DNA of 58,663 nt, from NCBI GenBank assembly GCA_902769535.1, contig CACXPH010000023.1:1-58663 (forward strand). The letters are read 5' to 3'. Below the pieces are notes generated by a model. It saw only the letters and a list, made by a program, of their open reading frames with translations, was not told the DNA's origin and ran no database searches. This document shows, piece after piece, positions 1 through 58,663 of this stretch (positions within the stretch are counted from its first letter, which is position 1; each line of letters starts with the position of its first letter). Position numbers and translations under genes: made by a program. The stretch is from an uncultured Bacteroidales bacterium (GTDB lineage: Bacteria; Bacteroidota; Bacteroidia; Bacteroidales; Paludibacteraceae).

Positions 1-202
1 TATCGTAGAAGGCGTCAACATGGTATCGAAGAGTACCAAGCCCAACGCAAAGAATCCGCAAGGCGGAATCGTTAAACAGGAAGCTCCTATCCATATCTCC
101 AACCTCAACCCCGTTGAGAACGGCAAGCCGGTTCGCGTTGGCCGTGTGAAGAAGGATGGCAAGCTCGTTCGTGTATCTAAAAAAACCGGTAAGGAGATCT
201 AA
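1..202 (+). CDS. rplX: 50S ribosomal protein L24, 5'-truncated by the window edge
   Basis: C-terminal two thirds of L24, an early 50S assembly protein. The frame is open from base 2 and the visible part runs through the conserved [18 protein letters not shown] stretch to a KKTGKEI end, as in Bacteroidales L24. The true start lies outside the window. rplE follows after 2 nt, as in the usual spc operon order. Confidence 0.95.
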
Positions 203-204
203 GT

Positions 205-747
205 ATGAATACAGCAAGTTTGAAGCAAGACTATCAGGAGCGCATCGTGCCTATCCTGATGAAGGAGTTCAACTACACTACAGTAATGCAGTGCCCGAAG
301 CTCCAGAAGATCGTCCTCAACCAAGGTTTAGGTGAGGCCGTAGCCGACAAGAAGATCATCGAGGTCGCTCTCCAGGAGATGACCGCCATCGCTGGTCAGA
401 AAGCTGTCGCTACCGTTTCGAAGAAAGATATCGCTAACTTCAAGGTTCGTAAGCAAATGCCTATCGGCGTACGCGTTACCCTCCGCGGTCAGCAGATGTA
501 TGAGTTCCTCGAGCGTCTCGTTCGCGTAGCTCTGCCGCGTATCCGCGACTTCAAAGGTATCGCAAACAAGATGGACGGCCGCGGTAACTACACCTTGGGT
601 ATCACCGAGCAGATCATCTTCCCTGAAATTAACATTGATAACATCACCAAACTGCTGGGTATGAACATTACGTTCGTTACCACGGCTAAGACCGACGAGG
701 AGGGCTTCGCACTCCTGCGCGAGTTTGGTTTACCGTTTAAAAAGTAA
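205..747 (+). CDS. rplE: 50S ribosomal protein L5
   Basis: L5 (180 aa) binds 5S rRNA and forms part of the central protuberance of the 50S subunit. Family signatures visible are INQGLG-like ([14 protein letters not shown], residues about 38-51), the VTLRG segment, [10 protein letters not shown] and [16 protein letters not shown]. The length is normal and no gap is seen. It sits between rplX and rpsN in the canonical operon order and starts 2 nt after the rplX stop, which suggests translational coupling. Confidence 0.97.
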
Positions 748-755
748 TTCAGACT

Positions 756-1025
756 ATGGCAAAAGAATCAATGAAAGCCCGCGAGGTGAAGCGTGCCAAA
801 CTCGTTGCGAAATACGCTGCGAAACGTGCACAACTCCTCAAGGATGGTGACTATGTAGGGCTCCAGGCCCTCCCGAAGAACGCATCTCCGGTTCGTCTGC
901 ACAACCGTTGCAAGGTAACCGGCCGTCCGAAAGGATACATGCGCGCATTCGGTCTCAGCCGTATTCAGTTCCGTGAGATGGCCTCCAAGGGCCTCATCCC
1001 GGGCGTAAAGAAAGCGAGCTGGTAA
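756..1025 (+). CDS. rpsN: 30S ribosomal protein S14
   Basis: S14 (89 aa) is part of the 30S head. The sequence is the long zinc-free form: the CxxC pairs of short S14 are absent, while [15 protein letters not shown] and the [18 protein letters not shown] end are conserved. The length equals that of Bacteroidales homologues. It lies 8 nt after rplE. The 171 nt between it and rpsH is unusually long for this operon and is largely filled by heptad repeats. Confidence 0.97.
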
Positions 1026-1028
1026 TAA

Positions 1029-1135
1029 AGTTTAAAGTTTAATGTTTAAGGTTTAGGGGTTAACGGTTAGCGGTTAGCGGTGAGCGGTTAGCGGAATCGA
1101 AAATCTCAAATCTGAAATCTCAAATCTTAAATATT
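1029..1135. repeat. Two heptanucleotide arrays between rpsN and rpsH
   Basis: Positions 1029-1091 read as nine consecutive 7-mers of consensus NGGTTAR (variants AGTTTAA, TGTTTAA, GGTTTAG, CGGTTAG, CGGTGAG). Positions 1101-1135 read as five 7-mers of consensus AAATCTN. The register is kept throughout while the bases drift. This is the longest such array in the window and occupies most of the rpsN-rpsH spacer. No terminator or promoter of the local TTG-N20-TAnnTTTG type is visible in it. Confidence 0.85.
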
Positions 1136-1196
1136 AAACGCAAGTTTAATTAAATATTGTCCCGACAGGCGGGATTAATTTAACAACAAAAAAACA

Positions 1197-1526
1197 ATGA
1201 CAGATCCTATTGCAGATTACCTCACTCGATTGAGGAATGCTTTGTTCGAGAAGGGTTATATCCTCTCCTACAAGTTCGTAGAGGACGGTCCCCAGGGCAC
1301 TATCAAGATTGCCCTCAAGTATGATCCGATGAACAAAGTCAACGCGATCAAGTGTTTGAAACGTGTATCCACTCCGGGTTTGCGTAAGTATGTAGGCTAT
1401 CGTGAGATGCCGCGCGTACTGAACGGTCTCGGTATCGCTATCCTTTCGACCTCGAAAGGTGTGATGACCAACAAAGAGGCGCTCGCTCAGCAACTCGGTG
1501 GTGAGGTTTTGTGTTACGTTTATTAA
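1197..1526 (+). CDS. rpsH: 30S ribosomal protein S8, internally shortened
   Basis: S8 binds the central domain of 16S rRNA. The ORF gives 109 aa where Bacteroidales S8 has about 131. The start ([15 protein letters not shown]) and the remainder from [18 protein letters not shown] to the GGEVLCYVY end are clear. The segment usually between them, about 22 residues including the KANHKVVEIPAS-type stretch and the following helix, is absent, with the frame kept. The missing part includes conserved rRNA-contacting residues, so this copy may not be functional as written. It could be an assembly error: four more genes downstream show the same kind of gap. Confidence 0.85.
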
Positions 1527-1541
1527 TAAGGAGGAACAACT

Positions 1542-2099
1542 ATGTCAAGAATTGGAAAACTTCCTATTGCTATTCCCGCAGGCGTTACCGTAACGGTTAG
1601 CCCGGAGAATGTAGTGACCGTAAAGGGTCCGAAGGGTGAGCTGTGCCAAGCTGTTGATCCCCTGATTACCGTAACCGTAGAAGACGGCGTATGCCACGTA
1701 ACCCGTCCGAACGACGAGAAAGAGGCACGCGCTAAGCACGGTCTGTATCGCGCCTTGATTCATAACATGGTCGTAGGCTGCAGCGAGGGCTATAAGAAGA
1801 CTCTTGAGCTCGTCGGTGTAGGTTACCGTGTTGAGCTCGCTCAGCCGCAAGTGCTGAACTTCTCGCTCGGTTATACGCACCCCATCTACCTCGGCTTGCC
1901 GAAGGAGGTGAAGGTAGAGACCAAATCGGAGCGTAACCAGAACCCGCTCGTAATCTTGGAGAGCGCTGACAAGCAACTGCTCGGTCAGGTATGCGCTAAG
2001 ATTCGCTCGTTCCGCAAACCGGAGCCGTATAAGGGCAAGGGTGTTAAGTTCCAAGGTGAAATCGTTCGTCGTAAGGCTGGTAAGTCGGCTGGTAAATAA
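1542..2099 (+). CDS. rplF: 50S ribosomal protein L6
   Basis: L6 (185 aa) lies near the factor-binding site of the 50S subunit. The start [15 protein letters not shown], the [13 protein letters not shown] segment and the C-terminal [18 protein letters not shown] signature of bacterial L6 are all present at normal length. A purine-rich AAGGAGG lies about 10 nt before the ATG, one of the few clear Shine-Dalgarno sequences in the window. Confidence 0.97.
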
Positions 2100-2116
2100 T
2101 AGAAAGGAATAAGATT

Positions 2117-2461
2117 ATGATTAAGAAAATTGCACGTCGCCTTAAGATTAAGGCATCGATTCGTACCAAGGTGAATGGTACTGCAGAGCGTCCGCGTCTG
2201 ACCGTGTTCCGTTCTAACAGCCAGATTTACGCTCAGGTGATCAATGACCTGGAGGGTAAGACCCTCGCAAGCGCTTCGTCGCTCGCTATCAAGGACAAAA
2301 TGACCAAGACCGAGAAGGCTGCCGAGGTAGGCAAACTCGTTGCCGCTGCAGCAATCAAGGCTGGTGTAAATGAAGTAGTGTTTGACCGTAACGGATACCT
2401 CTATCACGGTCGCGTAAAAGCTCTGGCTGACGCAGCTCGTGAAGCAGGTCTCAAATTCTAA
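2117..2461 (+). CDS. rplR: 50S ribosomal protein L18
   Basis: L18 (114 aa) binds 5S rRNA together with L5. [19 protein letters not shown] and the [27 protein letters not shown] end are diagnostic of bacterial L18. The length is normal and the gene is intact. It follows rplF by 17 nt and precedes rpsE by 11 nt. Confidence 0.97.
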
Positions 2462-2472
2462 TAAGTACGATT

Positions 2473-2979
2473 ATGCAAAGAGTAAAAACAACACAAGACC
2501 TTGAGCTCAAGGAGCGTCTGGTCGCTGTCAACCGCGTAACGAAAGTTACCAAGGGTGGACGTACCTTCACTTTCGCAGCTATCGTAGTTGTTGGAAATGA
2601 AGATGGTATCGTAGGTTATGGCCTCGGTAAGGCCGGTGAAGTAGCTGCTGCTATGCAGAAGGCTACGGAGGCTGCAAAGAAGAACCTCATCCAAGTGCCT
2701 GTTCTCAAGGGAACTATCCCTCACGAGCAGTTCGCCAAGTTCGGCGGTTCGAAGGTGTATATTCAACCCGCTACGCACGGTACCGGAGTGAAAGCCGGTG
2801 GCGCTATGCGTGCCGTATTGGAGAGTGCCGGCGTTCACGACGTGTTGGCTAAGTCCAAAGGTTCGTCTAACCCCCACAACCTCGTTAAGGCTACTATTCA
2901 AGCGCTCGCTGAGCTCCGCGATGCTCGCACCGTGGCTGCTAACCGTGGCGTAAGTCTCTCTACAGTGTTTAATGGTTAA
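2473..2979 (+). CDS. rpsE: 30S ribosomal protein S5
   Basis: S5 (168 aa) acts in decoding fidelity and the mRNA entry channel. The N-terminal double-stranded RNA-binding fold is seen in [21 protein letters not shown] (about 21-41). The C-terminal domain shows [16 protein letters not shown] and [17 protein letters not shown]. The gene is intact. It starts at an ATG just before [15 protein letters not shown]. Confidence 0.97.
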
Positions 2980-2996
2980 TAAATTCTTCTACAACT

Positions 2997-3173
2997 ATGG
3001 CAAAGATTAAAATTCAGCAAGTACGCAGTACTATTAAGTGTCCGAAGGTGCAGAAGGAGACCATGATCGCGCTCGGTCTGCGCAAGATGAACGCAGTCGT
3101 TGAGCACGAGGCTACCCCGGCTATCCTGGGAATGGTAGAGAAGGTAAAGCACCTTGTTAAAGTTATTGACTAA
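2997..3173 (+). CDS. rpmD: 50S ribosomal protein L30
   Basis: A short gene of 58 codons, found by reading between rpsE and rplO. The product begins MAKIKIQQVRSTIKCPK and contains QKETMIALGLRKMN and MVEKVKHLVKV, which are the L30 signatures. The length is normal for L30. It lies 17 nt after rpsE and 21 nt before rplO, its standard position. Confidence 0.95.
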   Translation: MAKIKIQQVRSTIKCPKVQKETMIALGLRKMNAVVEHEATPAILGMVEKVKHLVKVID

Positions 3174-3194
3174 TCCTAAAAACGAATTTGAATC

Positions 3195-3641
3195 ATGGAA
3201 TTGAATAATCTTACCCCTGCTGCCGGTTCCGTTAAGACCGCTAAGCGTGTCGGACGTGGCGCAGGTTCGGGCCTGGGTGGAACCTCTACCCGTGGTCACA
3301 AGGGTGCTAAATCGCGCTCCGGTTACAGCAAGAAAATCGGTTTCGAGGGTGGTCAGATGCCTATGCAGCGTCGTCTGCCGAAGTTCGGTTTCAAGAACAT
3401 CAACCGTGTGGAGTACAAAGCTATCAACCTCTCTACTCTTCAGGCTCTCGCTGAGGCGAAGAAACTGGAGAAGATCGGCTTGATCGAGCTCCACGAGGCT
3501 GGTTTTATCAACAAGACCCAACTCGTTAAGATCCTGGGTAACGGTGAACTGAAAGCCAAACTGACCGTTGAGGCTAACGCTTTCTCGAAGAAAGCTGAAG
3601 AGGCTATCACCGCTGCCGGTGGCACCGTAGTAAAACTCTAA
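3195..3641 (+). CDS. rplO: 50S ribosomal protein L15
   Basis: L15 (148 aa) is a late 50S assembly protein. The glycine-rich N-terminal tail (VGRGAGSGLGGTSTRGHKGAKSR), KIGFEGGQMPMQRRLPKFGF and the C-terminal VEANAFSKKAEEAITAAGG are conserved. The length is normal and the gene is intact. It directly precedes secY, as in most bacteria. Confidence 0.97.
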   Translation: MELNNLTPAAGSVKTAKRVGRGAGSGLGGTSTRGHKGAKSRSGYSKKIGFEGGQMPMQRRLPKFGFKNINRVEYKAINLSTLQALAEAKKLEKIGLIELHEAGFINKTQLVKILGNGELKAKLTVEANAFSKKAEEAITAAGGTVVKL

Positions 3642-3675
3642 AATTAATAAGAATCATAAATAAACATTGTTTATT

Positions 3676-5016
3676 ATGAAGTTCGTAGAAACTATTAAAA
3701 ATATCTGGAAGATCGAGGACCTCCGCGGACGTCTGCTGACCACGTTGCTTTTCGTGCTCATCTATCGTTTCGGTTCGTTCGTCGTTCTGCCGGGTATTGA
3801 CCCTACAGCCTTGTCTGCTCTGCACAGCCAGACAGCTGGCGGTCTGATGGCGCTCTTGGATATGTTCTCCGGTGGAGCCTTCTCCAATGCGTCTATCTTC
3901 GCGCTGGGTATCATGCCTTACATCTCTGCATCTATCGTGATTCAGCTGCTGTCTATCGCAGTGCCGTATTTCCAAAAGATGCAGAAAGAAGGTGAGTCCG
4001 GCCGTCAGAAGATGAACCAGATCACCCGTTATCTGACCGTTGCCATCCTGCTCTTCCAGGGACCGAGTTATCTCGTGAACCTGTCTGTTCAGATGGCTCA
4101 GGCAGGTCAGCCGCTGGCTATCGGTTTCAACTGGTTCACCATCTCGTCCACCATCCTGCTCTGCGCAGGCTCCATGTTCGTGATGTGGCTGGGTGAGCGT
4201 ATCACCGACCGTGGTGTTGGAAACGGTATTTCCTTCATCATCTTGATCGGTATCATCGCGCGTCTCCCGGGTGCTATCGTACAGGAGTTCGGTAGTCGTT
4301 TGAACGACGCCGGTGGCGGTCTGATCGTGTTCCTGTTGGAGATCGTGATCCTGCTCCTCGTGTTTGCATTTGCAATCATGCTGGTACAAGGTACACGTCG
4401 TATTCCGGTGCAGTACGCAAAACGTATCCAGGGTAACAAGCAATATGGCGGTGTTCGTCAGTACATTCCTTTGAAGGTCAATGCTGCTAACGTGATGCCG
4501 ATCATCTTTGCGCAAGCTATCATGTTCATCCCTATCGCTATCGTAGGCTTCCGCGCAAGCGAGTCCAATGCCTTCGTACAAGCGTTCCTGGATAACAACG
4601 GCTTCTGGTACAATTTCGTATTCGCACTGCTCATCATCGCCTTCACCTATTTCTACACCGCTATCATCATCAATCCTGTCCAGATGGCAGAGAACCTGAA
4701 GTTGAATAACGGATTTATTCCGGGTGTTAAACCGGGTAAGAAGACGGCTGAGTATATCGACACTATCATGAGCCGCATCACGTTGCCGGGTTCTATCCTG
4801 CTCGCTATCATCGCTATCCTGCCGGCGTTCGCGCGCCTGTTCGGTGTGTCGATGGGCTTTGCACAGTTCTTCGGCGGTACGTCCCTGCTCATCATGGTAG
4901 GTGTTATTTTGGATACTTTGCAGCAGATCGAGAGCCACCTGCTCATGCGTCACTATGACGGATTCTTCGAGTCCGGCATGCGTATCAAAGGCCGCTCCGG
5001 TGCTATGGCCTACTAA
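3676..5016 (+). CDS. secY: Preprotein translocase subunit SecY
   Basis: SecY is the channel subunit of the inner-membrane SecYEG translocon. The product is 446 aa from the ATG at 3676; an upstream in-frame TTG at 3667 is less likely. About ten membrane segments are readable. Conserved parts include the plug region after FGSFVVLPGID, the GESGRQKMNQITRYLT loop, WLGERITDRGVGNGIS, and the cytosolic loop around GTRRIPVQYAKR that contacts the ribosome and SecA. It is intact and is followed after 12 nt by map. Confidence 0.97.
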   Translation: MKFVETIKNIWKIEDLRGRLLTTLLFVLIYRFGSFVVLPGIDPTALSALHSQTAGGLMALLDMFSGGAFSNASIFALGIMPYISASIVIQLLSIAVPYFQKMQKEGESGRQKMNQITRYLTVAILLFQGPSYLVNLSVQMAQAGQPLAIGFNWFTISSTILLCAGSMFVMWLGERITDRGVGNGISFIILIGIIARLPGAIVQEFGSRLNDAGGGLIVFLLEIVILLLVFAFAIMLVQGTRRIPVQYAKRIQGNKQYGGVRQYIPLKVNAANVMPIIFAQAIMFIPIAIVGFRASESNAFVQAFLDNNGFWYNFVFALLIIAFTYFYTAIIINPVQMAENLKLNNGFIPGVKPGKKTAEYIDTIMSRITLPGSILLAIIAILPAFARLFGVSMGFAQFFGGTSLLIMVGVILDTLQQIESHLLMRHYDGFFESGMRIKGRSGAMAY

Positions 5017-5028
5017 TTTGTCGGTTAG

Positions 5029-5759
5029 ATGATTTTTCTCAAGACAGACGAAGAGGTAGAGCTCATGCGGGCAAGCAACATCCTGCTTGGTAAGACCTAT
5101 GCCGAAGTGGCAAAGGCTATCAAGCCGGGTGTTACTACCGCCCAACTGGATAAGAGGATTATCCTGCAACCCTCTGCACTTCGGTCAACGAAGTGGTGGT
5201 ACACGGCATCCCCTCGGACAAGGTAGTGCTCAAGGAAGGTGATATCATCACCATCGACTCGTCCATCGAACTCAACGGCTGGCACTCGGACAGCGCCTAT
5301 ACCTTCCCGGTGGGGGAGGTGAGCCCGGAAGTGATGCAACTCCTTCGCACGACGAAAGAGGCGCTCTACAAGGGTATCGAGCAGGCCGTCACGGGTCACC
5401 GCCTCGGAGACGTCTCCTTCGCGATACAGAACCACTGCGAGAAAGCCGGTTACGGCGTTGTACGCGAGTTTGTGGGACATGGTATCGGACGGGAGATGCA
5501 CGAGGAGCCGGAGGTATGCAACTACGGTCGCCGAGGCAACGGCCTCGTCCTTAAGTCGGGTATGACGATGGCTATCGAGCCGATGATCACGCTCGGACGC
5601 CGCAACGTCCTCATCGACGACGACGGATGGACCGCCCGCACGATCGACCGCAAACCCGCCGCACATTATGAACACAGCGTGTGCGTGCGTAACGGCAAGG
5701 CAGATATCTTATCCACCTTTGACTACATCCAGGAAGTATTGGGAGACCGGTTTATCTAA
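5029..5759 (+). pseudogene. map: Methionine aminopeptidase type I, with an internal deletion and frame change
   Basis: MetAP removes the initiator methionine. Frame one (from 5029) gives MIFLKTDEEVELMRAS to TTAQLDK and stops at 5226. The rest of the enzyme is in another frame, readable from about 5160 (YPATLCTSVNEVVVHGIP) to 5759 and ending VLGDRFI. About 20-28 residues of the usual EEFIRDNGAxPxFKG stretch are missing at the junction near 5155-5160. Metal ligands remain in frame two (D of TIDSS, D of HSDSAY, H of VGHGIG, E of IEPMITLG). It is either a real lesion in an essential gene or an assembly error. It lies between secY and infA. Confidence 0.85.
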
Positions 5760-5782
5760 AATCATCTAAATAACAATAAAGT

Positions 5783-6001
5783 ATGGCAAAACAAGACAGC
5801 ATTGAAGTGGACGGAACGGTAGTTGAGGCATTGTCCAACGCTATGTTCCGTGTGCAACTCGAAAACGGGCCGCTCATCATCGCCCACATCTCCGGCAAGA
5901 TGCGTATGCACTACATCAAGATCCTCGCCGGTGACCGCGTGAAAGTAGAAATGAGTCCGTACGACTTGACTAAAGGAAGAATCTCCTTCCGCTACAAGTA
6001 A
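5783..6001 (+). CDS. infA: Translation initiation factor IF-1
   Basis: IF-1 (72 aa) is a single S1/OB-fold domain that occupies the ribosomal A site during initiation. [61 protein letters not shown] and the FRYK end are diagnostic. The gene is intact, at normal length, and lies between map and rpmJ. Confidence 0.97.
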
Positions 6002-6034
6002 TTTTAACTAACTAAACAATGAAGGCTTGTGCTA

Positions 6035-6065
6035 GCCGAGCGAAAGCTTGCTTTCGCAGCTCGGC
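6035..6065. repeat. Long GC-rich hairpin between infA and rpmJ
   Basis: Arms GCCGAGCGAAAGC (6035-6047) and GCTTTCG-CA-GCTCGGC (6050-6065) pair almost perfectly around a 2-nt loop. No T-run follows, so it is not a typical terminator. An upstream in-frame extension of rpmJ would read through it, but the normal L36 start lies after it at 6104. It resembles a REP-like palindrome or an RNA processing site in the operon. Confidence 0.6.
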
Positions 6066-6103
6066 GACGCCAAGGCTCCATAAGAAAAACCCGAGTTTTT
6101 ATT

Positions 6104-6220
6104 ATGAAGGTTCGTGCATCAATCAAGAAGCGCAATGCAGACTGCAAAATCGTACGTCGCAAAGGGCACTTGTATGTAATCAACAAGAAGGATCCGAAAA
6201 TGAAAATGCGTCAAGGATAA
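6104..6220 (+). CDS. rpmJ: 50S ribosomal protein L36
   Basis: L36 (38 aa) is too short for most ORF cut-offs. It reads [19 protein letters not shown] and ends [11 protein letters not shown], typical of Bacteroidales L36. The start at 6104 is chosen because L36 begins MKVRxS; the frame is open upstream through the GC-rich hairpin, but that part is not conserved. Of the usual zinc ligands, one Cys (in NADCK) is seen and the others are replaced, as in C-minus L36. Confidence 0.93.
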
Positions 6221-6294
6221 GCGTAATTTTTAAATCGAATCAAAATCTTCTTTAATCAATTTATTTTTAACAAAATTATCCTTAGTTTTAAATT

Positions 6295-6675
6295 ATGGCT
6301 ATAAGAATTGTCGGTGTAGATATTCCGCAAAACAAATGTGGCGAAGTCAGTTTGACTTATATCTACGGAATAGGTCGTTCAAGCGCAAAGAAAATTCTCG
6401 CTGAGGCCGGTGTAGACCCTACCCTCAAAGTAGAGAATTGGACGGATGACCAAGCAGCTAAAGTCCGTGAGATCATCGGTGCTAAATACAAAGTAGAAGG
6501 TGATCTTCGTTCGGAAACACAATTGAACATCAAACGTTTGATGGATATCGGTTGTTACCGTGGTGTTCGTCACCGTATCGGTCTTCCTGTTCGTGGACAG
6601 AGCACAAAGAATAACGCTCGTACCCGCAAGGGACGTAAGAAAACTGTTGCAAATAAGAAGAAGGCAACGAAGTAA
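6295..6675 (+). CDS. rpsM: 30S ribosomal protein S13
   Basis: S13 (126 aa) forms intersubunit bridges at the 30S head. [49 protein letters not shown] and the basic tail [15 protein letters not shown] are conserved. The gene is intact. It begins the alpha operon part of the cluster and is followed by rpsK. Confidence 0.97.
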
Positions 6676-6762
6676 TCGCTGAATGATTTATCATTCGAGA
6701 AAACTTCTTAAAATAAGAAGGTTTCCCGGAAGTATTAACAACCAAAATTATCATCAAACATT

Positions 6763-7152
6763 ATGGCAAAGAAAGCTATTGCAGCTAAGAAGCGCGTAGT
6801 GAAGATCGATGGCGTTGGCCAACTTCACGTGATGTCTTCTTTCAACAATGTTATCGTTACTGTTGCTAACGGTGATGGCCAAGTAATCAGCTGGTCTTCG
6901 GCTGGTAAGCAGGGCTTCCGTGGCAGCAAGAAAAATACTCCGTACGCAGCACAAATGGCAGCAGCTGACTGCTGCAAGGTCGCTTATGACCTCGGTCTGC
7001 GTAAAGTAAAAGCATACGTTAAGGGTCCTGGACAAGGACGTGAATCGGCTATCCGCGCCTGCGTTGCAGCAGGTATTGATGTAACGGAGATCGTAGATGT
7101 AACTCCGATGCCGCACAACGGTTGCCGTCCTCCGAAACGTCGTCGTGTATAA
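6763..7152 (+). CDS. rpsK: 30S ribosomal protein S11
   Basis: S11 (129 aa) is on the 30S platform near the mRNA exit. [10 protein letters not shown]-type ([13 protein letters not shown]), [35 protein letters not shown] and [17 protein letters not shown] are all present. The length is normal and the gene is intact. It lies 29 nt before rpsD. Confidence 0.97.
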
Positions 7153-7181
7153 TTGTTTAACCCTTTAACGTTTAGAAAATT

Positions 7182-7741
7182 ATGGCAAGATATATTGGCC
7201 CAAAATCTCGCATCGCACGCCGTTTCGGCGAGGCTATCTTCGGCGAGGATAAGGTGCTTGCAAAACGTCCGTACGCACCCGGACAACACGGCGTTAACCG
7301 TCGTAAGAAAAACTCTGAGTATTACTCGAGCGTCAGTTCCGTCTTCTCTTCGCTAAGGCTGCTCGTACCAAAGGTATTACCGGTGAGATCCTGATTCAGC
7401 TTCTCGAGTGCCGTCTCGACAACATCGTGTATCGTCTCGGTATGGCTCCGACCCGTGCTGCTGCACGTCAGCTCGTTAGCCACCGTCACATCACCGTGGA
7501 CGGCAAGGTTGTCAACATCCCTTCCTTCGAGGTTAAACCCGGTATGGTAGTGGCTGTTCGCGAGAAAGCTAAATCGCTCGAGGTAATCAATGAGTCGCTC
7601 CAGGGCTTCAACCACGCTAAGTACGGTTGGCTCCAGTGGAACGAGGCTGACAAAGCCGGTAAGCTGCTCAATGTTCCTGCTCGCGCAGAGATTCCGGAGA
7701 ACATTAAGGAGCAATTAATCGTTGAGTTGTACTCTAAATAA
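7182..7741 (+). pseudogene. rpsD: 30S ribosomal protein S4, with an internal deletion and frame change
   Basis: S4 nucleates 30S assembly and represses its own operon in many bacteria. Frame one gives [21 protein letters not shown] to [10 protein letters not shown] second frame picks up at about 7327 as [20 protein letters not shown] and runs to LIVELYSK at 7741, with the S4 RNA-binding domain ([31 protein letters not shown]). About 17 residues of the QLREKQKAKYTYGVLE-type helix are missing between them. The junction carries CTCGAGCG, and CTCGAG could also encode the LE just before RQF, so deletion between short direct repeats is possible. As written, no full S4 is made. Confidence 0.88.
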
Positions 7742-7752
7742 TAATTAAATTC

Positions 7753-8657
7753 ATGGCAATATTAAATTTCATCAAACCTGACAAGGTGATAATGTTGGAT
7801 TCGAGTGCGAACAAAGGTATCTTTGAGTTTCGCCCACTCGAGCCGGGGTAGATCATGAATTTGCTACCATCCCCGGTGTAATCACTGACGTTACCAACCT
7901 TATCCTCAACCTCAAGCAAGTACGCCTCATCCGCAAGGAGGGTATCGAAGAGGAAGGAGAGACCGTTAAGCTCCATGTGAAGAAGCAGAAAACCTTCATC
8001 GCAGGTGAGTTCAACACCGTCCTCCAGAACTTCGAAGTGCTCAACCCGGATCTGCGTCTGGCAGAGATGGACGACAGCGCTGACTTCGAGATTGAGATCA
8101 CCATCAACAAGGGACGCGGATACGTTCCGGGTGATGAGAATCGTAAGAAGAACGATCCGATCGGAACGCTCGCTATCGATTCTATCTATACCCCGATCCG
8201 CAACGTCATGATCTCTGTTGACCAGTACCGTGTCGAGCAACGTACCGACTACGAGAAACTGACCCTCGAGATCACTACGGATGGTTCGATTGCCCCGCAA
8301 CAGGCGCTCACTGAAGCTGCTAAGATCCTCATCTACCACTTCATGCTCTTCTCCGACGAGCGTATCGTACTCGAAGAGGAGACCAAGAAGAACAGCAACG
8401 CACTCGACGAGGAAATCCTCCGTATGCGTCAGCTCCTCAACCAGAAACTGCAGGATATGGACCTCTCCGTTCGTGCACTCAACTGCTTGAAGCAGGCTGA
8501 GGTAGAGACCCTTGGCGAACTCGTTAAGTACCACCGCGCTGACCTCCTCAAGTTCCGTAACTTCGGTAAGAAGTCTCTCACGGAGCTCGACGAGCTGCTC
8601 GAGCGCAACGGCTTGGCTTTCGGTATGGACATCTCGCGCTACCGTGCGCTGGATTAA
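7753..8657 (+). pseudogene. rpoA: RNA polymerase alpha subunit, with an internal deletion and frame change
   Basis: RpoA dimerises to seed RNA polymerase assembly and its C-terminal domain contacts UP elements and activators. From 7753 the product starts [15 protein letters not shown] and reads FRPLEPG, then meets TAG at 7849. The next frame opens at 7848 as [27 protein letters not shown] and runs to 8657 (aCTD with [30 protein letters not shown]). The missing part is about 29 residues and holds the FGITVGNALRRxLLSSLEG dimerisation motif that every alpha subunit carries. An in-frame start at 7977 would give only a C-terminal piece. It is either an assembly error or a broken copy. Confidence 0.88.
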
Positions 8658-8686
8658 TGTTTAATTATTAAAAAGTACAATTTATT

Positions 8687-9146
8687 ATGAGACATAATAA
8701 GAAATTCAATCACCTTAGCCGTAAAGCTAACCACCGCGCTGCTATGCTCAGCAACATGGCTTGCTCGCTGATCATGCACAAGCGTATCAGCACGACCCTC
8801 GCTAAGGCTTGCGAAAGAAGACAACATGAACAACCGCCGTCTGGCTTTCAGCCTGCTCAAGCAGAAAGAGGTCGTTACCGAACTCTTCCAGAACGTAGGC
8901 GAGAAGATCGCTAATCGTCCGGGTGGTTACACACGTATCCTCCGCACCGGCTTCCGTCTGGGCGACGCTGCTGAGATGTGTATCATCGAGCTCGTTGACT
9001 ACAACGAGAACATGCTCAAGGAGACCAAGAAGGCTACCAAGAAAGCTACTCGCCGCGCCGGCAAAAAAGCCGTTAAGGAAGAAGTAGCTGAGGCTCAGGC
9101 TGAGGTTGCTGAGGCTCCCGCAGCAGAGGAAGCAAAAGCAGAGTAA
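8687..9146 (+). pseudogene. rplQ: 50S ribosomal protein L17, with an internal deletion and frame change
   Basis: L17 starts normally ([41 protein letters not shown]). At about 8807-8811 the frame changes: the following part [22 protein letters not shown] to the end is one frame over. About 13 residues of the KALRKYVEPLITK helix are missing. The C-terminal tail, rich in Lys, Ala and Glu ([17 protein letters not shown] and on), is the extension common in Bacteroidales L17. It ends 2 nt before the aspartyl-tRNA synthetase start, so that gene may be co-transcribed. Confidence 0.86.
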
Positions 9147-9148
9147 TT

Positions 9149-10525
9149 ATGTTTTTGGATGCAACTAAACATAACGAAAACGTGACAGATCTCGCCAACT
9201 GCAAGGTTGGCGAATCTGTTTCCGTTTCCGGTATGATCCACAACGTCCGCGTCACCAAGTGGGGCGGCTTCATCGTTCTCCGTAAGTCCCGCGGTCTGCT
9301 CCAGGCTGTCGTCTCCAACGACACCTCGAAGTTCTTAGACGAGCAGGGCAACGCGATCGCGATGAACGATCTCTGCCGTGAGATGGCCATCACCCTCACC
9401 GGTACCGTCAACGAGGCGAAGATCAAGGACCCTGCGGCCTTCTACAACACCATCGAGATTGCAGTGGCCGAAGTACGCGTTCTCTCGCGTCCGACGACCG
9501 CCGAAGTGGTGGATATGAACGCCCTTAAGTTCGGTGACGAAGAGACACTCCTGCGCTATAAGTTCGACAACCGTCAGGTCACCCTCCGCAACCCGCGTGA
9601 CATGGCTATCCTGAAGGTACAATCGACCATCGCACGCGCGTTCGGTGAGTTCCTCGCGGCTAACGGCTTCACCCAGATCTTCACCCCGAAGATCGTCAGC
9701 GAAGGAGCCGAAGGAGGCGCTAACGTCTTCCGCATGGATTATTTCGGCAAGCAGGTCTATCTCGCGCAGAGCCCGCAGTTCTACAAACAGATCGGCGTCG
9801 GCGTCTATGAGCGCGTCTTTGAGATCGCACCGGCCTACCGCGCAGAGAAACATGCCACCAGCCGTCACTTGAACGAGTATATCTCCCTCGATGTGGAGAT
9901 GGGCTTCATCAAAGGCCAGGAGGATGTCATGACCCTCGAAGCAGCGCTGCTCCGTCATATCATCGCGACCGTCGAGAAAGACTGCGCGCATGAGCTCAAC
10001 CTCCTCAACGCTACTAACCCCGTCCTGCCCGAGCAGGTTCCTGCTTGGAAACTCAGCGAGGTGCATGAGATCCTTTGGGAGAACCACCTCTGCGAGGCGG
10101 ACCACCGCGGCGAAGATGACCTCGCGCCGGAAGAGGAACGCGCTATCTGCAAGTACGCTTTCGAGAAATTCGGTTCGGACTTCGTGTTCGTTACCCATTT
10201 CCCGAGCGAGCACCGTGCTTTCTATGCGATGGACGACCCCGAGGACCCGAGTCTGACACTCAGCTTCGACCTCCTCATGAGAGGTCTCGAGATCACCTCC
10301 GGCGGACAGCGTATCCATAAGGAAGCCGACTACCGCGAGAAGATGCTCCGTCGTGGCATGAACCCCGATGCGTTCCATTTCTACCTCGATACCTTCAAGA
10401 ACGGCATGCCCCCTCACGGCGGCTTCGCCATCGGCCTCGAGCGTATCACGGCTTGCTTCCTCGGCATCGCCAACGTCAAGGAATGCTCTATGTTCCCACG
10501 CGACATCAACCGCGTAGCACCATAA
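9149..10525 (+). CDS. aspS: Archaeal-type aspartyl-tRNA synthetase (possibly non-discriminating)
   Basis: Class II aminoacyl-tRNA synthetase of 458 aa. An N-terminal OB-fold anticodon-binding domain (about 1-120) is followed by the catalytic domain. It matches archaeal AspRS rather than AsnRS: TPKIVSEGAEGGANVFRMDYFG, LAQSPQFYKQ, RAEKHATSRHLNEYISLDVEM, GLEITSGGQRIH, GMPPHGGFAIGLER and the FPRDINRVAP end (AsnRS normally has FPRTxxR). It lacks the large insertion of bacterial AspRS. Such enzymes often charge both tRNA-Asp and tRNA-Asn and then need GatCAB, of which none is in the window. The tight link to the ribosomal operon suggests co-expression. Confidence 0.85.
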   Translation: MFLDATKHNENVTDLANCKVGESVSVSGMIHNVRVTKWGGFIVLRKSRGLLQAVVSNDTSKFLDEQGNAIAMNDLCREMAITLTGTVNEAKIKDPAAFYNTIEIAVAEVRVLSRPTTAEVVDMNALKFGDEETLLRYKFDNRQVTLRNPRDMAILKVQSTIARAFGEFLAANGFTQIFTPKIVSEGAEGGANVFRMDYFGKQVYLAQSPQFYKQIGVGVYERVFEIAPAYRAEKHATSRHLNEYISLDVEMGFIKGQEDVMTLEAALLRHIIATVEKDCAHELNLLNATNPVLPEQVPAWKLSEVHEILWENHLCEADHRGEDDLAPEEERAICKYAFEKFGSDFVFVTHFPSEHRAFYAMDDPEDPSLTLSFDLLMRGLEITSGGQRIHKEADYREKMLRRGMNPDAFHFYLDTFKNGMPPHGGFAIGLERITACFLGIANVKECSMFPRDINRVAP

Positions 10526-10544
10526 GGAGCTTTGCTTATTAATA

Positions 10545-10573
10545 AAAAAAACGGCCTATGGGTCGTTTTTTTA
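10545..10573. terminator. Bidirectional terminator between aspS and the LuxR gene
   Basis: Stem ACGGCC/GGTCGT with loop TATG, flanked by an A-run on the left and a T-run on the right, so it can act in both directions for two convergent genes. Confidence 0.85.
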
Positions 10574-11443
10574 TTCCAGATTGTTGATGTCAACGAGGTG
10601 GTTGACAATGGCATAGACCGTTAGGCCGGCGGTGGAGTGGATGTTGAGTTTAGCGGTGATGTGCTTGCGGTGCGAGACGACCGTGTGCATGGAGATACAC
10701 AGCACATCCGCGATTTCTTTGTTGCTCAGGCCGTGCACAACTTGAATGAGGACGTCCTTTTCCCGGTCAGATAGTTCTTCTGTCTCCGGCTGTAAGTGAC
10801 GGCGGTGGCTGTGCGGCTGAGTCTTCGTCAGCGCCGGACGAAGGATGTCATCTTCGATAGCGCAGTGGTCCGCAAAATCATGTTCCGTGTGCCACAAATC
10901 ACTCATCACACTGATGAGTTGATAGGTGATAGGTGATGGGTTATCGGTTACCGGGGATGGATAGTACTTGATAATTAAATTCTTGATCTCCGTCAGTTTG
11001 TCGGTGATACGCTGGTCGTCGTGTTCGTGTTCGTCAAACAGGCCGGCGTTCTCGTGCTCGATATGCGTCCGAATCTCGTCCACAAACTCATCGTAACAAC
11101 GTAGTATCAGTCCGGGTATCTTAGTGGTCGGGTCAGCAGGAATAATAGCTTCAATCAATGCCCGACGGAGGCGTGGCAAACGGAACTCCAGAAAATACGT
11201 GTGGGCATTGTGCAGATAGCGTTGCAGTGTCGGGATGTCGATGTCGGCAGGTACCACTCGTTGATGGAAAACCTTGTAATTGACAATTGCCAAGAACGTC
11301 GGCGTGTGTACGTCGTGCGCCTCGCACACTTCTGCAATCGTCTGTTCGCCTACACCCATCTCCAAGCCGAAACGGCTGATGATCTGAATCGCATCTTCTT
11401 CACGCGACATCAACTCACATATCTTGTCCGAACCCTTGTACAT
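10571..11443 (-). CDS. LuxR-type regulator with ScdA-like and hemerythrin-like N-terminal parts
   Basis: 290 aa. The N-terminal 60 residues (SREEDAIQIISRFGLEMGVGEQTIAEVCEAHDV) look like the N-domain of ScdA/RIC iron-centre repair proteins, but the CC pair is replaced by MG-VG. Residues about 75-210 carry His/Glu patterns of hemerythrin (HNAHTYFLEF, THIEHENAGLF, WHTEHDFADHCAIEDDIL), which would hold a di-iron site. Residues about 222-285 are a LuxR HTH (LSDREKDVLIQVVHGLSNKEIADVLCIS). I infer a cytosolic sensor of oxygen, NO or iron state. A six-unit heptad array (10919-10960) lies in frame in the linker. A perfect inverted repeat sits 2 nt upstream of the start. Confidence 0.8.
   Translation of the reverse strand: MYKGSDKICELMSREEDAIQIISRFGLEMGVGEQTIAEVCEAHDVHTPTFLAIVNYKVFHQRVVPADIDIPTLQRYLHNAHTYFLEFRLPRLRRALIEAIIPADPTTKIPGLILRCYDEFVDEIRTHIEHENAGLFDEHEHDDQRITDKLTEIKNLIIKYYPSPVTDNPSPITYQLISVMSDLWHTEHDFADHCAIEDDILRPALTKTQPHSHRRHLQPETEELSDREKDVLIQVVHGLSNKEIADVLCISMHTVVSHRKHITAKLNIHSTAGLTVYAIVNHLVDINNLE
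10919..10960. repeat. Heptad array inside the LuxR gene
   Basis: Six 7-mers (TTGATAG, GTGATAG, GTGATGG, GTTATCG, GTTACCG, GGGATGG). 42 nt equals 14 codons, so it adds a Pro/Thr/Ser-rich piece to the protein without changing frame. Confidence 0.8.
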
Positions 11444-11445
11444 AA

Positions 11446-11467
11446 AGCGTTTTTAATCAAAAACGCT
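11446..11467. promoter_or_regulatory. Perfect inverted repeat just upstream of the LuxR/hemerythrin start
   Basis: AGCGTTTTT, 4-nt AATC, AAAAACGCT. It begins 2 nt before the start codon (minus strand), so it would lie in the leader or core promoter. A likely operator for autoregulation, or an RNA hairpin that masks the start. Confidence 0.55.
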
Positions 11468-11476
11468 GCAAAATTA

Positions 11477-11507
11477 CAAAAAAAATCCCACTCTCGCAAG
11501 AGTGGGA
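11477..11507 (-). terminator. Terminator for the upstream minus-strand membrane-protein genes
   Basis: Stem TCCCACTCT/AGAGTGGGA with a 4-nt loop. On the minus strand it is followed by a run of T (plus-strand A-run 11477-11485). It separates the small membrane genes from the LuxR gene. Confidence 0.85.
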
Positions 11508-11532
11508 AGCAAAATCACCAAAAATAGGGATG

Positions 11533-11972
11533 CTACAGTGCCTTGCACCAACTGACCAAGTAACGGCAGCCTGCAATCGATAGGGCGAGACCCAAGCTGG
11601 GATAGAAACCGGCGAAGAACTCTACTGGAATGAATGGAATGAATTTCAGGCTGATGCCCAAGCCCATCATACAGAAGACGAGAATGTAGCCGTGTGCATC
11701 AAAGAATGCGAAAAGCGATTTCTTACGTTCCGGGAAATCAAGAATACGGCTGTGTAGCGTCTGACAAAGTTATTGAACATCAGCGAAAAGAGGACTGCAA
11801 CCAAAACTGCAATCAAGCATAGCCACCATATCCGTTGGGGAGTGGTGGCATGCACCTGCAGCAAGGCTTGTACGCCTGTAATGAGGATTTTGATGCCAGG
11901 TCCAAGCCAGCACAATACCTGCATGAGCAGCAGATGCTCTTTGTTTACCAGAAGTATCTGATTAGCGTTCAT
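11533..11972 (-). pseudogene. Four-helix membrane protein of unknown function, broken by a one-base frameshift
   Basis: Reading from the ATG at 11972 gives MNANQILLVNKEHLLLMQ, two membrane segments and NNFVRRYTA. The frame then shifts at about 11747-11750, and LDFPERKKSLFAFFDAHGYILVFCMMGLG with two more membrane segments continues to LVSWCKAL and a stop at 11533. The total is 440 nt, one short of a whole number of codons; a GCCC read as GCC at the junction would explain it. I do not recognise the family. It overlaps the gene upstream by 11 nt. Confidence 0.65.
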
Positions 11973-12261
11973 AATCACCCTCCCGTTTTGGGTTCTTTGG
12001 AAACCAGCCCTTGCGGACGCGCTCTCTTTGCTTGAACACTTCACCGATGCCCCAGAAAGAAGAGAAGGCAAAGATACCCAGGAAGATAGAGACGTACATG
12101 TTGCTTGCCAGCAGCGAACCGACCGTAGCTGCCAGCCCAACAACCAGAAACGCCCACCACGAGCGCACACCGAAATAGTACTCCGCCTTAATCACCAGCG
12201 GATGGAAGATGCCGATACATAGGAACGCACCGGCTCCGAGAAGAATTCCTTCGTAATTCAT
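11962..12261 (-). CDS. Small integral membrane protein, DUF4491-like
   Basis: 99 aa from the ATG at 12261 (MNYEGILLGAGAFLCIGIFHPLVIKAEYYFG). Upstream in-frame codons derive from a heptad repeat and are left out. Three membrane segments are visible: 6-22, about 35-52 and about 55-75. A basic, hydrophilic tail (KQRERVRKGWFPKNPKREGDYER) follows. The N-terminal pattern matches my memory of the Bacteroidota family DUF4491; its function is unknown. Its 3' end overlaps the next membrane gene, so the two are probably translated together. Confidence 0.7.
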   Translation of the reverse strand: MNYEGILLGAGAFLCIGIFHPLVIKAEYYFGVRSWWAFLVVGLAATVGSLLASNMYVSIFLGIFAFSSFWGIGEVFKQRERVRKGWFPKNPKREGDYER

Positions 12262-12265
12262 AAAA

Positions 12266-12301
12266 TCATTTACCATTTTGTCATTTACCATTTACTATTT
12301 A
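12266..12301. repeat. Heptad-like array between two minus-strand genes
   Basis: Units near TTTACCA/TTTGTCA/TTTACTA, with one 8-nt step. It touches the stop codon of the outer-membrane protein gene (12299-12301) and creates false upstream ATGs for the DUF4491-like gene. Confidence 0.65.
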
Positions 12302-12946
12302 GTGGCAGAACATAAAACCGAAATAAAGCCGTGGGCCGGTGGGCAGAACGAACTCGTGCTTGTGGATGGCTAACATCCAGTCGAGGCGGAAAGTGATGTG
12401 CACTTTGCGCGTCAGGCAGTAGTCGCAGCCCACGTACGGCGTGACATAAAAGAAACTCTGTTTATGGAAGGTACTGTTGGCGTCCTGCACCCAGCTGTTC
12501 TGGTCGCCTTCGAGAATATACAGCCCTTTCATCGAACCGCCTCCTATCGCGCCGCCTATGTACGGCCAGGCTTTCTCTAACCGCCAGCAGCAATCAGCCA
12601 AAATACCACCACAGCCCACGCGTACATAACTACCTGGTTTGAGGATGTTACGACAGTCGGTCGTCGTGCTGGGCATGGTTGAAACGAAGCCCTCAAAGCC
12701 CGTACGCAGGTGTTTCCATAGATGCACGCGCAGCGCACCTCCGATACCGAACGTAGCGCCTTGCGGACTGCATGAACGACCGCCTATCGTCGGTGCGTTC
12801 TTGTCCTGCCCGAACTGATAGCCGGTGTGTAACATCATACCACCGGAGAAACCCTGATAGACCTTGTTCTTCGCAATACTGTCACGCACTTGTGCAGATA
12901 GCGTCATGGTCATCAATAGACATAAAAATAATACCTTTGCTCGCAT
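12299..12946 (-). CDS. Secreted, probably outer-membrane beta-barrel protein of unknown function
   Basis: 215 aa. A signal peptide (MRAKVLFLCLLMTMTLSAQ) is cut after SAQ. The rest is Gly- and aromatic-rich with alternating strands (GFSGGMMLHTGYQFG, GIGGALRVHLWKHLRTGFEGFV, SYVRVGCGGILADCCW, FFYVTPYVGCDYCL, LYFGFMF), the look of a small barrel of about 8 strands. There are seven Cys residues, which is unusual for a barrel. I do not recognise a family. A Bacteroidota promoter lies upstream. Confidence 0.65.
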   Translation of the reverse strand: MRAKVLFLCLLMTMTLSAQVRDSIAKNKVYQGFSGGMMLHTGYQFGQDKNAPTIGGRSCSPQGATFGIGGALRVHLWKHLRTGFEGFVSTMPSTTTDCRNILKPGSYVRVGCGGILADCCWRLEKAWPYIGGAIGGGSMKGLYILEGDQNSWVQDANSTFHKQSFFYVTPYVGCDYCLTRKVHITFRLDWMLAIHKHEFVLPTGPRLYFGFMFCH

Positions 12947-12966
12947 AGTTTTTTCAAATGCGACGA

Positions 12967-12994
12967 CAAAGGTAGTATAATTTTCTTAAACAAA
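12967..12994 (-). promoter_or_regulatory. Promoter of the outer-membrane protein gene
   Basis: Minus strand: TTTG, 16 nt, TACCTTTG. The -7 element is good; the spacing is shorter than the 20 nt seen elsewhere, so the -33 assignment is uncertain. Confidence 0.5.
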
Positions 12995-13007
12995 GATTAA
13001 GATTTTC

Positions 13008-13622
13008 TTAAGAAACCTCAAAATCACCATAAATAGGGATGCGCAGCTCGCTGACAGTGCCGTTAAGGTCCATAGAAAGAGTAAACGAGTGCATCGTCAG
13101 TTTGGTGGTGAGGCGGAGAATACCGGGCTGTGCACAGGGCAGAAGCGCTACCAGAATACCGTCTAACATGCGCCGCAGAGCTTCCGGCCCGATGGTCAGT
13201 TCGTTAACGAAAGGCGTCAGGTGTAGTTGTGCTACTAATCTCGCGGAGGAAATCTCCACTTCGTGGCTGCGGAGCCACTCGTTCAGGAAGGTGTGCAGGT
13301 CTATCGTATAGCGCGTCACGGTTCGCTCGATGCGGAAGATGAGTCCTGCGCCGCGGATGGTCTCGATCGGTCGGTTCTTGCTCCAACCTAACTTCCGTCG
13401 CAACGCATTGAGGTGCACATCTATCGTGCCAGGGTCGTACTGAAAACGCGGTCCCCACACATGGTCGAGCAGTTCCTGCCGCGAACAGATGCGATTAGCG
13501 TGCGCCGTCAGATAATCCAACAGCCCGTACTCTAATCCTGTCAGATGTACTTCCTGTCCATCCTTGCGCACACACCGCTGCTCGCGGTCAATCTCAATAT
13601 GGTCGGTAATAACGCTATACAT
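13008..13622 (-). CDS. Orphan winged-helix (OmpR/PhoB-type) regulator with an unusual C-terminal domain
   Basis: 204 aa from the ATG at 13622. Residues about 1-90 form a Trans_reg_C winged helix (LTGLEYGLLDYLTAHANRICSRQELLDHVWG, TIDVHLNALRRKLG, IETIRGAGLIFRIE). There is no receiver domain before it. The C-terminal 110 residues (LRSHEVEISSARLVAQLHL, IGPEALRRMLDGILVALLPCAQPGILRL) resemble the start of a histidine-kinase ATP-binding domain, with the usual N-box Asn residues missing. This could be a response regulator output domain joined to a dead kinase fragment. It is divergent from the porin operon and may control it. Confidence 0.7.
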   Translation of the reverse strand: MYSVITDHIEIDREQRCVRKDGQEVHLTGLEYGLLDYLTAHANRICSRQELLDHVWGPRFQYDPGTIDVHLNALRRKLGWSKNRPIETIRGAGLIFRIERTVTRYTIDLHTFLNEWLRSHEVEISSARLVAQLHLTPFVNELTIGPEALRRMLDGILVALLPCAQPGILRLTTKLTMHSFTLSMDLNGTVSELRIPIYGDFEVS

Positions 13623-13632
13623 AAATCGGCCG

Positions 13633-13664
13633 CAAAGGTACTGCTTTTTTTTCAAATACGCAAA
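13633..13664 (-). promoter_or_regulatory. Promoter of the winged-helix regulator
   Basis: Minus strand: TTTG (13664-13661), 20 nt, TACCTTTG (13640-13633). This is the standard local spacing. The start codon lies about 11 nt downstream, so the leader is very short. Confidence 0.75.
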
Positions 13665-13693
13665 TAGTGCTGCAAATTCACGATAATTTGGTA

Positions 13694-13724
13694 TTGTGTG
13701 GATGTGAAAAAATAAGTAATTTTG
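13694..13724 (+). promoter_or_regulatory. Promoter of the porin-imelysin operon
   Basis: TTG at 13694-13696, 20 nt, TAATTTTG at 13717-13724. It lies about 30 nt before the porin ATG and about 30 nt from the divergent promoter, so one regulator could reach both. Confidence 0.7.
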
Positions 13725-13755
13725 TATTACGAAAAAATAGGAGATTTTGGCAACT

Positions 13756-15252
13756 ATGTATAGACAAACAATCGTTTCTATTCTATTGATTTTATGTGTG
13801 TTAGGTGCACGCGCAGAGGATAGCATCAAGGTGAGTGCTGCGGACTTGCAGGCGCTCATGAAACGCGTGGAGCGTTTGGAGGGCTTAGCAGCACATCCCA
13901 ATAAATTGGGATATGTAGATGGCGTCACAGGAGCGACCAGACAAGTGCCGAAGGACACCATAAAACCCGATACTACCAAAACGGAAAAGCCTAAAAGGCG
14001 CGGACGTTTTTGGATAGGCGGCTACGGAGAGGTGACGGCGAAACATTGTTTTTACTCCAACAACTACTTGCGGTATGGCAAGAACCCGGAGAAGTACGCC
14101 AATGACCATTTCGGTGAGTTCGACCTGCCGCACGTGGTCATTTATCTGGGCTACGATTTCGGCAAGGGCTGGAGCGTCGGCACAGAGATTGAGTTCGAGC
14201 ACGGCGGCACGGAAAGCGCCATCGAGATCGAAGAGGAAGAAGGTGGTGAGTACGAATCCGAGATTGAGCGCGGCGGCGAAGTGGCGCTGGAGCAGTTCTG
14301 GTTGCAAAAGGAGTTTAACCGCTATGCCATCCTCCGTGCCGGCATGCAGGTCATCCCTGTCGGCGCACTCAACGCACACCACGAATCGACCGAGTATTTC
14401 GGCGTGTACCGCAACGAAGGTGAGTTCACTATTATGCCGAGCACATGGCACGAGGTGGCGCTGACGTTCATGGGCAGCACGAAGAACGGTTGGCACTATC
14501 AGGCGATGTTCCTACCGGGACTCGACAGCGACCGTTTCAACCGCAAGAACTGGATCAAACCGGGCACAGGTAGTCCGTACGAGTTCAAGTTGGCGAACGT
14601 GTTTGCAGGTGCGGCGCGGGTTGATTATACGGGCGTGGAAGGGCTGCGACTTTCGCTATCAGGTTACTGCGGCAACTCGTTTCGCAACACGCTCAGCAAG
14701 ACCAATGCCGAACTGGACGCGAGTGCGTACAAGGACGTGAAAGGCACAGTCTCGATAGGCTCGTTTGACTTCGCGTACAAGGGCTACGGCGTCATCGTAC
14801 GCGGCAGTGCGACGTACGGCCATCTGAGCGACGCAGCCGCTATCACGCAGTATAACATCTCCATGCGCAAAGGTTCGGTGTCGAGCAAACAGTGGGTGGC
14901 AAGTGACGCCGTGGCAGCAGGCATTGAGGCAGGCTACGATTTCTTTAGTCTGAATAAGAAACTGGTGGAGAAAAAGCAGCAGTTCTATGTGTTCGGTCGC
15001 TACGATTATTACGACTCGATGTTGCGCTACGACAACAAGCCCACCGACATGTATGCGTGGTGTGGTCGGCATCGCATAGCCGCCGGAATCAATTATTTTC
15101 CGATCAAGCAGATCGGCGTGAAGGCAGAGTTCTCGTATGGTATTTTGAAACAAGGTACGCGCGCGGATGGTACGCGCGGAAAACTCTATAACGACGAACC
15201 GCAAATCGCCGTTGGAATCGTCTATACTGGATTTTATGAACTAAATCACTAA
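13756..15252 (+). CDS. Outer-membrane porin of an imelysin/di-heme oxidoreductase operon
   Basis: 498 aa from the ATG at 13756 (MYRQTIVSILLILCVLGARA signal peptide). A short coiled coil follows (VSAADLQALMKRVERLEGL), then a Pro/Lys/Thr linker, then a barrel beginning RFWIGGYGEVTAKH. Strands such as VVIYLGYDFGKGWSVGTEIEFEHGG and RYAILRAGMQVIPVGALNAHHEST resemble OprP/OprO-like porins of Bacteroidota. The N-terminal coiled coil is typical of trimeric porins that anchor to the cell wall. It heads an operon with imelysin, the di-heme enzyme and CcsA, so I infer uptake of an iron-containing or related substrate. Confidence 0.75.
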   Translation: MYRQTIVSILLILCVLGARAEDSIKVSAADLQALMKRVERLEGLAAHPNKLGYVDGVTGATRQVPKDTIKPDTTKTEKPKRRGRFWIGGYGEVTAKHCFYSNNYLRYGKNPEKYANDHFGEFDLPHVVIYLGYDFGKGWSVGTEIEFEHGGTESAIEIEEEEGGEYESEIERGGEVALEQFWLQKEFNRYAILRAGMQVIPVGALNAHHESTEYFGVYRNEGEFTIMPSTWHEVALTFMGSTKNGWHYQAMFLPGLDSDRFNRKNWIKPGTGSPYEFKLANVFAGAARVDYTGVEGLRLSLSGYCGNSFRNTLSKTNAELDASAYKDVKGTVSIGSFDFAYKGYGVIVRGSATYGHLSDAAAITQYNISMRKGSVSSKQWVASDAVAAGIEAGYDFFSLNKKLVEKKQQFYVFGRYDYYDSMLRYDNKPTDMYAWCGRHRIAAGINYFPIKQIGVKAEFSYGILKQGTRADGTRGKLYNDEPQIAVGIVYTGFYELNH

Positions 15253-15257
15253 TAGTT

Positions 15258-16424
15258 ATGAACAAGAAATTTATTTTATTTGCCGCATGTGCACTGAGTT
15301 TGGTGGCATGTGAGAACAACGGAGGCGAAGTGACCTCCGACAAGGAAGCGGCGTTGCAGCAGGCAGTTACGCCGTACGTAAACAACACAGTTATTGCGAC
15401 TTACAGCGCCATGGCAGATGCCGGTTTGACGTTGTTGGACCAATGCGAGCAGATCCTCGCCAAAGTGGAAACGGGTCAGGACTACAGCAAACTGATGGCC
15501 GATGCCGGCACGTCTTGGCGTGCGATGCGCAAGCATTGGGAGCAGAGCGAGGCCTTCCTCTACGGACCTGCTTCGGCACACAACATCGACCCGCACATCG
15601 ACTCATGGCCGCTGGATTTCAACGCGATGAACGCCTTGCTGCATGATGCCGAGCGAATGGCGGCGATTGAGGAAGAAGGCGGTGCGTACGTGGGGGACAA
15701 ACTCGGCTATGCGCTGAAGGGTTTCCATGCTGCAGAATACCTGCTCTTTGAATCGGTAGAGCAAGACGGTCGTGCGGTCGGAACAGGTCGTCCGCATGCC
15801 GCTAACCTGACGCACGCCGAGGCGGTTTATCTGCTCGGTATCGTCGAAGACCTGACGCAGCAGGCAATCTTGCTGGAGTACGCGTGGGCAGGCAAAGTGA
15901 GTGACGCCAAGCAGGCGCTGTTGGAAGAAGGCGAAGTGGAGCCGTACGAAGACCGTTACGGATGGCAGATGATGAACGCCGGCAAAGCCGGTTCGATCTA
16001 CGTCACCTACCAAGAGGCGGCGGAAGAGATCGTTGCCGGTTGTATCGACATCGCCGGTGAGGTGGCGGACCTGAAGATGGGCAACCCGTACATCAGCAGC
16101 ACCGCCGAGGAGCGCGATTATATCGAGAGCCCGTACAGCTGCACATCGACGATTGATTTTGCGGACAATATCCGTTCCATCCAGCACGCGTACTGCGGTT
16201 CGCAGGCCGGTGACCATTCTATCTCCAATTACGTCTATCGTCAGGATGCGGAACTCGACGCGCGTGTCCGCAAGGCTATCGAGGACGCTATCAAGGCCAT
16301 CAATGAAATCGGAGATTTTGAGAACACAGCCCAAAACAACCCGCTTGTCAAAGCCGCAATTGACCAAGTCTCCGCCCTCGAAGAAGTACTCGATAAAGAA
16401 GTCCTTCCTCTCCTTTCAAAATAA
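15258..16424 (+). CDS. Imelysin family lipoprotein
   Basis: 388 aa. Lipoprotein signal MNKKFILFAACALSLVAC, with the lipidated Cys at residue 18. The imelysin fold is two four-helix bundles; the GxHxxE motif is visible as GFHAAE (about 155-160), with LYGPASAHNIDPHIDSWPLD upstream as in iron-regulated IrpA-like proteins. Imelysins are linked to iron uptake, but the ligand is not settled. It lies 5 nt after the porin and 45 nt before the di-heme protein. The stop codon is part of an octamer repeat. Confidence 0.85.
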   Translation: MNKKFILFAACALSLVACENNGGEVTSDKEAALQQAVTPYVNNTVIATYSAMADAGLTLLDQCEQILAKVETGQDYSKLMADAGTSWRAMRKHWEQSEAFLYGPASAHNIDPHIDSWPLDFNAMNALLHDAERMAAIEEEGGAYVGDKLGYALKGFHAAEYLLFESVEQDGRAVGTGRPHAANLTHAEAVYLLGIVEDLTQQAILLEYAWAGKVSDAKQALLEEGEVEPYEDRYGWQMMNAGKAGSIYVTYQEAAEEIVAGCIDIAGEVADLKMGNPYISSTAEERDYIESPYSCTSTIDFADNIRSIQHAYCGSQAGDHSISNYVYRQDAELDARVRKAIEDAIKAINEIGDFENTAQNNPLVKAAIDQVSALEEVLDKEVLPLLSK

Positions 16425-16453
16425 CGATATAACGTTATAACGATATAACGAAA
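16422..16453. repeat. Octamer array at the imelysin stop codon
   Basis: Four 8-mers: ATAACGAT, ATAACGTT, ATAACGAT, ATAACGAA. The TAA of unit one is the imelysin stop. The array occupies most of the 45-nt gap before the di-heme gene. Confidence 0.85.
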
Positions 16454-16469
16454 AAAAATATATACGATT

Positions 16470-18089
16470 ATGAAAAACGTAGTTAATCGTGCCCTCTGGG
16501 CTAAGAAAAAAGAATTCTTATTTCTGGCTCTTGCTACCGTTGCGCTCGTCGCTTGTAAGCCCGGCGGAGGTGGTGGCGAGGAGCCTCAGACCGACCTGCC
16601 CGAATGGTACTACACCGGCGGTAAACTCGGTACGACCACCAACCTCACGTCAATGACTTTCCGTCAGCCGACGCCCGCCACGGAGAACGCAGGTCTTGGA
16701 ACAATGTTCGCACAAGGTGACCAGATCGCCGAGAAACCCTTCGTGACCAATGAGAGCGGTCGTCAGCACGGCTTGGGACCGGTCTATGTGCGCTCGTCGT
16801 GCCAGCACTGTCACCCGAATTATTCGCATGGTACGTCCGTTCCCGAAGGTACCTATAACGCTTCGGAGGTAGGTAACGGTACGCTGCTCGTCGTTATCAA
16901 CCCTGCCACGCAGGCTTACGTGCCTTGGCTCGCCGGCATGCCGCAACTCTTCGGCGCTGCGCCCTTCAAAGCACCGCTCGACCCTGCCCAGATCACCGTC
17001 ACGTGGAAGACCGCGACCGATGAGCACGGCAACAAGTTCGCCGACGGCGAGAGCTACGAACTGCGCTACCCCGAAGTGACGATGCCCAACACCGCCGTCT
17101 ATGTTTATAACCAAGGCTACCGCGACCCCGACGGCCTGCTCGAATCGCAAGGCTACGAGGTCAAACTGGAGAACACCATCGGCGTCTATGGATCGGGTCT
17201 GCTCGACGCCATCACCGACGCGGACATCATCGCACAGTACGAGAAAGAGGCGACGGACGGCAAGTTGAAAAACGGCCTGAACCCTGCTTTCTGGAACGGC
17301 GGATTCCAGACTTCTGGCTACTATAAGAATGACCCGCAATGGGGACCGAAACGTTTCACGTATGCCCTTACACGCGGTCCTATCATGGATGCAGCCGGAG
17401 CCAATGCCATCTGGAACATCACCAACGTCACGCGCTCTGATCGCAAGTACCACTACCTCGACCTCAATGGCACGATTTACGCCGAGTACGCATCCAAAGA
17501 TCCGGAAGTGCAGGCGGCTTTCGGTACGCAGGAAGAGATTTATAACTACCTGACCAGCAAGACCTTGCCTGCGGAAATGACCGATGACGAGTTCACGCAA
17601 GTCATGATCTGGCATCGTGGCTTGGCGGTTCCTGCTGCGCGTAACGTGACCGACGAGAAAGTGCTGCGCGGCAAAGAACTCTTCTCGCAAATTGGCTGTG
17701 ACTACTGCCACCGTCCGACTTGGACCACCGGCTCGGATGAGGTGCGTGACCCGAACCAGTTCAAGGGCTTTACGGCTTCCATGCCGCGTTACCCGAACCA
17801 GAAGATCTGGCCGTACACCGACATGATTCAGCATAAGCTGTGCATGGAGAACGACATCCGCACAGGCTGGTGCCGTACGACGCCGTTATGGGGTCGCGGA
17901 CTGCACCGAAAAGCCACCGGAGATGCTTACGAGGCCCGTATGCACGACACCCGTGCACGTAACGTCATCGAGGCTATCATGTGGCATGGTTACAGCACCG
18001 AATCCGACGCTTACTGGCCCACACAGCAGTTCTACAAACTGAACAAGGAAGACAGAGATGCGGTGGTTGCTTTCATCAATGCTATCTAA
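16470..18089 (+). CDS. Di-heme oxidoreductase (DHOR, DUF1111) lipoprotein
   Basis: 539 aa. Lipoprotein signal with lipobox LVAC, then GGGGGEE. Two c-type heme sites are visible: CQHCH (about 111-115) and CDYCH (about 410-414). The DHOR signature MHDTRARNVIEAIMWHG is near the C-terminus. The family is related to MauG/cytochrome c peroxidase folds; it has been called thiol oxidoreductase, but the true substrate is unknown. It acts outside the inner membrane. CcsA, which attaches heme to such CxxCH motifs, is the very next gene and overlaps its end. Confidence 0.9.
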   Translation: MKNVVNRALWAKKKEFLFLALATVALVACKPGGGGGEEPQTDLPEWYYTGGKLGTTTNLTSMTFRQPTPATENAGLGTMFAQGDQIAEKPFVTNESGRQHGLGPVYVRSSCQHCHPNYSHGTSVPEGTYNASEVGNGTLLVVINPATQAYVPWLAGMPQLFGAAPFKAPLDPAQITVTWKTATDEHGNKFADGESYELRYPEVTMPNTAVYVYNQGYRDPDGLLESQGYEVKLENTIGVYGSGLLDAITDADIIAQYEKEATDGKLKNGLNPAFWNGGFQTSGYYKNDPQWGPKRFTYALTRGPIMDAAGANAIWNITNVTRSDRKYHYLDLNGTIYAEYASKDPEVQAAFGTQEEIYNYLTSKTLPAEMTDDEFTQVMIWHRGLAVPAARNVTDEKVLRGKELFSQIGCDYCHRPTWTTGSDEVRDPNQFKGFTASMPRYPNQKIWPYTDMIQHKLCMENDIRTGWCRTTPLWGRGLHRKATGDAYEARMHDTRARNVIEAIMWHGYSTESDAYWPTQQFYKLNKEDRDAVVAFINAI

Positions 18090-19083
18090 GCCGGCTATAT
18101 GGTTGTTGCACATTGCCCTGACGACCATCCTCGTCGGGGCATGTGTGACGCATTTCTTCGGCGAACAAGGAGAAATCCATCTGCGTGCAGATCAAGCGCA
18201 GACCTTGGCTAATGATTATTCAAACATTAGTCTCTTCCTCTGGGACTTTCAGGTGGTTAATGATGCCGATAATAATCCTGTGGATTTCATTAGTGAATTG
18301 CGCCTACTCGATAGAAGCAAGCAACCTTTGGTTGTTGAAGAGGGAATAATTCGGATGAATAAACCTTTGAAGTACCACAACTGGCGGTTTTGCCAATCGG
18401 ACTACGATAGCGACCAACAAGGTGTTGTACTAGCTTACAACTATGATCCGTGGGGCATCGGAATCACGTACACCGGCTATGCCTTGCTGCTCATCGCAAT
18501 GATTGCGTTCTTCTTCCAACGCCGCACCTATTTCCGCGCCATGCTTCGCCAACAGCACAAATGGCTGATGGTCTGTTTGGGTGTAGTGGCCATTATCTTG
18601 GCTTTTGTGATGACAAAAGTGGTCACTCCGAAGCCGCCCTTGCAACCGGTTTTGCAAACACCCTTACTCGGTATTCATGTGTCCGTCATTATGTTGGCGT
18701 ACACGCTATTTGCAGGTATGATGGTGATTGGCATCCTTGGACTTTGTATGCCTAAACGCAGAGAACAACTGATGCATCTCTCGCAGATACTTCTTTACCC
18801 TGCTGAGTTCTGCCTTATGGCAGGTATCTTCATCGGTGCCATATGGGCAAACATGAGTTGGGGACGTTATTGGGGCTGGGACCCGAAGGAGACCTGGGCA
18901 CTGATTACCATGCTCGTTTATGCATTGCTGCTTCACTTACCATGGTTGAAAAGAAAATTTCAGATATCAAATATCAAATTTCAACTATACCACCACGTCG
19001 GTAGTATCATCGCCTTCTTCTTTGTGTTATTCACCTATTTCGGCGTATCGTATCTTTTAGGCGGTTTACATTCATATGCTTAA
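18079..19083 (+). CDS. ccsA: Cytochrome c biogenesis protein, CcsA with ResB-like N-terminal part
   Basis: 334 aa from the ATG at 18079, which overlaps the di-heme gene stop; an ATG at 18058 is also possible. The N-terminal part has one membrane helix and a periplasmic segment (about 30-120) like the end of ResB/Ccs1. The C-terminal part has about six helices with the tryptophan-rich heme-handling motif WGRYWGWDPKETWALI of CcsA. It belongs to System II c-type cytochrome maturation. The neighbour with two CxxCH sites is the obvious client. A heptad array at 18955-18982 gives RKFQISNIKFQLYHH between two helices. A bidirectional terminator follows. Confidence 0.88.
   Translation: MLSKPAIWLLHIALTTILVGACVTHFFGEQGEIHLRADQAQTLANDYSNISLFLWDFQVVNDADNNPVDFISELRLLDRSKQPLVVEEGIIRMNKPLKYHNWRFCQSDYDSDQQGVVLAYNYDPWGIGITYTGYALLLIAMIAFFFQRRTYFRAMLRQQHKWLMVCLGVVAIILAFVMTKVVTPKPPLQPVLQTPLLGIHVSVIMLAYTLFAGMMVIGILGLCMPKRREQLMHLSQILLYPAEFCLMAGIFIGAIWANMSWGRYWGWDPKETWALITMLVYALLLHLPWLKRKFQISNIKFQLYHHVGSIIAFFFVLFTYFGVSYLLGGLHSYA
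18955..18982. repeat. Heptad array inside ccsA
   Basis: Four 7-mers: AAATTTC, AGATATC, AAATATC, AAATTTC. It lies in a cytoplasmic or periplasmic loop between the last two helices, with the frame kept. Confidence 0.8.
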
Positions 19084-19092
19084 CGAGGAGAC

Positions 19093-19131
19093 AAAAAAAA
19101 TATCCGGCCTATTGGTCGGATATCTTTTTTT
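19093..19131. terminator. Bidirectional terminator between ccsA and efp
   Basis: Stem TATCCGGCC/GGTCGGATA with loop TATT; an A-run precedes and a T-run follows. It serves the convergent genes ccsA and efp. Confidence 0.9.
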
Positions 19132-19149
19132 GTATGCAGTGCGTGAATC

Positions 19150-19713
19150 TTAACGAACGCGCTCGCAGTACGAACCGTCGCGGGTATCGATACGGATGGT
19201 CTCGCCTTCGTTGATGAAGAGCGGAACGCGTACCTCTGCACCTGTCTCTACCGTTGCCGGCTTGAGGGTGTTGGTAGCGGTATCGCCTTTCAGACCCGGT
19301 TCGGTATAGGTAACAACCAGCTCAACCTTCGTCGGCAGTTCAGCGAAGAGCACGGTGTCGCTCGATGCGTCCGATACCACCTCAACTACCATACCTTCCT
19401 TAAGGAAGTCCACACCTGTGATCAGGTCGTGTGCGATAGGCACTTGCTCGAAGGTCTCGTTGTTCATGAAGATGTAGTCCTCACCTTCCTTGTAAAGGAA
19501 CTGATACGGACGACGCTCTACGCGAACATCCTCCAGTTTCTCACCGATGTTGAAGCGGCGCTCGAGAACGCGACCATCCACTACATCTTTGAATTTAACA
19601 CGCATGATGGTGTTGCCTTTACCCGGCTTGACGTGAAGGAACTCGATAACGAAATACAGACGGCCATCCATACGGATGCATACGCCGTTTTTGATGTCTT
19701 GAGAGTTAATCAT
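19150..19713 (-). CDS. efp: Elongation factor P
   Basis: EF-P (187 aa) relieves ribosome stalling at polyproline. Three OB-like domains are present. The N-terminal loop reads [17 protein letters not shown]; the Lys in PGKG is the site that is modified in some bacteria. Domain II has [15 protein letters not shown], and the C-terminal [13 protein letters not shown]-type segment ([28 protein letters not shown]) is diagnostic. Normal length. Its promoter shares one palindrome with that of marC on the other strand. Confidence 0.97.
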
Positions 19714-19719
19714 ACAATA

Positions 19720-19754
19720 AAATTTATGATTTATGATTTACAATTTATGATTTA
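19720..19754. repeat. Heptad array in the efp leader
   Basis: Five 7-mers of consensus TGATTTA (AAATTTA, TGATTTA, TGATTTA, CAATTTA, TGATTTA). It lies between the efp promoter and its start, so it is transcribed as part of the 5' leader. Confidence 0.85.
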
Positions 19755-19782
19755 TTTTTTGCCTTTTACCCGAAAATCGCCG

Positions 19783-19813
19783 CAAAATTACAAAAATTCT
19801 TGCACATATGCAA
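19783..19813 (-). promoter_or_regulatory. efp promoter, minus strand
   Basis: Minus strand TTG (19813-19811), 20 nt, TAATTTTG (19790-19783). The TTGCA of the -33 element is the right arm of TTGCACATATGCAA (19800-19813), which also holds the marC -33 element. Confidence 0.85.
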
Positions 19814-19830
19814 ATTTTTTAGTACTTTTG
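19800..19830 (+). promoter_or_regulatory. marC promoter, plus strand
   Basis: TTG (19800-19802), 20 nt, TACTTTTG (19823-19830). The -33 element is the left arm of the inverted repeat shared with the efp promoter. Confidence 0.85.
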
Positions 19831-19852
19831 CAGTCCGAAAAGGTAAAATACT

Positions 19853-20449
19853 ATGGAATCAATACAAAATTTCTTTGGTACAATAAATTTTTGGGAGGTC
19901 ATCTCCTCGTTCATCTTCCTGATCGCTATCATCGACCCGTTCGGTAATATCCCTGTGACGATAGCCATGGAGGATCGTGGTATTAAGATCAGTGCGTGGC
20001 GTGTATGTCTGGCGAGTTTGATCATCCTTATGGCTTTCCTTTTTGCCGGTGAATGGATCCTCAAACTCTTCGGTGTACAGATCGAGTATTTCGCTATCGC
20101 CGGTGGATTTGTGATCTTCTTGATGGCCCTGGAAATGATTTTGGATGTATCTATCTTCAAGACCTCATTGGAGGGCGAAGGTTCAATCGTTCCGTTGGCT
20201 TTCCCTATGTACGCCGGTCCGGGTGCGTTCACAGCCTTGCTCGCCATCACGGCGGAGTATAGCATTGCCAGCCTGTGTATATCGCTGTTGCTATGCATCT
20301 TAGTGCTGTATGTGGTTCTTGTCGGAACGCACTGGTTGACCAAATACATGGGGCAGACCACCCTTTATATCATTCGTAAGTTCTTTGGCATCATTGTGCT
20401 GGCGATTGCATGTAAGTTGATGTTCGGAAACATGGCTGCGATATTCTAA
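19853..20449 (+). CDS. MarC family integral membrane protein
   Basis: 198 aa with six membrane segments. The family signature is IAIIDPFGNIPVTIAME near the N-terminus and PLAFPMYAGPGAFTALLAI in the middle, a pseudo-repeat of the same DPFGxxP/GPGxI pattern. MarC proteins have no proven substrate, although they have long been annotated as resistance proteins. The C-terminal helix GIIVLAIACKLMFGN is typical. The gene has its own promoter and is followed after 12 nt by rpiB. Confidence 0.9.
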   Translation: MESIQNFFGTINFWEVISSFIFLIAIIDPFGNIPVTIAMEDRGIKISAWRVCLASLIILMAFLFAGEWILKLFGVQIEYFAIAGGFVIFLMALEMILDVSIFKTSLEGEGSIVPLAFPMYAGPGAFTALLAITAEYSIASLCISLLLCILVLYVVLVGTHWLTKYMGQTTLYIIRKFFGIIVLAIACKLMFGNMAAIF

Positions 20450-20461
20450 ACACACATTGAT

Positions 20462-20911
20462 ATGAAAAGTTTTAACGAAATGACGATTGCGTTGGCGTCG
20501 GACCACGCAGGTTTTGCACTCAAACAGCAAGTGCAGTTATTCCTTGAGGATAACGGTGCTAAAGTGAAGGATTTCGGTTGCTATAGCACCGAGAGTTGCG
20601 ATTATCCCGACTACGCTCACCCGTTGGCTGAAGCAGTAGAGAAAGGTGAGTTCGAGTATGGTATTATCATCTGCTCGACCGGAAACGGTATTACTATGAC
20701 GGCGAACAAGCATCAGGGTATCCGTGCGGCGCTTTGCTGGGAGACCAAGTTAGCTGAACTCGCACGCCAACATAACAACGCGAACGTCTTGGCTCTGCCG
20801 GCTAACTTCATCTCGGCTCCGAAAGCGCTGGACATCGTTCGTACGTTCTTCCAAACGGATTTTGAAGGCGGTCGTCATGAGCGTCGCGTTAACAAGATCC
20901 CGCTTCACTAA
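20462..20911 (+). CDS. rpiB: Ribose-5-phosphate isomerase B
   Basis: 149 aa. RpiB interconverts ribose-5-phosphate and ribulose-5-phosphate in the pentose phosphate pathway. ASDHAGFALK (about 12-21) binds phosphate; IIICSTGNGITMTANK holds the catalytic Cys and anion hole; LARQHNNANVLALPANF is the conserved third segment. Normal length. Its 3' end overlaps the next gene by about 35 nt. Confidence 0.95.
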   Translation: MKSFNEMTIALASDHAGFALKQQVQLFLEDNGAKVKDFGCYSTESCDYPDYAHPLAEAVEKGEFEYGIIICSTGNGITMTANKHQGIRAALCWETKLAELARQHNNANVLALPANFISAPKALDIVRTFFQTDFEGGRHERRVNKIPLH

Positions 20912-21842
20912 TGCACTAAGGTGCTATAGTAATTACGCACTGAGTCGTTTCGGCTTGGTGCGTATTACGCATATGCCTACGTTCGTCAGCGTCGAACCGG
21001 CGAACGTGTGTCAGTTGCGATGCCCGGAGTGCCCGGTGGGTAAAGGTGAGAGGTTAGAGGAGAGAGGTGAGAGGCTCATGTCTCGCGAGGTGTGGGAGCG
21101 GGTGTTGGAGCAGATTCGCGAGACGGCGCATACGATACAGTTCTATTTCCAAGGCGAACCCTTGTTACATCCCGATCTACCTCAGATGATCCGTGAGGCG
21201 CATGAGGCGGGTCTCTATACGATCGTCAGCACGAACGCGCAGGCGCTCACACAGGAGCGAGCAGAGGCGCTTGTCGCTTCCGGTCTGAACCGCATCATCA
21301 TCTCCATGGACGGTCTGACGGATGAGACGTATAACGCCTATCGGGTAGGTGGTAGTCTTGAGAAGACCAAGGCGGCGCTGCAGTATTTGCGGGAGGCAAA
21401 TGAAAAGTTGAAAGGGCACACGGTTATCGAGTTGCAATGCCTCCGTTTGCGCACGAACGAGCATGAGTGGTCTCAGTTCAAGCGCGTCTATAAACAACTC
21501 GGAGCGGATCGGTTAGTGTTCAAGACCGCACAACTGTACGACTACTCCAACGGGCATCCGTTGATGCCGTCTGACGAGCGTTTTAGCCGCTATGAAAAAG
21601 GAGCGGATGGCTTGTATCACAGAAAGTCCTTACGCCGTGGATGTCTGCGTGTGTGGAGTGGAGTGGTGGTAACTACCAACGGCGAGGTGTTGCCTTGCTG
21701 TTATGACAAGTCACACACCTATGCGTACGGTAATATTATGACGGCTTCACTCAAAGAACTGTTTGCGAACGACAAAGCTCGTGCTTTTCGGAAGGATGCA
21801 TTATCCGAGAACCCCAAAATCTGTCAAGAATGCTGGAGATAA
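20877..21842 (+). CDS. Radical SAM/SPASM domain protein
   Basis: 321 aa from the ATG at 20877, inside the end of rpiB; an upstream TTG at 20862 is also open. The 4Fe-4S motif is C45-x3-C49-x2-C52 (VCQLRCPECPVG). The C-terminal SPASM-like region has GCLRVWSGVVVTTNGEVLPCCYD and ends ICQECWR, giving further cluster ligands. The family includes peptide-modifying and anaerobic maturase enzymes; no precursor peptide is seen nearby. A heptad array at 21045-21072, right after the first cluster motif, gives the GERLEERGERL stretch. The MBL gene starts inside its last codons. Confidence 0.85.
   Translation: MSVALTRSRFTNALRCYSNYALSRFGLVRITHMPTFVSVEPANVCQLRCPECPVGKGERLEERGERLMSREVWERVLEQIRETAHTIQFYFQGEPLLHPDLPQMIREAHEAGLYTIVSTNAQALTQERAEALVASGLNRIIISMDGLTDETYNAYRVGGSLEKTKAALQYLREANEKLKGHTVIELQCLRLRTNEHEWSQFKRVYKQLGADRLVFKTAQLYDYSNGHPLMPSDERFSRYEKGADGLYHRKSLRRGCLRVWSGVVVTTNGEVLPCCYDKSHTYAYGNIMTASLKELFANDKARAFRKDALSENPKICQECWR
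21045..21072. repeat. Heptad array inside the radical SAM gene
   Basis: Four 7-mers: GGTGAGA, GGTTAGA, GGAGAGA, GGTGAGA. It is inserted within ten residues of the iron-sulfur motif, with the frame kept. Confidence 0.8.
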
Positions 21843-22432
21843 AATCCTTTTGTTTTGGTCCGTTTGAGACAAACTGCTATGTAGTTCGTGACGGAAGTAC
21901 CGTCCTGCTCATTGACCCTGCCTGCAGCAACGAATACGAGCAGCAGGAATTATTGGAATACTTCAATTCATTCAACTTTCAACCTTCAACCTTCCACATT
22001 ATTGCCACGCACGGGCATTTGGATCATTTATGGGGTGCTAAATGGGCCACGGAACAATGGAACATACCGGTGTTGATGCACGAAGCGGATATACCGTTGG
22101 CGCAGGCTATGCAACAGCAGTATAACCTCTTCGGGATCCGTCGTACTCCGGAACCTTTCCCAATAAAACCGTACACTATACACCATACACCATACACCAT
22201 TATTCACACGCCGGGACATACGCCCGGAAGTATCTGTCTCTACTGGCCGGAAAAGAATGTCCTTTTCTCGGGTGACACGCTCTTCCGTATGGGATACGGT
22301 CGCACGGATTTGCCCGGAGGAAACATGGGGCAATTAATTGATTCGTTGGAAAAACTCTTCGCGCTTCCGGGCGATGTACATGTCTATCCCGGGCACGGCG
22401 AGGAAACCACTATTGCGGCAGAGCGTAGATGA
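21830..22432 (+). CDS. MBL-fold hydrolase, glyoxalase II-like
   Basis: 200 aa. The metal motif THGHLDH (about 60-66) is followed by the later ligands HTPGHTPGS, FSGDTLF and YPGHGEET, in the order seen in GloB-like metallo-beta-lactamase fold hydrolases of Bacteroidota. The C-terminal substrate domain of true glyoxalase II is absent. Two heptad arrays lie in the gene: 21961-21995 (gives FNSFNFQPSTFH just before the metal motif) and 22169-22203 (gives KPYTIHHTPYTIIHTPG). The start overlaps the radical SAM stop, and the end overlaps the convergent transporter gene by 23 nt. Confidence 0.88.
   Translation: MLEIKSFCFGPFETNCYVVRDGSTVLLIDPACSNEYEQQELLEYFNSFNFQPSTFHIIATHGHLDHLWGAKWATEQWNIPVLMHEADIPLAQAMQQQYNLFGIRRTPEPFPIKPYTIHHTPYTIIHTPGHTPGSICLYWPEKNVLFSGDTLFRMGYGRTDLPGGNMGQLIDSLEKLFALPGDVHVYPGHGEETTIAAERR
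21961..21995. repeat. Heptad array 1 inside the MBL gene
   Basis: Five 7-mers near ACCTTCA (CTTCAAT, TCATTCA, ACTTTCA, ACCTTCA, ACCTTCC), with the frame kept. Confidence 0.75.
22169..22203. repeat. Heptad array 2 inside the MBL gene
   Basis: Five 7-mers near CATACAC (CGTACAC, TATACAC, CATACAC, CATACAC, CATTATT). It encodes a Thr/His/Pro/Tyr-rich stretch just before the HTPGHTPGS metal site. Confidence 0.8.
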
Positions 22433-22982
22433 AGTAGCCGGCAAGGCCAGCAAGGCTGATTAATAGAATTGGGTGACTGATGATCTCGGTCACTTTATTT
22501 TTATAGAAGTTCGGCAGGACCGTAAAGAAGGCCACAAGGCCAAAAATGATCCAACTGATCGGATCGATGAAGGTGGTGGGTTTCATGAGCATGAGTGCTG
22601 CAGACGCGATCAGACCGATGACGGTGAAGCGTAGCATGCGGAGTGTCTGCTCGAAATAGGGGTTGCCTTGGAAGCGTTTGTTGAGCCAGAAATAGGCTTT
22701 GCACACACTGAGCATGATGATCAAACTCGGTAAGACCAGTGCGAACGTGGTCAGCACGCTGCCCCAAAAGCCACCGATCGTATAGCCGACATATGTCGCG
22801 CAGTTGATACCTATTGGTCCGGGTGTGACTTGGCTGATCGCCATGATGTCCACGATCTCTTCCGGAGTCAACCAACCGTGTTGAACTACCTCCATTTGGA
22901 TCAGCGAGAAGATCGCCATACCGCCTCCGAAGCCGAAGAGACCTATTTTGAAGAAGGTATAGAAGAGTTGCCAGTAAATCAT
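22410..22982 (-). CDS. Chromate transporter family subunit, second half
   Basis: 190 aa from the ATG at 22982. CHR domain signature: FFKIGLFGFGGGMAIFSLIQMEVVQHGWLT, then QVTPGPIGINCATYVGYTIGG. Six or so membrane segments. In many bacteria ChrA is two short CHR proteins encoded in tandem; the partner is directly upstream, with an ATGA-type overlap. The family exports chromate in some hosts, but here the substrate is unknown. Confidence 0.88.
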   Translation of the reverse strand: MIYWQLFYTFFKIGLFGFGGGMAIFSLIQMEVVQHGWLTPEEIVDIMAISQVTPGPIGINCATYVGYTIGGFWGSVLTTFALVLPSLIIMLSVCKAYFWLNKRFQGNPYFEQTLRMLRFTVIGLIASAALMLMKPTTFIDPISWIIFGLVAFFTVLPNFYKNKVTEIISHPILLISLAGLAGYFIYALPQ

Positions 22983-23518
22983 CTGCGCCTCCTTTCTACA
23001 ATATCCACTACGATAAGTGTGATCACGATCGTGGCGAAAATAACCCAAACGGGATTCACATGAAGTAGCCAAATGAGCATGGCGGCAGCCACAGGGATGA
23101 GCAAGGTGCTCCAACCAATTTTAGCGGATTTAGAGAGCTTATACAAGGGGGCTGCGATGAGTGCCACTACAGCAGGACGAATCCCTTTGAACGCAGCTTC
23201 CACAGCCGGTAGTTCTTTCCAATCCGCAAAGACCATCGCAACAGCGAGGATGATAAAGAACGACGGAAGGACGGCGCCTAATACGGCTCCGCACACACCT
23301 CTCCAACCGCCTACGCGCCAACCGATGAAGATGGCGGAGTTGACAGCTATCAGACCGGGGGCTGCTTGTGCCAAGGCGATCATGTTGAGAAACTCCTTCT
23401 CGTCAATCCATCCTTGTCGATCCACCACTTCGCGTTGGATAAGCGGCAACATAGCATAGCCTCCACCAAGGGTGAAGGTGCCAATCTTTAGATATGTCCA
23501 GAAAAGATTAAAGAACAC
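22979..23518 (-). CDS. Chromate transporter family subunit, first half
   Basis: 179 aa. CHR signature: LFWTYLKIGTFTLGGGYAMLPLIQREVVDRQGWI, then QAAPGLIAVNSAIFIGWRVGG. About six membrane segments, ending in a basic ERRRR tail. It overlaps the second half by 4 nt, so the two are made in equal amounts and probably form a heterodimer. No local-type promoter with 20-nt spacing was found upstream. Confidence 0.88.
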   Translation of the reverse strand: MFFNLFWTYLKIGTFTLGGGYAMLPLIQREVVDRQGWIDEKEFLNMIALAQAAPGLIAVNSAIFIGWRVGGWRGVCGAVLGAVLPSFFIILAVAMVFADWKELPAVEAAFKGIRPAVVALIAAPLYKLSKSAKIGWSTLLIPVAAAMLIWLLHVNPVWVIFATIVITLIVVDIVERRRR

Positions 23519-23602
23519 GCAAAAAGAATATTAAATACGCGATTTTCTAAAATCACGGAATAATATACATAGTATATTATAGGTATGGGTGGGATACGTG
23601 AT

Positions 23603-23632
23603 AGGTAGGATGTATCTAGGTGTTTCCTACCT
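23603..23632. other. Hairpin over the udk stop codon
   Basis: AGGTAGGA/TCCTACCT separated by 14 nt; the right arm includes the udk stop. No clear T-run on either strand, so a weak terminator or attenuator at best. The rest of 23519-23626 is AT-rich with no gene. Confidence 0.4.
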
Positions 23633-24241
23633 TTCAGCCAGCTGTTGCTTCACAAACTTAGCGAGCATGTTGATAGCGGCATTGTTATGTCCGCCTTGCG
23701 GAACGATCACATCGGCAAAGCGTTTACAAGGCTCGATGAACTGCTCGTGCATCGGTTTGAGCACACGTTGGTAACGCTCGATAACCGCTTCGGCCGTACG
23801 TCCGCGCTCGATGACGTCACGTTTCATAACACGAATCAGACGGTCATCCGCATCGGCATCCACGAAGATCTTAAGGTCCATCTGGTCGCGCATTTTGGGT
23901 TCACGAAGCGCCATAATACCTTCTACTACGATCACCTCACGCGGCTCGATATGAATCGTTTCTTCGGAGCGAGTACAAGTGATATACGAATAGATCGGCT
24001 GTTCGATGGCTTTGCCCTCTTTGAGCATAGCGATGTGCTTGGAGAGTAAGGGCCAATCGAAGGCATCAGGATGGTCGAAGTTAATATTCTGACGCTCCTC
24101 AACGGGCACGTTACTGCTGTCTTTGTAATACGAGTCTTGGGGGATAACTACCACTTCGCCCTTCGGAAGGCGCTCAATGAGTTTTTTTACTACCGTTGTT
24201 TTACCCGAGCCGGTACCGCCCGCAATGCCGATGATAAACAT
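23627..24241 (-). CDS. udk: Uridine kinase
   Basis: 204 aa from the ATG at 24241. Uridine/cytidine kinase of pyrimidine salvage. P-loop GGTGSGKT (about 7-14), then IPQDSYYKD, NFDHPDAFDW and VVEGIMAL, all typical of Udk, followed by FVDADADDRLIRVMKRDVIERGR. The longer upstream frame crosses the promoter and is not used. The promoter shares its -33 palindrome with that of the downstream lipoprotein gene on the plus strand. Confidence 0.95.
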   Translation of the reverse strand: MFIIGIAGGTGSGKTTVVKKLIERLPKGEVVVIPQDSYYKDSSNVPVEERQNINFDHPDAFDWPLLSKHIAMLKEGKAIEQPIYSYITCTRSEETIHIEPREVIVVEGIMALREPKMRDQMDLKIFVDADADDRLIRVMKRDVIERGRTAEAVIERYQRVLKPMHEQFIEPCKRFADVIVPQGGHNNAAINMLAKFVKQQLAER

Positions 24242-24270
24242 AAAAGAATAATTGTTTGTCGTTCGGGCTG

Positions 24271-24301
24271 CAAAATTAGTAAAAAATTTGCATATGTGCA
24301 A
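24271..24301 (-). promoter_or_regulatory. udk promoter, minus strand
   Basis: Minus strand TTG (24301-24299), 20 nt, TAATTTTG (24278-24271). The -33 element is the right arm of TTGCATATGTGCAA (24288-24301). Confidence 0.85.
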
Positions 24302-24318
24302 GAAATTTTGTAATTTTG
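24288..24318 (+). promoter_or_regulatory. Promoter of the SurA-like operon, plus strand
   Basis: TTG (24288-24290), 20 nt, TAATTTTG (24311-24318). The -33 element is the left arm of the same inverted repeat as the udk promoter. It drives the lipoprotein, surA, OstA-like and dnaG genes. Confidence 0.85.
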
Positions 24319-24337
24319 CACGCAATTTATGAGTTTT

Positions 24338-25171
24338 ATGAAAAAATCAGGAATAGTAATCGCGTTATTGGCATCGTTTTTGCTGGTTGGATGTGCGGCT
24401 TATGAGAAGAAGAACCAATCGGGCGCAGCGGTCGAGGTGAACGGTCATTACCTCTATCAGGCTACCTTGGATTCGTTGACGCTCGGTCTGGAACCGGAGG
24501 ATAGTATCCGTGTGGTGCAACAGTATATCAGCCAGTGGGCTAAAGATATTCTGGTTTATGAGAACGCCAAGTCCCGTTCGAACAAGGAAATAGAGCGCTT
24601 GGTGGAGGACTACCGTCGCGCGCTGTACGTGCATATGTACGAGCAGTATCTGGTGGAGCGAAAGATGCCTAAGACCGTGGCAGACTCAACCGTAGTGCAG
24701 ATCTACGCACAGATGCCCGACCGGTTTGTTTTAGATGAGAGTATCGTGCGTGGTATGTTAGTGGTCATCCCCGCCGATGCGCCTAAGGCAGATAAACTGC
24801 GCGGATGGATGGCTAAGCAGGAGTTGGACGCCATTGAGAAATACGCGTACCAGAATGCGAGCGGGTATGAGTTGTTCCTCGATAAATGGCTCACGACTAC
24901 GGAGTTGTTGGCGCAGATACCGATTGAGCGGGCTGAACTGGAGTCCAAGCTCAAGGCGCAAGACCAGATCATCGTGTCCGACTCCATCAAGACCTATATG
25001 TTGCAAACGACGCAGAAACATCTTCGCGGCGAACAGATGCCGATAGATTATGCCCGTCCGCAGATAGAGAAAATCGTGTTGAATACGCGTCAGGTGGAGT
25101 TCCTTAACAAAGAGCGTGAGCGCTTGTATAACGAGGCGATCCAAAGTAAAAAAATTAAATTCTATGAGTAA
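24338..25171 (+). CDS. SurA-like periplasmic lipoprotein without a clear PPIase domain
   Basis: 277 aa. Lipoprotein signal MKKSGIVIALLASFLLVGC. The start at 24338 is preferred over the ATG at 24329 because the predicted transcript begins only a few bases before 24329. The product is mostly helical, with VNGHYLYQATLDSLT resembling the start of SurA N-domains (VNG..I....). No parvulin HxxxR core is seen. In Bacteroidales two or three such proteins are encoded in a row; the next gene is SurA proper. I infer a chaperone for outer-membrane proteins. Confidence 0.7.
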   Translation: MKKSGIVIALLASFLLVGCAAYEKKNQSGAAVEVNGHYLYQATLDSLTLGLEPEDSIRVVQQYISQWAKDILVYENAKSRSNKEIERLVEDYRRALYVHMYEQYLVERKMPKTVADSTVVQIYAQMPDRFVLDESIVRGMLVVIPADAPKADKLRGWMAKQELDAIEKYAYQNASGYELFLDKWLTTTELLAQIPIERAELESKLKAQDQIIVSDSIKTYMLQTTQKHLRGEQMPIDYARPQIEKIVLNTRQVEFLNKERERLYNEAIQSKKIKFYE

Positions 25172-26528
25172 GATAAAGGTTATGGGTTATAAGTTATGGG
25201 TTGTAGGGTTACTGACCTTGTGCAGCGTTGTGTCACGTGCACAGGCTGTGATCGATGAGGTGATCTGGGTAGTAGGCGACGAAGCTATCCTTCGTAGTGA
25301 GGTCGAGGAAGAACGTTTGCGTGCGCAGTATGAAGGTCAGCAGATCAAGGGTGACCCGTATTGTGTGATACCAGAGCAGATAGCGGTACAGAAACTGTTC
25401 CTGCATCAGGCGGTTCTTGACTCGGTTGAGGCGAATGAATCGACGGTGAGCCACCAGGTAGATATGCGTCTTAATTACTACATCAACCAGATCGGCTCGA
25501 AAGAGAAGATGGAGGAGTATTTCCGTAAGACGAGCAGTGAGATCCGTGAAGAGATGATGACCTCGGTGCGCAACCAGATGATCATCCAGCAGATGCAGGC
25601 CAAGCTGACGGCTGACATCAAACCGACGCCGGCAGATATCCGTCGTTACTATAACTCCTTGCCGCTGGATTCGCTGCCGATGATGCCTGCGCAGGTGGAG
25701 GTGCAGATCCTTAGTTTTGAACCTCCTGTTCCGGCCGAAGAGATCGAGCGCGTCAAGCAGCGTCTGCGTGAGTTCACGGAGCGTGTGCAGTCAGGCAGCG
25801 CGGACTTCAGCATGCTGGCCCGCCTTTATTCAGAAGATACGGAGAGTGCCAAGCGTGGAGGTGAATTAGGATTTGTCGGCCGTGGTCAGTTAGTGAGCGA
25901 GTTCGCGGAAGTGGCGTTTAACCTCAACGATCCGAAGCGTGTGAGTCGCATCGTGCAGACCGAGTACGGTTATCATATTATCCAACTCATTGAGAAGAAA
26001 GGCGAGCGTATCAACTGCCGTCACATCCTCCTTCGTCCGCGTATCAGCGCGACGGACAAAGTTAGAGCTATCGAGCGGCTCGACAGTATTCGCAACCTGA
26101 TCCTGGCAGATAGTATCCAGTTCGAGCAGGCCGTTATTCGTTTCTCGCAGGATAAGAACACCGTGATGAATGCCGGTCTGATGATCAACCCGAACACAGG
26201 CAGCAGTCGCTTTGAGTACCAGGATCTGGCACCTGAAATCGCCAAGCAGATATACAGCCTCAACGAAGGCGACGTGTCGCAGCCGTTCGTGATGATGGAT
26301 CAGACCAAGAACCGCGAGGTGTGCGCTATCGTGCGGGTGGCCAAGAAAACGGATATCCACCGTGCGAACCTGACCGATGATTTTCAGGCGATCAAAGCGA
26401 TGCTCGAGCAGAAACTCAAAGAAGAGTTTATCCACGATTGGATCCTCAAGAAACAAAAATCAACCTACGTTCAGATCAGCCCTGAATGGCAGAACTGCGA
26501 GTTTGAGTATCCGGGATGGATTCACTAA
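25164..26528 (+). CDS. surA: Periplasmic chaperone/peptidyl-prolyl isomerase SurA
   Basis: 454 aa from the ATG at 25164, overlapping the previous gene by 8 nt. The signal peptide (VMGYKLWVVGLLTLCSVVSRAQA) is partly encoded by a heptad array (25176-25210). A SurA N-domain (VIDEVIWVVGDEAILRSEVEEER) follows. The first parvulin domain covers about 175-295 (VEVQILSFEPP, ARLYSEDTESAKRGGELGFVGRGQLV, TEYGYHIIQLIEKKGE). The second begins at INCRHILLRPR. It folds outer-membrane proteins, consistent with the OstA-like gene next to it. Confidence 0.88.
   Translation: MSKIKVMGYKLWVVGLLTLCSVVSRAQAVIDEVIWVVGDEAILRSEVEEERLRAQYEGQQIKGDPYCVIPEQIAVQKLFLHQAVLDSVEANESTVSHQVDMRLNYYINQIGSKEKMEEYFRKTSSEIREEMMTSVRNQMIIQQMQAKLTADIKPTPADIRRYYNSLPLDSLPMMPAQVEVQILSFEPPVPAEEIERVKQRLREFTERVQSGSADFSMLARLYSEDTESAKRGGELGFVGRGQLVSEFAEVAFNLNDPKRVSRIVQTEYGYHIIQLIEKKGERINCRHILLRPRISATDKVRAIERLDSIRNLILADSIQFEQAVIRFSQDKNTVMNAGLMINPNTGSSRFEYQDLAPEIAKQIYSLNEGDVSQPFVMMDQTKNREVCAIVRVAKKTDIHRANLTDDFQAIKAMLEQKLKEEFIHDWILKKQKSTYVQISPEWQNCEFEYPGWIH
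25176..25210. repeat. Heptad array within the SurA signal peptide
   Basis: Five 7-mers: AAGGTTA, TGGGTTA, TAAGTTA, TGGGTTG, TAGGGTT. They code for a hydrophobic part of the signal sequence, so the repeat supplies functional protein. Confidence 0.8.
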
Positions 26529-26533
26529 CCAGA

Positions 26534-26565
26534 TGACTAGAGGGCTAGATGACTAGACGACTAGT
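26534..26565. repeat. Octamer array spanning the OstA-like start codon
   Basis: Four 8-mers: TGACTAGA, GGGCTAGA, TGACTAGA, CGACTAGT. The ATG at 26549 is inside the array, which encodes MTRRL. Confidence 0.85.
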
Positions 26566-28108
26566 TTACATAGTACTAATGCTCGTTGTGGCTCTTGTGA
26601 GCCGCGCTCAGACCATGGTTTATCTGGAGCGGGCAGCGAATCTGAGTTTTGATCAGGAACGTATAGCCGATGCGCAGATCCTTCGCGGGAACGTAGTCTT
26701 TCGTCATGAAGAGGCGCTGATGTATTGCGACTCGGCGTATTTCTACGAGGGTACTAACTCACTCGACGCTTTCGGTCATGTGCGTTTCGTGCAAGGCGAC
26801 ACGCTCAAAGGGTACGGCGACAAACTGTTTTACGATGGAAACACGAAGCTGGCACGTCTGCGCAGGCATGTGCGACTGGTGCACGGTCGTGCTGACGAGA
26901 ACCCCACCATTCTGACGACTGACAGTCTCAACTACGACCGCGCGGCAGGCATCGCCTATTATTTCAACGGTGGAACGGTGCGCGATTCGCTTAACACCCT
27001 GGTCTCTGTCAGCGGTAACTACCGGCCGAACACCAAACAAGCTGTGTTTAGTAAAGAGGTGGTGCTGACCAATCCTAAATTCGTGCTGACCAGCGACACG
27101 CTCCTCTATAATACCGACACCAAGATAGCGGACATCATCAGTCCGACCGAGATCATCTACGAAGAGGAGACGGACATTCACTCCTCTCGCGGATGGTATA
27201 ACACCCAGACAGAGCGCTCGATGTTACTCGACCGGTCTGTCGTCCACCATGTGGAAGGTAAGATGATGACCGGGGATACGATCTATTACGACAAGCAAAT
27301 AGGCTTTGGAGAGGTGTTGGGGACGATGCAGATGAGTGACTCGACCCAGAAAATTACGCTCACCGGTGAGTACGGTCAGATGTGGGAAGAGCATAGCCGC
27401 GGCTACGCGACGGATAGTGCCCTCATGATCGATTGGTCCGACACCGAGCACATCGCATACATCCATGCCGACACGCTCTTCACAGAGGAACTCCATTATA
27501 CGGACAGTGCCTTGATGGACAGTACCTACCGTCGTGCGCGTGCGCATCACGGCGTGCGGGTCTATCGGGACGACATGCAGATGGTCTGCGACTCGATGGT
27601 CTATATCGGTGCGGACTCCACCATGCACCTCTACACCGACCCGATCTGCTGGAGCGAGAACCAACAACTGTCGGCGGATAGTATAACGGTCTTCATCGTC
27701 AACGGCGCGGTCGATCATGCGTTAGGCGAAGGCAGCGCATTGTGTATCATGCACGACACCCTCGACTACTTCAACCAGATGAGCGGCAAGCAGGTGACAG
27801 TCTTTCTGATAGAAGGCGAAGTGAAGACGGTGGATACGGACGGAAACGCCCTCACTATCTACTACGCCAAAGAGGATAACGGCGATTACGTGGGCATGAA
27901 CACCACTGAGAGCAGTTTTATTCGGATGTATGTCGAGAACAGGGAGATGCACCATATGCGATTTACCAAGGAGACCACAGGAGTCCTCTATCCCATGGAT
28001 CAGATTCCCGCAGGTAGTGACCGTCTCACGCTCTTCTTCTGGGAAGAAAACGCACGACCGGACAGCCCGAATGATGTATTCCGTAAAGCAACCATTAGCA
28101 AGCAATGA
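26549..28108 (+). CDS. OstA-like (LptA/LptD N-domain type) envelope protein
   Basis: 519 aa. Signal peptide LVYIVLMLVVALVSRAQ. The body is a long beta-jellyroll repeat of the OstA/LptA type: ILRGNVVFRHEEALMYCDSAYFYEGTNSLDAFGHVRFVQGDTLKGYGDKLFYDG, with the same pattern recurring. No C-terminal barrel is present, so it is not full LptD. It is likely a periplasmic part of lipopolysaccharide transport. It lies between surA and dnaG; its start codon is inside an octamer repeat and its stop overlaps the dnaG ATG. Confidence 0.82.
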   Translation: MTRRLVYIVLMLVVALVSRAQTMVYLERAANLSFDQERIADAQILRGNVVFRHEEALMYCDSAYFYEGTNSLDAFGHVRFVQGDTLKGYGDKLFYDGNTKLARLRRHVRLVHGRADENPTILTTDSLNYDRAAGIAYYFNGGTVRDSLNTLVSVSGNYRPNTKQAVFSKEVVLTNPKFVLTSDTLLYNTDTKIADIISPTEIIYEEETDIHSSRGWYNTQTERSMLLDRSVVHHVEGKMMTGDTIYYDKQIGFGEVLGTMQMSDSTQKITLTGEYGQMWEEHSRGYATDSALMIDWSDTEHIAYIHADTLFTEELHYTDSALMDSTYRRARAHHGVRVYRDDMQMVCDSMVYIGADSTMHLYTDPICWSENQQLSADSITVFIVNGAVDHALGEGSALCIMHDTLDYFNQMSGKQVTVFLIEGEVKTVDTDGNALTIYYAKEDNGDYVGMNTTESSFIRMYVENREMHHMRFTKETTGVLYPMDQIPAGSDRLTLFFWEENARPDSPNDVFRKATISKQ

Positions 28109-30048
28109 TACCAAGAGAAACGATAGATAAGATTCATGCAGCGGCGAAGATAGAAGAGGTCGTAAGCGATTATGTTACGCTCAGGAAACGCGGAGCGAAC
28201 TTGATTGGTTTGTGCCCTTTCCATAACGAGAAGACCGGTTCGTTCACCGTCAGTCCGTCCAAAGGTATTTATAAATGCTTCGGATGCGGTGCCAGCGGTC
28301 ACGCGCTTAAGTTCATCATGGAGATCGAGCAGTGCTCGTTCGTCGATGCCGTCAAGCAGTTAGGAAAGAAATACCACATCGAGGTGGAGGATCGTGAACT
28401 GACGGCCGAAGAGCAGCAGCGGCAGGATGACCGCGAGTCGATGTTCGTTGTCAATGAGTTTGCTAATAAATGGTTCCAGCAACAACTCTGGGAGACGCAG
28501 GAAGGCCAAGCTATCGGTCTGAGTTATTTCCGCGAGCGTGGTCTGCGCGACGACATCATCCGTAAGTACCAGTTAGGTTACTCGCCGGAGAAAGGAAACC
28601 CGCTGGCCAAGGCCCTCCAGACACAAGGCTTCAAGGAGCAGTTCATTACGAATAATGTCGATACGAAGATTGGTGTCGGCGTGGTGGGTAAGAGTGAAGA
28701 CGGACGCCTGTACGACCGTTTCCGTGACCGCGTCATCTTCCCTATCTTCACCGTCAGCGGTAAACCCGTGGCCTTCGCCGGACGTATTCTTAAGAAGAAA
28801 GATAATGTCGGTAAGTACGTCAACTCGCCTGACTCGATCATCTACTCCAAGACGAATGAACTATACGGTCTGTTCCAGGCCAAGCAGGCTATCTCCCGTG
28901 CGGATATGTGCTATCTGGTCGAGGGCCAAATGGACGTGATATCGATGCACCAATCGGGAATCGAGAATGTCGTGGCGAGTGGTGGCACAGCCTTGACCAA
29001 ACCCCAAATCTGGCTCATCAAACGTTTCACGTCGAACATCACCGTCCTCTACGACGGCGATGCGGCGGGTATCCATGCGGCGCTACGAGGTATAGACATG
29101 TTCCTCGAAGCCGGTTTCAATGTGAAGGTGGTCTTACTGCCGGACGGCGAAGACCCGGACAGCTATGCACAGAGTCATGACTCGACAGAGTTTATTCAGT
29201 ATATAGAGCAGCATCAGACGGATTTCATTCGTTTCAAGTCCGCCTTGCTTAGCAAGGAAGCAGGCGACGATCCGTTCAAACGTGCTGAACTCATCAAGGA
29301 TATAACTGCTTCTATCGCTATTATTCCGGACATGATCACCCGCCAGGTGTATATCAAGGACTGTGCGGAGCGACTGCATATGTCTGAGAAAGTGCTGACG
29401 ACTGAAGTGGTTAAGATACGCCGTGCTAAAGCGGAGGAGCGTGAGAAGAATAAAGAACGAGAGGCGGCGACGGCACCCGAACAGATCGTTGATAAGCCCG
29501 TTCGCGCAGTACTGACTCCTATCAAACCCACCTCGCCGCTCGAGCAGAACTACTACAACCTCATGCAACTCATCGTGCGTTATGGCGAACGACCGATAGA
29601 GGTGGAAGGAACGGTTTATTCCATCGGCGAGGTTATCATCCTGACGTTACAGAACGATGGGATCCAACCACCGGTGGCTATCTATCGGACGATGCAGGAT
29701 GAGTTCATGCAGCATCATCAGGAAGATGGCTTCAAGGCTGAGACGTTCTTCACTTTCCATGCCGATCCTGCTGTCAGTTCAGTGGCGATAGAGATGATTG
29801 CAGACCGGTACCAGTTCGTCAAACCCGAGAATGATATCAAGTTAGGTGAGTTGGTGACACAACTGCTCTTCGAGATTAAACTGACGGTCGTTAATATGCA
29901 GATTGACGATCTGGAGAACCGTATTAAGCAGGCTCAGGCCTCCGGTGATATAAGTGCGCAACTGCTGTTGTTAAAGCACCAACCCGAACTGCTTAAGGCG
30001 CGTAATGACCTATGCAAAATCCTCGGCAACAGAGTGCTTAGTGTGTAA
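28105..30048 (+). CDS. dnaG: DNA primase
   Basis: 647 aa. DnaG makes RNA primers for replication. The zinc-binding domain has C37, H40, C58 and C61 (CPFHNEKTG...KCFGC). The RNA polymerase core includes YFRERGLRDDIIRKYQLGY, DRFRDRVIFPI and the Toprim motif CYLVEGQMDVISMHQSGIENVVASGGTAL, with DGDAAG following. The C-terminal helicase-binding part is diverged, as is usual. It starts with an ATGA overlap on the OstA-like stop and ends at the start of the radical SAM gene. Confidence 0.96.
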   Translation: MIPRETIDKIHAAAKIEEVVSDYVTLRKRGANLIGLCPFHNEKTGSFTVSPSKGIYKCFGCGASGHALKFIMEIEQCSFVDAVKQLGKKYHIEVEDRELTAEEQQRQDDRESMFVVNEFANKWFQQQLWETQEGQAIGLSYFRERGLRDDIIRKYQLGYSPEKGNPLAKALQTQGFKEQFITNNVDTKIGVGVVGKSEDGRLYDRFRDRVIFPIFTVSGKPVAFAGRILKKKDNVGKYVNSPDSIIYSKTNELYGLFQAKQAISRADMCYLVEGQMDVISMHQSGIENVVASGGTALTKPQIWLIKRFTSNITVLYDGDAAGIHAALRGIDMFLEAGFNVKVVLLPDGEDPDSYAQSHDSTEFIQYIEQHQTDFIRFKSALLSKEAGDDPFKRAELIKDITASIAIIPDMITRQVYIKDCAERLHMSEKVLTTEVVKIRRAKAEEREKNKEREAATAPEQIVDKPVRAVLTPIKPTSPLEQNYYNLMQLIVRYGERPIEVEGTVYSIGEVIILTLQNDGIQPPVAIYRTMQDEFMQHHQEDGFKAETFFTFHADPAVSSVAIEMIADRYQFVKPENDIKLGELVTQLLFEIKLTVVNMQIDDLENRIKQAQASGDISAQLLLLKHQPELLKARNDLCKILGNRVLSV

Positions 30049-30803
30049 TGTTATTCAACAACATCGTATATGGTCCGATACACAGCCGTCGCTTAGGACT
30101 AAGCCTCGGTATGGAACTGATGCCGCTTGAGCATAAGCTCTGTACCTTCAACTGCGTCTATTGCGAGTGTGGTTGGAACGAACCCGTTTTACATCCGATC
30201 CTGCCTACGCGCGAAGAAGTGAAGGCCGCTTTGGAGACCAAACTGCAAGAAGGTATTCAACCCGATGTGATCACGTTCAGCGGGAATGGCGAACCAACGC
30301 TGCACCCGGATTTCTTGGGGATCATACAAGATACCTGTGCGCTACGCGACCGGTATTGCCCGAAGGCCAAAGTGTCGGTCTTGTCCAACTCCACGCAGTT
30401 AGGTCGTGCTGAGGTTGTGCAAGCGCTGAGGTTGTGCGACAACCGAATTCTTAAACTCGATGCCGGTACGGACGAGATGATGCGGCGTATTGACCTGCCG
30501 GTGAATGAACACCTGACGGTACAAACAATCATCGGATGGTTACAACAGTTCAACGGAGACTTCACGTTGCAGACCTGCTTCTTAAGAGGGACGAACAACG
30601 GACGTATCCTAGACAATACAAGTACCCCAGAGCTAACTGCATGGTATAAGGCCGTGGAGCGCTTGCGACCGAAACAGATCATGATCTACGTCATCGACCG
30701 CAAGACACCCGAAGAGAACCTTGTTAAGATTCCTCGCGAAGAGATGGAGCGCATCGCTGCACCACTTATTGCCAAAGGTTTCAACGTCTCTATCTCCGCA
30801 TGA
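30048..30803 (+). CDS. Radical SAM protein of unknown substrate
   Basis: 251 aa. The cluster motif is C32-x3-C36-x2-C39 (CTFNCVYCECG). It starts NNIVYGPIHSRRLGLSLG, a pattern found in a conserved group of short bacterial and archaeal radical SAM proteins; TFSGNGEPTLHPDF binds SAM. There is no SPASM domain. The function of the group is not known to me. The start overlaps the dnaG stop, and the glycosyltransferase starts 4 nt inside its end, so all are one operon. Confidence 0.85.
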   Translation: MLFNNIVYGPIHSRRLGLSLGMELMPLEHKLCTFNCVYCECGWNEPVLHPILPTREEVKAALETKLQEGIQPDVITFSGNGEPTLHPDFLGIIQDTCALRDRYCPKAKVSVLSNSTQLGRAEVVQALRLCDNRILKLDAGTDEMMRRIDLPVNEHLTVQTIIGWLQQFNGDFTLQTCFLRGTNNGRILDNTSTPELTAWYKAVERLRPKQIMIYVIDRKTPEENLVKIPREEMERIAAPLIAKGFNVSISA

Positions 30804-31750
30804 AAATTCTTATAGCACCTTTGAACTGGGGACTCGGACACGCGAGCCGCTGTGTGCCTCTCGTTCAGCGTCTGCTGGGTGAGGGACATGAGGTCATCCT
30901 TGGAGGCGACGGTGAGAGTCTGACGCTCCTGCGTAAACATTTTCCTAAACTGCGTTATGTCTATTTGGCACCACTCAACCTGCGTTACAGTGCAGGCAAA
31001 CGGCAAGTATGGGCGATGGTTAAAGCGCTGCCGCGTATTATCGCTTGGGCACTCAAAGATCATGCGATGATCAAAGCCATCCTTCGCGAAGAACCTCTCG
31101 ACCAAGTCATCTCCGACAACCGCTTTGGCCTTTATTCTGAGGCCACGGAGTGTATCTATATGACGCACCAACTGCACATTATGTTACCGCGTGGTTGGAA
31201 ATGGGCCGAGAATATCGCCTCGCGTGTGCATGCGCGCATATATAGGCGCTATAATAAGGTGTGGGTGCCCGACTACGAAGATAAGGATAAGTGCCTTGCC
31301 GGTGAATTGAGTCATACCGGAGCATCGGTCGAGTATATCGGTCCATTAAGTAGATTCGAGATCACGAGATCACGAGATCATGAGAGCACAATAATTTATG
31401 ACGTAGTCGCCGTATTAAGCGGATTAGAACCGCATCGCACGATGCTTGAGAAAGAGATCCTCGCGCGGTATAGCGGTGGAACGGAGAAAGTACTCATTGT
31501 ACAAGGACTTATGCATCGTCCGAATACACGTATCACACGTGGGGTAGTCACAATCATGCCATATATGTCTGATACGGAATTGGTTGAGGCACTGTGTGGC
31601 GCCAAGCACATCATAGCCCGTTCCGGCTATTCGACCATCATGGATCTAGAGGCTCTCGGTTTATTGGAAAAAGCAGAATTGATTCCTACTCCAGGGCAAC
31701 CTGAACAGGAATATTTAGCATTTTGGGTACAAAAACATAATTTAAAGTAA
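30800..31750 (+). CDS. Glycosyltransferase, MurG-like GT-B fold
   Basis: 316 aa. The N-terminus ILIAPLNWGLGHASRCVPLVQRLLGEGHEVILGG is typical of GT28/MurG-like enzymes that bind a lipid acceptor. C-terminal donor-site segments are VLSGLEPHRTMLE and HIIARSGYSTIMDLEALGL, followed by PTPGQPEQEYLA. Donor and acceptor are unknown. An octamer array (31357-31388, CGAGATCA) encodes FEITRSRDHES at the domain linker. It is the last gene of the dnaG operon. Confidence 0.8.
   Translation: MKILIAPLNWGLGHASRCVPLVQRLLGEGHEVILGGDGESLTLLRKHFPKLRYVYLAPLNLRYSAGKRQVWAMVKALPRIIAWALKDHAMIKAILREEPLDQVISDNRFGLYSEATECIYMTHQLHIMLPRGWKWAENIASRVHARIYRRYNKVWVPDYEDKDKCLAGELSHTGASVEYIGPLSRFEITRSRDHESTIIYDVVAVLSGLEPHRTMLEKEILARYSGGTEKVLIVQGLMHRPNTRITRGVVTIMPYMSDTELVEALCGAKHIIARSGYSTIMDLEALGLLEKAELIPTPGQPEQEYLAFWVQKHNLK
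31357..31388. repeat. Octamer array inside the glycosyltransferase gene
   Basis: CGAGATCA three times, then TGAGAGCA. It lies at the junction of the two GT-B domains, with the frame kept. Confidence 0.85.
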
Positions 31751-31767
31751 AAAAAATGCGCAAAAAT

Positions 31768-31798
31768 TTGCACAATTCAAAAAAAAGAAGTACTTTTG
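31768..31798 (+). promoter_or_regulatory. Promoter of tRNA-Glu and rpsT
   Basis: TTG (31768-31770), 20 nt, TACTTTTG (31791-31798). GC-rich hairpins such as CCCCGATTGACGGGG lie between it and the tRNA. Confidence 0.85.
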
Positions 31799-31875
31799 CA
31801 CCCGCTTTTGACGCGAGGCATAGTGATGCCCCTTCCGGCGGAAGCCGGTTTCCCCGATTGACGGGGACACCTCCG

Positions 31876-31947
31876 GGTGCCATCGTATAACGGTTAGTAC
31901 TCAAGATTTTCATTCTTGCAATAGGGGTTCGATTCCCCTTGGCACTA
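31876..31947 (+). tRNA. tRNA-Glu (anticodon TTC)
   Basis: A 72-nt cloverleaf. The acceptor arms are GGTGCCA and TGGCACT, with a G-U first pair. The D-loop contains TAACGGTTAGTA. The anticodon stem CAAGA/TCTTG has loop TTTTCAT with anticodon TTC. The T arm is AGGGG-TTCGATT-CCCCT. The discriminator is A and no CCA is encoded. rpsT follows 80 nt later. Confidence 0.95.
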
Positions 31948-32027
31948 CAACGTTCCAAAGCTAATCCTCTCAAGGCTGAGGGACAGTATTAAAACCGTCC
32001 GCGAGTCGGACAAAAAATCAAACAAAG

Positions 32028-32282
32028 ATGGCAAATCATAAAAGCTCTTTGAAGCGTATCCGCCAAACGGCAGCGCGCAAAGCACACAACCACTACTACG
32101 CTAAAACCGCACGTAACGCAGTGCGTGACTTGCGCAAGACTACTGACAAAGCTGCAGCAGCTGCTGCGCTTCCGAAAGTAAGCTCTATGCTTGATAAACT
32201 GGCTAAGCGTCACATCATTCACGTGAACAAAGCTTCCAACCTCAAGTCGAAGCTCGCTCGCATGATTAACAAAATGGCGTAA
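32028..32282 (+). CDS. rpsT: 30S ribosomal protein S20
   Basis: 84 aa, highly basic and helical. [36 protein letters not shown] and [21 protein letters not shown] are diagnostic of S20, which binds the 16S 5' domain. It is probably co-transcribed with tRNA-Glu. A strong terminator follows the stop. Confidence 0.97.
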
Positions 32283-32298
32283 TTTGGTACGTTAGGGT

Positions 32299-32329
32299 AA
32301 AAAAAGTGACTGAAAAGTCACTTTTTTTT
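32299..32329 (+). terminator. rpsT terminator
   Basis: Stem AAAAGTGACT/AGTCACTTTT with loop GAAA, then a T-run. The end of the T-run overlaps the -33 TTG of the next promoter. Confidence 0.92.
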
Positions 32330-32358
32330 GTATATATGAAAAAAATATTGTACTTTTG
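32328..32358 (+). promoter_or_regulatory. Promoter of the AraC regulator
   Basis: TTG (32328-32330), 20 nt, TACTTTTG (32351-32358). It is packed against the rpsT terminator. Confidence 0.8.
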
Positions 32359-32384
32359 CACCGAAATTTGATACAATCATTAAG

Positions 32385-33230
32385 ATGAAAGAAAATAATA
32401 TCCCTATTGTGGACTGCCCGTACGGCGATTACATGATTGGTGACGCCAGTGGTAAGTTGATGAACGAATACGGTCGTTATCCGTGTAAAATCACATGCGG
32501 TGTGTACGCGCTGCTCGTTCGCGGAACGGCTCATGCGACGATTAACGTGACCGAATATGACTTTAAGGCCAACGACGTGTTGCTGCTCGAGCCGGGCAGT
32601 TTCCTGCTTATCCGTGAGTTCTCCGAGGACGCTCTTGTGTACTGGATCGTGTTCGGAAGTAAGTTCTTGGAGAAATATACGGTGAACAACCGCATGTCCC
32701 TCTCTGCTCTCCAACTCCATTCGCCGAAAGTGAGCGTCAGTGACAATCACGCTAAGGTGCTCTGCATGATGTACGACACGATCGTGGCGGCTCTCAATGC
32801 CGAACCGACGATGCTTAGCACTGAGAAGATGGTACATATCTTCAACCTGCTGCAGACCAGTTATGCCAAGTATGCGCATGAGCAGGACGAGTATTTGGTC
32901 AAGCCGCTGGATCGTAAGACGGAGATCTATCAGGACTACTGCCAACTCGTGCTTCAACATTACCAGGAGTGGCACCATGTGAGTCAGTATGCCGAGGCGA
33001 TGCGCCTGACGCTGCCGCACCTCTGCTCGACCATCAAGTCGGTAGGTGACAGAACAGCCGGAGACATTATTATTGAGGCAATCATCACAGACGCCAAGTC
33101 GCAACTGAAGATCACGAACCTGCAGGTTAAGGAGATCGCGCTTAGCTTAGGCTTTGACAACGTCGCTTTCTTCAACCGCTTCTTCAAGGCCCGTGTTGGC
33201 ATGACTCCCAAGGCATTTAGAAATGCCTAA
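32385..33230 (+). CDS. AraC family transcriptional regulator
   Basis: 281 aa. The N-terminal cupin-like sensor (about 1-130, GTAHATINVTEYDFKANDVLLLEPGSFLLI) probably binds a small ligand. The C-terminal AraC HTH pair is at about 190-281: AEAMRLTLPHLCSTIKSVG for the first and LQVKEIALSLGFDNVAFFNRFFKARVGMTPKAFR for the second, with the typical F-x-R-x-F-K pattern. It has its own promoter and stands alone. The stop codon is in a heptad array, and a bidirectional terminator follows. The target is unknown. Confidence 0.9.
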   Translation: MKENNIPIVDCPYGDYMIGDASGKLMNEYGRYPCKITCGVYALLVRGTAHATINVTEYDFKANDVLLLEPGSFLLIREFSEDALVYWIVFGSKFLEKYTVNNRMSLSALQLHSPKVSVSDNHAKVLCMMYDTIVAALNAEPTMLSTEKMVHIFNLLQTSYAKYAHEQDEYLVKPLDRKTEIYQDYCQLVLQHYQEWHHVSQYAEAMRLTLPHLCSTIKSVGDRTAGDIIIEAIITDAKSQLKITNLQVKEIALSLGFDNVAFFNRFFKARVGMTPKAFRNA

Positions 33231-33256
33231 ATCACAAATTACAAATCACAAATATA
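33229..33256. repeat. Heptad array at the AraC stop codon
   Basis: Four 7-mers: AAATCAC, AAATTAC, AAATCAC, AAATATA. It overlaps the TAA stop. Confidence 0.85.
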
Positions 33257-33279
33257 AAGGACGCTGTTTAGCGTCCTTT
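33256..33279. terminator. Bidirectional terminator that includes the rfbB stop
   Basis: Stem AAAGGACGCT/AGCGTCCTTT with loop GTTT. On the minus strand the last rfbB codons and stop lie within the left arm and loop. It serves the AraC gene in the other direction. Confidence 0.8.
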
Positions 33280-34404
33280 ATACATTTCTTCGTAGTACTT
33301 CTCGTACTCTCCTGAAGTGATGTTATCGAGCCATTCTTGGTTCTCTAGATACCACTTAACGGTCTTCTCGATGCCTTCCTCGAACTGCAGGCTGGGTTCC
33401 CAACCTAACTCGCGTTGCAACTTCGTGCTGTCGATCGCGTAGCGCATGTCGTGTCCGGCGCGGTCGGTGACGTACGTGATGAGGTCGAGGTCTGCACCTT
33501 CCTCACGACCGAGCAGACGATCCACGGTCTTGATGATGGTCTTGATGATGTCGATATTCTTCCACTCGTTGAAACCACCGATGTTATATGTCTCGGCAAT
33601 CTTACCCTTATGGAAAATGATATCTATCGCCCGCGCGTGGTCCACTACATATAACCAGTCGCGCACGTTTTCGCCCTTGCCATACACCGGCAGCGGTTTG
33701 CGGTGGCGGATGTTATTGATGAACAGCGGAATCAGCTTCTCCGGGAACTGGTACGGACCGTAGTTGTTTGAGCAGTTGGTGACAATCGTCGGCATGCCGT
33801 AGGTGTCATGGAACGCACGCACGAAATGGTCACTCGAGGCCTTCGAAGCGGAGTAGGGTGAATGCGGGTTGTACTTGGTCGTCTCATAGAAGAAATCTTC
33901 TCCGTACGCCAAGTGGTGCTCTGCCGATGAAGCGGTCGTTGTGAACGGCGGTTGGATTCCTTCCGGATGGGTCATCTCTAATGCACCGTACACCTCATCG
34001 GTCGAGATGTGATAGAAGCGCTTGCCTTCCCATTTCTCCGGCAGACTCTCCCAATAGAGTTTAGCCGCCTGCAGCATGGACAAGGTGCCCATCACATTCG
34101 TGCGGGCAAAGGTGAACGGATCTTTTATCGAGCGGTCCACATGACTCTCTGCCGCCAAGTGAATCACACCCGTCACGTGCTCCTCCTGCATGAGGGCATA
34201 GATCGTATCGAAATCGCATATGTCTGCGCGTACGAAGCGATAGTTCGGTTTGTCCTCGATATCTTTGAGATTCGCCAGGTTACCGGCGTACGTCAACTTA
34301 TCCACGTTGATGATCCGGTAGTCCGGGTACTTGTTCACGAAAAGGCGAACTACATGACTTCCGATAAATCCGGCACCGCCGGTGATGATGATACTCTTAC
34401 TCAT
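33268..34404 (-). CDS. rfbB: dTDP-glucose 4,6-dehydratase
   Basis: 378 aa. RfbB/RmlB makes dTDP-4-keto-6-deoxyglucose for surface sugars such as rhamnose. Rossmann motif GGAGFIGSH (9-17), STDEVYGAL, catalytic YSASKAS and NNYGPYQFPEKLIPL are present. It is somewhat longer than the E. coli enzyme, mainly in the substrate-binding part (HPEGIQPPFTTTASSAEHHLAYGEDF). The other rfb genes are not adjacent. The birA gene overlaps its start by 4 nt. Confidence 0.95.
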   Translation of the reverse strand: MSKSIIITGGAGFIGSHVVRLFVNKYPDYRIINVDKLTYAGNLANLKDIEDKPNYRFVRADICDFDTIYALMQEEHVTGVIHLAAESHVDRSIKDPFTFARTNVMGTLSMLQAAKLYWESLPEKWEGKRFYHISTDEVYGALEMTHPEGIQPPFTTTASSAEHHLAYGEDFFYETTKYNPHSPYSASKASSDHFVRAFHDTYGMPTIVTNCSNNYGPYQFPEKLIPLFINNIRHRKPLPVYGKGENVRDWLYVVDHARAIDIIFHKGKIAETYNIGGFNEWKNIDIIKTIIKTVDRLLGREEGADLDLITYVTDRAGHDMRYAIDSTKLQRELGWEPSLQFEEGIEKTVKWYLENQEWLDNITSGEYEKYYEEMYKGR

Positions 34405-35114
34405 ACTATGTATCGTATTTGTTTGAAATGATATTTTCGTTGTTTTCCTTGTTTGTCTTCTAACACGATCTCTCCGGTCGGCAGCACATCCATGATGCGG
34501 GCCATAAAAGCACCCGGTGTTTGTGTGGGGGCATTCATCGTGGGGGTGGTATCTACTTCTCGCTCTACAAACGGCCAGAACCCTTCGCGTCGATACAAGT
34601 GCGCTTTGTAATCATCCCACACATCTTCCTGCAGCACCTTGCGTACCTTATCCAGCAGTTGTTGCATCAGCGTCTCGATGTTGTACTCTTTGCCCGTTAT
34701 CTGCTTGAGTGAGATCGGGTTCGGTGCGTTCGAGTGCCATTCGGTCTGGTTGACGTTCAAGCCTATGCCAGCAATCGAGTATGTGGCTTCATTGCCAACT
34801 ATCGCATTCTCAATCAGGATACCTGCCACTTTCTTGTCCTGCCAGTAGATGTCGTTCGGCCATTTGATCGTAAAACTATCTCCCAAAAGGCGTTGTACGG
34901 ATACAGCCGTGATGACATTCAACTCAAACAAGTTCGTCCGAGGCGGCAGCAGAATGGAGCACAATAGGTTCTTGTTTTCTTCGCTCTCCCAACTGTTACC
35001 CGTCTGTCCGCGACCTGCAGTCTGGTAACCCGCGTAGATGAACTCCGGCGGGTTGCCTGAAACTATCAACTCCTTCAACAAGGTGTTCGTGCTATTTGTT
35101 TGCGCCACAAACAT
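34401..35114 (-). CDS. birA: Biotin-[acetyl-CoA-carboxylase] ligase, short form without HTH
   Basis: 237 aa. BirA attaches biotin to carboxylase carrier proteins. NSTNTLLKE, GYQTAGRGQTGNSWES (ATP/biotin loop), KWPNDIYWQDKKVAGILIE and GIGLNVNQ are conserved. There is no N-terminal DNA-binding domain, so it is not a repressor. The C-terminal small domain is present. It overlaps dacB by 23 nt at its start and rfbB by 4 nt at its end. Confidence 0.93.
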   Translation of the reverse strand: MFVAQTNSTNTLLKELIVSGNPPEFIYAGYQTAGRGQTGNSWESEENKNLLCSILLPPRTNLFELNVITAVSVQRLLGDSFTIKWPNDIYWQDKKVAGILIENAIVGNEATYSIAGIGLNVNQTEWHSNAPNPISLKQITGKEYNIETLMQQLLDKVRKVLQEDVWDDYKAHLYRREGFWPFVEREVDTTPTMNAPTQTPGAFMARIMDVLPTGEIVLEDKQGKQRKYHFKQIRYIV

Positions 35115-36474
35115 CGAGTAGGTATTGTTGAATAACCGTTTGTATGTTCTTGGCCTTTCCCGGAGCGGAGTTGATCAGGATGGCGAATACCCACGTGTCT
35201 CCGTTCGGCATGTCGATATATCCTGCGAAATTCTTCGTGCCGGCAATTGTGCCACTCTTGGCATGGATACGTCCTTCTAACTCCGTCTTCGGACACAAGG
35301 TCTTGAGTGTGCCGGTCTGTCCGCTCACGGGCAACGAAGCCATCCAGGCATCGCGGTTCTTACTACGTGCCATGTACGTCAGCACTTGTACGAACGCTTT
35401 GGCACTCACCGCATCTTGCGGCGCTAGGCCGCACCCGTCTTTGATGATGGCATTCTGTACGGCGACGCCTCTGCGGCGCCAGAAATCCCGCACTATATCC
35501 TGACTGTTATGGATTGTGCCTGGCAGCGTGTAGCGCGTACCTAAATAGCGGAACAATGCCTCGGCATAAAGGTTGTTACTGTTGATATTCGTCTCCTGCA
35601 GTATCTCTGACAGCGGCGCAGAGTAGTGCGTATAGACCTCCGTCCGCGGTGGCGTCAGCGGGTTATAATCGGCGATGTAGTTCGCATCGCGGTAAACCGT
35701 CACACCCGCCTCTCGCAGCTTATTCGTCAGATGCCGCGCGAGCAACAGACCCGGGTTAGGCAGGTCGCCTCGCACGCCGAACGTACCTACGTTAGACGGT
35801 ACCGCTCCGGTCAGATACCGCTCGCGGCTGTACGGCAGGCCACTCACGAACGCACCGTCGTAACTGATCTTGTCGCACCGTACGTGGTTGATGAAATATA
35901 CATCTTCCACCACCGGTTCGGTCTTCACCACCGTCGCCATACTACCCGGTTCACCACTCTTGAGCACGATATTCATCGTGTTGCCGTAGTAGTTGAGTGC
36001 GAAAATACCCGGCGCATAATAGTTTCCTGCGTCTTCACAGAGCCATGACGGGTTCTGTGCTTCGCCGTCGAGCATCGTCATATCGGCCACCACCGCTCCG
36101 TCTATTCGCTGGATACCTGCTGCTTTGATGGCCTTTACCCACTTGTCCAAGAAAGCCGTGTTGCCTTTGAAACCCAAAGACGGATCACATGTCCCGCGAA
36201 TGTACAGGTCGCCTTGTAGCACACCTTTCTCGATCGTACCCGTGTGTTCCAATATCGTCGGAAAACGATAACCCGGACCGAGTATCTCAAGCGCCGCACC
36301 AGTAGTGAGTAACTTCATCACGCTGGCCGGTGGTACCACTTTGTCGGCGCGGTACTCGTCAATCACTTCCCCTGTGCTTAGGTTCTGCACCAGCACGGAC
36401 ATATTCGCCTGTCCCGTAATAGGATGAGACGTTAGAAAGTTAACGGATAATATAAGTGCAAAAAGAACTTTCAA
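35092..36474 (-). CDS. dacB: D-alanyl-D-alanine carboxypeptidase/endopeptidase, PBP4 class
   Basis: 460 aa, starting from a TTG at 36474; no ATG gives the signal peptide (KVLFALILSVNFLTSHPITGQA). Active-site motifs of class C penicillin-binding proteins: SVMK (SxxK, about 51-54), SNN (in NINSNNLYAE) and KSG (in HAKSGTI). The family's extra domains between SxxK and SNN are present. It trims peptidoglycan cross-links in the periplasm. The TTG lies close to a TTGAAAG heptad array in the intergenic gap, so the original start may have been altered by repeat growth. Confidence 0.9.
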   Translation of the reverse strand: MKVLFALILSVNFLTSHPITGQANMSVLVQNLSTGEVIDEYRADKVVPPASVMKLLTTGAALEILGPGYRFPTILEHTGTIEKGVLQGDLYIRGTCDPSLGFKGNTAFLDKWVKAIKAAGIQRIDGAVVADMTMLDGEAQNPSWLCEDAGNYYAPGIFALNYYGNTMNIVLKSGEPGSMATVVKTEPVVEDVYFINHVRCDKISYDGAFVSGLPYSRERYLTGAVPSNVGTFGVRGDLPNPGLLLARHLTNKLREAGVTVYRDANYIADYNPLTPPRTEVYTHYSAPLSEILQETNINSNNLYAEALFRYLGTRYTLPGTIHNSQDIVRDFWRRRGVAVQNAIIKDGCGLAPQDAVSAKAFVQVLTYMARSKNRDAWMASLPVSGQTGTLKTLCPKTELEGRIHAKSGTIAGTKNFAGYIDMPNGDTWVFAILINSAPGKAKNIQTVIQQYLLDVCGANK

Positions 36475-36485
36475 CTAGACGACTT

Positions 36486-36513
36486 CTTTCAACTTTCAAC
36501 TTTCAACTTTAAA
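36486..36513. repeat. Heptad array at the end of the NfnAB-like gene
   Basis: CTTTCAA three times, then CTTTAAA (minus strand TTGAAAG). It overlaps the stop of the upstream gene; a further partial unit (AACTTTCAACT) is at the dacB start. Confidence 0.85.
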
Positions 36514-38825
36514 TACTCGTGCATTGCTTTCGCAGCCTTGCGTCCGTCACTCATTGCGAGGATGACGGTGGCACCGCCGCGTACGATATCACCTCCGGCG
36601 AAGATGGTCGGGATGGCTGACTGCATCGCCTCGTTGACCACGATCGTACCTTTCTTGCTGATCTCCAGACCTTCGACACTCGACGGAATCAGCGGGTTCG
36701 GACTGACGCCTACTGCAACGATCACCAGATCCACCGGTATTGTCACCGTCTTACCTTCCACTGGCACCGGACTGCGACGACCGGACTCGTCCGGTTCACC
36801 GAGTTCCATCACCTGCAGCACGGCTTCGCACACACGTCCGTTCTCGTCCGCATGGTACTCGATGGGATTGTGCAAGGTCATGAACTCAATTCCTTCCGCT
36901 TTAGCGTGATGCACCTCCTCGATACGTGCCGGCATCTCTTCTTCCGAGCGACGGTAGATGATCATCGCGTGCTCTGCACCCAGACGTTTGGCGGTACGAA
37001 CGGCATCCATCGCCGTGTTACCACCACCTATCACCGCTACGTTCTTACCCGTCAGCAGCGGTGTGTCGGTGTTCGGATTGGAAGCGTCCATGAGGTTGAC
37101 ACGTGTCAGGTACTCGTTGCAACTGAGCACACCGTTCAGGTTCTCTCCAGGGATGTTCATGAAACGCGGCAGACCGGCACCGGAACCGACAAAGATGCCC
37201 TTGAAGCCTTGCTCCTCGAGTTCTTTGACGCTGATCGTCTTACCGATGATCGTATCCGTATGGAACTGCACGCCCAAGGCACGCAGACCGTCTATCTCGA
37301 TGTCCACGATGCGGTTCGGGAGACGGAACTCCGGAATACCGTATTTGAGCACACCGCCGATCTCGTGCAGGGCCTCAAAGACATGTACCTCATAGCCGTA
37401 CTTGGCAGCGTCACCGGCAAAGGTCAGACCTGCAGGGCCGGAACCGACAACAGCGATTTTAGACCGCTGCGCTGTTAGACCGTTATCACTGTTAGACCGC
37501 TTTGCTGTTAGACCGCCTTCGGCTGTTAGACTGTTTGCATAATCAGCGCAGAAACGTTCGAGGTAGCCGATTGCGACGGCAGGATGACCCATCTTGAGGT
37601 GGATACATTGCGATTCGCATTGCTTCTCCTGCGGGCAGACACGACCGCAGACAGCGGGCAGAGAGGAAGACTCTTTAATGACCGCTGCAGCGCCAAGGAT
37701 ATCGCCCGTCTCCAGGGTCTTGATGAAACCCGGGATGTTGATATTGACCGGACAACCTTGTACACAAGTCGGATTCTTGCAGTTCAGACAACGGTGCGCC
37801 TCGGTGATGGCCTGCTCGAAAGTCAGACCTTGGTTCACCTCCTCATGCAGACTCTTCACCCGCACTTCCGGACGCAGTTCCGGCATCTGTACACGCGGTA
37901 TCGCTACGCGGTCTTTCGGCAGCCCATCAAACGGTGCTACCGGAGAAACCGTTACATCATTGAGCGGCTTAGCCGCGCTCATTTCATCATTGAGCTCGCA
38001 TTGCGAGCGCTCATTATATTTCTCCATCGCCTCCGTCTCTTCCGCCTTGTAGGATTTCATGCGGCTCAGCATCTCGTTCCAGTCCACACCATGCGCATCG
38101 AACTCCGGACCATCCACGCAGACGAACTTGGTCTTGCCGTCCACCGTCACACGACATGCACCGCACATTCCTGTGCCATCGACCATGATGGTGTTGAGCG
38201 AAGCTTCGGTCGGGATATTGTATTTGGCGGTCGTGAGTGCGACGAACTTCATCATGATCGCCGGGCCGATGGTGATACACTTATCGACCTGTTCGCGATT
38301 GATAACTTGCTCGACACCTACGGTGACTACACCTTGTTGGCCGGCAGAACCGTCGTCGGTCATGATGATCACTTCGTCCGACCATTGTGCCAATTCATCG
38401 CGGAGGATGAGCAGGTCTTTGTTGCGGGCTGCGAGAACGGTAATGACCTTATTGCCGGCTTTCTTGAGGGCTTCGGCGATAGGCAACATAGGCGCAGCGC
38501 CTACACCACCGCACGCACAAACGACCGTACCGTATTTCTCAATACGTGTAGCGCGACCGAGCGGTCCGACTACGTCGTGGATCGAATCGCCGGCGTTGAG
38601 AGCCAGCAGTTTATGGGTGGAAGCACCTACTTGTTGAACGACAAGGGTGATAGTCCCTTTTTCGATGTCTGCGCCGGCGATGGTCAAGGGCACACGCTCC
38701 GAGTTGGCATCCACGCGGATGATGACAAAATGGCCGGCTCTACGGCTACGCGCAATGAGCGGAGCTTCCACTACGAGCTCCGCTACATTGTCCGAAAAGA
38801 ATCTTTTGGAAATGATTTTATTCAT
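36489..38825 (-). CDS. Fused NfnA-NfnB-like flavoprotein (DHODH electron-transfer subunit/glutamate synthase small subunit type)
   Basis: 778 aa. Residues about 1-280 are a ferredoxin-NADP reductase-like module of the PyrK/NfnA type (RSRRAGHFVIIRVD, VVGPLGRATRI, VVCACGGVGAAPMLPIAEAL) with a CGACRVTVDGKTKFVCVDGP cluster site. The rest is GltD-like: CLNCKNPTCVQGCPVNINIPGF, RVCPQEKQCESQC, AVVGSGPAGLTFAGDAAKYGYEVHVFEA and NVAVIGGGNTAMDAVRTAKRLG. In separate form such subunits bifurcate electrons between NADPH, NADH and ferredoxin. The two linkers are filled by repeats (37459-37533 and 37957-38014). Confidence 0.88.
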   Translation of the reverse strand: MNKIISKRFFSDNVAELVVEAPLIARSRRAGHFVIIRVDANSERVPLTIAGADIEKGTITLVVQQVGASTHKLLALNAGDSIHDVVGPLGRATRIEKYGTVVCACGGVGAAPMLPIAEALKKAGNKVITVLAARNKDLLILRDELAQWSDEVIIMTDDGSAGQQGVVTVGVEQVINREQVDKCITIGPAIMMKFVALTTAKYNIPTEASLNTIMVDGTGMCGACRVTVDGKTKFVCVDGPEFDAHGVDWNEMLSRMKSYKAEETEAMEKYNERSQCELNDEMSAAKPLNDVTVSPVAPFDGLPKDRVAIPRVQMPELRPEVRVKSLHEEVNQGLTFEQAITEAHRCLNCKNPTCVQGCPVNINIPGFIKTLETGDILGAAAVIKESSSLPAVCGRVCPQEKQCESQCIHLKMGHPAVAIGYLERFCADYANSLTAEGGLTAKRSNSDNGLTAQRSKIAVVGSGPAGLTFAGDAAKYGYEVHVFEALHEIGGVLKYGIPEFRLPNRIVDIEIDGLRALGVQFHTDTIIGKTISVKELEEQGFKGIFVGSGAGLPRFMNIPGENLNGVLSCNEYLTRVNLMDASNPNTDTPLLTGKNVAVIGGGNTAMDAVRTAKRLGAEHAMIIYRRSEEEMPARIEEVHHAKAEGIEFMTLHNPIEYHADENGRVCEAVLQVMELGEPDESGRRSPVPVEGKTVTIPVDLVIVAVGVSPNPLIPSSVEGLEISKKGTIVVNEAMQSAIPTIFAGGDIVRGGATVILAMSDGRKAAKAMHEYLKLKVES
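37459..37533. repeat. Spaced TTAGACCG array inside the NfnAB-like gene
   Basis: Five copies of TTAGACCG (last one TTAGACTG) at steps of 16, 17, 16 and 18 nt, with short variable spacers. They encode the SLTAEGGLTAKRS-type linker just before the AVVGSGPAG nucleotide site. Confidence 0.8.
37957..38014. repeat. Two tandem palindromic units inside the NfnAB-like gene
   Basis: Two units of about 28 nt, each beginning TCATTGAGC and ending GCGCTCAT, with a hairpin inside (GGCTTAGCC in one, CTCGCATTGCGAG in the other). They encode the linker between the NfnA and NfnB halves. Confidence 0.7.
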
Positions 38826-38835
38826 TAATTTCTTT

Positions 38836-39714
38836 TTAGAAATGTTTTGTTTCTTTGCCTACGATAGAGGAAAGGAGGTTGTTGGCCAGACGGGAAGCAC
38901 CGAAACGGAACCACTCGTTGTTGAGCCATTCTTCGCCAAGGATCTCCTTGACGAGCGTGAAGTGCTGTACAGCCTCGTCGGTTGTCGAAACACCACCGGC
39001 GGGTTTGTAACCCATCTTGATACCTGCTTTCTCTTTCCAAGCCTTGATGGCATGGCACATGATGAAGGTAGCCTCCGGCGTAGCGTTCACGCTGATCTTA
39101 CCGGTCGAGGTCTTGATAAAATCGCAGCCTGCAGCCATCGAGAGGATGGAAGCTTTCCAGATGTTCTCTGCGGTCTTGAGGAGTCCGGTCTCGAGGATCA
39201 CTTTGAGATGATGCTCTTTACAAACGTCCTTGATCTCGCGGATCTCGTCGAAGCACTCCTGGTAACGGCCTTCGAGGAACTTACCAACAGAAAGCACGAT
39301 ATCTACCTCGGTAGCACCCATCTTGAGGGCCATTGCGGTCTCGGCTACTTTGATCTCCGGGAAAGTCTGTGCAGCGGGGAAACCGGCACAGCAGCAAGCG
39401 ATATTGAACTTCGGGTCCTTGAGGGCTTTGCGTACGTACTCTGCCATAGCAGGATAAACGCAGATAGCGGCTACGTTGGGCACACCCGGGAATTTCTCTT
39501 CGAAGGTATTGACAGCGTTGGCCATGCTTTCTACTTTAGCAATCGTGTCGTCTGCACTGAGGGTGGTGTAGTCGATTTGGTGGAGGCACTCTTTCCAAAC
39601 CTCTACGTTGTTATTCTCCGCAAAATGTTTTGCTTCAATCTCAGCTACTTGAGCCTTTACTTGCTCATCGGTAAACGGGCAGGGATACTGCGCAAATAAT
39701 TCTTCAAAATTCAT
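38836..39714 (-). CDS. deoC: Deoxyribose-phosphate aldolase
   Basis: 292 aa. DeoC splits deoxyribose-5-phosphate to acetaldehyde and glyceraldehyde-3-phosphate. VAAICVYPAMAEYVRKAL, ALKMGATEVDIVLSVGKFLEG, LKVILETGLL, CDFIKTSTGKISVNATPEA (Schiff-base Lys in FIKTSTGK) and GYKPAGGVST are the family signatures. It is longer than short-form DeoC, as is usual in Bacteroidales. It lies 10 nt before the NfnAB-like gene. Confidence 0.95.
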   Translation of the reverse strand: MNFEELFAQYPCPFTDEQVKAQVAEIEAKHFAENNNVEVWKECLHQIDYTTLSADDTIAKVESMANAVNTFEEKFPGVPNVAAICVYPAMAEYVRKALKDPKFNIACCCAGFPAAQTFPEIKVAETAMALKMGATEVDIVLSVGKFLEGRYQECFDEIREIKDVCKEHHLKVILETGLLKTAENIWKASILSMAAGCDFIKTSTGKISVNATPEATFIMCHAIKAWKEKAGIKMGYKPAGGVSTTDEAVQHFTLVKEILGEEWLNNEWFRFGASRLANNLLSSIVGKETKHF

Positions 39715-39729
39715 GGTGATATAAGTTTG

Positions 39730-39757
39730 AAATTAAATATCTTAAATCATAAATCCA
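39730..39757. repeat. Heptad array between psd and deoC
   Basis: Four 7-mers: AAATTAA, ATATCTT, AAATCAT, AAATCCA. It directly abuts the psd stop codon. Confidence 0.75.
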
Positions 39758-40456
39758 TCAATCCTCATTGGTATTGATGGTCGGATCGTCTTGCAGACGA
39801 CCGATAACGGTCTCGTTGCCGCGAACGGACTCACCTACGGCCACGAACATCTCCGTGTTCAGCGGCAGATACATATCTACACGCGAACCGAGTTTGATGA
39901 ATCCGAGGTGGGTGTTGCGGTGTGCTTGGTGTCCCGGCTTGGCGTACGTCACGATACGACGCGCCATGGCACCTGCTATCTGACGAACCGCTATCTGCAC
40001 TTTGTCCGGAGTCTCGATAACAACCAGACTCCGCTCGTTCTCCGTACTAGACTTAGGCAACCATGCACCTTTGTGACGACCTTTCTGGTGCTCGCTCACG
40101 AGGATGTTACCCTCTATCGGATACCAGTTGGCATGCACGTTGAACGGCGACATGAAGATCGACACCTGCAACTTCTTCTCGTGGAAATACTCATTCTCTT
40201 CCGTCGGTTCCACTACCACCACACGACCGTCAGCCGGCGCGATGATAAAGTTCGGATCATCAATCTCGAGGATACGAACCGGGTTGCGGAAGAAATAGGT
40301 TACAAACACCAACAGCATCGCCGTGAGCATCAGTGTGATCGCAAATACCCAATGTGGCTGTACGAACAGATAGATCGGCACGTTAATGAGGAACAATAGC
40401 AGCACTGTGCCGACAATCAGGCCGCGTCCTTCTCTGTGTATTCTTGGCTTTTTCAT
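39758..40456 (-). CDS. psd: Phosphatidylserine decarboxylase family protein
   Basis: 232 aa. The enzyme makes phosphatidylethanolamine at the inner membrane. Two membrane segments cover about 12-50; APADGRVVVVEP and VSIFMSPFNVHANWYPIEG are family signatures. The self-cleavage site is LGS in GFIKLGSRVDMYLP, which yields the pyruvoyl group. It matches the short archaeal/Bacteroidota type. It is flanked on both sides by heptad arrays. The usual pssA partner is not adjacent. Confidence 0.93.
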   Translation of the reverse strand: MKKPRIHREGRGLIVGTVLLLFLINVPIYLFVQPHWVFAITLMLTAMLLVFVTYFFRNPVRILEIDDPNFIIAPADGRVVVVEPTEENEYFHEKKLQVSIFMSPFNVHANWYPIEGNILVSEHQKGRHKGAWLPKSSTENERSLVVIETPDKVQIAVRQIAGAMARRIVTYAKPGHQAHRNTHLGFIKLGSRVDMYLPLNTEMFVAVGESVRGNETVIGRLQDDPTINTNED

Positions 40457-40460
40457 AATT

Positions 40461-40495
40461 CAAATCTTAAATCATAAATTTTAAATCATAAATCC
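40461..40495. repeat. Heptad array between the SRPBCC gene and psd
   Basis: Five 7-mers: CAAATCT, TAAATCA, TAAATTT, TAAATCA, TAAATCC. It fills most of the 46-nt gap. Confidence 0.85.
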
Positions 40496-40502
40496 CAATT
40501 TC

Positions 40503-40934
40503 CTATGACCATGAGGCGTACGGAAATTGAGCTAACATCTCTGCCGCTTGGTCCAATCCCTGTTGCAGTTTCTTATCTACCATCATCTTGAACATAAACG
40601 GAATCTCGGCCTTGACGGTCAATTTCAGACGCGTGTCCACAGGACTCACCTCTTTCATTTGAATCCAAAAATTAGCGTCCATCGGGATTCCTTCCGCTCC
40701 GAATTTCACCGTGTCGTTCTCTATCCGATCGACGATAGCTATCGTGATTTTCTGCGCCAATCCGTCCACTTTCAACCGAACACGATCCGGCTCGATCTCC
40801 ATCTCCTGAATCTTGTCCTTCGGAATTAAATCACGCACCCGCTCGAGGTTCTGCAAGTTACTCAGCACACGATAGACCTGCTGCGCGGAGCATGGCGCCG
40901 AAGTGATTTTACTTTCGTATTTACTTTCGCTCAT
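40503..40934 (-). CDS. SRPBCC (START-like) small protein
   Basis: 143 aa. The helix-grip fold of polyketide cyclase/START-like proteins is suggested by the N-terminal YESKITSAPCSAQQVYRVLSNLQNLERVRDLIP, then alternating strands (DRVRLKVDGLAQKITIAIVD, TRLKLTVKAEIPFM), and the long C-terminal helix MMVDKKLQQGLDQAAEMLAQ. Such proteins bind hydrophobic ligands; the ligand here is unknown. It is first in a minus-strand run with psd, deoC and the NfnAB-like gene, and has its own promoter. Confidence 0.75.
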   Translation of the reverse strand: MSESKYESKITSAPCSAQQVYRVLSNLQNLERVRDLIPKDKIQEMEIEPDRVRLKVDGLAQKITIAIVDRIENDTVKFGAEGIPMDANFWIQMKEVSPVDTRLKLTVKAEIPFMFKMMVDKKLQQGLDQAAEMLAQFPYASWS

Positions 40935-40958
40935 AAATCCATTTGTGAATATCGGCTA

Positions 40959-40990
40959 CAAAAGTACAAAAAAGTTTGCATATATGCAAA
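40959..40990 (-). promoter_or_regulatory. Promoter of the SRPBCC-psd-deoC run
   Basis: Minus strand TTTG (40990-40987), 20 nt, TACTTTTG (40966-40959). The -33 arm belongs to the perfect palindrome TTTGCATATATGCAAA (40975-40990). The other arm faces a poor -7 (TGTTTTTG) on the plus strand. Confidence 0.82.
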
Positions 40991-40994
40991 TCTT

Positions 40995-41480
40995 TTAGTG
41001 TTTTTGCAGTCTTTTTTGGTATTTTTGTATTTCTAATGACGTGCGCGCCATCCGTTTTTCCAACTCCTTTATGTCCGAAATGGTCACTTGCAACTCATCC
41101 GCACGGGCGACGGCTTTGTTTCCTTCATTCCTTAATTCGTTCACTCGTTCAGTCGTTAACCGTTTCCCTTCCTTATAAACCAGCATCTCCTTCCCGTCGT
41201 CACGAACTAAAATACGTTCTCCGTTCTTCCCTTTAATTACGTAGTTGCCGCGATCTTGGTATTTCTCGTTTTTCTCATACGTGAAATACTGCATTAGACT
41301 GTCTGCCTTTGGCAGCAACAGCTCCAACTGGCTCTCGTAGTACGCCAAACTCCGCTCCTGTTCCTCCAGCCGCACGCTGTCCCGCACGTGCTTTTCTGCC
41401 TTGTACTGTTCCACGCGCGACGGTTTACTGCAACCCAATGCACAGAGCGTCATGATTGCTATAATCCATCCTTTTTTCAT
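40995..41480 (-). CDS. Coiled-coil lipoprotein of unknown function
   Basis: 161 aa from the ATG at 41480. Lipoprotein signal MKKGWIIAIMTLCALGC. Two helical, charged segments (EQYKAEKHVRDSVRLEEQERSLAYYESQLELLL and TTERVNELRNEGNKAVARADELQVTISDIKELEKRMARTSLEIQKYQKRLQ) look like a coiled coil, with a short beta part between. I do not recognise a family. An octamer array (41123-41162) encodes part of the second helix. A Bacteroidota promoter with 20-nt spacing lies just upstream, leaving a leader of only a few bases. Confidence 0.75.
   Translation of the reverse strand: MKKGWIIAIMTLCALGCSKPSRVEQYKAEKHVRDSVRLEEQERSLAYYESQLELLLPKADSLMQYFTYEKNEKYQDRGNYVIKGKNGERILVRDDGKEMLVYKEGKRLTTERVNELRNEGNKAVARADELQVTISDIKELEKRMARTSLEIQKYQKRLQKH
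41123..41162. repeat. Octamer array inside the coiled-coil lipoprotein gene
   Basis: Five 8-mers: CTTCATTC, CTTAATTC, GTTCACTC, GTTCAGTC, GTTAACCG. It encodes TTERVNELRNEGN-type helix residues. Confidence 0.7.
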
Positions 41481-41488
41481 ATCGCTTG

Positions 41489-41520
41489 CAAAGGTACTGC
41501 TTTTTTTCGACATGTGCAAA
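41489..41520 (-). promoter_or_regulatory. Promoter of the coiled-coil lipoprotein gene
   Basis: Minus strand TTTG (41520-41517), 20 nt, TACCTTTG (41496-41489). Confidence 0.8.
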
Positions 41521-41566
41521 TATAAAATTGTGTACCCATAAAAAAGTGCACTTTTATGCAATAAAT

Positions 41567-41597
41567 TTGCATATGTCAATTTTTTGTAGTAATTTTG
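41567..41597 (+). promoter_or_regulatory. ileS promoter
   Basis: TTG (41567-41569), 20 nt, TAATTTTG (41590-41597), with TTGCATATG at the -33 element. Confidence 0.85.
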
Positions 41598-41634
41598 CAG
41601 CCGCAAAATATGTGCATAGAAAACGAACAATATA

Positions 41635-44600
41635 ATGAAGCATTTTAACGAGTACAAGAAATTGGATTTGCCTGAGCTCAGCAAAGAGGTGCTGGAGCAG
41701 TGGGAACAAGAGAATCTATTTGAAAAAAGTGTATCTACACGCGAAGGTCATCCGCAGTTTTTGTTTTTTGAAGGACCTCCTTCGGCGAACGGTATGCCGG
41801 GTATTCACCATGTGATGGCGCGTACGATCAAGGATACTTTCTGCCGTTTTAAGACGATGCAGGGTTATCAGGTTCGCCGTAAGGCCGGATGGGATACCCA
41901 CGGTCTGCCGGTAGAACTCGGCGTGGAAAAGATGCTCGGTATCACCAAAGAGGATATCGGCAAGAAGATCAGCGTCGATGAGTACAATGCCGCCTGCCGT
42001 CGCGAGGTGATGAAATACACCAAGGAATGGACCAACCTCACCAAACAGATGGGGTACTGGGTGGACCTTGACGACCCGTATATCACGTACGACAACAAGT
42101 ATATCGAGACGCTGTGGTATCTACTTAAGGAGCTCTATAAGAAAGGCTATTTGTATAAGGGTTATACGATCCAACCGTATTCGCCTGCAGCCGGAACGGG
42201 TCTGAGTTCGCACGAGCTCAACCAACCGGGCTGTTATCGCGACGTGAAGGATCTGACCTGCACGGCGAAGTTCCATCTCAAGGACGGCCGATATATCATC
42301 GCGTGGACAACGACGCCGTGGACGCTGCCTTCGAATACCGCACTCTGCGTAGGTCCGAAGATCGATTATATGGAGGTGGAGACGCCATCCGGAGAACATA
42401 TTATCCTTGCTGAGGCGCGTCTGGAAGCCTACCGCAAAGATCTGTGTGCGGAGGATCAAGAGCCGAAGATCGTAGCCCGTTACAAAGGTGCAGACCTTGT
42501 CGGGCTGGAGTACGAACCGCTCTTCCCGTGGGTCAACCCGGGTGAGGGTGCGTATCGCGTGATTCCGGGTGACTACGTGACGACCGAAGACGGTACGGGT
42601 ATCGTGCATATCGCGCCTACCTTCGGTGCGGACGATAAGAAAGTGGGTGACGCTGCCGGTGTGCCGGGTCTCTATATGCAGACTAAGAACTACGGTCCGC
42701 GTCCGATGGTCGACTTCACCGGTAAATACTGGAAGATCGAGGACCTCGACGAAGCGTGGGTAAAGGCGAATGTCAATATCGAACTGTACGGTAAGTATGC
42801 CGGTCGTTGGGTGAAGAATGCCTACGACCCGCAGTTCACGGTGGACGGTAAGTACGACGAAGCGGCGGCAACCAAAGCCGAGTCGCTCGACCTGCACTTG
42901 TGCCTGGAGATGAAAGCGGACGGTCGTCTGCTGCGCACCGAGAAGCATGTGCACTCCTATCCGCACTGCTGGCGAACCGACAAACCGGTGTTGTACTATC
43001 CGCTCGACAGCTGGTTCATCAAATCAACCATGGCGCGGGACGAGATGATAGCGCTCAACCAGACCATCAACTGGCAGCCGGAATCCACCGGTACCGGTCG
43101 TTTCGGACAGTGGCTTAATAACCTCAACGACTGGAACCTCTCCCGTTCGCGTTACTGGGGAACTCCGCTGCCTATCTGGCGCACCGAGGACGGAAGCGAA
43201 GAGATCTGCATCGGTTCGATCGCGGAATTGTTCGAGCAGATCGAGAAATCTATCAAGGCCGGCTTCATGAGCGCCAACCCGTGGCCGAAGCATAAGGTGG
43301 GTGATTACAGCAAGGCTAACTACGACCCGTCTGTCATCGATCTGCACCGTCCGTATGTGGATAACATCGTGCTCGTTTCCCCGAGCGGCAAACCGATGAA
43401 GCGTGAGTTGGATCTTATCGATGTATGGTTCGACTCCGGCGCTATGCCCTATGCACAGAACCACTATCCGTTCGAGAACGCTGACCTGCCGCGTACTGCG
43501 GACTTCATCTCGGAGGGTGTGGATCAGACCCGTGGTTGGTTCTTCACGCTCCATGCGATCCACACGATGATCGAAGGCACGGTGGCATACAAGAACGTCA
43601 TCTCCAACGGCCTCGTGCTCGATAAGAACGGCAATAAGATGTCCAAACGTCTGGGTAATGCCGTGGATCCGTTCGGTGCACTTAATACCTACGGAGCCGA
43701 TCCGGTACGTTGGTACATGCTCACCAACTCCAGCCCGTGGGAGAACCTCAAGTTCGATCCCGAAGGCGTGGATGAGGTACGTCGTAAGTTCTTCGGTACC
43801 CTCTATAACACCTATGGCTTCTTTGCGCTCTATGCTAACGTAGATGGCTGGACTCCTAGTGCAACTAGTTCGACTAGTCAGACTAGTGAAATCGATAAGT
43901 GGATTCTCTCGAAACTCAACTCGCTCGTCAAAGAGGTGACGGAGGCGTACGAGGCCTACGAACCCACCAAAGCCGGACGCGCCATCTCGGACTTCGTACA
44001 GGATGACCTGTCGAACTGGTACGTGCGTCTGAACCGCAAACGTTTTTGGGGTGGCGAGATGGATGCCGACAAGCAAGCAGCCTATGAGACCCTCTACACC
44101 TGCCTCAAGACTGTTGCCCAACTCATGGCACCGAACGCGCCGTTCTACGCCGACCGTCTGTATCGCGATCTCTGCGGTGAGACCGTGCATTTGAGCGAGT
44201 GGCCGAAAGTGAACGAAGCACTCATCGATACGAACCTGGAACGTCAGATGTACCTGGCACAACAGGCGACCTCGATGATCCTCAGTCTGCGTAAACGTGC
44301 CGAGAAGAACGTACGTCAACCGCTGCAGAAAGCCGTTATCCCGACGCCGGACAAAGAGACGACGGAGGCACTGCTCCATGTAGCGGAACTGATCAAGAGC
44401 GAGGTGAACGTGAAAGAACTCGTCATCGTGCCGGCTGAGCAGTCCGAGATTCGACTCGTCAAGAAGATCAAACCGAACTTCAAAGTGCTCGGTAAGAAAG
44501 TCGGCGCTGGCATGAAAGAGCTGGCAGCAGCTATTAATGCGATGAGTCAGGATGATATCGCTAAGATGGAATCCGAAGCTTCTTTCAACTTTCAACTTTC

Positions 44601-44988
44601 AACTTTCAACTGCACGATAGTGCCCGAGGACGTCGAGATCGTAACCGAAGATATGCCGGGTTGGCTCGTGGCGAATAACGGTATATTGACCATTGCACTC
44701 GATATCGAACTGACGGACGAACTGATAGAAGAAGGTATTGCGCGTGAACTCATCAACCGCATCCAAAACCTCCGTAAGTCGTCCGGTCTGGAGATCACCG
44801 ACCGCATCAAGGTGACTATCGAAGATCGTGAGGAAGTGCATAACGCCGTGCTCCATTGCAACGATTACATCGCAGGACAAGTGCTGGCAACAGAGTTGAG
44901 CCTAACGTCTAACTTCCAACAGCAAAGCGATCTAACGTCTATAGAGATGGACGGCTATAACGTGAATATCAAAATAGAAAAAGCATAA
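41635..44988 (+). CDS. ileS: Isoleucyl-tRNA synthetase
   Basis: 1117 aa, class I. HIGH-type motif GIHH in PPSANGMPGIHHVMA (about 52), editing domain around WTTTPWTLPSNTALCV and the KMSKR loop (NGNKMSKRLGNAVDP). The anticodon domain includes GRAISDFVQDDLSNWYVRLNRKRFWGG. Near the C-terminus a CTTTCAA array (44582-44609) adds FNFQLSTFN, and a 9-nt ACTAGT array (43864-43887) adds ATSSTSQTSE. Both fall where homologues vary, and the frame is kept. It is the first gene of a run with a lipoprotein and an AsmA protein. Confidence 0.97.
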   Translation: MKHFNEYKKLDLPELSKEVLEQWEQENLFEKSVSTREGHPQFLFFEGPPSANGMPGIHHVMARTIKDTFCRFKTMQGYQVRRKAGWDTHGLPVELGVEKMLGITKEDIGKKISVDEYNAACRREVMKYTKEWTNLTKQMGYWVDLDDPYITYDNKYIETLWYLLKELYKKGYLYKGYTIQPYSPAAGTGLSSHELNQPGCYRDVKDLTCTAKFHLKDGRYIIAWTTTPWTLPSNTALCVGPKIDYMEVETPSGEHIILAEARLEAYRKDLCAEDQEPKIVARYKGADLVGLEYEPLFPWVNPGEGAYRVIPGDYVTTEDGTGIVHIAPTFGADDKKVGDAAGVPGLYMQTKNYGPRPMVDFTGKYWKIEDLDEAWVKANVNIELYGKYAGRWVKNAYDPQFTVDGKYDEAAATKAESLDLHLCLEMKADGRLLRTEKHVHSYPHCWRTDKPVLYYPLDSWFIKSTMARDEMIALNQTINWQPESTGTGRFGQWLNNLNDWNLSRSRYWGTPLPIWRTEDGSEEICIGSIAELFEQIEKSIKAGFMSANPWPKHKVGDYSKANYDPSVIDLHRPYVDNIVLVSPSGKPMKRELDLIDVWFDSGAMPYAQNHYPFENADLPRTADFISEGVDQTRGWFFTLHAIHTMIEGTVAYKNVISNGLVLDKNGNKMSKRLGNAVDPFGALNTYGADPVRWYMLTNSSPWENLKFDPEGVDEVRRKFFGTLYNTYGFFALYANVDGWTPSATSSTSQTSEIDKWILSKLNSLVKEVTEAYEAYEPTKAGRAISDFVQDDLSNWYVRLNRKRFWGGEMDADKQAAYETLYTCLKTVAQLMAPNAPFYADRLYRDLCGETVHLSEWPKVNEALIDTNLERQMYLAQQATSMILSLRKRAEKNVRQPLQKAVIPTPDKETTEALLHVAELIKSEVNVKELVIVPAEQSEIRLVKKIKPNFKVLGKKVGAGMKELAAAINAMSQDDIAKMESEASFNFQLSTFNCTIVPEDVEIVTEDMPGWLVANNGILTIALDIELTDELIEEGIARELINRIQNLRKSSGLEITDRIKVTIEDREEVHNAVLHCNDYIAGQVLATELSLTSNFQQQSDLTSIEMDGYNVNIKIEKA
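43864..43887. repeat. Nine-nt ACTAGT array inside ileS
   Basis: ACTAGT three times at exact 9-nt steps (43864, 43873, 43882). It encodes a Ser/Thr-rich linker in front of the anticodon domain. Confidence 0.75.
44582..44609. repeat. CTTTCAA heptad array inside ileS
   Basis: Four identical CTTTCAA units. It is the same unit as the 36486-36513 array on the other side of the window. Confidence 0.9.
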
Positions 44989-44989
44989 T

Positions 44990-45445
44990 ATGAAAGTATT
45001 CAGCAGTCAGAATTCAGTGTTCAGAATTCTTAGTATCGTTGTGCTGGGCATAGCGATGACAAGTTGTGGTCTTTTTAATAACAACAACCCCGAGTACAAA
45101 CTGAGTGACCTGCAAGGTTTGTGGCTTGAGAATGGAGACGAAACGTTTGGACACTATGTGCGTTTTACGGCAGATTTGTCCGATGAAACGGGTTATTACT
45201 GGGGATGCGAGTGGACAGAATCGGACGATGTTCATGAAGCAGATTTGGTATACCATGGTAACGGTTGGTTTAAGTATTCGTTCGTGTCTGCTGAGTTAAT
45301 CGAGATCCATAAAATGGATCAAGGTTGGGCTGATATTCCGAAGGTATATACCGTTTCCGCATTAACGGATAGCGAGTTAAAATACTACGAAAAAGATAGA
45401 ACAAGCAATAAGTTTAGTTTCTCTAAAGTGGTAGAGGCCAAATGA
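44990..45445 (+). CDS. Small lipoprotein of unknown function, lipocalin-like look
   Basis: 151 aa. Lipoprotein signal with lipobox MTSC. After an Asn-rich stretch the body is beta-rich with LQGLWLENGDETFGHYVRFT and GYYWGCEWTESDD, like small Bacteroidota lipocalin-like domains (xGxW start). The signal peptide is partly encoded by a heptad array of TCAGAAT type (45000-45027). It is 1 nt after ileS and overlaps the AsmA gene by 4 nt. Function unknown. Confidence 0.7.
   Translation: MKVFSSQNSVFRILSIVVLGIAMTSCGLFNNNNPEYKLSDLQGLWLENGDETFGHYVRFTADLSDETGYYWGCEWTESDDVHEADLVYHGNGWFKYSFVSAELIEIHKMDQGWADIPKVYTVSALTDSELKYYEKDRTSNKFSFSKVVEAK
45000..45027. repeat. Heptad array within a lipoprotein signal peptide
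   Basis: Four 7-mers: TCAGCAG, TCAGAAT, TCAGTGT, TCAGAAT. It encodes the SSQNSVFRI part of the signal. Confidence 0.8.
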
Positions 45446-48399
45446 TTAAAGCGCTTAAAATTTTCGGTTGGACGCTGTTCGGCATTGTGATGACGGTAGT
45501 GGTGGTGGCATGCGTGGCCATCTATCTCGTCTTCACCCCCGAGCGCCTCACACCCATCGCCCGCCAAGTGGCGGACAAGTATGTCACCTGCGAACATGAG
45601 ATAGGTGAAGTGGACCTGACCTTCTTCTCTACCTTCCCCCGTTTTGGTCTTCGTGCTGACGGATTGCTGCTGATTAATCCCAAAGCCGGAGCGCAGAACG
45701 ACACCGTGGTGGAAGCCAAACATCTGATCGCGACGGTGGATGTAATGGAGTTTTTGAATCACAACAACCTTCATGTGCATGAGGCAATTTTGGAGGATGC
45801 AGCGGTTCATTTCTTCATTGCGGAAGATGGTACGACCAACCTCACCGGCGCTTTTGTTACAACGCCGGATACGACGGAAGAGGACACGACGGCTTTCTCG
45901 TTGCCGTTCGATGAACTGCGTGTGGATGGCTTGCGTCTGAAGGCCAAAACCATCGATTTTGTAGATATCAAAGACACCATCGAGGCTTCGTTGGGAGAGA
46001 CCGAACTGAGTGCAAAAGCCGACAGTTGGGACGACATACTCGTCACGCTGGAAGCCCATGACGTCTGTGCGTCGCTCAAGGGTGAGCAGTACGCCGACAG
46101 TCTGCACGTAGAGTTGTTGTTGCCGATGGCGATGAACCTCGACTCAATGCATTTTGCCTTGGACGGTGCGCGACTGGCAGTTAATGGTTTTCAGGTGCGT
46201 GTCGAAGGAGAAGTGACATTGGGTGATGCCATCGATATAGATGCGCAAGTCTCTACCGACAAATGGCAAATCAAACCGCTCTTAGCCCTCGTGCCGGCTA
46301 CGTTCACTACTTCGCTCAACGACCTGGATATAGACGGTAAAGTGCAGTTAGACGCAACTGTCAAGGGTACGTACACAGACTCCGTCATGCCGCTCATCAC
46401 AGCTCATGTGACCTTGGAGGACGGCGAAGGTTCCTATAAACCGCTGCCGTATCAACTTCGTGACTTGGTATTGGACGCTGAGGCTACGTTAGATCTGAAT
46501 AAACAGCAACCTTCGACGGTCACGATCAATCAACTGGCTGCGAAGACCAAGAACTCCAAGGTGGGTGCGAAGGGTAAGGTCAATGACTTGTTAGGCAATA
46601 TGCTGCTGGATCTTCAACTGAACCTCGATGCTCATCTGCCGGATTTCGCTTATTTCCTTCCTGACTCGATGACGGTGACGGGTGATGCCAAAGGAACAGC
46701 CGCTGCCAAGATCCGCCTTTCGGACCTTACCAACAAACGTCTGCACAAAGGACGTATCACAGCCGATCTGGACTTGACGGATATCCGGTATGAACAAGAC
46801 TCGATGAAGGCGGTGCTCCCGCGTACGCATGCCAAGGTGCAAATCCCGAACGCTCAGCCTTCCCGCAAGACGGTGAACTGGGCACGGGTGGATCTGGAGA
46901 CGGATAAGATAGATTTCGTCATGGGTGCAAACACGGCTGCATTGATTGATGCAGCAGTCATCCGCGCGGAGGTGGCAAACGTTTTGGCCAATGAACAAGA
47001 CTATTTCGCGTCTATTGCGTTCGATGCACTCGATGCACAGTACGAAGATATTACAGCTGACCTGAAAGCCTCGGAGATAGAAGCATTCGTGAGTGGTGGT
47101 CAGAAAGTGAGTGCCAAACTCAAAACGGCTGCTCTTAACGGTCGTATGGGTGAGGAACTGAAAGCACAGACCGGTAAGTTGGCTCTCGAAGCGGCTGCAC
47201 GCTATAACAAAGACGGCGAGAACGCGTTGCTCAAGTGGAATCCGCGACTGAAGATCGACCTTAAGAACGGTATACTCAACATGCCGGAGCACTTACCCGA
47301 ACCCGTTGTCATTCCCTCCATCGAGTTCAAGTACTCCAACCGCGAGATGACTATCGACAACAGTCGTGTCGAGTTGGGCAATTCCGATCTGGAACTCAAA
47401 GGAAACGTACGCCATATAGGCAAATGGTTCAAGCACGAGGATATACTGCAAGGTGAACTGGAGATCGTCTCCAACCATTGCGATGCCAACCAACTCATGG
47501 CATGGTTCAGTGCCGATGAAGGAAGCGAAGAAGAGGAAATCACCAATCAAAAATCACAAATCACAAATGACTCCGATCCGTCGGAGTCTGATCCTTTCCT
47601 CGTTCCGACGGATGTCGATCTGGCGCTCAATACGCACATGAAGGAAGTGGTTATCTTCAATCAGGTGGCCAAAGATCTGAAGGGTGGTATCTATGTCAAA
47701 GACGGTACGCTGATTCTCGATGAAGTGGGATTTGTATGCCGTGCAGCCAAGCTGCAGTTGACGGGAATGTACCGCACACCGCGGCGTAACCACCTCTATG
47801 TCGGTTTTGACTACCACATGATCGACGTCGATATAGACGAACTGCTGACGATGATACCGAACCTCGAGCAGATGGTTCCGATGCTCAGTTCGTTCAAGGG
47901 AGCAGCGGAGTTCCACCTGGCGGCTGAGACCTATCTCAACAGTCAGTATCAACCGAAGATGAGTACGCTCCGTGGAGCCGCTTCGCTGACCGCCAAAGAC
48001 TTAGTTGTGCTGGACGGCGAGACCTTCTCGAAGATAAGCAAACTGCTCCTCTTCAACAAGAAGACGGAGAACAAGATCGACTCTATCAATGCCGAGATAA
48101 CCGTCTATAAGAACGAGATTGACGTCTATCCGCTCTGCGTCCAGATGGATAACTACATGGTGGCCCTCGGCGGACGGCATAACACCAACATGACCTTCGA
48201 TTATGATATCAACGTCCTCAGCCCTATTTACTTAGGTGTGAACGTGAGCGGAAACATAGACAACCTGCAAATCAAGTTAGCGAAATGTAAGTTCGCGCAG
48301 GATTTCAAACCACACTGGTATCAGAAAGTGGATAACCAATCGCGCGAACTGCGTGAACGCATCAAGCAGTCAATGGAGAAAAATGTGCGCATCCAATAA
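45442..48399 (+). CDS. AsmA family protein
   Basis: 985 aa. One N-terminal membrane helix (FGWTLFGIVMTVVVVACVAIYLVF) anchors a large periplasmic protein. The AsmA N-domain is seen in TFFSTFPRFGLRADGLLLINP; long stretches of beta-strands follow (repeated DLxAxxxxxKG-type units), as in AsmA/TamB/VPS13-like bridges that carry phospholipids between membranes. The C-terminal AsmA_2-like part includes GVNVSGNIDNLQIKLAKCKF. A heptad array (47537-47571) encodes the acidic linker EEEITNQKSQITNDSD. It starts with an ATGA overlap on the lipoprotein. Confidence 0.85.
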   Translation: MIKALKIFGWTLFGIVMTVVVVACVAIYLVFTPERLTPIARQVADKYVTCEHEIGEVDLTFFSTFPRFGLRADGLLLINPKAGAQNDTVVEAKHLIATVDVMEFLNHNNLHVHEAILEDAAVHFFIAEDGTTNLTGAFVTTPDTTEEDTTAFSLPFDELRVDGLRLKAKTIDFVDIKDTIEASLGETELSAKADSWDDILVTLEAHDVCASLKGEQYADSLHVELLLPMAMNLDSMHFALDGARLAVNGFQVRVEGEVTLGDAIDIDAQVSTDKWQIKPLLALVPATFTTSLNDLDIDGKVQLDATVKGTYTDSVMPLITAHVTLEDGEGSYKPLPYQLRDLVLDAEATLDLNKQQPSTVTINQLAAKTKNSKVGAKGKVNDLLGNMLLDLQLNLDAHLPDFAYFLPDSMTVTGDAKGTAAAKIRLSDLTNKRLHKGRITADLDLTDIRYEQDSMKAVLPRTHAKVQIPNAQPSRKTVNWARVDLETDKIDFVMGANTAALIDAAVIRAEVANVLANEQDYFASIAFDALDAQYEDITADLKASEIEAFVSGGQKVSAKLKTAALNGRMGEELKAQTGKLALEAAARYNKDGENALLKWNPRLKIDLKNGILNMPEHLPEPVVIPSIEFKYSNREMTIDNSRVELGNSDLELKGNVRHIGKWFKHEDILQGELEIVSNHCDANQLMAWFSADEGSEEEEITNQKSQITNDSDPSESDPFLVPTDVDLALNTHMKEVVIFNQVAKDLKGGIYVKDGTLILDEVGFVCRAAKLQLTGMYRTPRRNHLYVGFDYHMIDVDIDELLTMIPNLEQMVPMLSSFKGAAEFHLAAETYLNSQYQPKMSTLRGAASLTAKDLVVLDGETFSKISKLLLFNKKTENKIDSINAEITVYKNEIDVYPLCVQMDNYMVALGGRHNTNMTFDYDINVLSPIYLGVNVSGNIDNLQIKLAKCKFAQDFKPHWYQKVDNQSRELRERIKQSMEKNVRIQ
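47537..47571. repeat. Heptad array inside the AsmA gene
   Basis: Five 7-mers: AAATCAC, CAATCAA, AAATCAC, AAATCAC, AAATGAC. The unit AAATCAC is shared with the array at the AraC stop (33229). Confidence 0.85.
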
Positions 48400-48425
48400 A
48401 TCATAAATCATAAATTTGAAATCTA
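48398..48425. repeat. Heptad array between the AsmA and M3 peptidase genes
   Basis: Four 7-mers: AAATCAT, AAATCAT, AAATTTG, AAATCTA. It overlaps the AsmA stop and fills the gap to the next ATG. Confidence 0.85.
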
Positions 48426-48427
48426 AA

Positions 48428-50521
48428 ATGAAAAAATGTTTAATTTTTTCCATCATTGCTATGAGTTTGTTAGCATGTAACAAAAATCCCTTGTTGGATC
48501 AACCGAACACACCATACGGTGTACCGGCTTTTGATCAAGTGAAGTTATCGCATTATATGCCGGCTTTTGAGGCTGCTATTGAGGAGCAGAAAGCAGAGAT
48601 AGACGCGATCGTCAATAATGAAGCCGAACCGACGTTCGAGAATACCATCGTGGCACTCGACCGTACAGGTATGACGCTGGAGCGTGTAGAAGGTGTGTTC
48701 TTTAATGTGCTCGAGGCGGACGGCAACGACGAGATGAACGAGATCGCAGAGAAGGTGAGTCCGATGCTCAGCGAACTGAGTGACGGAATCATTCTCAACG
48801 AGGCGCTGTTCAAACGCGTGAAGTTCGTCTATGACCAGCGTGAGCAACTGGGTTTGAACCCCGAACAGATGCGTCTGGTAACGGAGACCTACAAGCGCTT
48901 TGCTGACAACGGAGCCAACCTGCCGGAGGATAAGAAAGAGCGTCTGAAAGCCATCAATCAGGAACTGGCACTGCTCTCCCTTAAGTTCGGTAATAACGTC
49001 GTAGCAGAGACTAACAGCGACGATATGAAGCGTTTTATCACCGATGAGGCGCTGCTCAAAGGTCTTCCGGAGAGTGCCAAGGCTGCTGCGGCTGAAGAGG
49101 CTGAGGCTGCCGGTCATCCGGGTGAGTGGCTCTTCACGCCGAAGCGTACGTCCTTCACGCCGGTACTGCAGTACTGCGAGAATCGCGACCTGCGTAAGGA
49201 ACTGCTCATGGATTACACCACGCGTGGTAACCGCAATAACGACAACGACAACAAAGCCGTCATCATTCGTGAGATGGAGTTGCGTATCGAGAAAGCCCAA
49301 CTCTTCGGTTATGACAACCCGGCCGATTATATTCTGGCTGACTGCATGGCGAAGAACCATCAGACGGTAGACGCTTTCCTGCAATCCGTTTGGGCTCCGT
49401 CGCTCGCTGCAGCGAAACGTGAAGCAGCCGCGCTGCAGGAACTGCTCGACCAAGACCTGCCGGGTGAGAAACTGCAGCCATGGGATTGGTGGTATTATGC
49501 GGAGAAACTGCGTAAGGCCAAATATGCGCTGGACGAGGAAGAAATCAAGCCGTATTTCGAACTGGATAACGTGCGCAAGGGTGCCTTCGGTGTAGCTACC
49601 AAACTGTACGGCGTGCAGTTCGAGAAACTGGAGAACATGCCGGTGTATAATCCGGAGGTAGAGGTCTTCAAGGTGACCGAAGCCGACGGTTCGCTCGTAG
49701 GTATCCTCTATACCGATTATTTCCCGCGTGCAGGCAAACGTCCGGGTGCGTGGATGAACCAGATCCTGCCGCAGTATATCGATGAGAACGGAGACCATCG
49801 TCCGGTGATTATCAACGTGGGTAACTTCAACAAACCGACTGCAGGTAACCCGTCGCTGCTCTCGATGGACGACGTAGAGACGCTGTTCCATGAGTTCGGT
49901 CACGCGCTGCACGGTCTGCTCTCTAAGGCGCATTACAAGAGTCTGAGCGGAACGAATACCCCGCGTGATTTCGTCGAACTGCCCTCGCAGTTCATGGAGA
50001 ACTATGCGTACGAGCCGGAGGTGCTCAAGACCTATGCGTTCCACTATCAGACCGGCGAAGTCATCCCTGATGAACTGATCGCGAAGATCAATGCAGCCGG
50101 TAAGTTCAACCAAGGTTTTGTGACCACCGAGTTGCTCTCCGCTTCTATCCTCGATATGGATTTCCATGAGTTGACGACGGCGGAAGGACTGGATGTCAAT
50201 GCGTTCGAGGCACAGAGTCTGGCCAAGATGGGTATGATTGATGAGATCATCGTGCGTTATCGTCCGACTTTCTACAATCATATTTTCACCACGGGTTACG
50301 AGGCAGGTTACTACAGCTACACTTGGGCTGCAGTGCTCGACGCCGATGCCTTCGCGGCTTTCAAAGAGACCGGTGATCTGTTTGACGCAGAGACGGCCAA
50401 ACGTTTCCGTCACCTGCTCGAGCAAGGCGGTACACGCGACGCACAAGAACTCTATATCGAGTTCCGCGGCAAAGAGGCCGATCCTGCTAACTTACTCCGT
50501 CGTAAAGGATTCATTGAATGA
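48428..50521 (+). CDS. M3 family metallopeptidase, peptidyl-dipeptidase Dcp-like lipoprotein
   Basis: 697 aa from the ATG at 48428; the TTG at 48416 comes from the heptad array. Lipoprotein signal MKKCLIFSIIAMSLLAC. Zinc motif HEFGH at about 488-492 (ETLFHEFGHALHGLLS), with the third ligand Glu downstream (in DFVELPSQFMENY). The long helical N-part is typical of Dcp/oligopeptidase A. It cuts dipeptides from peptide C-termini, probably in the periplasm or at the outer membrane. The stop overlaps the next start (ATGA). Confidence 0.93.
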   Translation: MKKCLIFSIIAMSLLACNKNPLLDQPNTPYGVPAFDQVKLSHYMPAFEAAIEEQKAEIDAIVNNEAEPTFENTIVALDRTGMTLERVEGVFFNVLEADGNDEMNEIAEKVSPMLSELSDGIILNEALFKRVKFVYDQREQLGLNPEQMRLVTETYKRFADNGANLPEDKKERLKAINQELALLSLKFGNNVVAETNSDDMKRFITDEALLKGLPESAKAAAAEEAEAAGHPGEWLFTPKRTSFTPVLQYCENRDLRKELLMDYTTRGNRNNDNDNKAVIIREMELRIEKAQLFGYDNPADYILADCMAKNHQTVDAFLQSVWAPSLAAAKREAAALQELLDQDLPGEKLQPWDWWYYAEKLRKAKYALDEEEIKPYFELDNVRKGAFGVATKLYGVQFEKLENMPVYNPEVEVFKVTEADGSLVGILYTDYFPRAGKRPGAWMNQILPQYIDENGDHRPVIINVGNFNKPTAGNPSLLSMDDVETLFHEFGHALHGLLSKAHYKSLSGTNTPRDFVELPSQFMENYAYEPEVLKTYAFHYQTGEVIPDELIAKINAAGKFNQGFVTTELLSASILDMDFHELTTAEGLDVNAFEAQSLAKMGMIDEIIVRYRPTFYNHIFTTGYEAGYYSYTWAAVLDADAFAAFKETGDLFDAETAKRFRHLLEQGGTRDAQELYIEFRGKEADPANLLRRKGFIE

Positions 50522-51045
50522 AAAGACACACGCAAGTAATATTATACCACCTGTTGCCGGCGCTCTTCTGGGCGTTGGCAATAGGGGGTAGTCTTACTAC
50601 CTATTTCATCCTCCCTTCCCTTCAGGGAGGGGACGGGGGTAGGCTCTTCCTGTTCGGTTACTTGGTAACCGCGCTGGTACTGTTCGTCATCCTCATCATC
50701 GGTCGTATCAAACGCCACAGTTCGTCTATTGAGCAGTGTTTTCAGATGGCGATTTTGCTTGGCGTTGCGTCCTATTGGTTACCGACGGTCCTCTTCCTGA
50801 CAGTGGCCTTTTGGGCGTACCTCATCTACAAAAACCTTTTCTCCTTCCGCTCGTTGGTGGCTACGCTGATCGGCTTTGTCTTAGTGGCCATCTGGGCAGC
50901 TATCTTTGTCTATGTCGGTTGGATAGCCAATCCTTGGGCTGACTTTTTCGCAATAGAAAACGCCTGGGGATGGATTCCCACAGGCGCTATCTTACTGGCT
51001 TGGCTGGCTTCTACCATTGCACGACAAAACCTGCGTGTACGTTGA
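50518..51045 (+). CDS. Integral membrane protein with a palindromic repeat in a loop
   Basis: 175 aa, about five membrane helices (VILYHLLPALFWALAIGGSLTTYFI, FLFGYLVTALVLFVILIIG, AILLGVASYWLPTVLFLTVAFWAYLIY, LVATLIGFVLVAIWAAIFVYVGWIA, WIPTGAILLAWLAST). I do not recognise a family. The loop after helix 1 (LPSLQGGDGGR) is encoded by a GC-rich palindromic repeat at 50611-50643, probably an insertion. It is coupled to the M3 peptidase by an ATGA overlap and runs 35 nt into the end of the convergent TonB receptor gene. Confidence 0.7.
   Translation: MKRHTQVILYHLLPALFWALAIGGSLTTYFILPSLQGGDGGRLFLFGYLVTALVLFVILIIGRIKRHSSSIEQCFQMAILLGVASYWLPTVLFLTVAFWAYLIYKNLFSFRSLVATLIGFVLVAIWAAIFVYVGWIANPWADFFAIENAWGWIPTGAILLAWLASTIARQNLRVR
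50611..50643. repeat. GC-rich palindromic element inside a membrane protein gene
   Basis: CTCCCT...AGGGAG hairpin with flanking CCC and GGGG runs. A related element (CCTTGCCCC, TTCA, GGGGAAAGG) lies in the gene at 57458. Confidence 0.75.
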
Positions 51046-53203
51046 TGCCCGCTTGAGGCATGAAATAGGCGATGTCGCTGTCGGACCATGCGTCGTGATA
51101 CACATAGCCGTTACTCTCGTATAGGGTGTTGAATAGATTATTAATCTGGCATTTGAGAGTGATGTCCGGGCATCTCTTGTATTTCTGCAAAGGCAACTGG
51201 TAATGCAGGTTCAGGTTGGTTACGGTATAGGCCTTCAGCATTGCGTTGGGGTCTTCGTTGTTAGCCAAAAACTGCTTGCTGATGACCGTAGTCTGCACTT
51301 CGGCAAGGAATCCCGCTACATGGAATGAGAAGATGTTCCCCGCTATCCAGTCCGGCGAGAAAGAGATAGTACGCCATGTGTTTCCGTCCAACCACTTGTT
51401 GCGGCTCCAGGTCAGCGTACCGCTCCAACTGAACCATTTGGTCCAATCGACACCGAACTGCAACTCCGCTCCGGTCCGGTACGATTTATCCACGTTCTTG
51501 GTCAGGAAAATAGCAATACTGTTGATCTCGCCCGTGAGTACCAACTGGTCTTTGTAATCCATGAAATAGAGGTTCAGACCGATGTGCCAAGGAATAGCAT
51601 AGCCGCTCTTGGTGACCCCTGCTGAAGTGTAGTTATATCCTAACTCGTAGTCGAATAGCTTCTCCGGTTTCGGCTCGGCCTCACCCTTCTGATGGTTGAT
51701 GAAATTGGAGCGGGCGGGCTCACGGTTGGCTAACGAGAAAGTGGCGGACAGACGGTGACCGCCGTTGTCGTAGGTCAGACCCGCTTTGGGGTTGAAAAAA
51801 TGCCAGGTGTGTTGCTCTTCGATGCTCACACGGTTGTCCGGAGTCGTACTGTTGTCATTGTCCCCGTATATGTGGTGGTGAACCAACCGGTATTGCAAAT
51901 CACCGTACAGACTCAGCTTCTCTCCTCCGCGATGAAGCACTCTCCAGTTGGCCTTGGCATATATGTTGCCGTCCAGCTTGTCCCCGAAACCGCGGTAGTA
52001 TTCGGTGAAGTTACTGCCGTATTTCTGGTCTATGTTGCCATACGAGATGCCGTTGTAGTTATTGAGCGCGATACCCGCCTGAACATCTACTTTCTCGTGG
52101 ATATATTTCGTACTGAGTATCCCGCCGTAGAAATGGTTTCTCAAACCCTTCTGGGCGATGCCGAGCAGGTTCCAGGTGTCGAAGGTCTCCCAGTAACCCG
52201 TTCCGAAGGTATAATGACCTGTCGCATTGAGGCTCCAATGCATATTGAACCGGTGTGCCACGTTCAGATGAACATGGTGTTGCTGGTAGTTGTCGGTCTC
52301 GTTGCGGTAGTACTGGGTGTTGCCGTTTGCGTCGGTAAAAGCACCCGCGGTGTTTTGCCTTCTGTTCACCTCTATATCCTCGCGCGTCAGACCGTTCCAT
52401 GCTAAATATGTCTTCTCCTTGCCGCCGAAAGAGAGCAGATTAACAGCGGTTTGGCTGTTTTGCCATCCTAACTGGGCTTGGTAACTGAATAAATCCGAGA
52501 ATGCGCGTTCAATATATCCGTCGGAGTTCACTTTGCTGAACCTGCCGCCCAAATGCCATGCGCCTTTTGCACTGTTTTTATCTCCCCAGTAGGCGTCTAT
52601 TTTTGCCATCTCGCGGAAGGTGTTGTACATACCGCCGTTGAAACTCAACTCACCTTTTACCGGCCCCTTTGTACTTGGTACATTGTCCCTTTGTACATCA
52701 ATGGTGCTAATATTGATGCTTGCGCCGAAACTGCTGCCGCCATTAGCGCTGGTACCGACTCCCCGCTGCACATCGAGTTTAGTGATGGACGAACTGATAT
52801 CCGTCATGTTCACCCAGAAAACCGTCTGGCTCTCTGCATCATTGAGAGGCACCTCGTTGATGGTCATGTTGATACGCGTGTGATCACTACCGCGCACGCG
52901 GAAATAGGTGTAACCCACACCCAGACCGTCATCGCTTGTCGTCACCAGAGAAGGTGTCTTGCTCAGCAGCACAGGCAAGTTCTGACCCGTGTTGTCACGG
53001 TTCAATTCCTCGTACCGGATCTCCTGACGGCTTACGGTCGCTTGCTTCACCGGAGCACTTACGACTACCTCTTGAATCTGAAAATCACTCGTGGACAGAG
53101 TGTCCACTTTCTCCTGCGCACTCGTTTGCGCAGACATCATGAGCGCACTCGCGCTACATAGCATCAACCATGCATGGTTGATTAAGAATGCCTTTTTTTT
53201 CAT
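51011..53203 (-). CDS. TonB-dependent outer-membrane receptor
   Basis: 730 aa from the ATG at 53203; in-frame ATGs at 53218 and 53236 are also possible. Signal peptide MKKKAFLINHAWLMLCSASALMMSAQTSAQ. The TonB box and plug start at IQEVVVSAPVKQATVSRQEIRYEEL; the plug has GVGYTYFRVRGSDHTRINMTINEVPLNDAESQTVFWVNM, then VQRGVGTSANGGSSFGASINI. The barrel ends in an aromatic residue (GFVVQW), the usual assembly signal. There is no carboxypeptidase-like N-domain, so it is not a SusC type. The substrate is probably iron-siderophore or a small nutrient. Confidence 0.92.
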   Translation of the reverse strand: MKKKAFLINHAWLMLCSASALMMSAQTSAQEKVDTLSTSDFQIQEVVVSAPVKQATVSRQEIRYEELNRDNTGQNLPVLLSKTPSLVTTSDDGLGVGYTYFRVRGSDHTRINMTINEVPLNDAESQTVFWVNMTDISSSITKLDVQRGVGTSANGGSSFGASINISTIDVQRDNVPSTKGPVKGELSFNGGMYNTFREMAKIDAYWGDKNSAKGAWHLGGRFSKVNSDGYIERAFSDLFSYQAQLGWQNSQTAVNLLSFGGKEKTYLAWNGLTREDIEVNRRQNTAGAFTDANGNTQYYRNETDNYQQHHVHLNVAHRFNMHWSLNATGHYTFGTGYWETFDTWNLLGIAQKGLRNHFYGGILSTKYIHEKVDVQAGIALNNYNGISYGNIDQKYGSNFTEYYRGFGDKLDGNIYAKANWRVLHRGGEKLSLYGDLQYRLVHHHIYGDNDNSTTPDNRVSIEEQHTWHFFNPKAGLTYDNGGHRLSATFSLANREPARSNFINHQKGEAEPKPEKLFDYELGYNYTSAGVTKSGYAIPWHIGLNLYFMDYKDQLVLTGEINSIAIFLTKNVDKSYRTGAELQFGVDWTKWFSWSGTLTWSRNKWLDGNTWRTISFSPDWIAGNIFSFHVAGFLAEVQTTVISKQFLANNEDPNAMLKAYTVTNLNLHYQLPLQKYKRCPDITLKCQINNLFNTLYESNGYVYHDAWSDSDIAYFMPQAGINVHAGFVVQW

Positions 53204-53294
53204 TTTCTTTAACAGCATTACCTGTTCAAGTTCCATGGGTCTTATCTCAGCCTCTCGGCACCCCAAATGAAGATAACAGAATGTAATTCGCCTG

Positions 53295-53326
53295 CAAAGA
53301 TACTGCTTTTTTTCGAATTGTGCAAA
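53295..53326 (-). promoter_or_regulatory. Promoter of the TonB receptor gene
   Basis: Minus strand TTTG (53326-53323), 20 nt, TATCTTTG (53302-53295). This leaves a leader of about 90 nt to the chosen start. Confidence 0.78.
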
Positions 53327-53340
53327 TAATATTTGCTTTT

Positions 53341-53588
53341 TTTGTTTCGTGCTCGTAACTTTAGTTGCGAGTTTTGGAGTGTTTTCTATGTCAATTACGC
53401 CGGATGTCATCCGGCATGTGGTTTCTTGTTTGGTTGTTTAGGTGTTTTCCCTCCCCATTATCCCTCTCTTTGGCAAGTACCTCCGGTGGTGTTTCATGGT
53501 TTTGTTGTTTAGGGGGGGTGTGCCCCCTGCCGCGCGCGCCGCCGCCGTGTGCCTTTGTTCTGTGCTCGTAACTTTAGTTGCGAGATTT
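53341..53588. repeat. Noncoding stretch bounded by a direct repeat
   Basis: TTTGTT, two variable bases, then GTGCTCGTAACTTTAGTTGCGAG occur at 53341 and again at 53554, 213 nt apart. Each copy folds as a hairpin (CTCGTAACT/AGTTGCGAG). Between them lie a GCCGGAT-GTC-ATCCGGC palindrome (53399-53415) and a G/T-rich then GC-rich segment (CCGCGCGCGCCGCC). An ORF runs through it but has no recognisable protein. It could be a tandem duplication or a small mobile element. Confidence 0.65.
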
Positions 53589-53600
53589 TCGCGATTTTTC

Positions 53601-53631
53601 TTGCATATGTCGGAAAAAAGTTGTAATTTTG
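53601..53631 (+). promoter_or_regulatory. Promoter of the MntA/HepT pair
   Basis: TTG (53601-53603), 20 nt, TAATTTTG (53624-53631), with TTGCATATG at the -33 element. The mntA ATG is 26 nt downstream. Confidence 0.83.
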
Positions 53632-53657
53632 CAGCGCAAAATCAAATCAACACAGTT

Positions 53658-53963
53658 ATGCCAAGCGCAGACATTCAAAAAATGATACCGCAGATACAAG
53701 CGTATTTTGCGACTCAACCGGTCAAACGAGCTTACTTGTTTGGCTCGTGCTCGCGTGGCGAGGAAAAGGCGAATAGTGATGTAGATATACTCGTTCAACT
53801 GGATTATTCGCAACCTATCGGTCTTCGCTATTTTGGCATGATATGTGATCTGGAGAAACAATTAGGTAGAAAGGTTGATTTGGTCGAGGAGAAAGGCTTG
53901 GCGTCTTATGCCCGCCCGTATGTAGATAACGATAAAATTAAAATCTATGAGAGAGCCCATTAG
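53658..53963 (+). CDS. mntA: MntA-type nucleotidyltransferase antitoxin
   Basis: 101 aa from the ATG at 53658. The minimal nucleotidyltransferase motif GSx10DxD is exact: G29, S30, D41, D43 (FGSCSRGEEKANSDVDILV). In studied pairs MntA blocks the HEPN toxin by adding AMP units to a Tyr near its RNase motif. The longer upstream frame passes through the repeat region and is not used. It overlaps hepT by 17 nt, the usual arrangement. Confidence 0.9.
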   Translation: MPSADIQKMIPQIQAYFATQPVKRAYLFGSCSRGEEKANSDVDILVQLDYSQPIGLRYFGMICDLEKQLGRKVDLVEEKGLASYARPYVDNDKIKIYERAH

Positions 53964-54300
53964 AGATAAAGGACGTCTTGAACATATCTTGGAGCATATT
54001 GATAAGGCTCAACAATTTGCACAAGGTAGAACTTTAGAGGATCTGGAAAAAGATGCTATGTTCCGTTATGCAGTCGTTAAATGTCTGGAGATAGTGGGCG
54101 AAGCGGCATACATGCTAACTCTCGATTTTAAAGATCGTCATCCTCAGACCCCGTGGCAAATTATCATTAAGATGCGCCACGTAATGGTACATGGCTATTA
54201 TTCGATACAAATGCCGATTGTGTGGGATATTATTCAAAATGATTTCCCTCCTCTCCGTACTCAAATCGTACAATACATCTCTGAACTGGAGAACCAATAA
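53947..54300 (+). CDS. hepT: HepT-type HEPN RNase toxin
   Basis: 117 aa, all helical. The motif RX4HXY is exact: R77, H82, Y84 (RHVMVHGYY), the RNase active site plus the Tyr that the partner would modify. The helix EKDAMFRYAVVKCLEIVGEAAY is typical of the DUF86/HepT family. It overlaps mntA. Such pairs occur in defence islands, and the restriction-modification-like genes follow 330 nt downstream. Confidence 0.9.
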   Translation: MREPIRDKGRLEHILEHIDKAQQFAQGRTLEDLEKDAMFRYAVVKCLEIVGEAAYMLTLDFKDRHPQTPWQIIIKMRHVMVHGYYSIQMPIVWDIIQNDFPPLRTQIVQYISELENQ

Positions 54301-54416
54301 CCCTCCGCGAGTTAAAAGCGGTCGTCGCTTACCGACGTAAAACAGTAAGGACACGCGCAAAGCGTTGCGCGATAACATATTAAATAAATAGCATTACTAT
54401 TTTTCGCGTTCAAAAG

Positions 54417-54593
54417 AAAAAAGCCTAGGAAACTGATTTCTTTACGAAACGGATAATGCTTCACGGAAGTCCTATTATTGGAACTTTCAACCCACATCAT
54501 TTAGTCACACTTTGGGTGTGGCCTCTAGGGTGTGGGGCGGAGGTTTTTCCTAGGCTCCTCCGTGAACGCGAATAGAGGTCCACGCCTTTTTTA
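54417..54593 (+). ncRNA. Candidate structured noncoding RNA upstream of the methyltransferase
   Basis: No credible ORF lies here. Stem 1 pairs AGCCTAGGAAA (54422-54432) with TTTCCTAGGCT (54546-54556). Stem 2 pairs TTCACGGA (54460-54467) with TCCGTGAA (54559-54566) and crosses stem 1, giving a pseudoknot. Inside, CCCACA (54491-54496) pairs with TGTGGG (54531-54536) around a CACAC/GTGTG hairpin. A T-run (54587-54592) after CCACGCC may be the 3' end. The strand is assumed from the neighbouring genes. I do not recognise the class. Confidence 0.5.
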
Positions 54594-54607
54594 TGTCCGT
54601 CGATGAA

Positions 54608-54630
54608 GGATAGTATGCGCAATACTATCC
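54608..54630. promoter_or_regulatory. Inverted repeat at the methyltransferase start
   Basis: GGATAGTAT, loop GCGCA, ATACTATCC; it ends 4 nt before the ATG. It could be an operator for a controller protein or the methyltransferase itself, or an RNA hairpin over the start. Confidence 0.6.
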
Positions 54631-54634
54631 CTTG

Positions 54635-55777
54635 ATGGCAAAGAATAGCAATCTCGGGCAGGCGAAAGCTGCCAAAAATGATGAGTTCTACACCCAGTAC
54701 GCAGACATTCAAAAAGAAGTGAATGCCTATATAGAATATAACCCCGACGTCTTTCGGGGCAAAACGATTTTGCTGCCTTGCGATGATCCCGAATGGAGCA
54801 ATTTTACCAAGTTCTTTGCGCAAAACTTTGAGTTCTTCGGACTGAAGAAACTCATTTCTACATCTTACGCCATCGAAAGCAAGAAATATAAGACCGACTG
54901 GCAGCCAACACTCTTTGAGACCGAAAATCCCCTTTATAATGTAGATAAGAGCCGCATAAAAGGCAAAATCTTTACGCTTGATCATGATACAAACGCGAAT
55001 GGGCGCATAGATATTGATGATTTGCAGTGGAATTATTTGGAGGGTGATGGTGATTTCCGTTCTGCGGAAGTAACTGCCCTGCGTGACGAGGCAGACATTA
55101 TTATCACAAATCCGCCCTTCTCGTTGTTCCGTGAATTCCTGGCATGGATAGTAGAAGGAAGGAAGCAATGCCTTATAATAGGGAATATGAATGCCATTAC
55201 TTACAAAGAAGTATTCCCATTAATCAAAGATAATAAATTATGGTTAGGTACTACGGATGTTCGTTGGTTCTACCAAGAAAGCACAAATAGCCCACTTTAT
55301 GAAGCAGCGCATTCTCGTTGGTTTACAAATATAGACCACGGAGCACGTCACAAACCACTACAACTCATGAGCATGTCTGACAATTTAAAATTTAATAAAA
55401 AGTTAAAGGGATATACTGAGTATCAGCGTTATGATAATTACGATGCAATAGAAGTGCCTTTTACCGAAGTTATTCCTGGCGATTACGAGGGAATAATGGG
55501 AGTCCCTATTTCATTTATGGACAAATATTGTCCTGAACAATTTGAAATATTAGGTTCTACTCAAAGAGGTTGCCATGATTTAGTTCCTGACATAAAGAAA
55601 TATGATGAATATTGGGAATGTAAACCAAATGGAGAAAGGACAGGTTCATCTGGTGGGAAGACAAACGAGAATGGTAATCTATTAAAAAACGATGGTGTTC
55701 ATAACTATTTTGAAAATGTAGAGGGAAGACAAATTCAATCCACTTATGGTAGAATATTTATCCGCAAAAAACAATAA
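54635..55777 (+). CDS. EcoRI-family adenine-specific DNA methyltransferase
   Basis: 380 aa from the ATG at 54635. N-terminal KNDEFYTQYADIQKEV and CDDPEWSNFTKFFAQNFEFFGLKKLIST match M.EcoRI-like enzymes; the catalytic motif IV NPPF is at about 158-161 (DIIITNPPFSLFREFL). The C-terminal part (RGCHDLVPDIKKYDEYWECKPNGERTGSSGGKTNENG) is probably for DNA recognition. It methylates adenine in an unknown site. From about 55.2 kb the DNA is more AT-rich than the chromosome around it, a sign of transfer. It is 3 nt before the DUF262-HNH gene. Confidence 0.88.
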   Translation: MAKNSNLGQAKAAKNDEFYTQYADIQKEVNAYIEYNPDVFRGKTILLPCDDPEWSNFTKFFAQNFEFFGLKKLISTSYAIESKKYKTDWQPTLFETENPLYNVDKSRIKGKIFTLDHDTNANGRIDIDDLQWNYLEGDGDFRSAEVTALRDEADIIITNPPFSLFREFLAWIVEGRKQCLIIGNMNAITYKEVFPLIKDNKLWLGTTDVRWFYQESTNSPLYEAAHSRWFTNIDHGARHKPLQLMSMSDNLKFNKKLKGYTEYQRYDNYDAIEVPFTEVIPGDYEGIMGVPISFMDKYCPEQFEILGSTQRGCHDLVPDIKKYDEYWECKPNGERTGSSGGKTNENGNLLKNDGVHNYFENVEGRQIQSTYGRIFIRKKQ

Positions 55778-55780
55778 GCC

Positions 55781-56944
55781 ATGAAAGCAATACGAAAGAT
55801 TTACACCGTTGAGGAAATCTGCAAAGGATTTACCTATAACGAAGCCGAAGGCAAAGGCCTGTTCGGTTTGTCCGGACGCCTGACTATTCAGCCGGAATAT
55901 CAGCGCAACTATTTATATGCCGAGCAGAACGGCGCACGTGAGATAGCTGTGATTGAGTCCGTGCTAAAGGGATACCCGATAGGCTTGTTGTATTTCAATA
56001 AGGTGGATGATGCGCATCTGGAAGTATTGGACGGACAACAACGTATTACTTCACTCGGTCGCTTCCTTACGCGAAAGTTTGCCGTAGTGATAAACGGCAT
56101 GGAGCAGTATTTCGACTATATGGCGGAAGACCTCAAAAAGAAGATCTTGGAGACCGAACTATTGGTGTATGAGTGTGAGGGAACAGAAAGCGAAATCAAA
56201 GAATGGTTCAAGACTATCAATATCGTCGGTCTTCCTCTGGAAGAACAAGAGATTTTGAATGCCGTTTATTGTGGATCGTTCGTCAATAAAGCCAAAGAGG
56301 TGTTCTCTAATTCCCAGAACGCGAACGTAAATAAATGGGCTGCCTTCTTACGCGGAAACGTAAAGCGTCAAGCCTATTTGCATACCGCGCTGGAATGGGT
56401 AAGCAAAGGCAATGTAAGCGGATATATGTCGCTTCATCGTTATGACGATAATATCCGCGAAATGCAAACCTATTTCGATAGCGTCATCGACTGGGCAAGC
56501 TGTGTGTTCCAAAACATCGAAAAGGAGATGTGCGGCCTGCCATGGGGTGAACTCTATGAGAAATACCATAAACAGCCTTACGACCCGGCACAAGTAGCCA
56601 CCAAACAGCGCGAACTATACGAAGATTATTACGTCAAGAACAAACGCGGCATTTACGAATATATCCTCGGTGGTTGCAAGGATTCCAAACTTCTCGAGGT
56701 GCGTTGTTTTGACGAGCCGACAAAGAAAAGCGTCTATGCCCGTCAAACCGCTGCAGCAGAAAAGAAAGGCATTTCCAACTGTCCGCATTGTGTGTTGGAG
56801 AACGGAGCGAACAAATCAAAAATCTGGAAACTCTCGGAAATGGACGCCGACCATGTAACGGCTTGGTCCAAAGGCGGAGCCACCGACATCTCCAACTGTC
56901 AAATGCTCTGTCAGACCCACAATAGAGCAAAGGGGAATAAGTAG
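55781..56944 (+). CDS. DUF262 protein with C-terminal HNH nuclease
   Basis: 387 aa. The DUF262 (ParB/GmrS-like) domain has QPEYQR (37-42) and DGQQR (84-88), which bind and hydrolyse nucleotide in related proteins. The C-terminal HNH zinc nuclease has CPHC (334-337), DADH (355-358) and CQTHNRAKGNK (from 377). Together with the upstream adenine methyltransferase this looks like a two-gene restriction-modification-type defence unit, with this protein as the nuclease. No classical EcoRI-like endonuclease is present. A terminator follows. Confidence 0.85.
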   Translation: MKAIRKIYTVEEICKGFTYNEAEGKGLFGLSGRLTIQPEYQRNYLYAEQNGAREIAVIESVLKGYPIGLLYFNKVDDAHLEVLDGQQRITSLGRFLTRKFAVVINGMEQYFDYMAEDLKKKILETELLVYECEGTESEIKEWFKTINIVGLPLEEQEILNAVYCGSFVNKAKEVFSNSQNANVNKWAAFLRGNVKRQAYLHTALEWVSKGNVSGYMSLHRYDDNIREMQTYFDSVIDWASCVFQNIEKEMCGLPWGELYEKYHKQPYDPAQVATKQRELYEDYYVKNKRGIYEYILGGCKDSKLLEVRCFDEPTKKSVYARQTAAAEKKGISNCPHCVLENGANKSKIWKLSEMDADHVTAWSKGGATDISNCQMLCQTHNRAKGNK

Positions 56945-56981
56945 TTCTCCCCCCCCCAAAAAAAATAATTATTTTATAATT

Positions 56982-57014
56982 ATCGCAGACATCTTTGATG
57001 CCTGCGATTTTTTT
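56982..57014 (+). terminator. Terminator after the DUF262-HNH gene
   Basis: Stem ATCGCAG-A-CATC/GATG-C-CTGCGAT, then a T-run. A C-run and an A-run lie 25-35 nt before it. Confidence 0.9.
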
Positions 57015-57020
57015 ATGCTC

Positions 57021-57075
57021 TTTCGCGATCAATAGATTCTTCGTACCTTTGTGGATTTTTTCAAATTCACAAAGC
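57021..57075 (+). promoter_or_regulatory. Promoter and inverted repeat before a small gene
   Basis: TTTCG, about 20 nt, TACCTTTG (57044-57051). An inverted repeat CTTTGTG/CACAAAG (57047-57053 and 57068-57074) overlaps the -7 element and ends 2 nt before the ATG, so it could be an operator. Confidence 0.6.
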
Positions 57076-57076
57076 C

Positions 57077-57355
57077 ATGAGCAAATACACACAACAGACT
57101 TATGACGTCACACAGGACGCCGTTAACTACATTCTCACACAAATGGATAACTTCTATCTTGCTCACCCGATGCCCGAAAAAGAGGGAGATCCGGAAGATA
57201 GCGTTGCCATCTATTTTAACGTGCTATTTAAAGGTGTCATTAAAGGATGGAAAGATCTCGAATGCGCAAGACATCCGTACGACTACAACCGCAAAATGGC
57301 AGAGCATACAGACAAAAGTCCGGCCACTTTGCGCAGTTTTTATAACAAAAAATAA
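57077..57355 (+). CDS. Small hypothetical protein
   Basis: 92 aa, soluble, no signal peptide. It reads MSKYTQQTYDVTQDAVNYI, then MEEKEGDPEDS-like acidic residues (MPEKEGDPEDSVAIYFN), and ends SPATLRSFYNKK. I do not recognise it. It has its own promoter, with an inverted repeat over the -7 element, and lies between the defence genes and phage-like genes. Confidence 0.6.
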   Translation: MSKYTQQTYDVTQDAVNYILTQMDNFYLAHPMPEKEGDPEDSVAIYFNVLFKGVIKGWKDLECARHPYDYNRKMAEHTDKSPATLRSFYNKK

Positions 57356-57368
57356 CTATTTTGCACGC

Positions 57369-57383
57369 TCGCTAAAATTTAGC
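57369..57383. repeat. Short palindrome CGCTAAA-A-TTTAGCG
   Basis: A perfect 15-nt palindrome 14 nt after the preceding stop, with no T-run. Weak terminator or binding site; the rest of the 57356-57457 gap shows nothing clear. Confidence 0.4.
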
Positions 57384-57457
57384 GGGGTTTGCCATTATGA
57401 ATTACGACCTTTGCACCGCATTTCGGAGACTAACCATCCCTCCGAACTGGCAGTGTT

Positions 57458-58123
57458 ATGCAACAATTATTATCACGCGTCTGGTTTCTTAACCAAGGCT
57501 GCAAACAAGTACCGCTTGAGTACACCAAAAACATCGTCCGCTGGGCACACCCGGACGGCTATTTTCTCAATGCGCATGGACAGAAAATCGCGCACGATTT
57601 CAGTCCCGCAAGAAAAAATCACGAGAAAAACAACAATTTTAAAATGGGAAAGGGGTATCCTTCTGACCGCCAAACAGGCAGTAAAAACTGCCATCTCCTC
57701 ATGGCGCTCGCTTTCTATGGCCCGCGACCCACGTTTGAAAACACATCCTTGCCCCTTCAGGGGAAAGGTCTGGAAAGGGGCTCTTACGTCGGCATTTGTC
57801 ATCATCTCATCCCTGATCCGCTGGATTACAAACCCGCCAACCTCCTCTGTTGGCTCACGCGTGCCGAGCACTCCGAAGCGGATAGGCGTCAGCGTGCCCT
57901 CAAAAAAGTCGTACCGGACGGTAATCTCCGTCTCTTTACCTACGAGCGTCTACGTGAGCTCCAAGACCCGCGAACCATGTCCCGTGAGCAGTTCGAGACC
58001 GAACTTGCGACCCTCGCTGACCAGCACTTCACCCGCGACACCTTCGCCACCAACCCGCCTCCCGGCCTCACACCCTTCGATGCCCGCATGGAGTATGAGA
58101 TGACCCACCACATGGAAATCTAA
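57458..58123 (+). CDS. HNH-like, probably phage-derived protein
   Basis: 221 aa. CHLLMALAFYGPRP is followed by YVGICHHLIPDPLDYKPANLLCWLTRAEHSEADRRQRALKKVVPDGNLRLFTYERLRELQDP, a pattern close to HNH homing nucleases of phages (HH, N and H spaced as in HNH, with an NLxWLTxxEH end). A GC-rich palindromic repeat (57747-57780) interrupts the region between, giving TSLPLQGKGLERG. The start is uncertain. I infer a phage or mobile-element origin. Confidence 0.55.
   Translation: MQQLLSRVWFLNQGCKQVPLEYTKNIVRWAHPDGYFLNAHGQKIAHDFSPARKNHEKNNNFKMGKGYPSDRQTGSKNCHLLMALAFYGPRPTFENTSLPLQGKGLERGSYVGICHHLIPDPLDYKPANLLCWLTRAEHSEADRRQRALKKVVPDGNLRLFTYERLRELQDPRTMSREQFETELATLADQHFTRDTFATNPPPGLTPFDARMEYEMTHHMEI
57747..57780. 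repeat. GC-rich palindromic element inside the HNH-like gene
   Basis: CCTTGCCCC, TTCA, GGGGAAAGG, then TCTGGAAAGGGG. Related in form and in encoded residues (LPLQGKG against LPSLQGGDG) to the element at 50611-50643. Confidence 0.7.
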
Positions 58124-58155
58124 CTTGTGTCTTTTTCTTTTTTACCCAATCCCAG

Positions 58156-58220
58156 TTATGGCTTGTGTCTTTTTCCTGCCAGCTTGTTCCTTTTTTAAGC
58201 AAAAAAAGACACAACCATAA
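58156..58220. other. Long stem-loop with direct repeat nearby
   Basis: TTATGGCTTGTGTCTTTTT (58156-58174) pairs with AAAAAAGACACAACCATAA (58202-58220) with one bulge. The segment CTTGTGTCTTTTTC also occurs once more at about 58133. It could terminate the HNH-like gene or be a miniature element end. Confidence 0.6.
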
Positions 58221-58241
58221 AAAAGATTCTTTGTTAATTAC

Positions 58242-58258
58242 GTCGGATAGTATCCGAC
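58242..58258. promoter_or_regulatory. Palindrome before the last gene
   Basis: GTCGGAT-AGT-ATCCGAC, preceded by AATTAC. The same plan (AATTAC then GCCGGAT-GTC-ATCCGGC) is at 53399-53415. It lies 18 nt before the next ATG. Confidence 0.5.
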
Positions 58259-58276
58259 ACCAAAAATTTTATCATT

Positions 58277-58663
58277 ATGCAAACTACTAATCTTAAAGAG
58301 TTGCGCTCCCTGCGCACCCAAGAAAAAGCCATCAAGGCTCGTATCGACGAAATCAGCACCGAGGCAACCAACGAAGCCGTTGCCATCCTTGCCGCCAAAG
58401 GCCTTGAAAAAGGCGAGTTTGAAATAGAAGGAGTAGGAACCTTCCAACTCCAGCGCACCGAAGTCTTTGACTTTGCCGACTACAACAAGTACAAGCAAGA
58501 ACAAGCCGTCAAATGGCGTGAGAATGCCAAAGAAAAGGTCAAAGAGCAGAACCTCGTCAAGGCCCGCACCGCCATCATGAACGGCTATGTCAAGACCTTC
58601 GTCGAACTCTATCCCGACAAACAACCCGACGAGATCAAACTCACCGTCAAAGTCATTGACTAG
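58277..58663 (+). CDS. Hypothetical phage-like protein
   Basis: 128 aa; the stop codon is the last three bases of the window. The N-terminus is a helical, charged segment (LRSLRTQEKAIKARIDEISTEATNEAVAILAAKGLEKGEFEIEGVGTFQLQRTEV), followed by a second helix (DYNKYKQEQAVKWRENAKEKVKEQNL). I recall similar proteins in Bacteroides phages and prophages, but the function is unknown. It begins after a palindrome that may regulate it. Confidence 0.6.
   Translation: MQTTNLKELRSLRTQEKAIKARIDEISTEATNEAVAILAAKGLEKGEFEIEGVGTFQLQRTEVFDFADYNKYKQEQAVKWRENAKEKVKEQNLVKARTAIMNGYVKTFVELYPDKQPDEIKLTVKVID

Follow-up and report, generated by a model that had tools for sequence, protein, structure and literature searches.

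The stretch of DNA analysed here, referred to as the window, comprises 58,663 nucleotides (contig CACXPH010000023.1, 1..58,663) from the assembly of an uncultured rumen Bacteroidales bacterium of the Paludibacteraceae (GCA_902769535.1, completeness 84.85%). Tandem Repeats Finder at score 30 identified short arrays at 22 of the 23 positions that a first-pass annotation of the sequence had listed, the exception being 39730 with about 2.4 heptads. The periods, described there as mostly 7, some 8 and one 9, were 7 in 17 arrays, 8 in four and 9 in one, and the arrays at 12267, 18955, 25178 and 44998 are weak (72-77% match). The features are given below, with the strand where one is assigned.

1026..1094, period-7 array with a unit drifting from TAAAGTT to TTAGCGG, beginning at the stop of the called gene 771-1025
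1095..1138, period-7 array AAATCTN, in the same spacer as array 1026..1094
10917..10954, period-7 array TGATAGG, within called ORF 10571-11443 (minus)
12267..12301, weak period-7 array CATTTAC, spanning the ends of two called ORFs
16421..16451, period-8 array ATAACGAT, overlapping the stop of ORF 15258-16424
18955..18988, weak period-7 array AAATATC, within called ORF 18079-19083
19722..19755, period-7 array ATTTATG, between divergent called genes
21044..21074, period-7 array AGGTGAG, directly 5' of called gene 21078-21842
21971..21994, period-7 array TTCAACC, intergenic by gene calls, yet within a 200-aa ORF (21830-22432)
22168..22200, period-7 array ACCATAC, in the same stretch as array 21971..21994
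25178..25211, weak period-7 array GGTTATG, just 3' of the stop at 25171; next gene called from 25164
26531..26564, period-8 array AGATGACT, between the stop at 26528 and the called start at 26579
31357..31389, plus strand, period-8 array CGAGATCA, within open ORF 30800-31750
33229..33253, period-7 array AAATCAC, in a gap between convergent genes, from the stop at 33230
36486..36510, period-7 array CTTTCAA x3.6, overlapping the stop of ORF 36489-38825 (minus)
39739..39755, 2.4 heptads only, left out of the array count
40462..40494, period-7 array AAATCTT/AAATCAT, separating ORFs 39758-40456 and 40503-40934 (both minus)
41120..41157, period-8 array TTCCTTCA, within called ORF 40995-41513 (minus)
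41635..44988, plus strand, isoleucyl-tRNA synthetase (IleRS) gene, used for ortholog comparison (Pfam tRNA-synt_1 1e-111, DUF5915 3.6e-52)
43856..43887, plus strand, period-9 array in the IleRS gene, in a loop with other inserts in relatives
44582..44611, plus strand, period-7 array CTTTCAA x4.3, within a loop of the IleRS DUF5915 domain and in frame
44998..45029, plus strand, weak period-7 array ATTCAGA, just 3' of an ATG (44990), in the N-terminus codons of the ORF after IleRS
47537..47571, plus strand, period-7 array AAATCAC, within open ORF 45442-48399
48396..48427, plus strand, period-7 array from the stop of ORF 45442-48399 to the ATG before an M3 peptidase gene; other arrays or none in relatives

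Eighteen period-7 and seven period-8 rows were obtained in the window, as compared to means of 0.96 and 1.24 in 50 order-3 Markov sequences. In a wider sample of 459 kb, consisting of the window and 20 stretches of 20 kb (one each from contigs C1-C20 of 39), 104 period-7 rows were counted at score 36 and none in four order-4 Markov sets. The density was thus not reproduced in the shuffled-sequence control that the first-pass annotation had proposed. In each of the 20 stretches, two or more loci had a period of 7, 8, 9, 14, 16, 21 or 24, with the higher-order periods 14 and 21 present in the wider sample. The density here is 118 arrays per Mb, as compared to 12 per Mb in 12 other families used as controls. 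These differences support the earlier suggestion of a genome-wide process. Across Bacteroidales the arrays are patchy. Counting AAATCNN proved unreliable as a measure of overall density, since in small samples a genome with 94 such places (G170) had 25 period-7 arrays per Mb and one with none (G088) had 62 per Mb.

The titles of most named relatives mark them as MAG or isolate bins, and the arrays might be an assembly artefact of metagenome binning. This is extremely improbable, as arrays are present in bins of several naming series and all 53 aligned IleRS genes (that of the window and 52 of 80 loci) are open, with loops that contain an array or a hairpin-type insert, or no insert at all.

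Units and placement

The 112 arrays compared by unit fall into 59 distinct consensus units, and 74 of them have an exact unit in common with another array (10-41 in six random sets), in agreement with the description of units that vary by locus around common themes. The description of a register that survives base changes holds as well. One-sided G or C content was seen in 40 of 74 units (23.4 expected) and in 20 of 45 distinct units (13.75 expected). The fraction of transitions among copy differences in period-7 arrays was 0.40 and 0.47, as compared to 0.46 at four-fold sites, and the differences look like ordinary point mutation. A transversion-rich spectrum was considered and dropped, because the values appear odd against all third positions (0.65) but not against four-fold sites. 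A fixed AAAT anchor with a free linker was likewise rejected, because the concentration of variation in particular phases is only mild. In our arrays 89 phases vary where 96.1 are expected (sd 2.6), and in relatives 114 against 119.8 (sd 2.7), with no concentration for periods 8 and 11.

Of 63 intergenic arrays in this genome, 44 have a stop codon no more than 12 nt away, where random placement gives a fraction of 0.119. In a sample of 48 relative loci, 30 of 74 intergenic arrays were stop-adjacent (0.114 by random placement). A called start, approximate in these counts, was found within 12 nt in 23 of 63, which makes stops the stronger anchor. In tandem spacers AAATC occurs 22 times in sense and 10 times in antisense orientation, and 28 of 91 arrays are located inside genes. 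The stop just outside an array does not continue its register (1.10 of 3 bases vs. 1.06), so seeding from a local stop is unsupported; for an ATG beyond the array the match was 1.26 vs. 0.92.

Sharing between arrays and candidate enzymes

Some composite arrays were shown to recur at unrelated loci of one genome. The composite AAATCATAAATTTG[AC]AATCAT is present at 20 loci in our genome, in 13 of which its family stands at the stop in sense direction, and it was found in 32 of 121 genomes of the genus and in two of 295 genomes of the order, both from this same genus. A second composite occurs twice in one relative (G014) and in none of 60 other genomes. Aperiodic 18-mers are shared by 36 of 6216 pairs of arrays within our genome and by 21 of 20272 pairs between our genome and relatives. 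Among the relatives the figures are 1 of 382 pairs within one genome and 41 of 15908 pairs between genomes with unrelated flanks. Local copying was rejected, as arrays of the same unit are not clustered (15 pairs vs. 14.5 by permutation).

The recurrence of composites could reflect copy-and-paste of micro-elements, in which blocks of about 30-55 bp would be dispersed by a putative activity preferring stop-start junctions, with period 7 as its structural need. Stop adjacency, the sense bias of AAATC and the higher sharing within our genome than with relatives are consistent with this, but a genome-specific vocabulary alone could lift the latter and no local clustering was seen. The odds of this explanation, never high, were lowered because relatives share no more within than between genomes. 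Neither a Y1 transposase nor a reverse transcriptase was found in our 85% complete assembly (0 matches each), and overall we regard copy-and-paste as unlikely. Within the genus, Y1 transposases were detected in 22 of 61 genomes (18 above cut-off) and reverse transcriptases in 15 of 61. No enzyme is implicated in array formation, given that neither was found in this incomplete assembly.

Alternatively, the arrays could be micro-elements of about 30-55 bp that spread by themselves and have neither ends nor genes of their own. The period of 7 would then make them good donors and acceptors for template switching. New arrays would be seeded by existing ones in loops and at stop-start junctions, and one array would take the place of another between related species; this may have happened in several Bacteroidales families independently. 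Since the sharing test was mixed, our estimate for this was also reduced, and we hold it to be unlikely.

Turnover between species and array length

The first-pass annotation had proposed to align orthologous loci, and when this was done the same junction was shown in other species of the genus to be bare (at most 4 nt) or to hold an array of the same or another unit. The junction 5' of tryptophanyl-tRNA synthetase was compared in 27 loci whose protein identity is 84% or more. In 10 of them the spacer does not exceed 4 nt, nine carry an array and eight show neither, and the nine arrays have nine different leading units. The corresponding numbers 5' of GalE (18 loci) are eight, five and five. 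Such turnover bears on the idea that arrays before starts are regulatory sites, binding an RNA-binding protein of the S1, Csp or Csr type and thereby tuning translation. By analogy with TAACTGA in Beggiatoaceae (PMC4679880) such a role might be proposed from the occupation of stop-start gaps and the sense orientation of AAATC and of the composite at stops. It is nevertheless very unlikely, considering that units at one junction differ between species, that many species have no array there and that almost a third of the arrays are inside genes.

In 47 comparisons of arrays in close pairs, each between different species and many at coding loci, 23 were of equal length, five differed by a multiple of the period and 19 had other content. 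None of the 31 period-7 comparisons, subject to the same limits, differed by one unit (14 were equal). Outside genes, in our genome and the 48 relative loci, 27 arrays of 14-16 nt were observed vs. 24 in shuffled sequence and 123 of 20-34 nt vs. five; 19 were 35-40 nt and 15 longer. No excess of two-copy arrays was found in this set, in which the length distribution is flat between 17 and 34 nt. A sharp birth size of 32 nt was weakened once genes and gaps were taken separately, the hump near 30 nt coming largely from arrays in genes, with orthologous IleRS arrays counted many times.

Flat lengths outside genes, together with the periods 14 and 21, could be explained by ordinary stepwise slippage of heptads, a mechanism put forward for heptanucleotide repeats generally, if arrays above about 35 nt are removed by contraction or selection. 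One survey is reported to have found heptads more abundant than any other long repeats in most genomes (available text of PMC4679880 and PMC4692102). Even so, with the two-copy excess absent and one-unit differences lacking, the latter at many coding loci, we find stepwise slippage unlikely.

Origin of the arrays and relation to known repeats

The reading we favour, at a probability of roughly 0.5, is that arrays are born with several copies by serial slippage or template switching, are retained where tolerated and decay by point mutation. Arrays of some 17-35 nt, most of them with 7-nt units, would arise repeatedly in the genus when a polymerase engaged in replication or repair copies the same short stretch more than once per event, so that a single event, by either route, may give several copies at once. 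Some new arrays may be copied from existing ones by template switching, placement would mostly reflect where an insert is tolerated, and the copies would then diverge by point mutation. We favour multi-copy birth because the density is far above that of shuffles and other families, two-copy arrays are not in excess, and arrays adjoin stops or lie in frame, and because junctions turn over, the 31 period-7 comparisons show no one-unit step, the spectrum is like that of point mutation and composites recur. Most likely, the arrays have no single function and are mutational products.

Several observations run against multi-copy birth. The flat 17-34 nt lengths outside genes might also come from a fast stepwise process, and a 7-nt step would break the frame at many of the compared loci. 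Within-genome copying is not matched by the sharing among relatives, same-unit arrays lack local clustering, and plain slippage does not predict the non-random vocabulary of units. The earlier view that this is not simple slippage of one unit is accordingly upheld in part: the absent two-copy excess and the composites at unrelated loci agree with it, though the sharing test gave a mixed result. The base changes themselves resemble ordinary point mutation. Stop adjacency, arrays in frame within genes and the turnover of units between species go beyond what the first-pass annotation could see.

Cyanobacterial STRRs are tandem heptanucleotides of several unit types, and the likeness to them drawn in the first-pass annotation stands as one of form. 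Rickettsia palindromic elements, short dispersed sequences, are also found in frame in coding genes, but are palindromic and longer, whereas the arrays described here are tandem and shorter. REP elements are moved by Y1 transposases, for which our assembly had no match. Phase-variable contingency repeats have an unstable copy number within a species; in our comparisons, made between close species, period-7 arrays showed no copy-number step. According to the available text, DRT10 (PMC12632851) yields short-period tandem DNA by tandem-repeat reverse transcription from a single RNA template in each system (9 nt for the main example); it differs in that our assembly gave no reverse transcriptase.

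Heptanucleotide repeats are a known bacterial class (Mrazek 2007, as cited in PMC4679880 and PMC4692102), to which the arrays belong by having 7-nt tandem units above chance; new here are density, unit diversity, in-frame placement and turnover. Shared with this class, as far as the available texts go, are the period of 7, few copies, a mostly intergenic position, lineage-dependent density, and length and sequence that vary between close relatives. The available text of PMC4692102 describes GGGAATC in Xanthomonas and GGGGA(C/T)T in Nostoc, mentions Calothrix with regard to cyanobacterial STRRs, and follows one G-rich unit, in contrast to the many units and the genic arrays found here. The first-pass annotation knew of no description of such repeats in Bacteroidales, a view that is only partly right: the available text of MacGregor 2015 (PMC4679880) reports TAACTGA direct repeats in five Bacteroidetes, including Paludibacter (two sets), with other heptamer repeats adjacent to them in some of the five. 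TAACTGA repeats, also known from cyanobacteria and from Beggiatoaceae, in which a role for an RNA-binding protein was suggested, resemble our arrays as heptads in intergenic gaps; they are placed near start codons, which may hold in part for our arrays as well. However, the direct repeat TAACTGATAACTGA was absent from our 459 kb and from the 48 relative loci, and related heptamers, rarely repeated in that account, are in many cases repeated here. A literature search judged by titles gave no further account of such bacterial repeats, and PMC4060949 contained nothing on them apart from a single phylum label.

If births are truly multi-copy and this fast, these genomes would contain dozens of natural experiments that bear on the preference of bacterial tandem repeats for seven bases, which had been remarked on in 2007 (according to the available text of PMC4679880). 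The arrays would further illustrate the origin of small in-frame inserts, in essential enzymes as well as in operon spacers, and would provide loci to tell related gut species apart.

Array density in this genome and its relatives

Of the 23 short arrays that the first-pass annotation had listed in the window, Tandem Repeats Finder gives a row for 22, with periods of 7, 8 or 9; the exception is place 39730, for which there is no row. The window holds 18 period-7 rows against 0.96 expected, and our sample of 459 kb, which adds 20 stretches of 20 kb to the window and covers roughly a quarter of the assembly, holds 104, as compared to none in four order-4 Markov sets. Relatives were gathered by a scan with the window's isoleucyl-tRNA synthetase (IleRS), which gave at least 80 named loci. 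Their titles read uncultured Bacteroidales, Bacteroidia, Paludibacteraceae or Candidatus Colicola, and many mention a rumen or gut source; we divided the loci into 48 close and 32 remaining ones on the basis of the match listing.

Density of period-7 arrays (per Mb, our own run-scan)
This genome: 118
48 close named loci: 122
Other genomes of the genus (20 stretches, 11 genomes): 57
32 remaining named loci: 33
Other families (20 stretches, 12 families): 12

Heptads of many different units were also present in the samples from other families, two stretches of which were all N. Of 295 Bacteroidales genomes, 56 carry arrays of the theme AAATCNN, each at between 1 and 101 places (four cores; overlapping places counted). 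The reversed control was present in some genomes too and may there stand for heptads of other themes. These counts are no gauge of overall density, since in small samples one genome with 94 places (G170) has 25 period-7 arrays per Mb, yet another with none (G088) has 62.

As a class, heptanucleotide repeats are already known, and MacGregor (PMC4679880) noted some in Bacteroidetes. The suggestion that such arrays are undescribed in Bacteroidales is correct only in part: the open-access literature, as far as available, gave no description of arrays this dense and unit-diverse in the window's family.

Other repeats were also seen. A 16-nt tandem unit like TTAGACCGCTTCGCTG occurs at two places in the sample (window 37459-37538; L033, 6120-6192), and the dispersed words TTGCATATATGCAAA, TGCAAAATTACAAAA and AAGCAGTACCTTTGC, at 8, 7 and 6 places in the 459 kb, are perhaps parts of promoters or dispersed repeats.

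Length, drift and position of the arrays

Outside genes, arrays are not in excess at lengths of 14-16 nt (27 vs. 24 shuffled), whereas those of 17-34 nt have a flat length profile and number 151 vs. 12 in shuffles; a further 19 measure 35-40 nt and 15 are longer. When all data are pooled, a hump appears near 30 nt, but it comes largely from arrays in genes, where orthologous arrays of IleRS enter the count many times. The drift between copies that had been noticed on first reading was observed, and ordinary point mutation explains it, as the transition fraction in period-7 arrays (0.40 own, 0.47 relatives) resembles that of four-fold sites (0.46).

By a simple gene caller, which gives exact stops and approximate starts, 28 of the 91 own arrays with a period of 7 or 8 fall within genes. 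A stop codon stands at most 12 nt from the array edge in 44 of the 63 non-genic ones (12% by random placement), and in 30 of 74 arrays from the 48 relative loci (11%). Array starts peak from -5 to +4 nt relative to the stop's end (54 of the 99 starts that lie within 40 nt of it, with own and relative arrays pooled), and own gaps carry an array in 47/296 tandem, 6/23 convergent and 4/28 divergent cases. A stop-bearing heptad at three copies closes all three frames, so that the annotated stop would fall inside the array, and we infer that such closure accounts for part of the stop adjacency.

Turnover in the IleRS gene and at gene junctions

41635..44988, + strand, IleRS gene
45442-48399, 985-aa ORF, followed by an M3 peptidase gene

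The IleRS reading frame is open in all 53 aligned sequences (the window and 52 of the at least 80 loci), and its loops near residues 217, 302, 745, 986 and 1095 are either empty or contain a hairpin-type insert or arrays with a period of 7, 8, 9 or 11. Loci L093 and L102, at a tree distance of 0.077, each carry an array that the other lacks at the corresponding place, and L078 and L092 (0.115) are unlike in the loops near 217, 745, 847 and 986. Close relatives also differ in the spacer that separates the 985-aa ORF from the gene for the M3 peptidase.

The hairpin-type insert, identified by short motifs only, is in frame (CCCTCTCC...GGAGAGGG or CTCCCTC...GGGGAGGG) and occupies loops in which related species have arrays, near 217 in L071, L073, L076, L078, L086, L101 and L105 and at other loops in L073, L076, L078, L092 and L105. 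Near residue 745, about three copies of the 11-nt unit CCGACGGTCAA are common to many species (L067, L072, L079, L080, L093, L100, L102, L104 and others).

Junctions were compared at loci drawn from the best 30 of 58 and the best 30 of 61 matching genomes. For tryptophanyl-tRNA synthetase, the upstream junction of 27 loci (at least 84% identity) is bare (at most 4 nt) in 10, carries an array in 9, each with a different leading unit, and has neither form in 8; for the junction upstream of GalE (18 loci) the numbers are 8, 5 and 5. Among 47 comparisons from 16 close pairs with both flanks found, some entered in both directions, 23 were equal in length, 5 differed by a multiple of the period and 19 had other content, one of these being a run of N. 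Four of the five are of period 11, two of them one pair counted both ways, and the sole period-7 case is presence versus absence.

Shared sequences and the origin of the arrays

Composite arrays might suggest copying between loci. The motif AAATCATAAATTTG[AC]AATCAT has 31 matches at 20 listed loci in this genome, 13 of which have a called stop in the same direction ending 13 nt before to 9 nt after the motif start; it occurs in 32 of 121 genus genomes, but across the order just 2 of 295 genomes have it, and these two belong to the window's genus. Aperiodic 18-mers are common to 36 of 6216 own-own array pairs and 21 of 20272 own-relative pairs, and in genome G014 one composite sequence, absent from all 60 other genomes searched, precedes two genes 10 kb apart. 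The odds of copying are lowered, however, because sharing within relatives' genomes (1/382) is not above that between genomes with unrelated flanks (41/15908), and same-unit arrays do not cluster. The array present twice in G014 (contig C8, 42343 and 52365; L299, L300) could fold back, since its heptads run both ways (TTAGC, then GCTAA).

No enzyme is implicated in array formation, and neither a Y1 transposase nor a reverse transcriptase was found in the incomplete genome bin of which the window is contig C23 (1.89 Mb, 39 contigs, 84.85% complete). An older proposal, found in PMC4679880 and PMC4692102, traces the preference for seven bases to a polymerase footprint. We infer multi-copy births, in which a short template would be re-read repeatedly and several copies arise at once. 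Template switching from existing arrays would perhaps contribute part of the births, and new arrays would persist where they are harmless.
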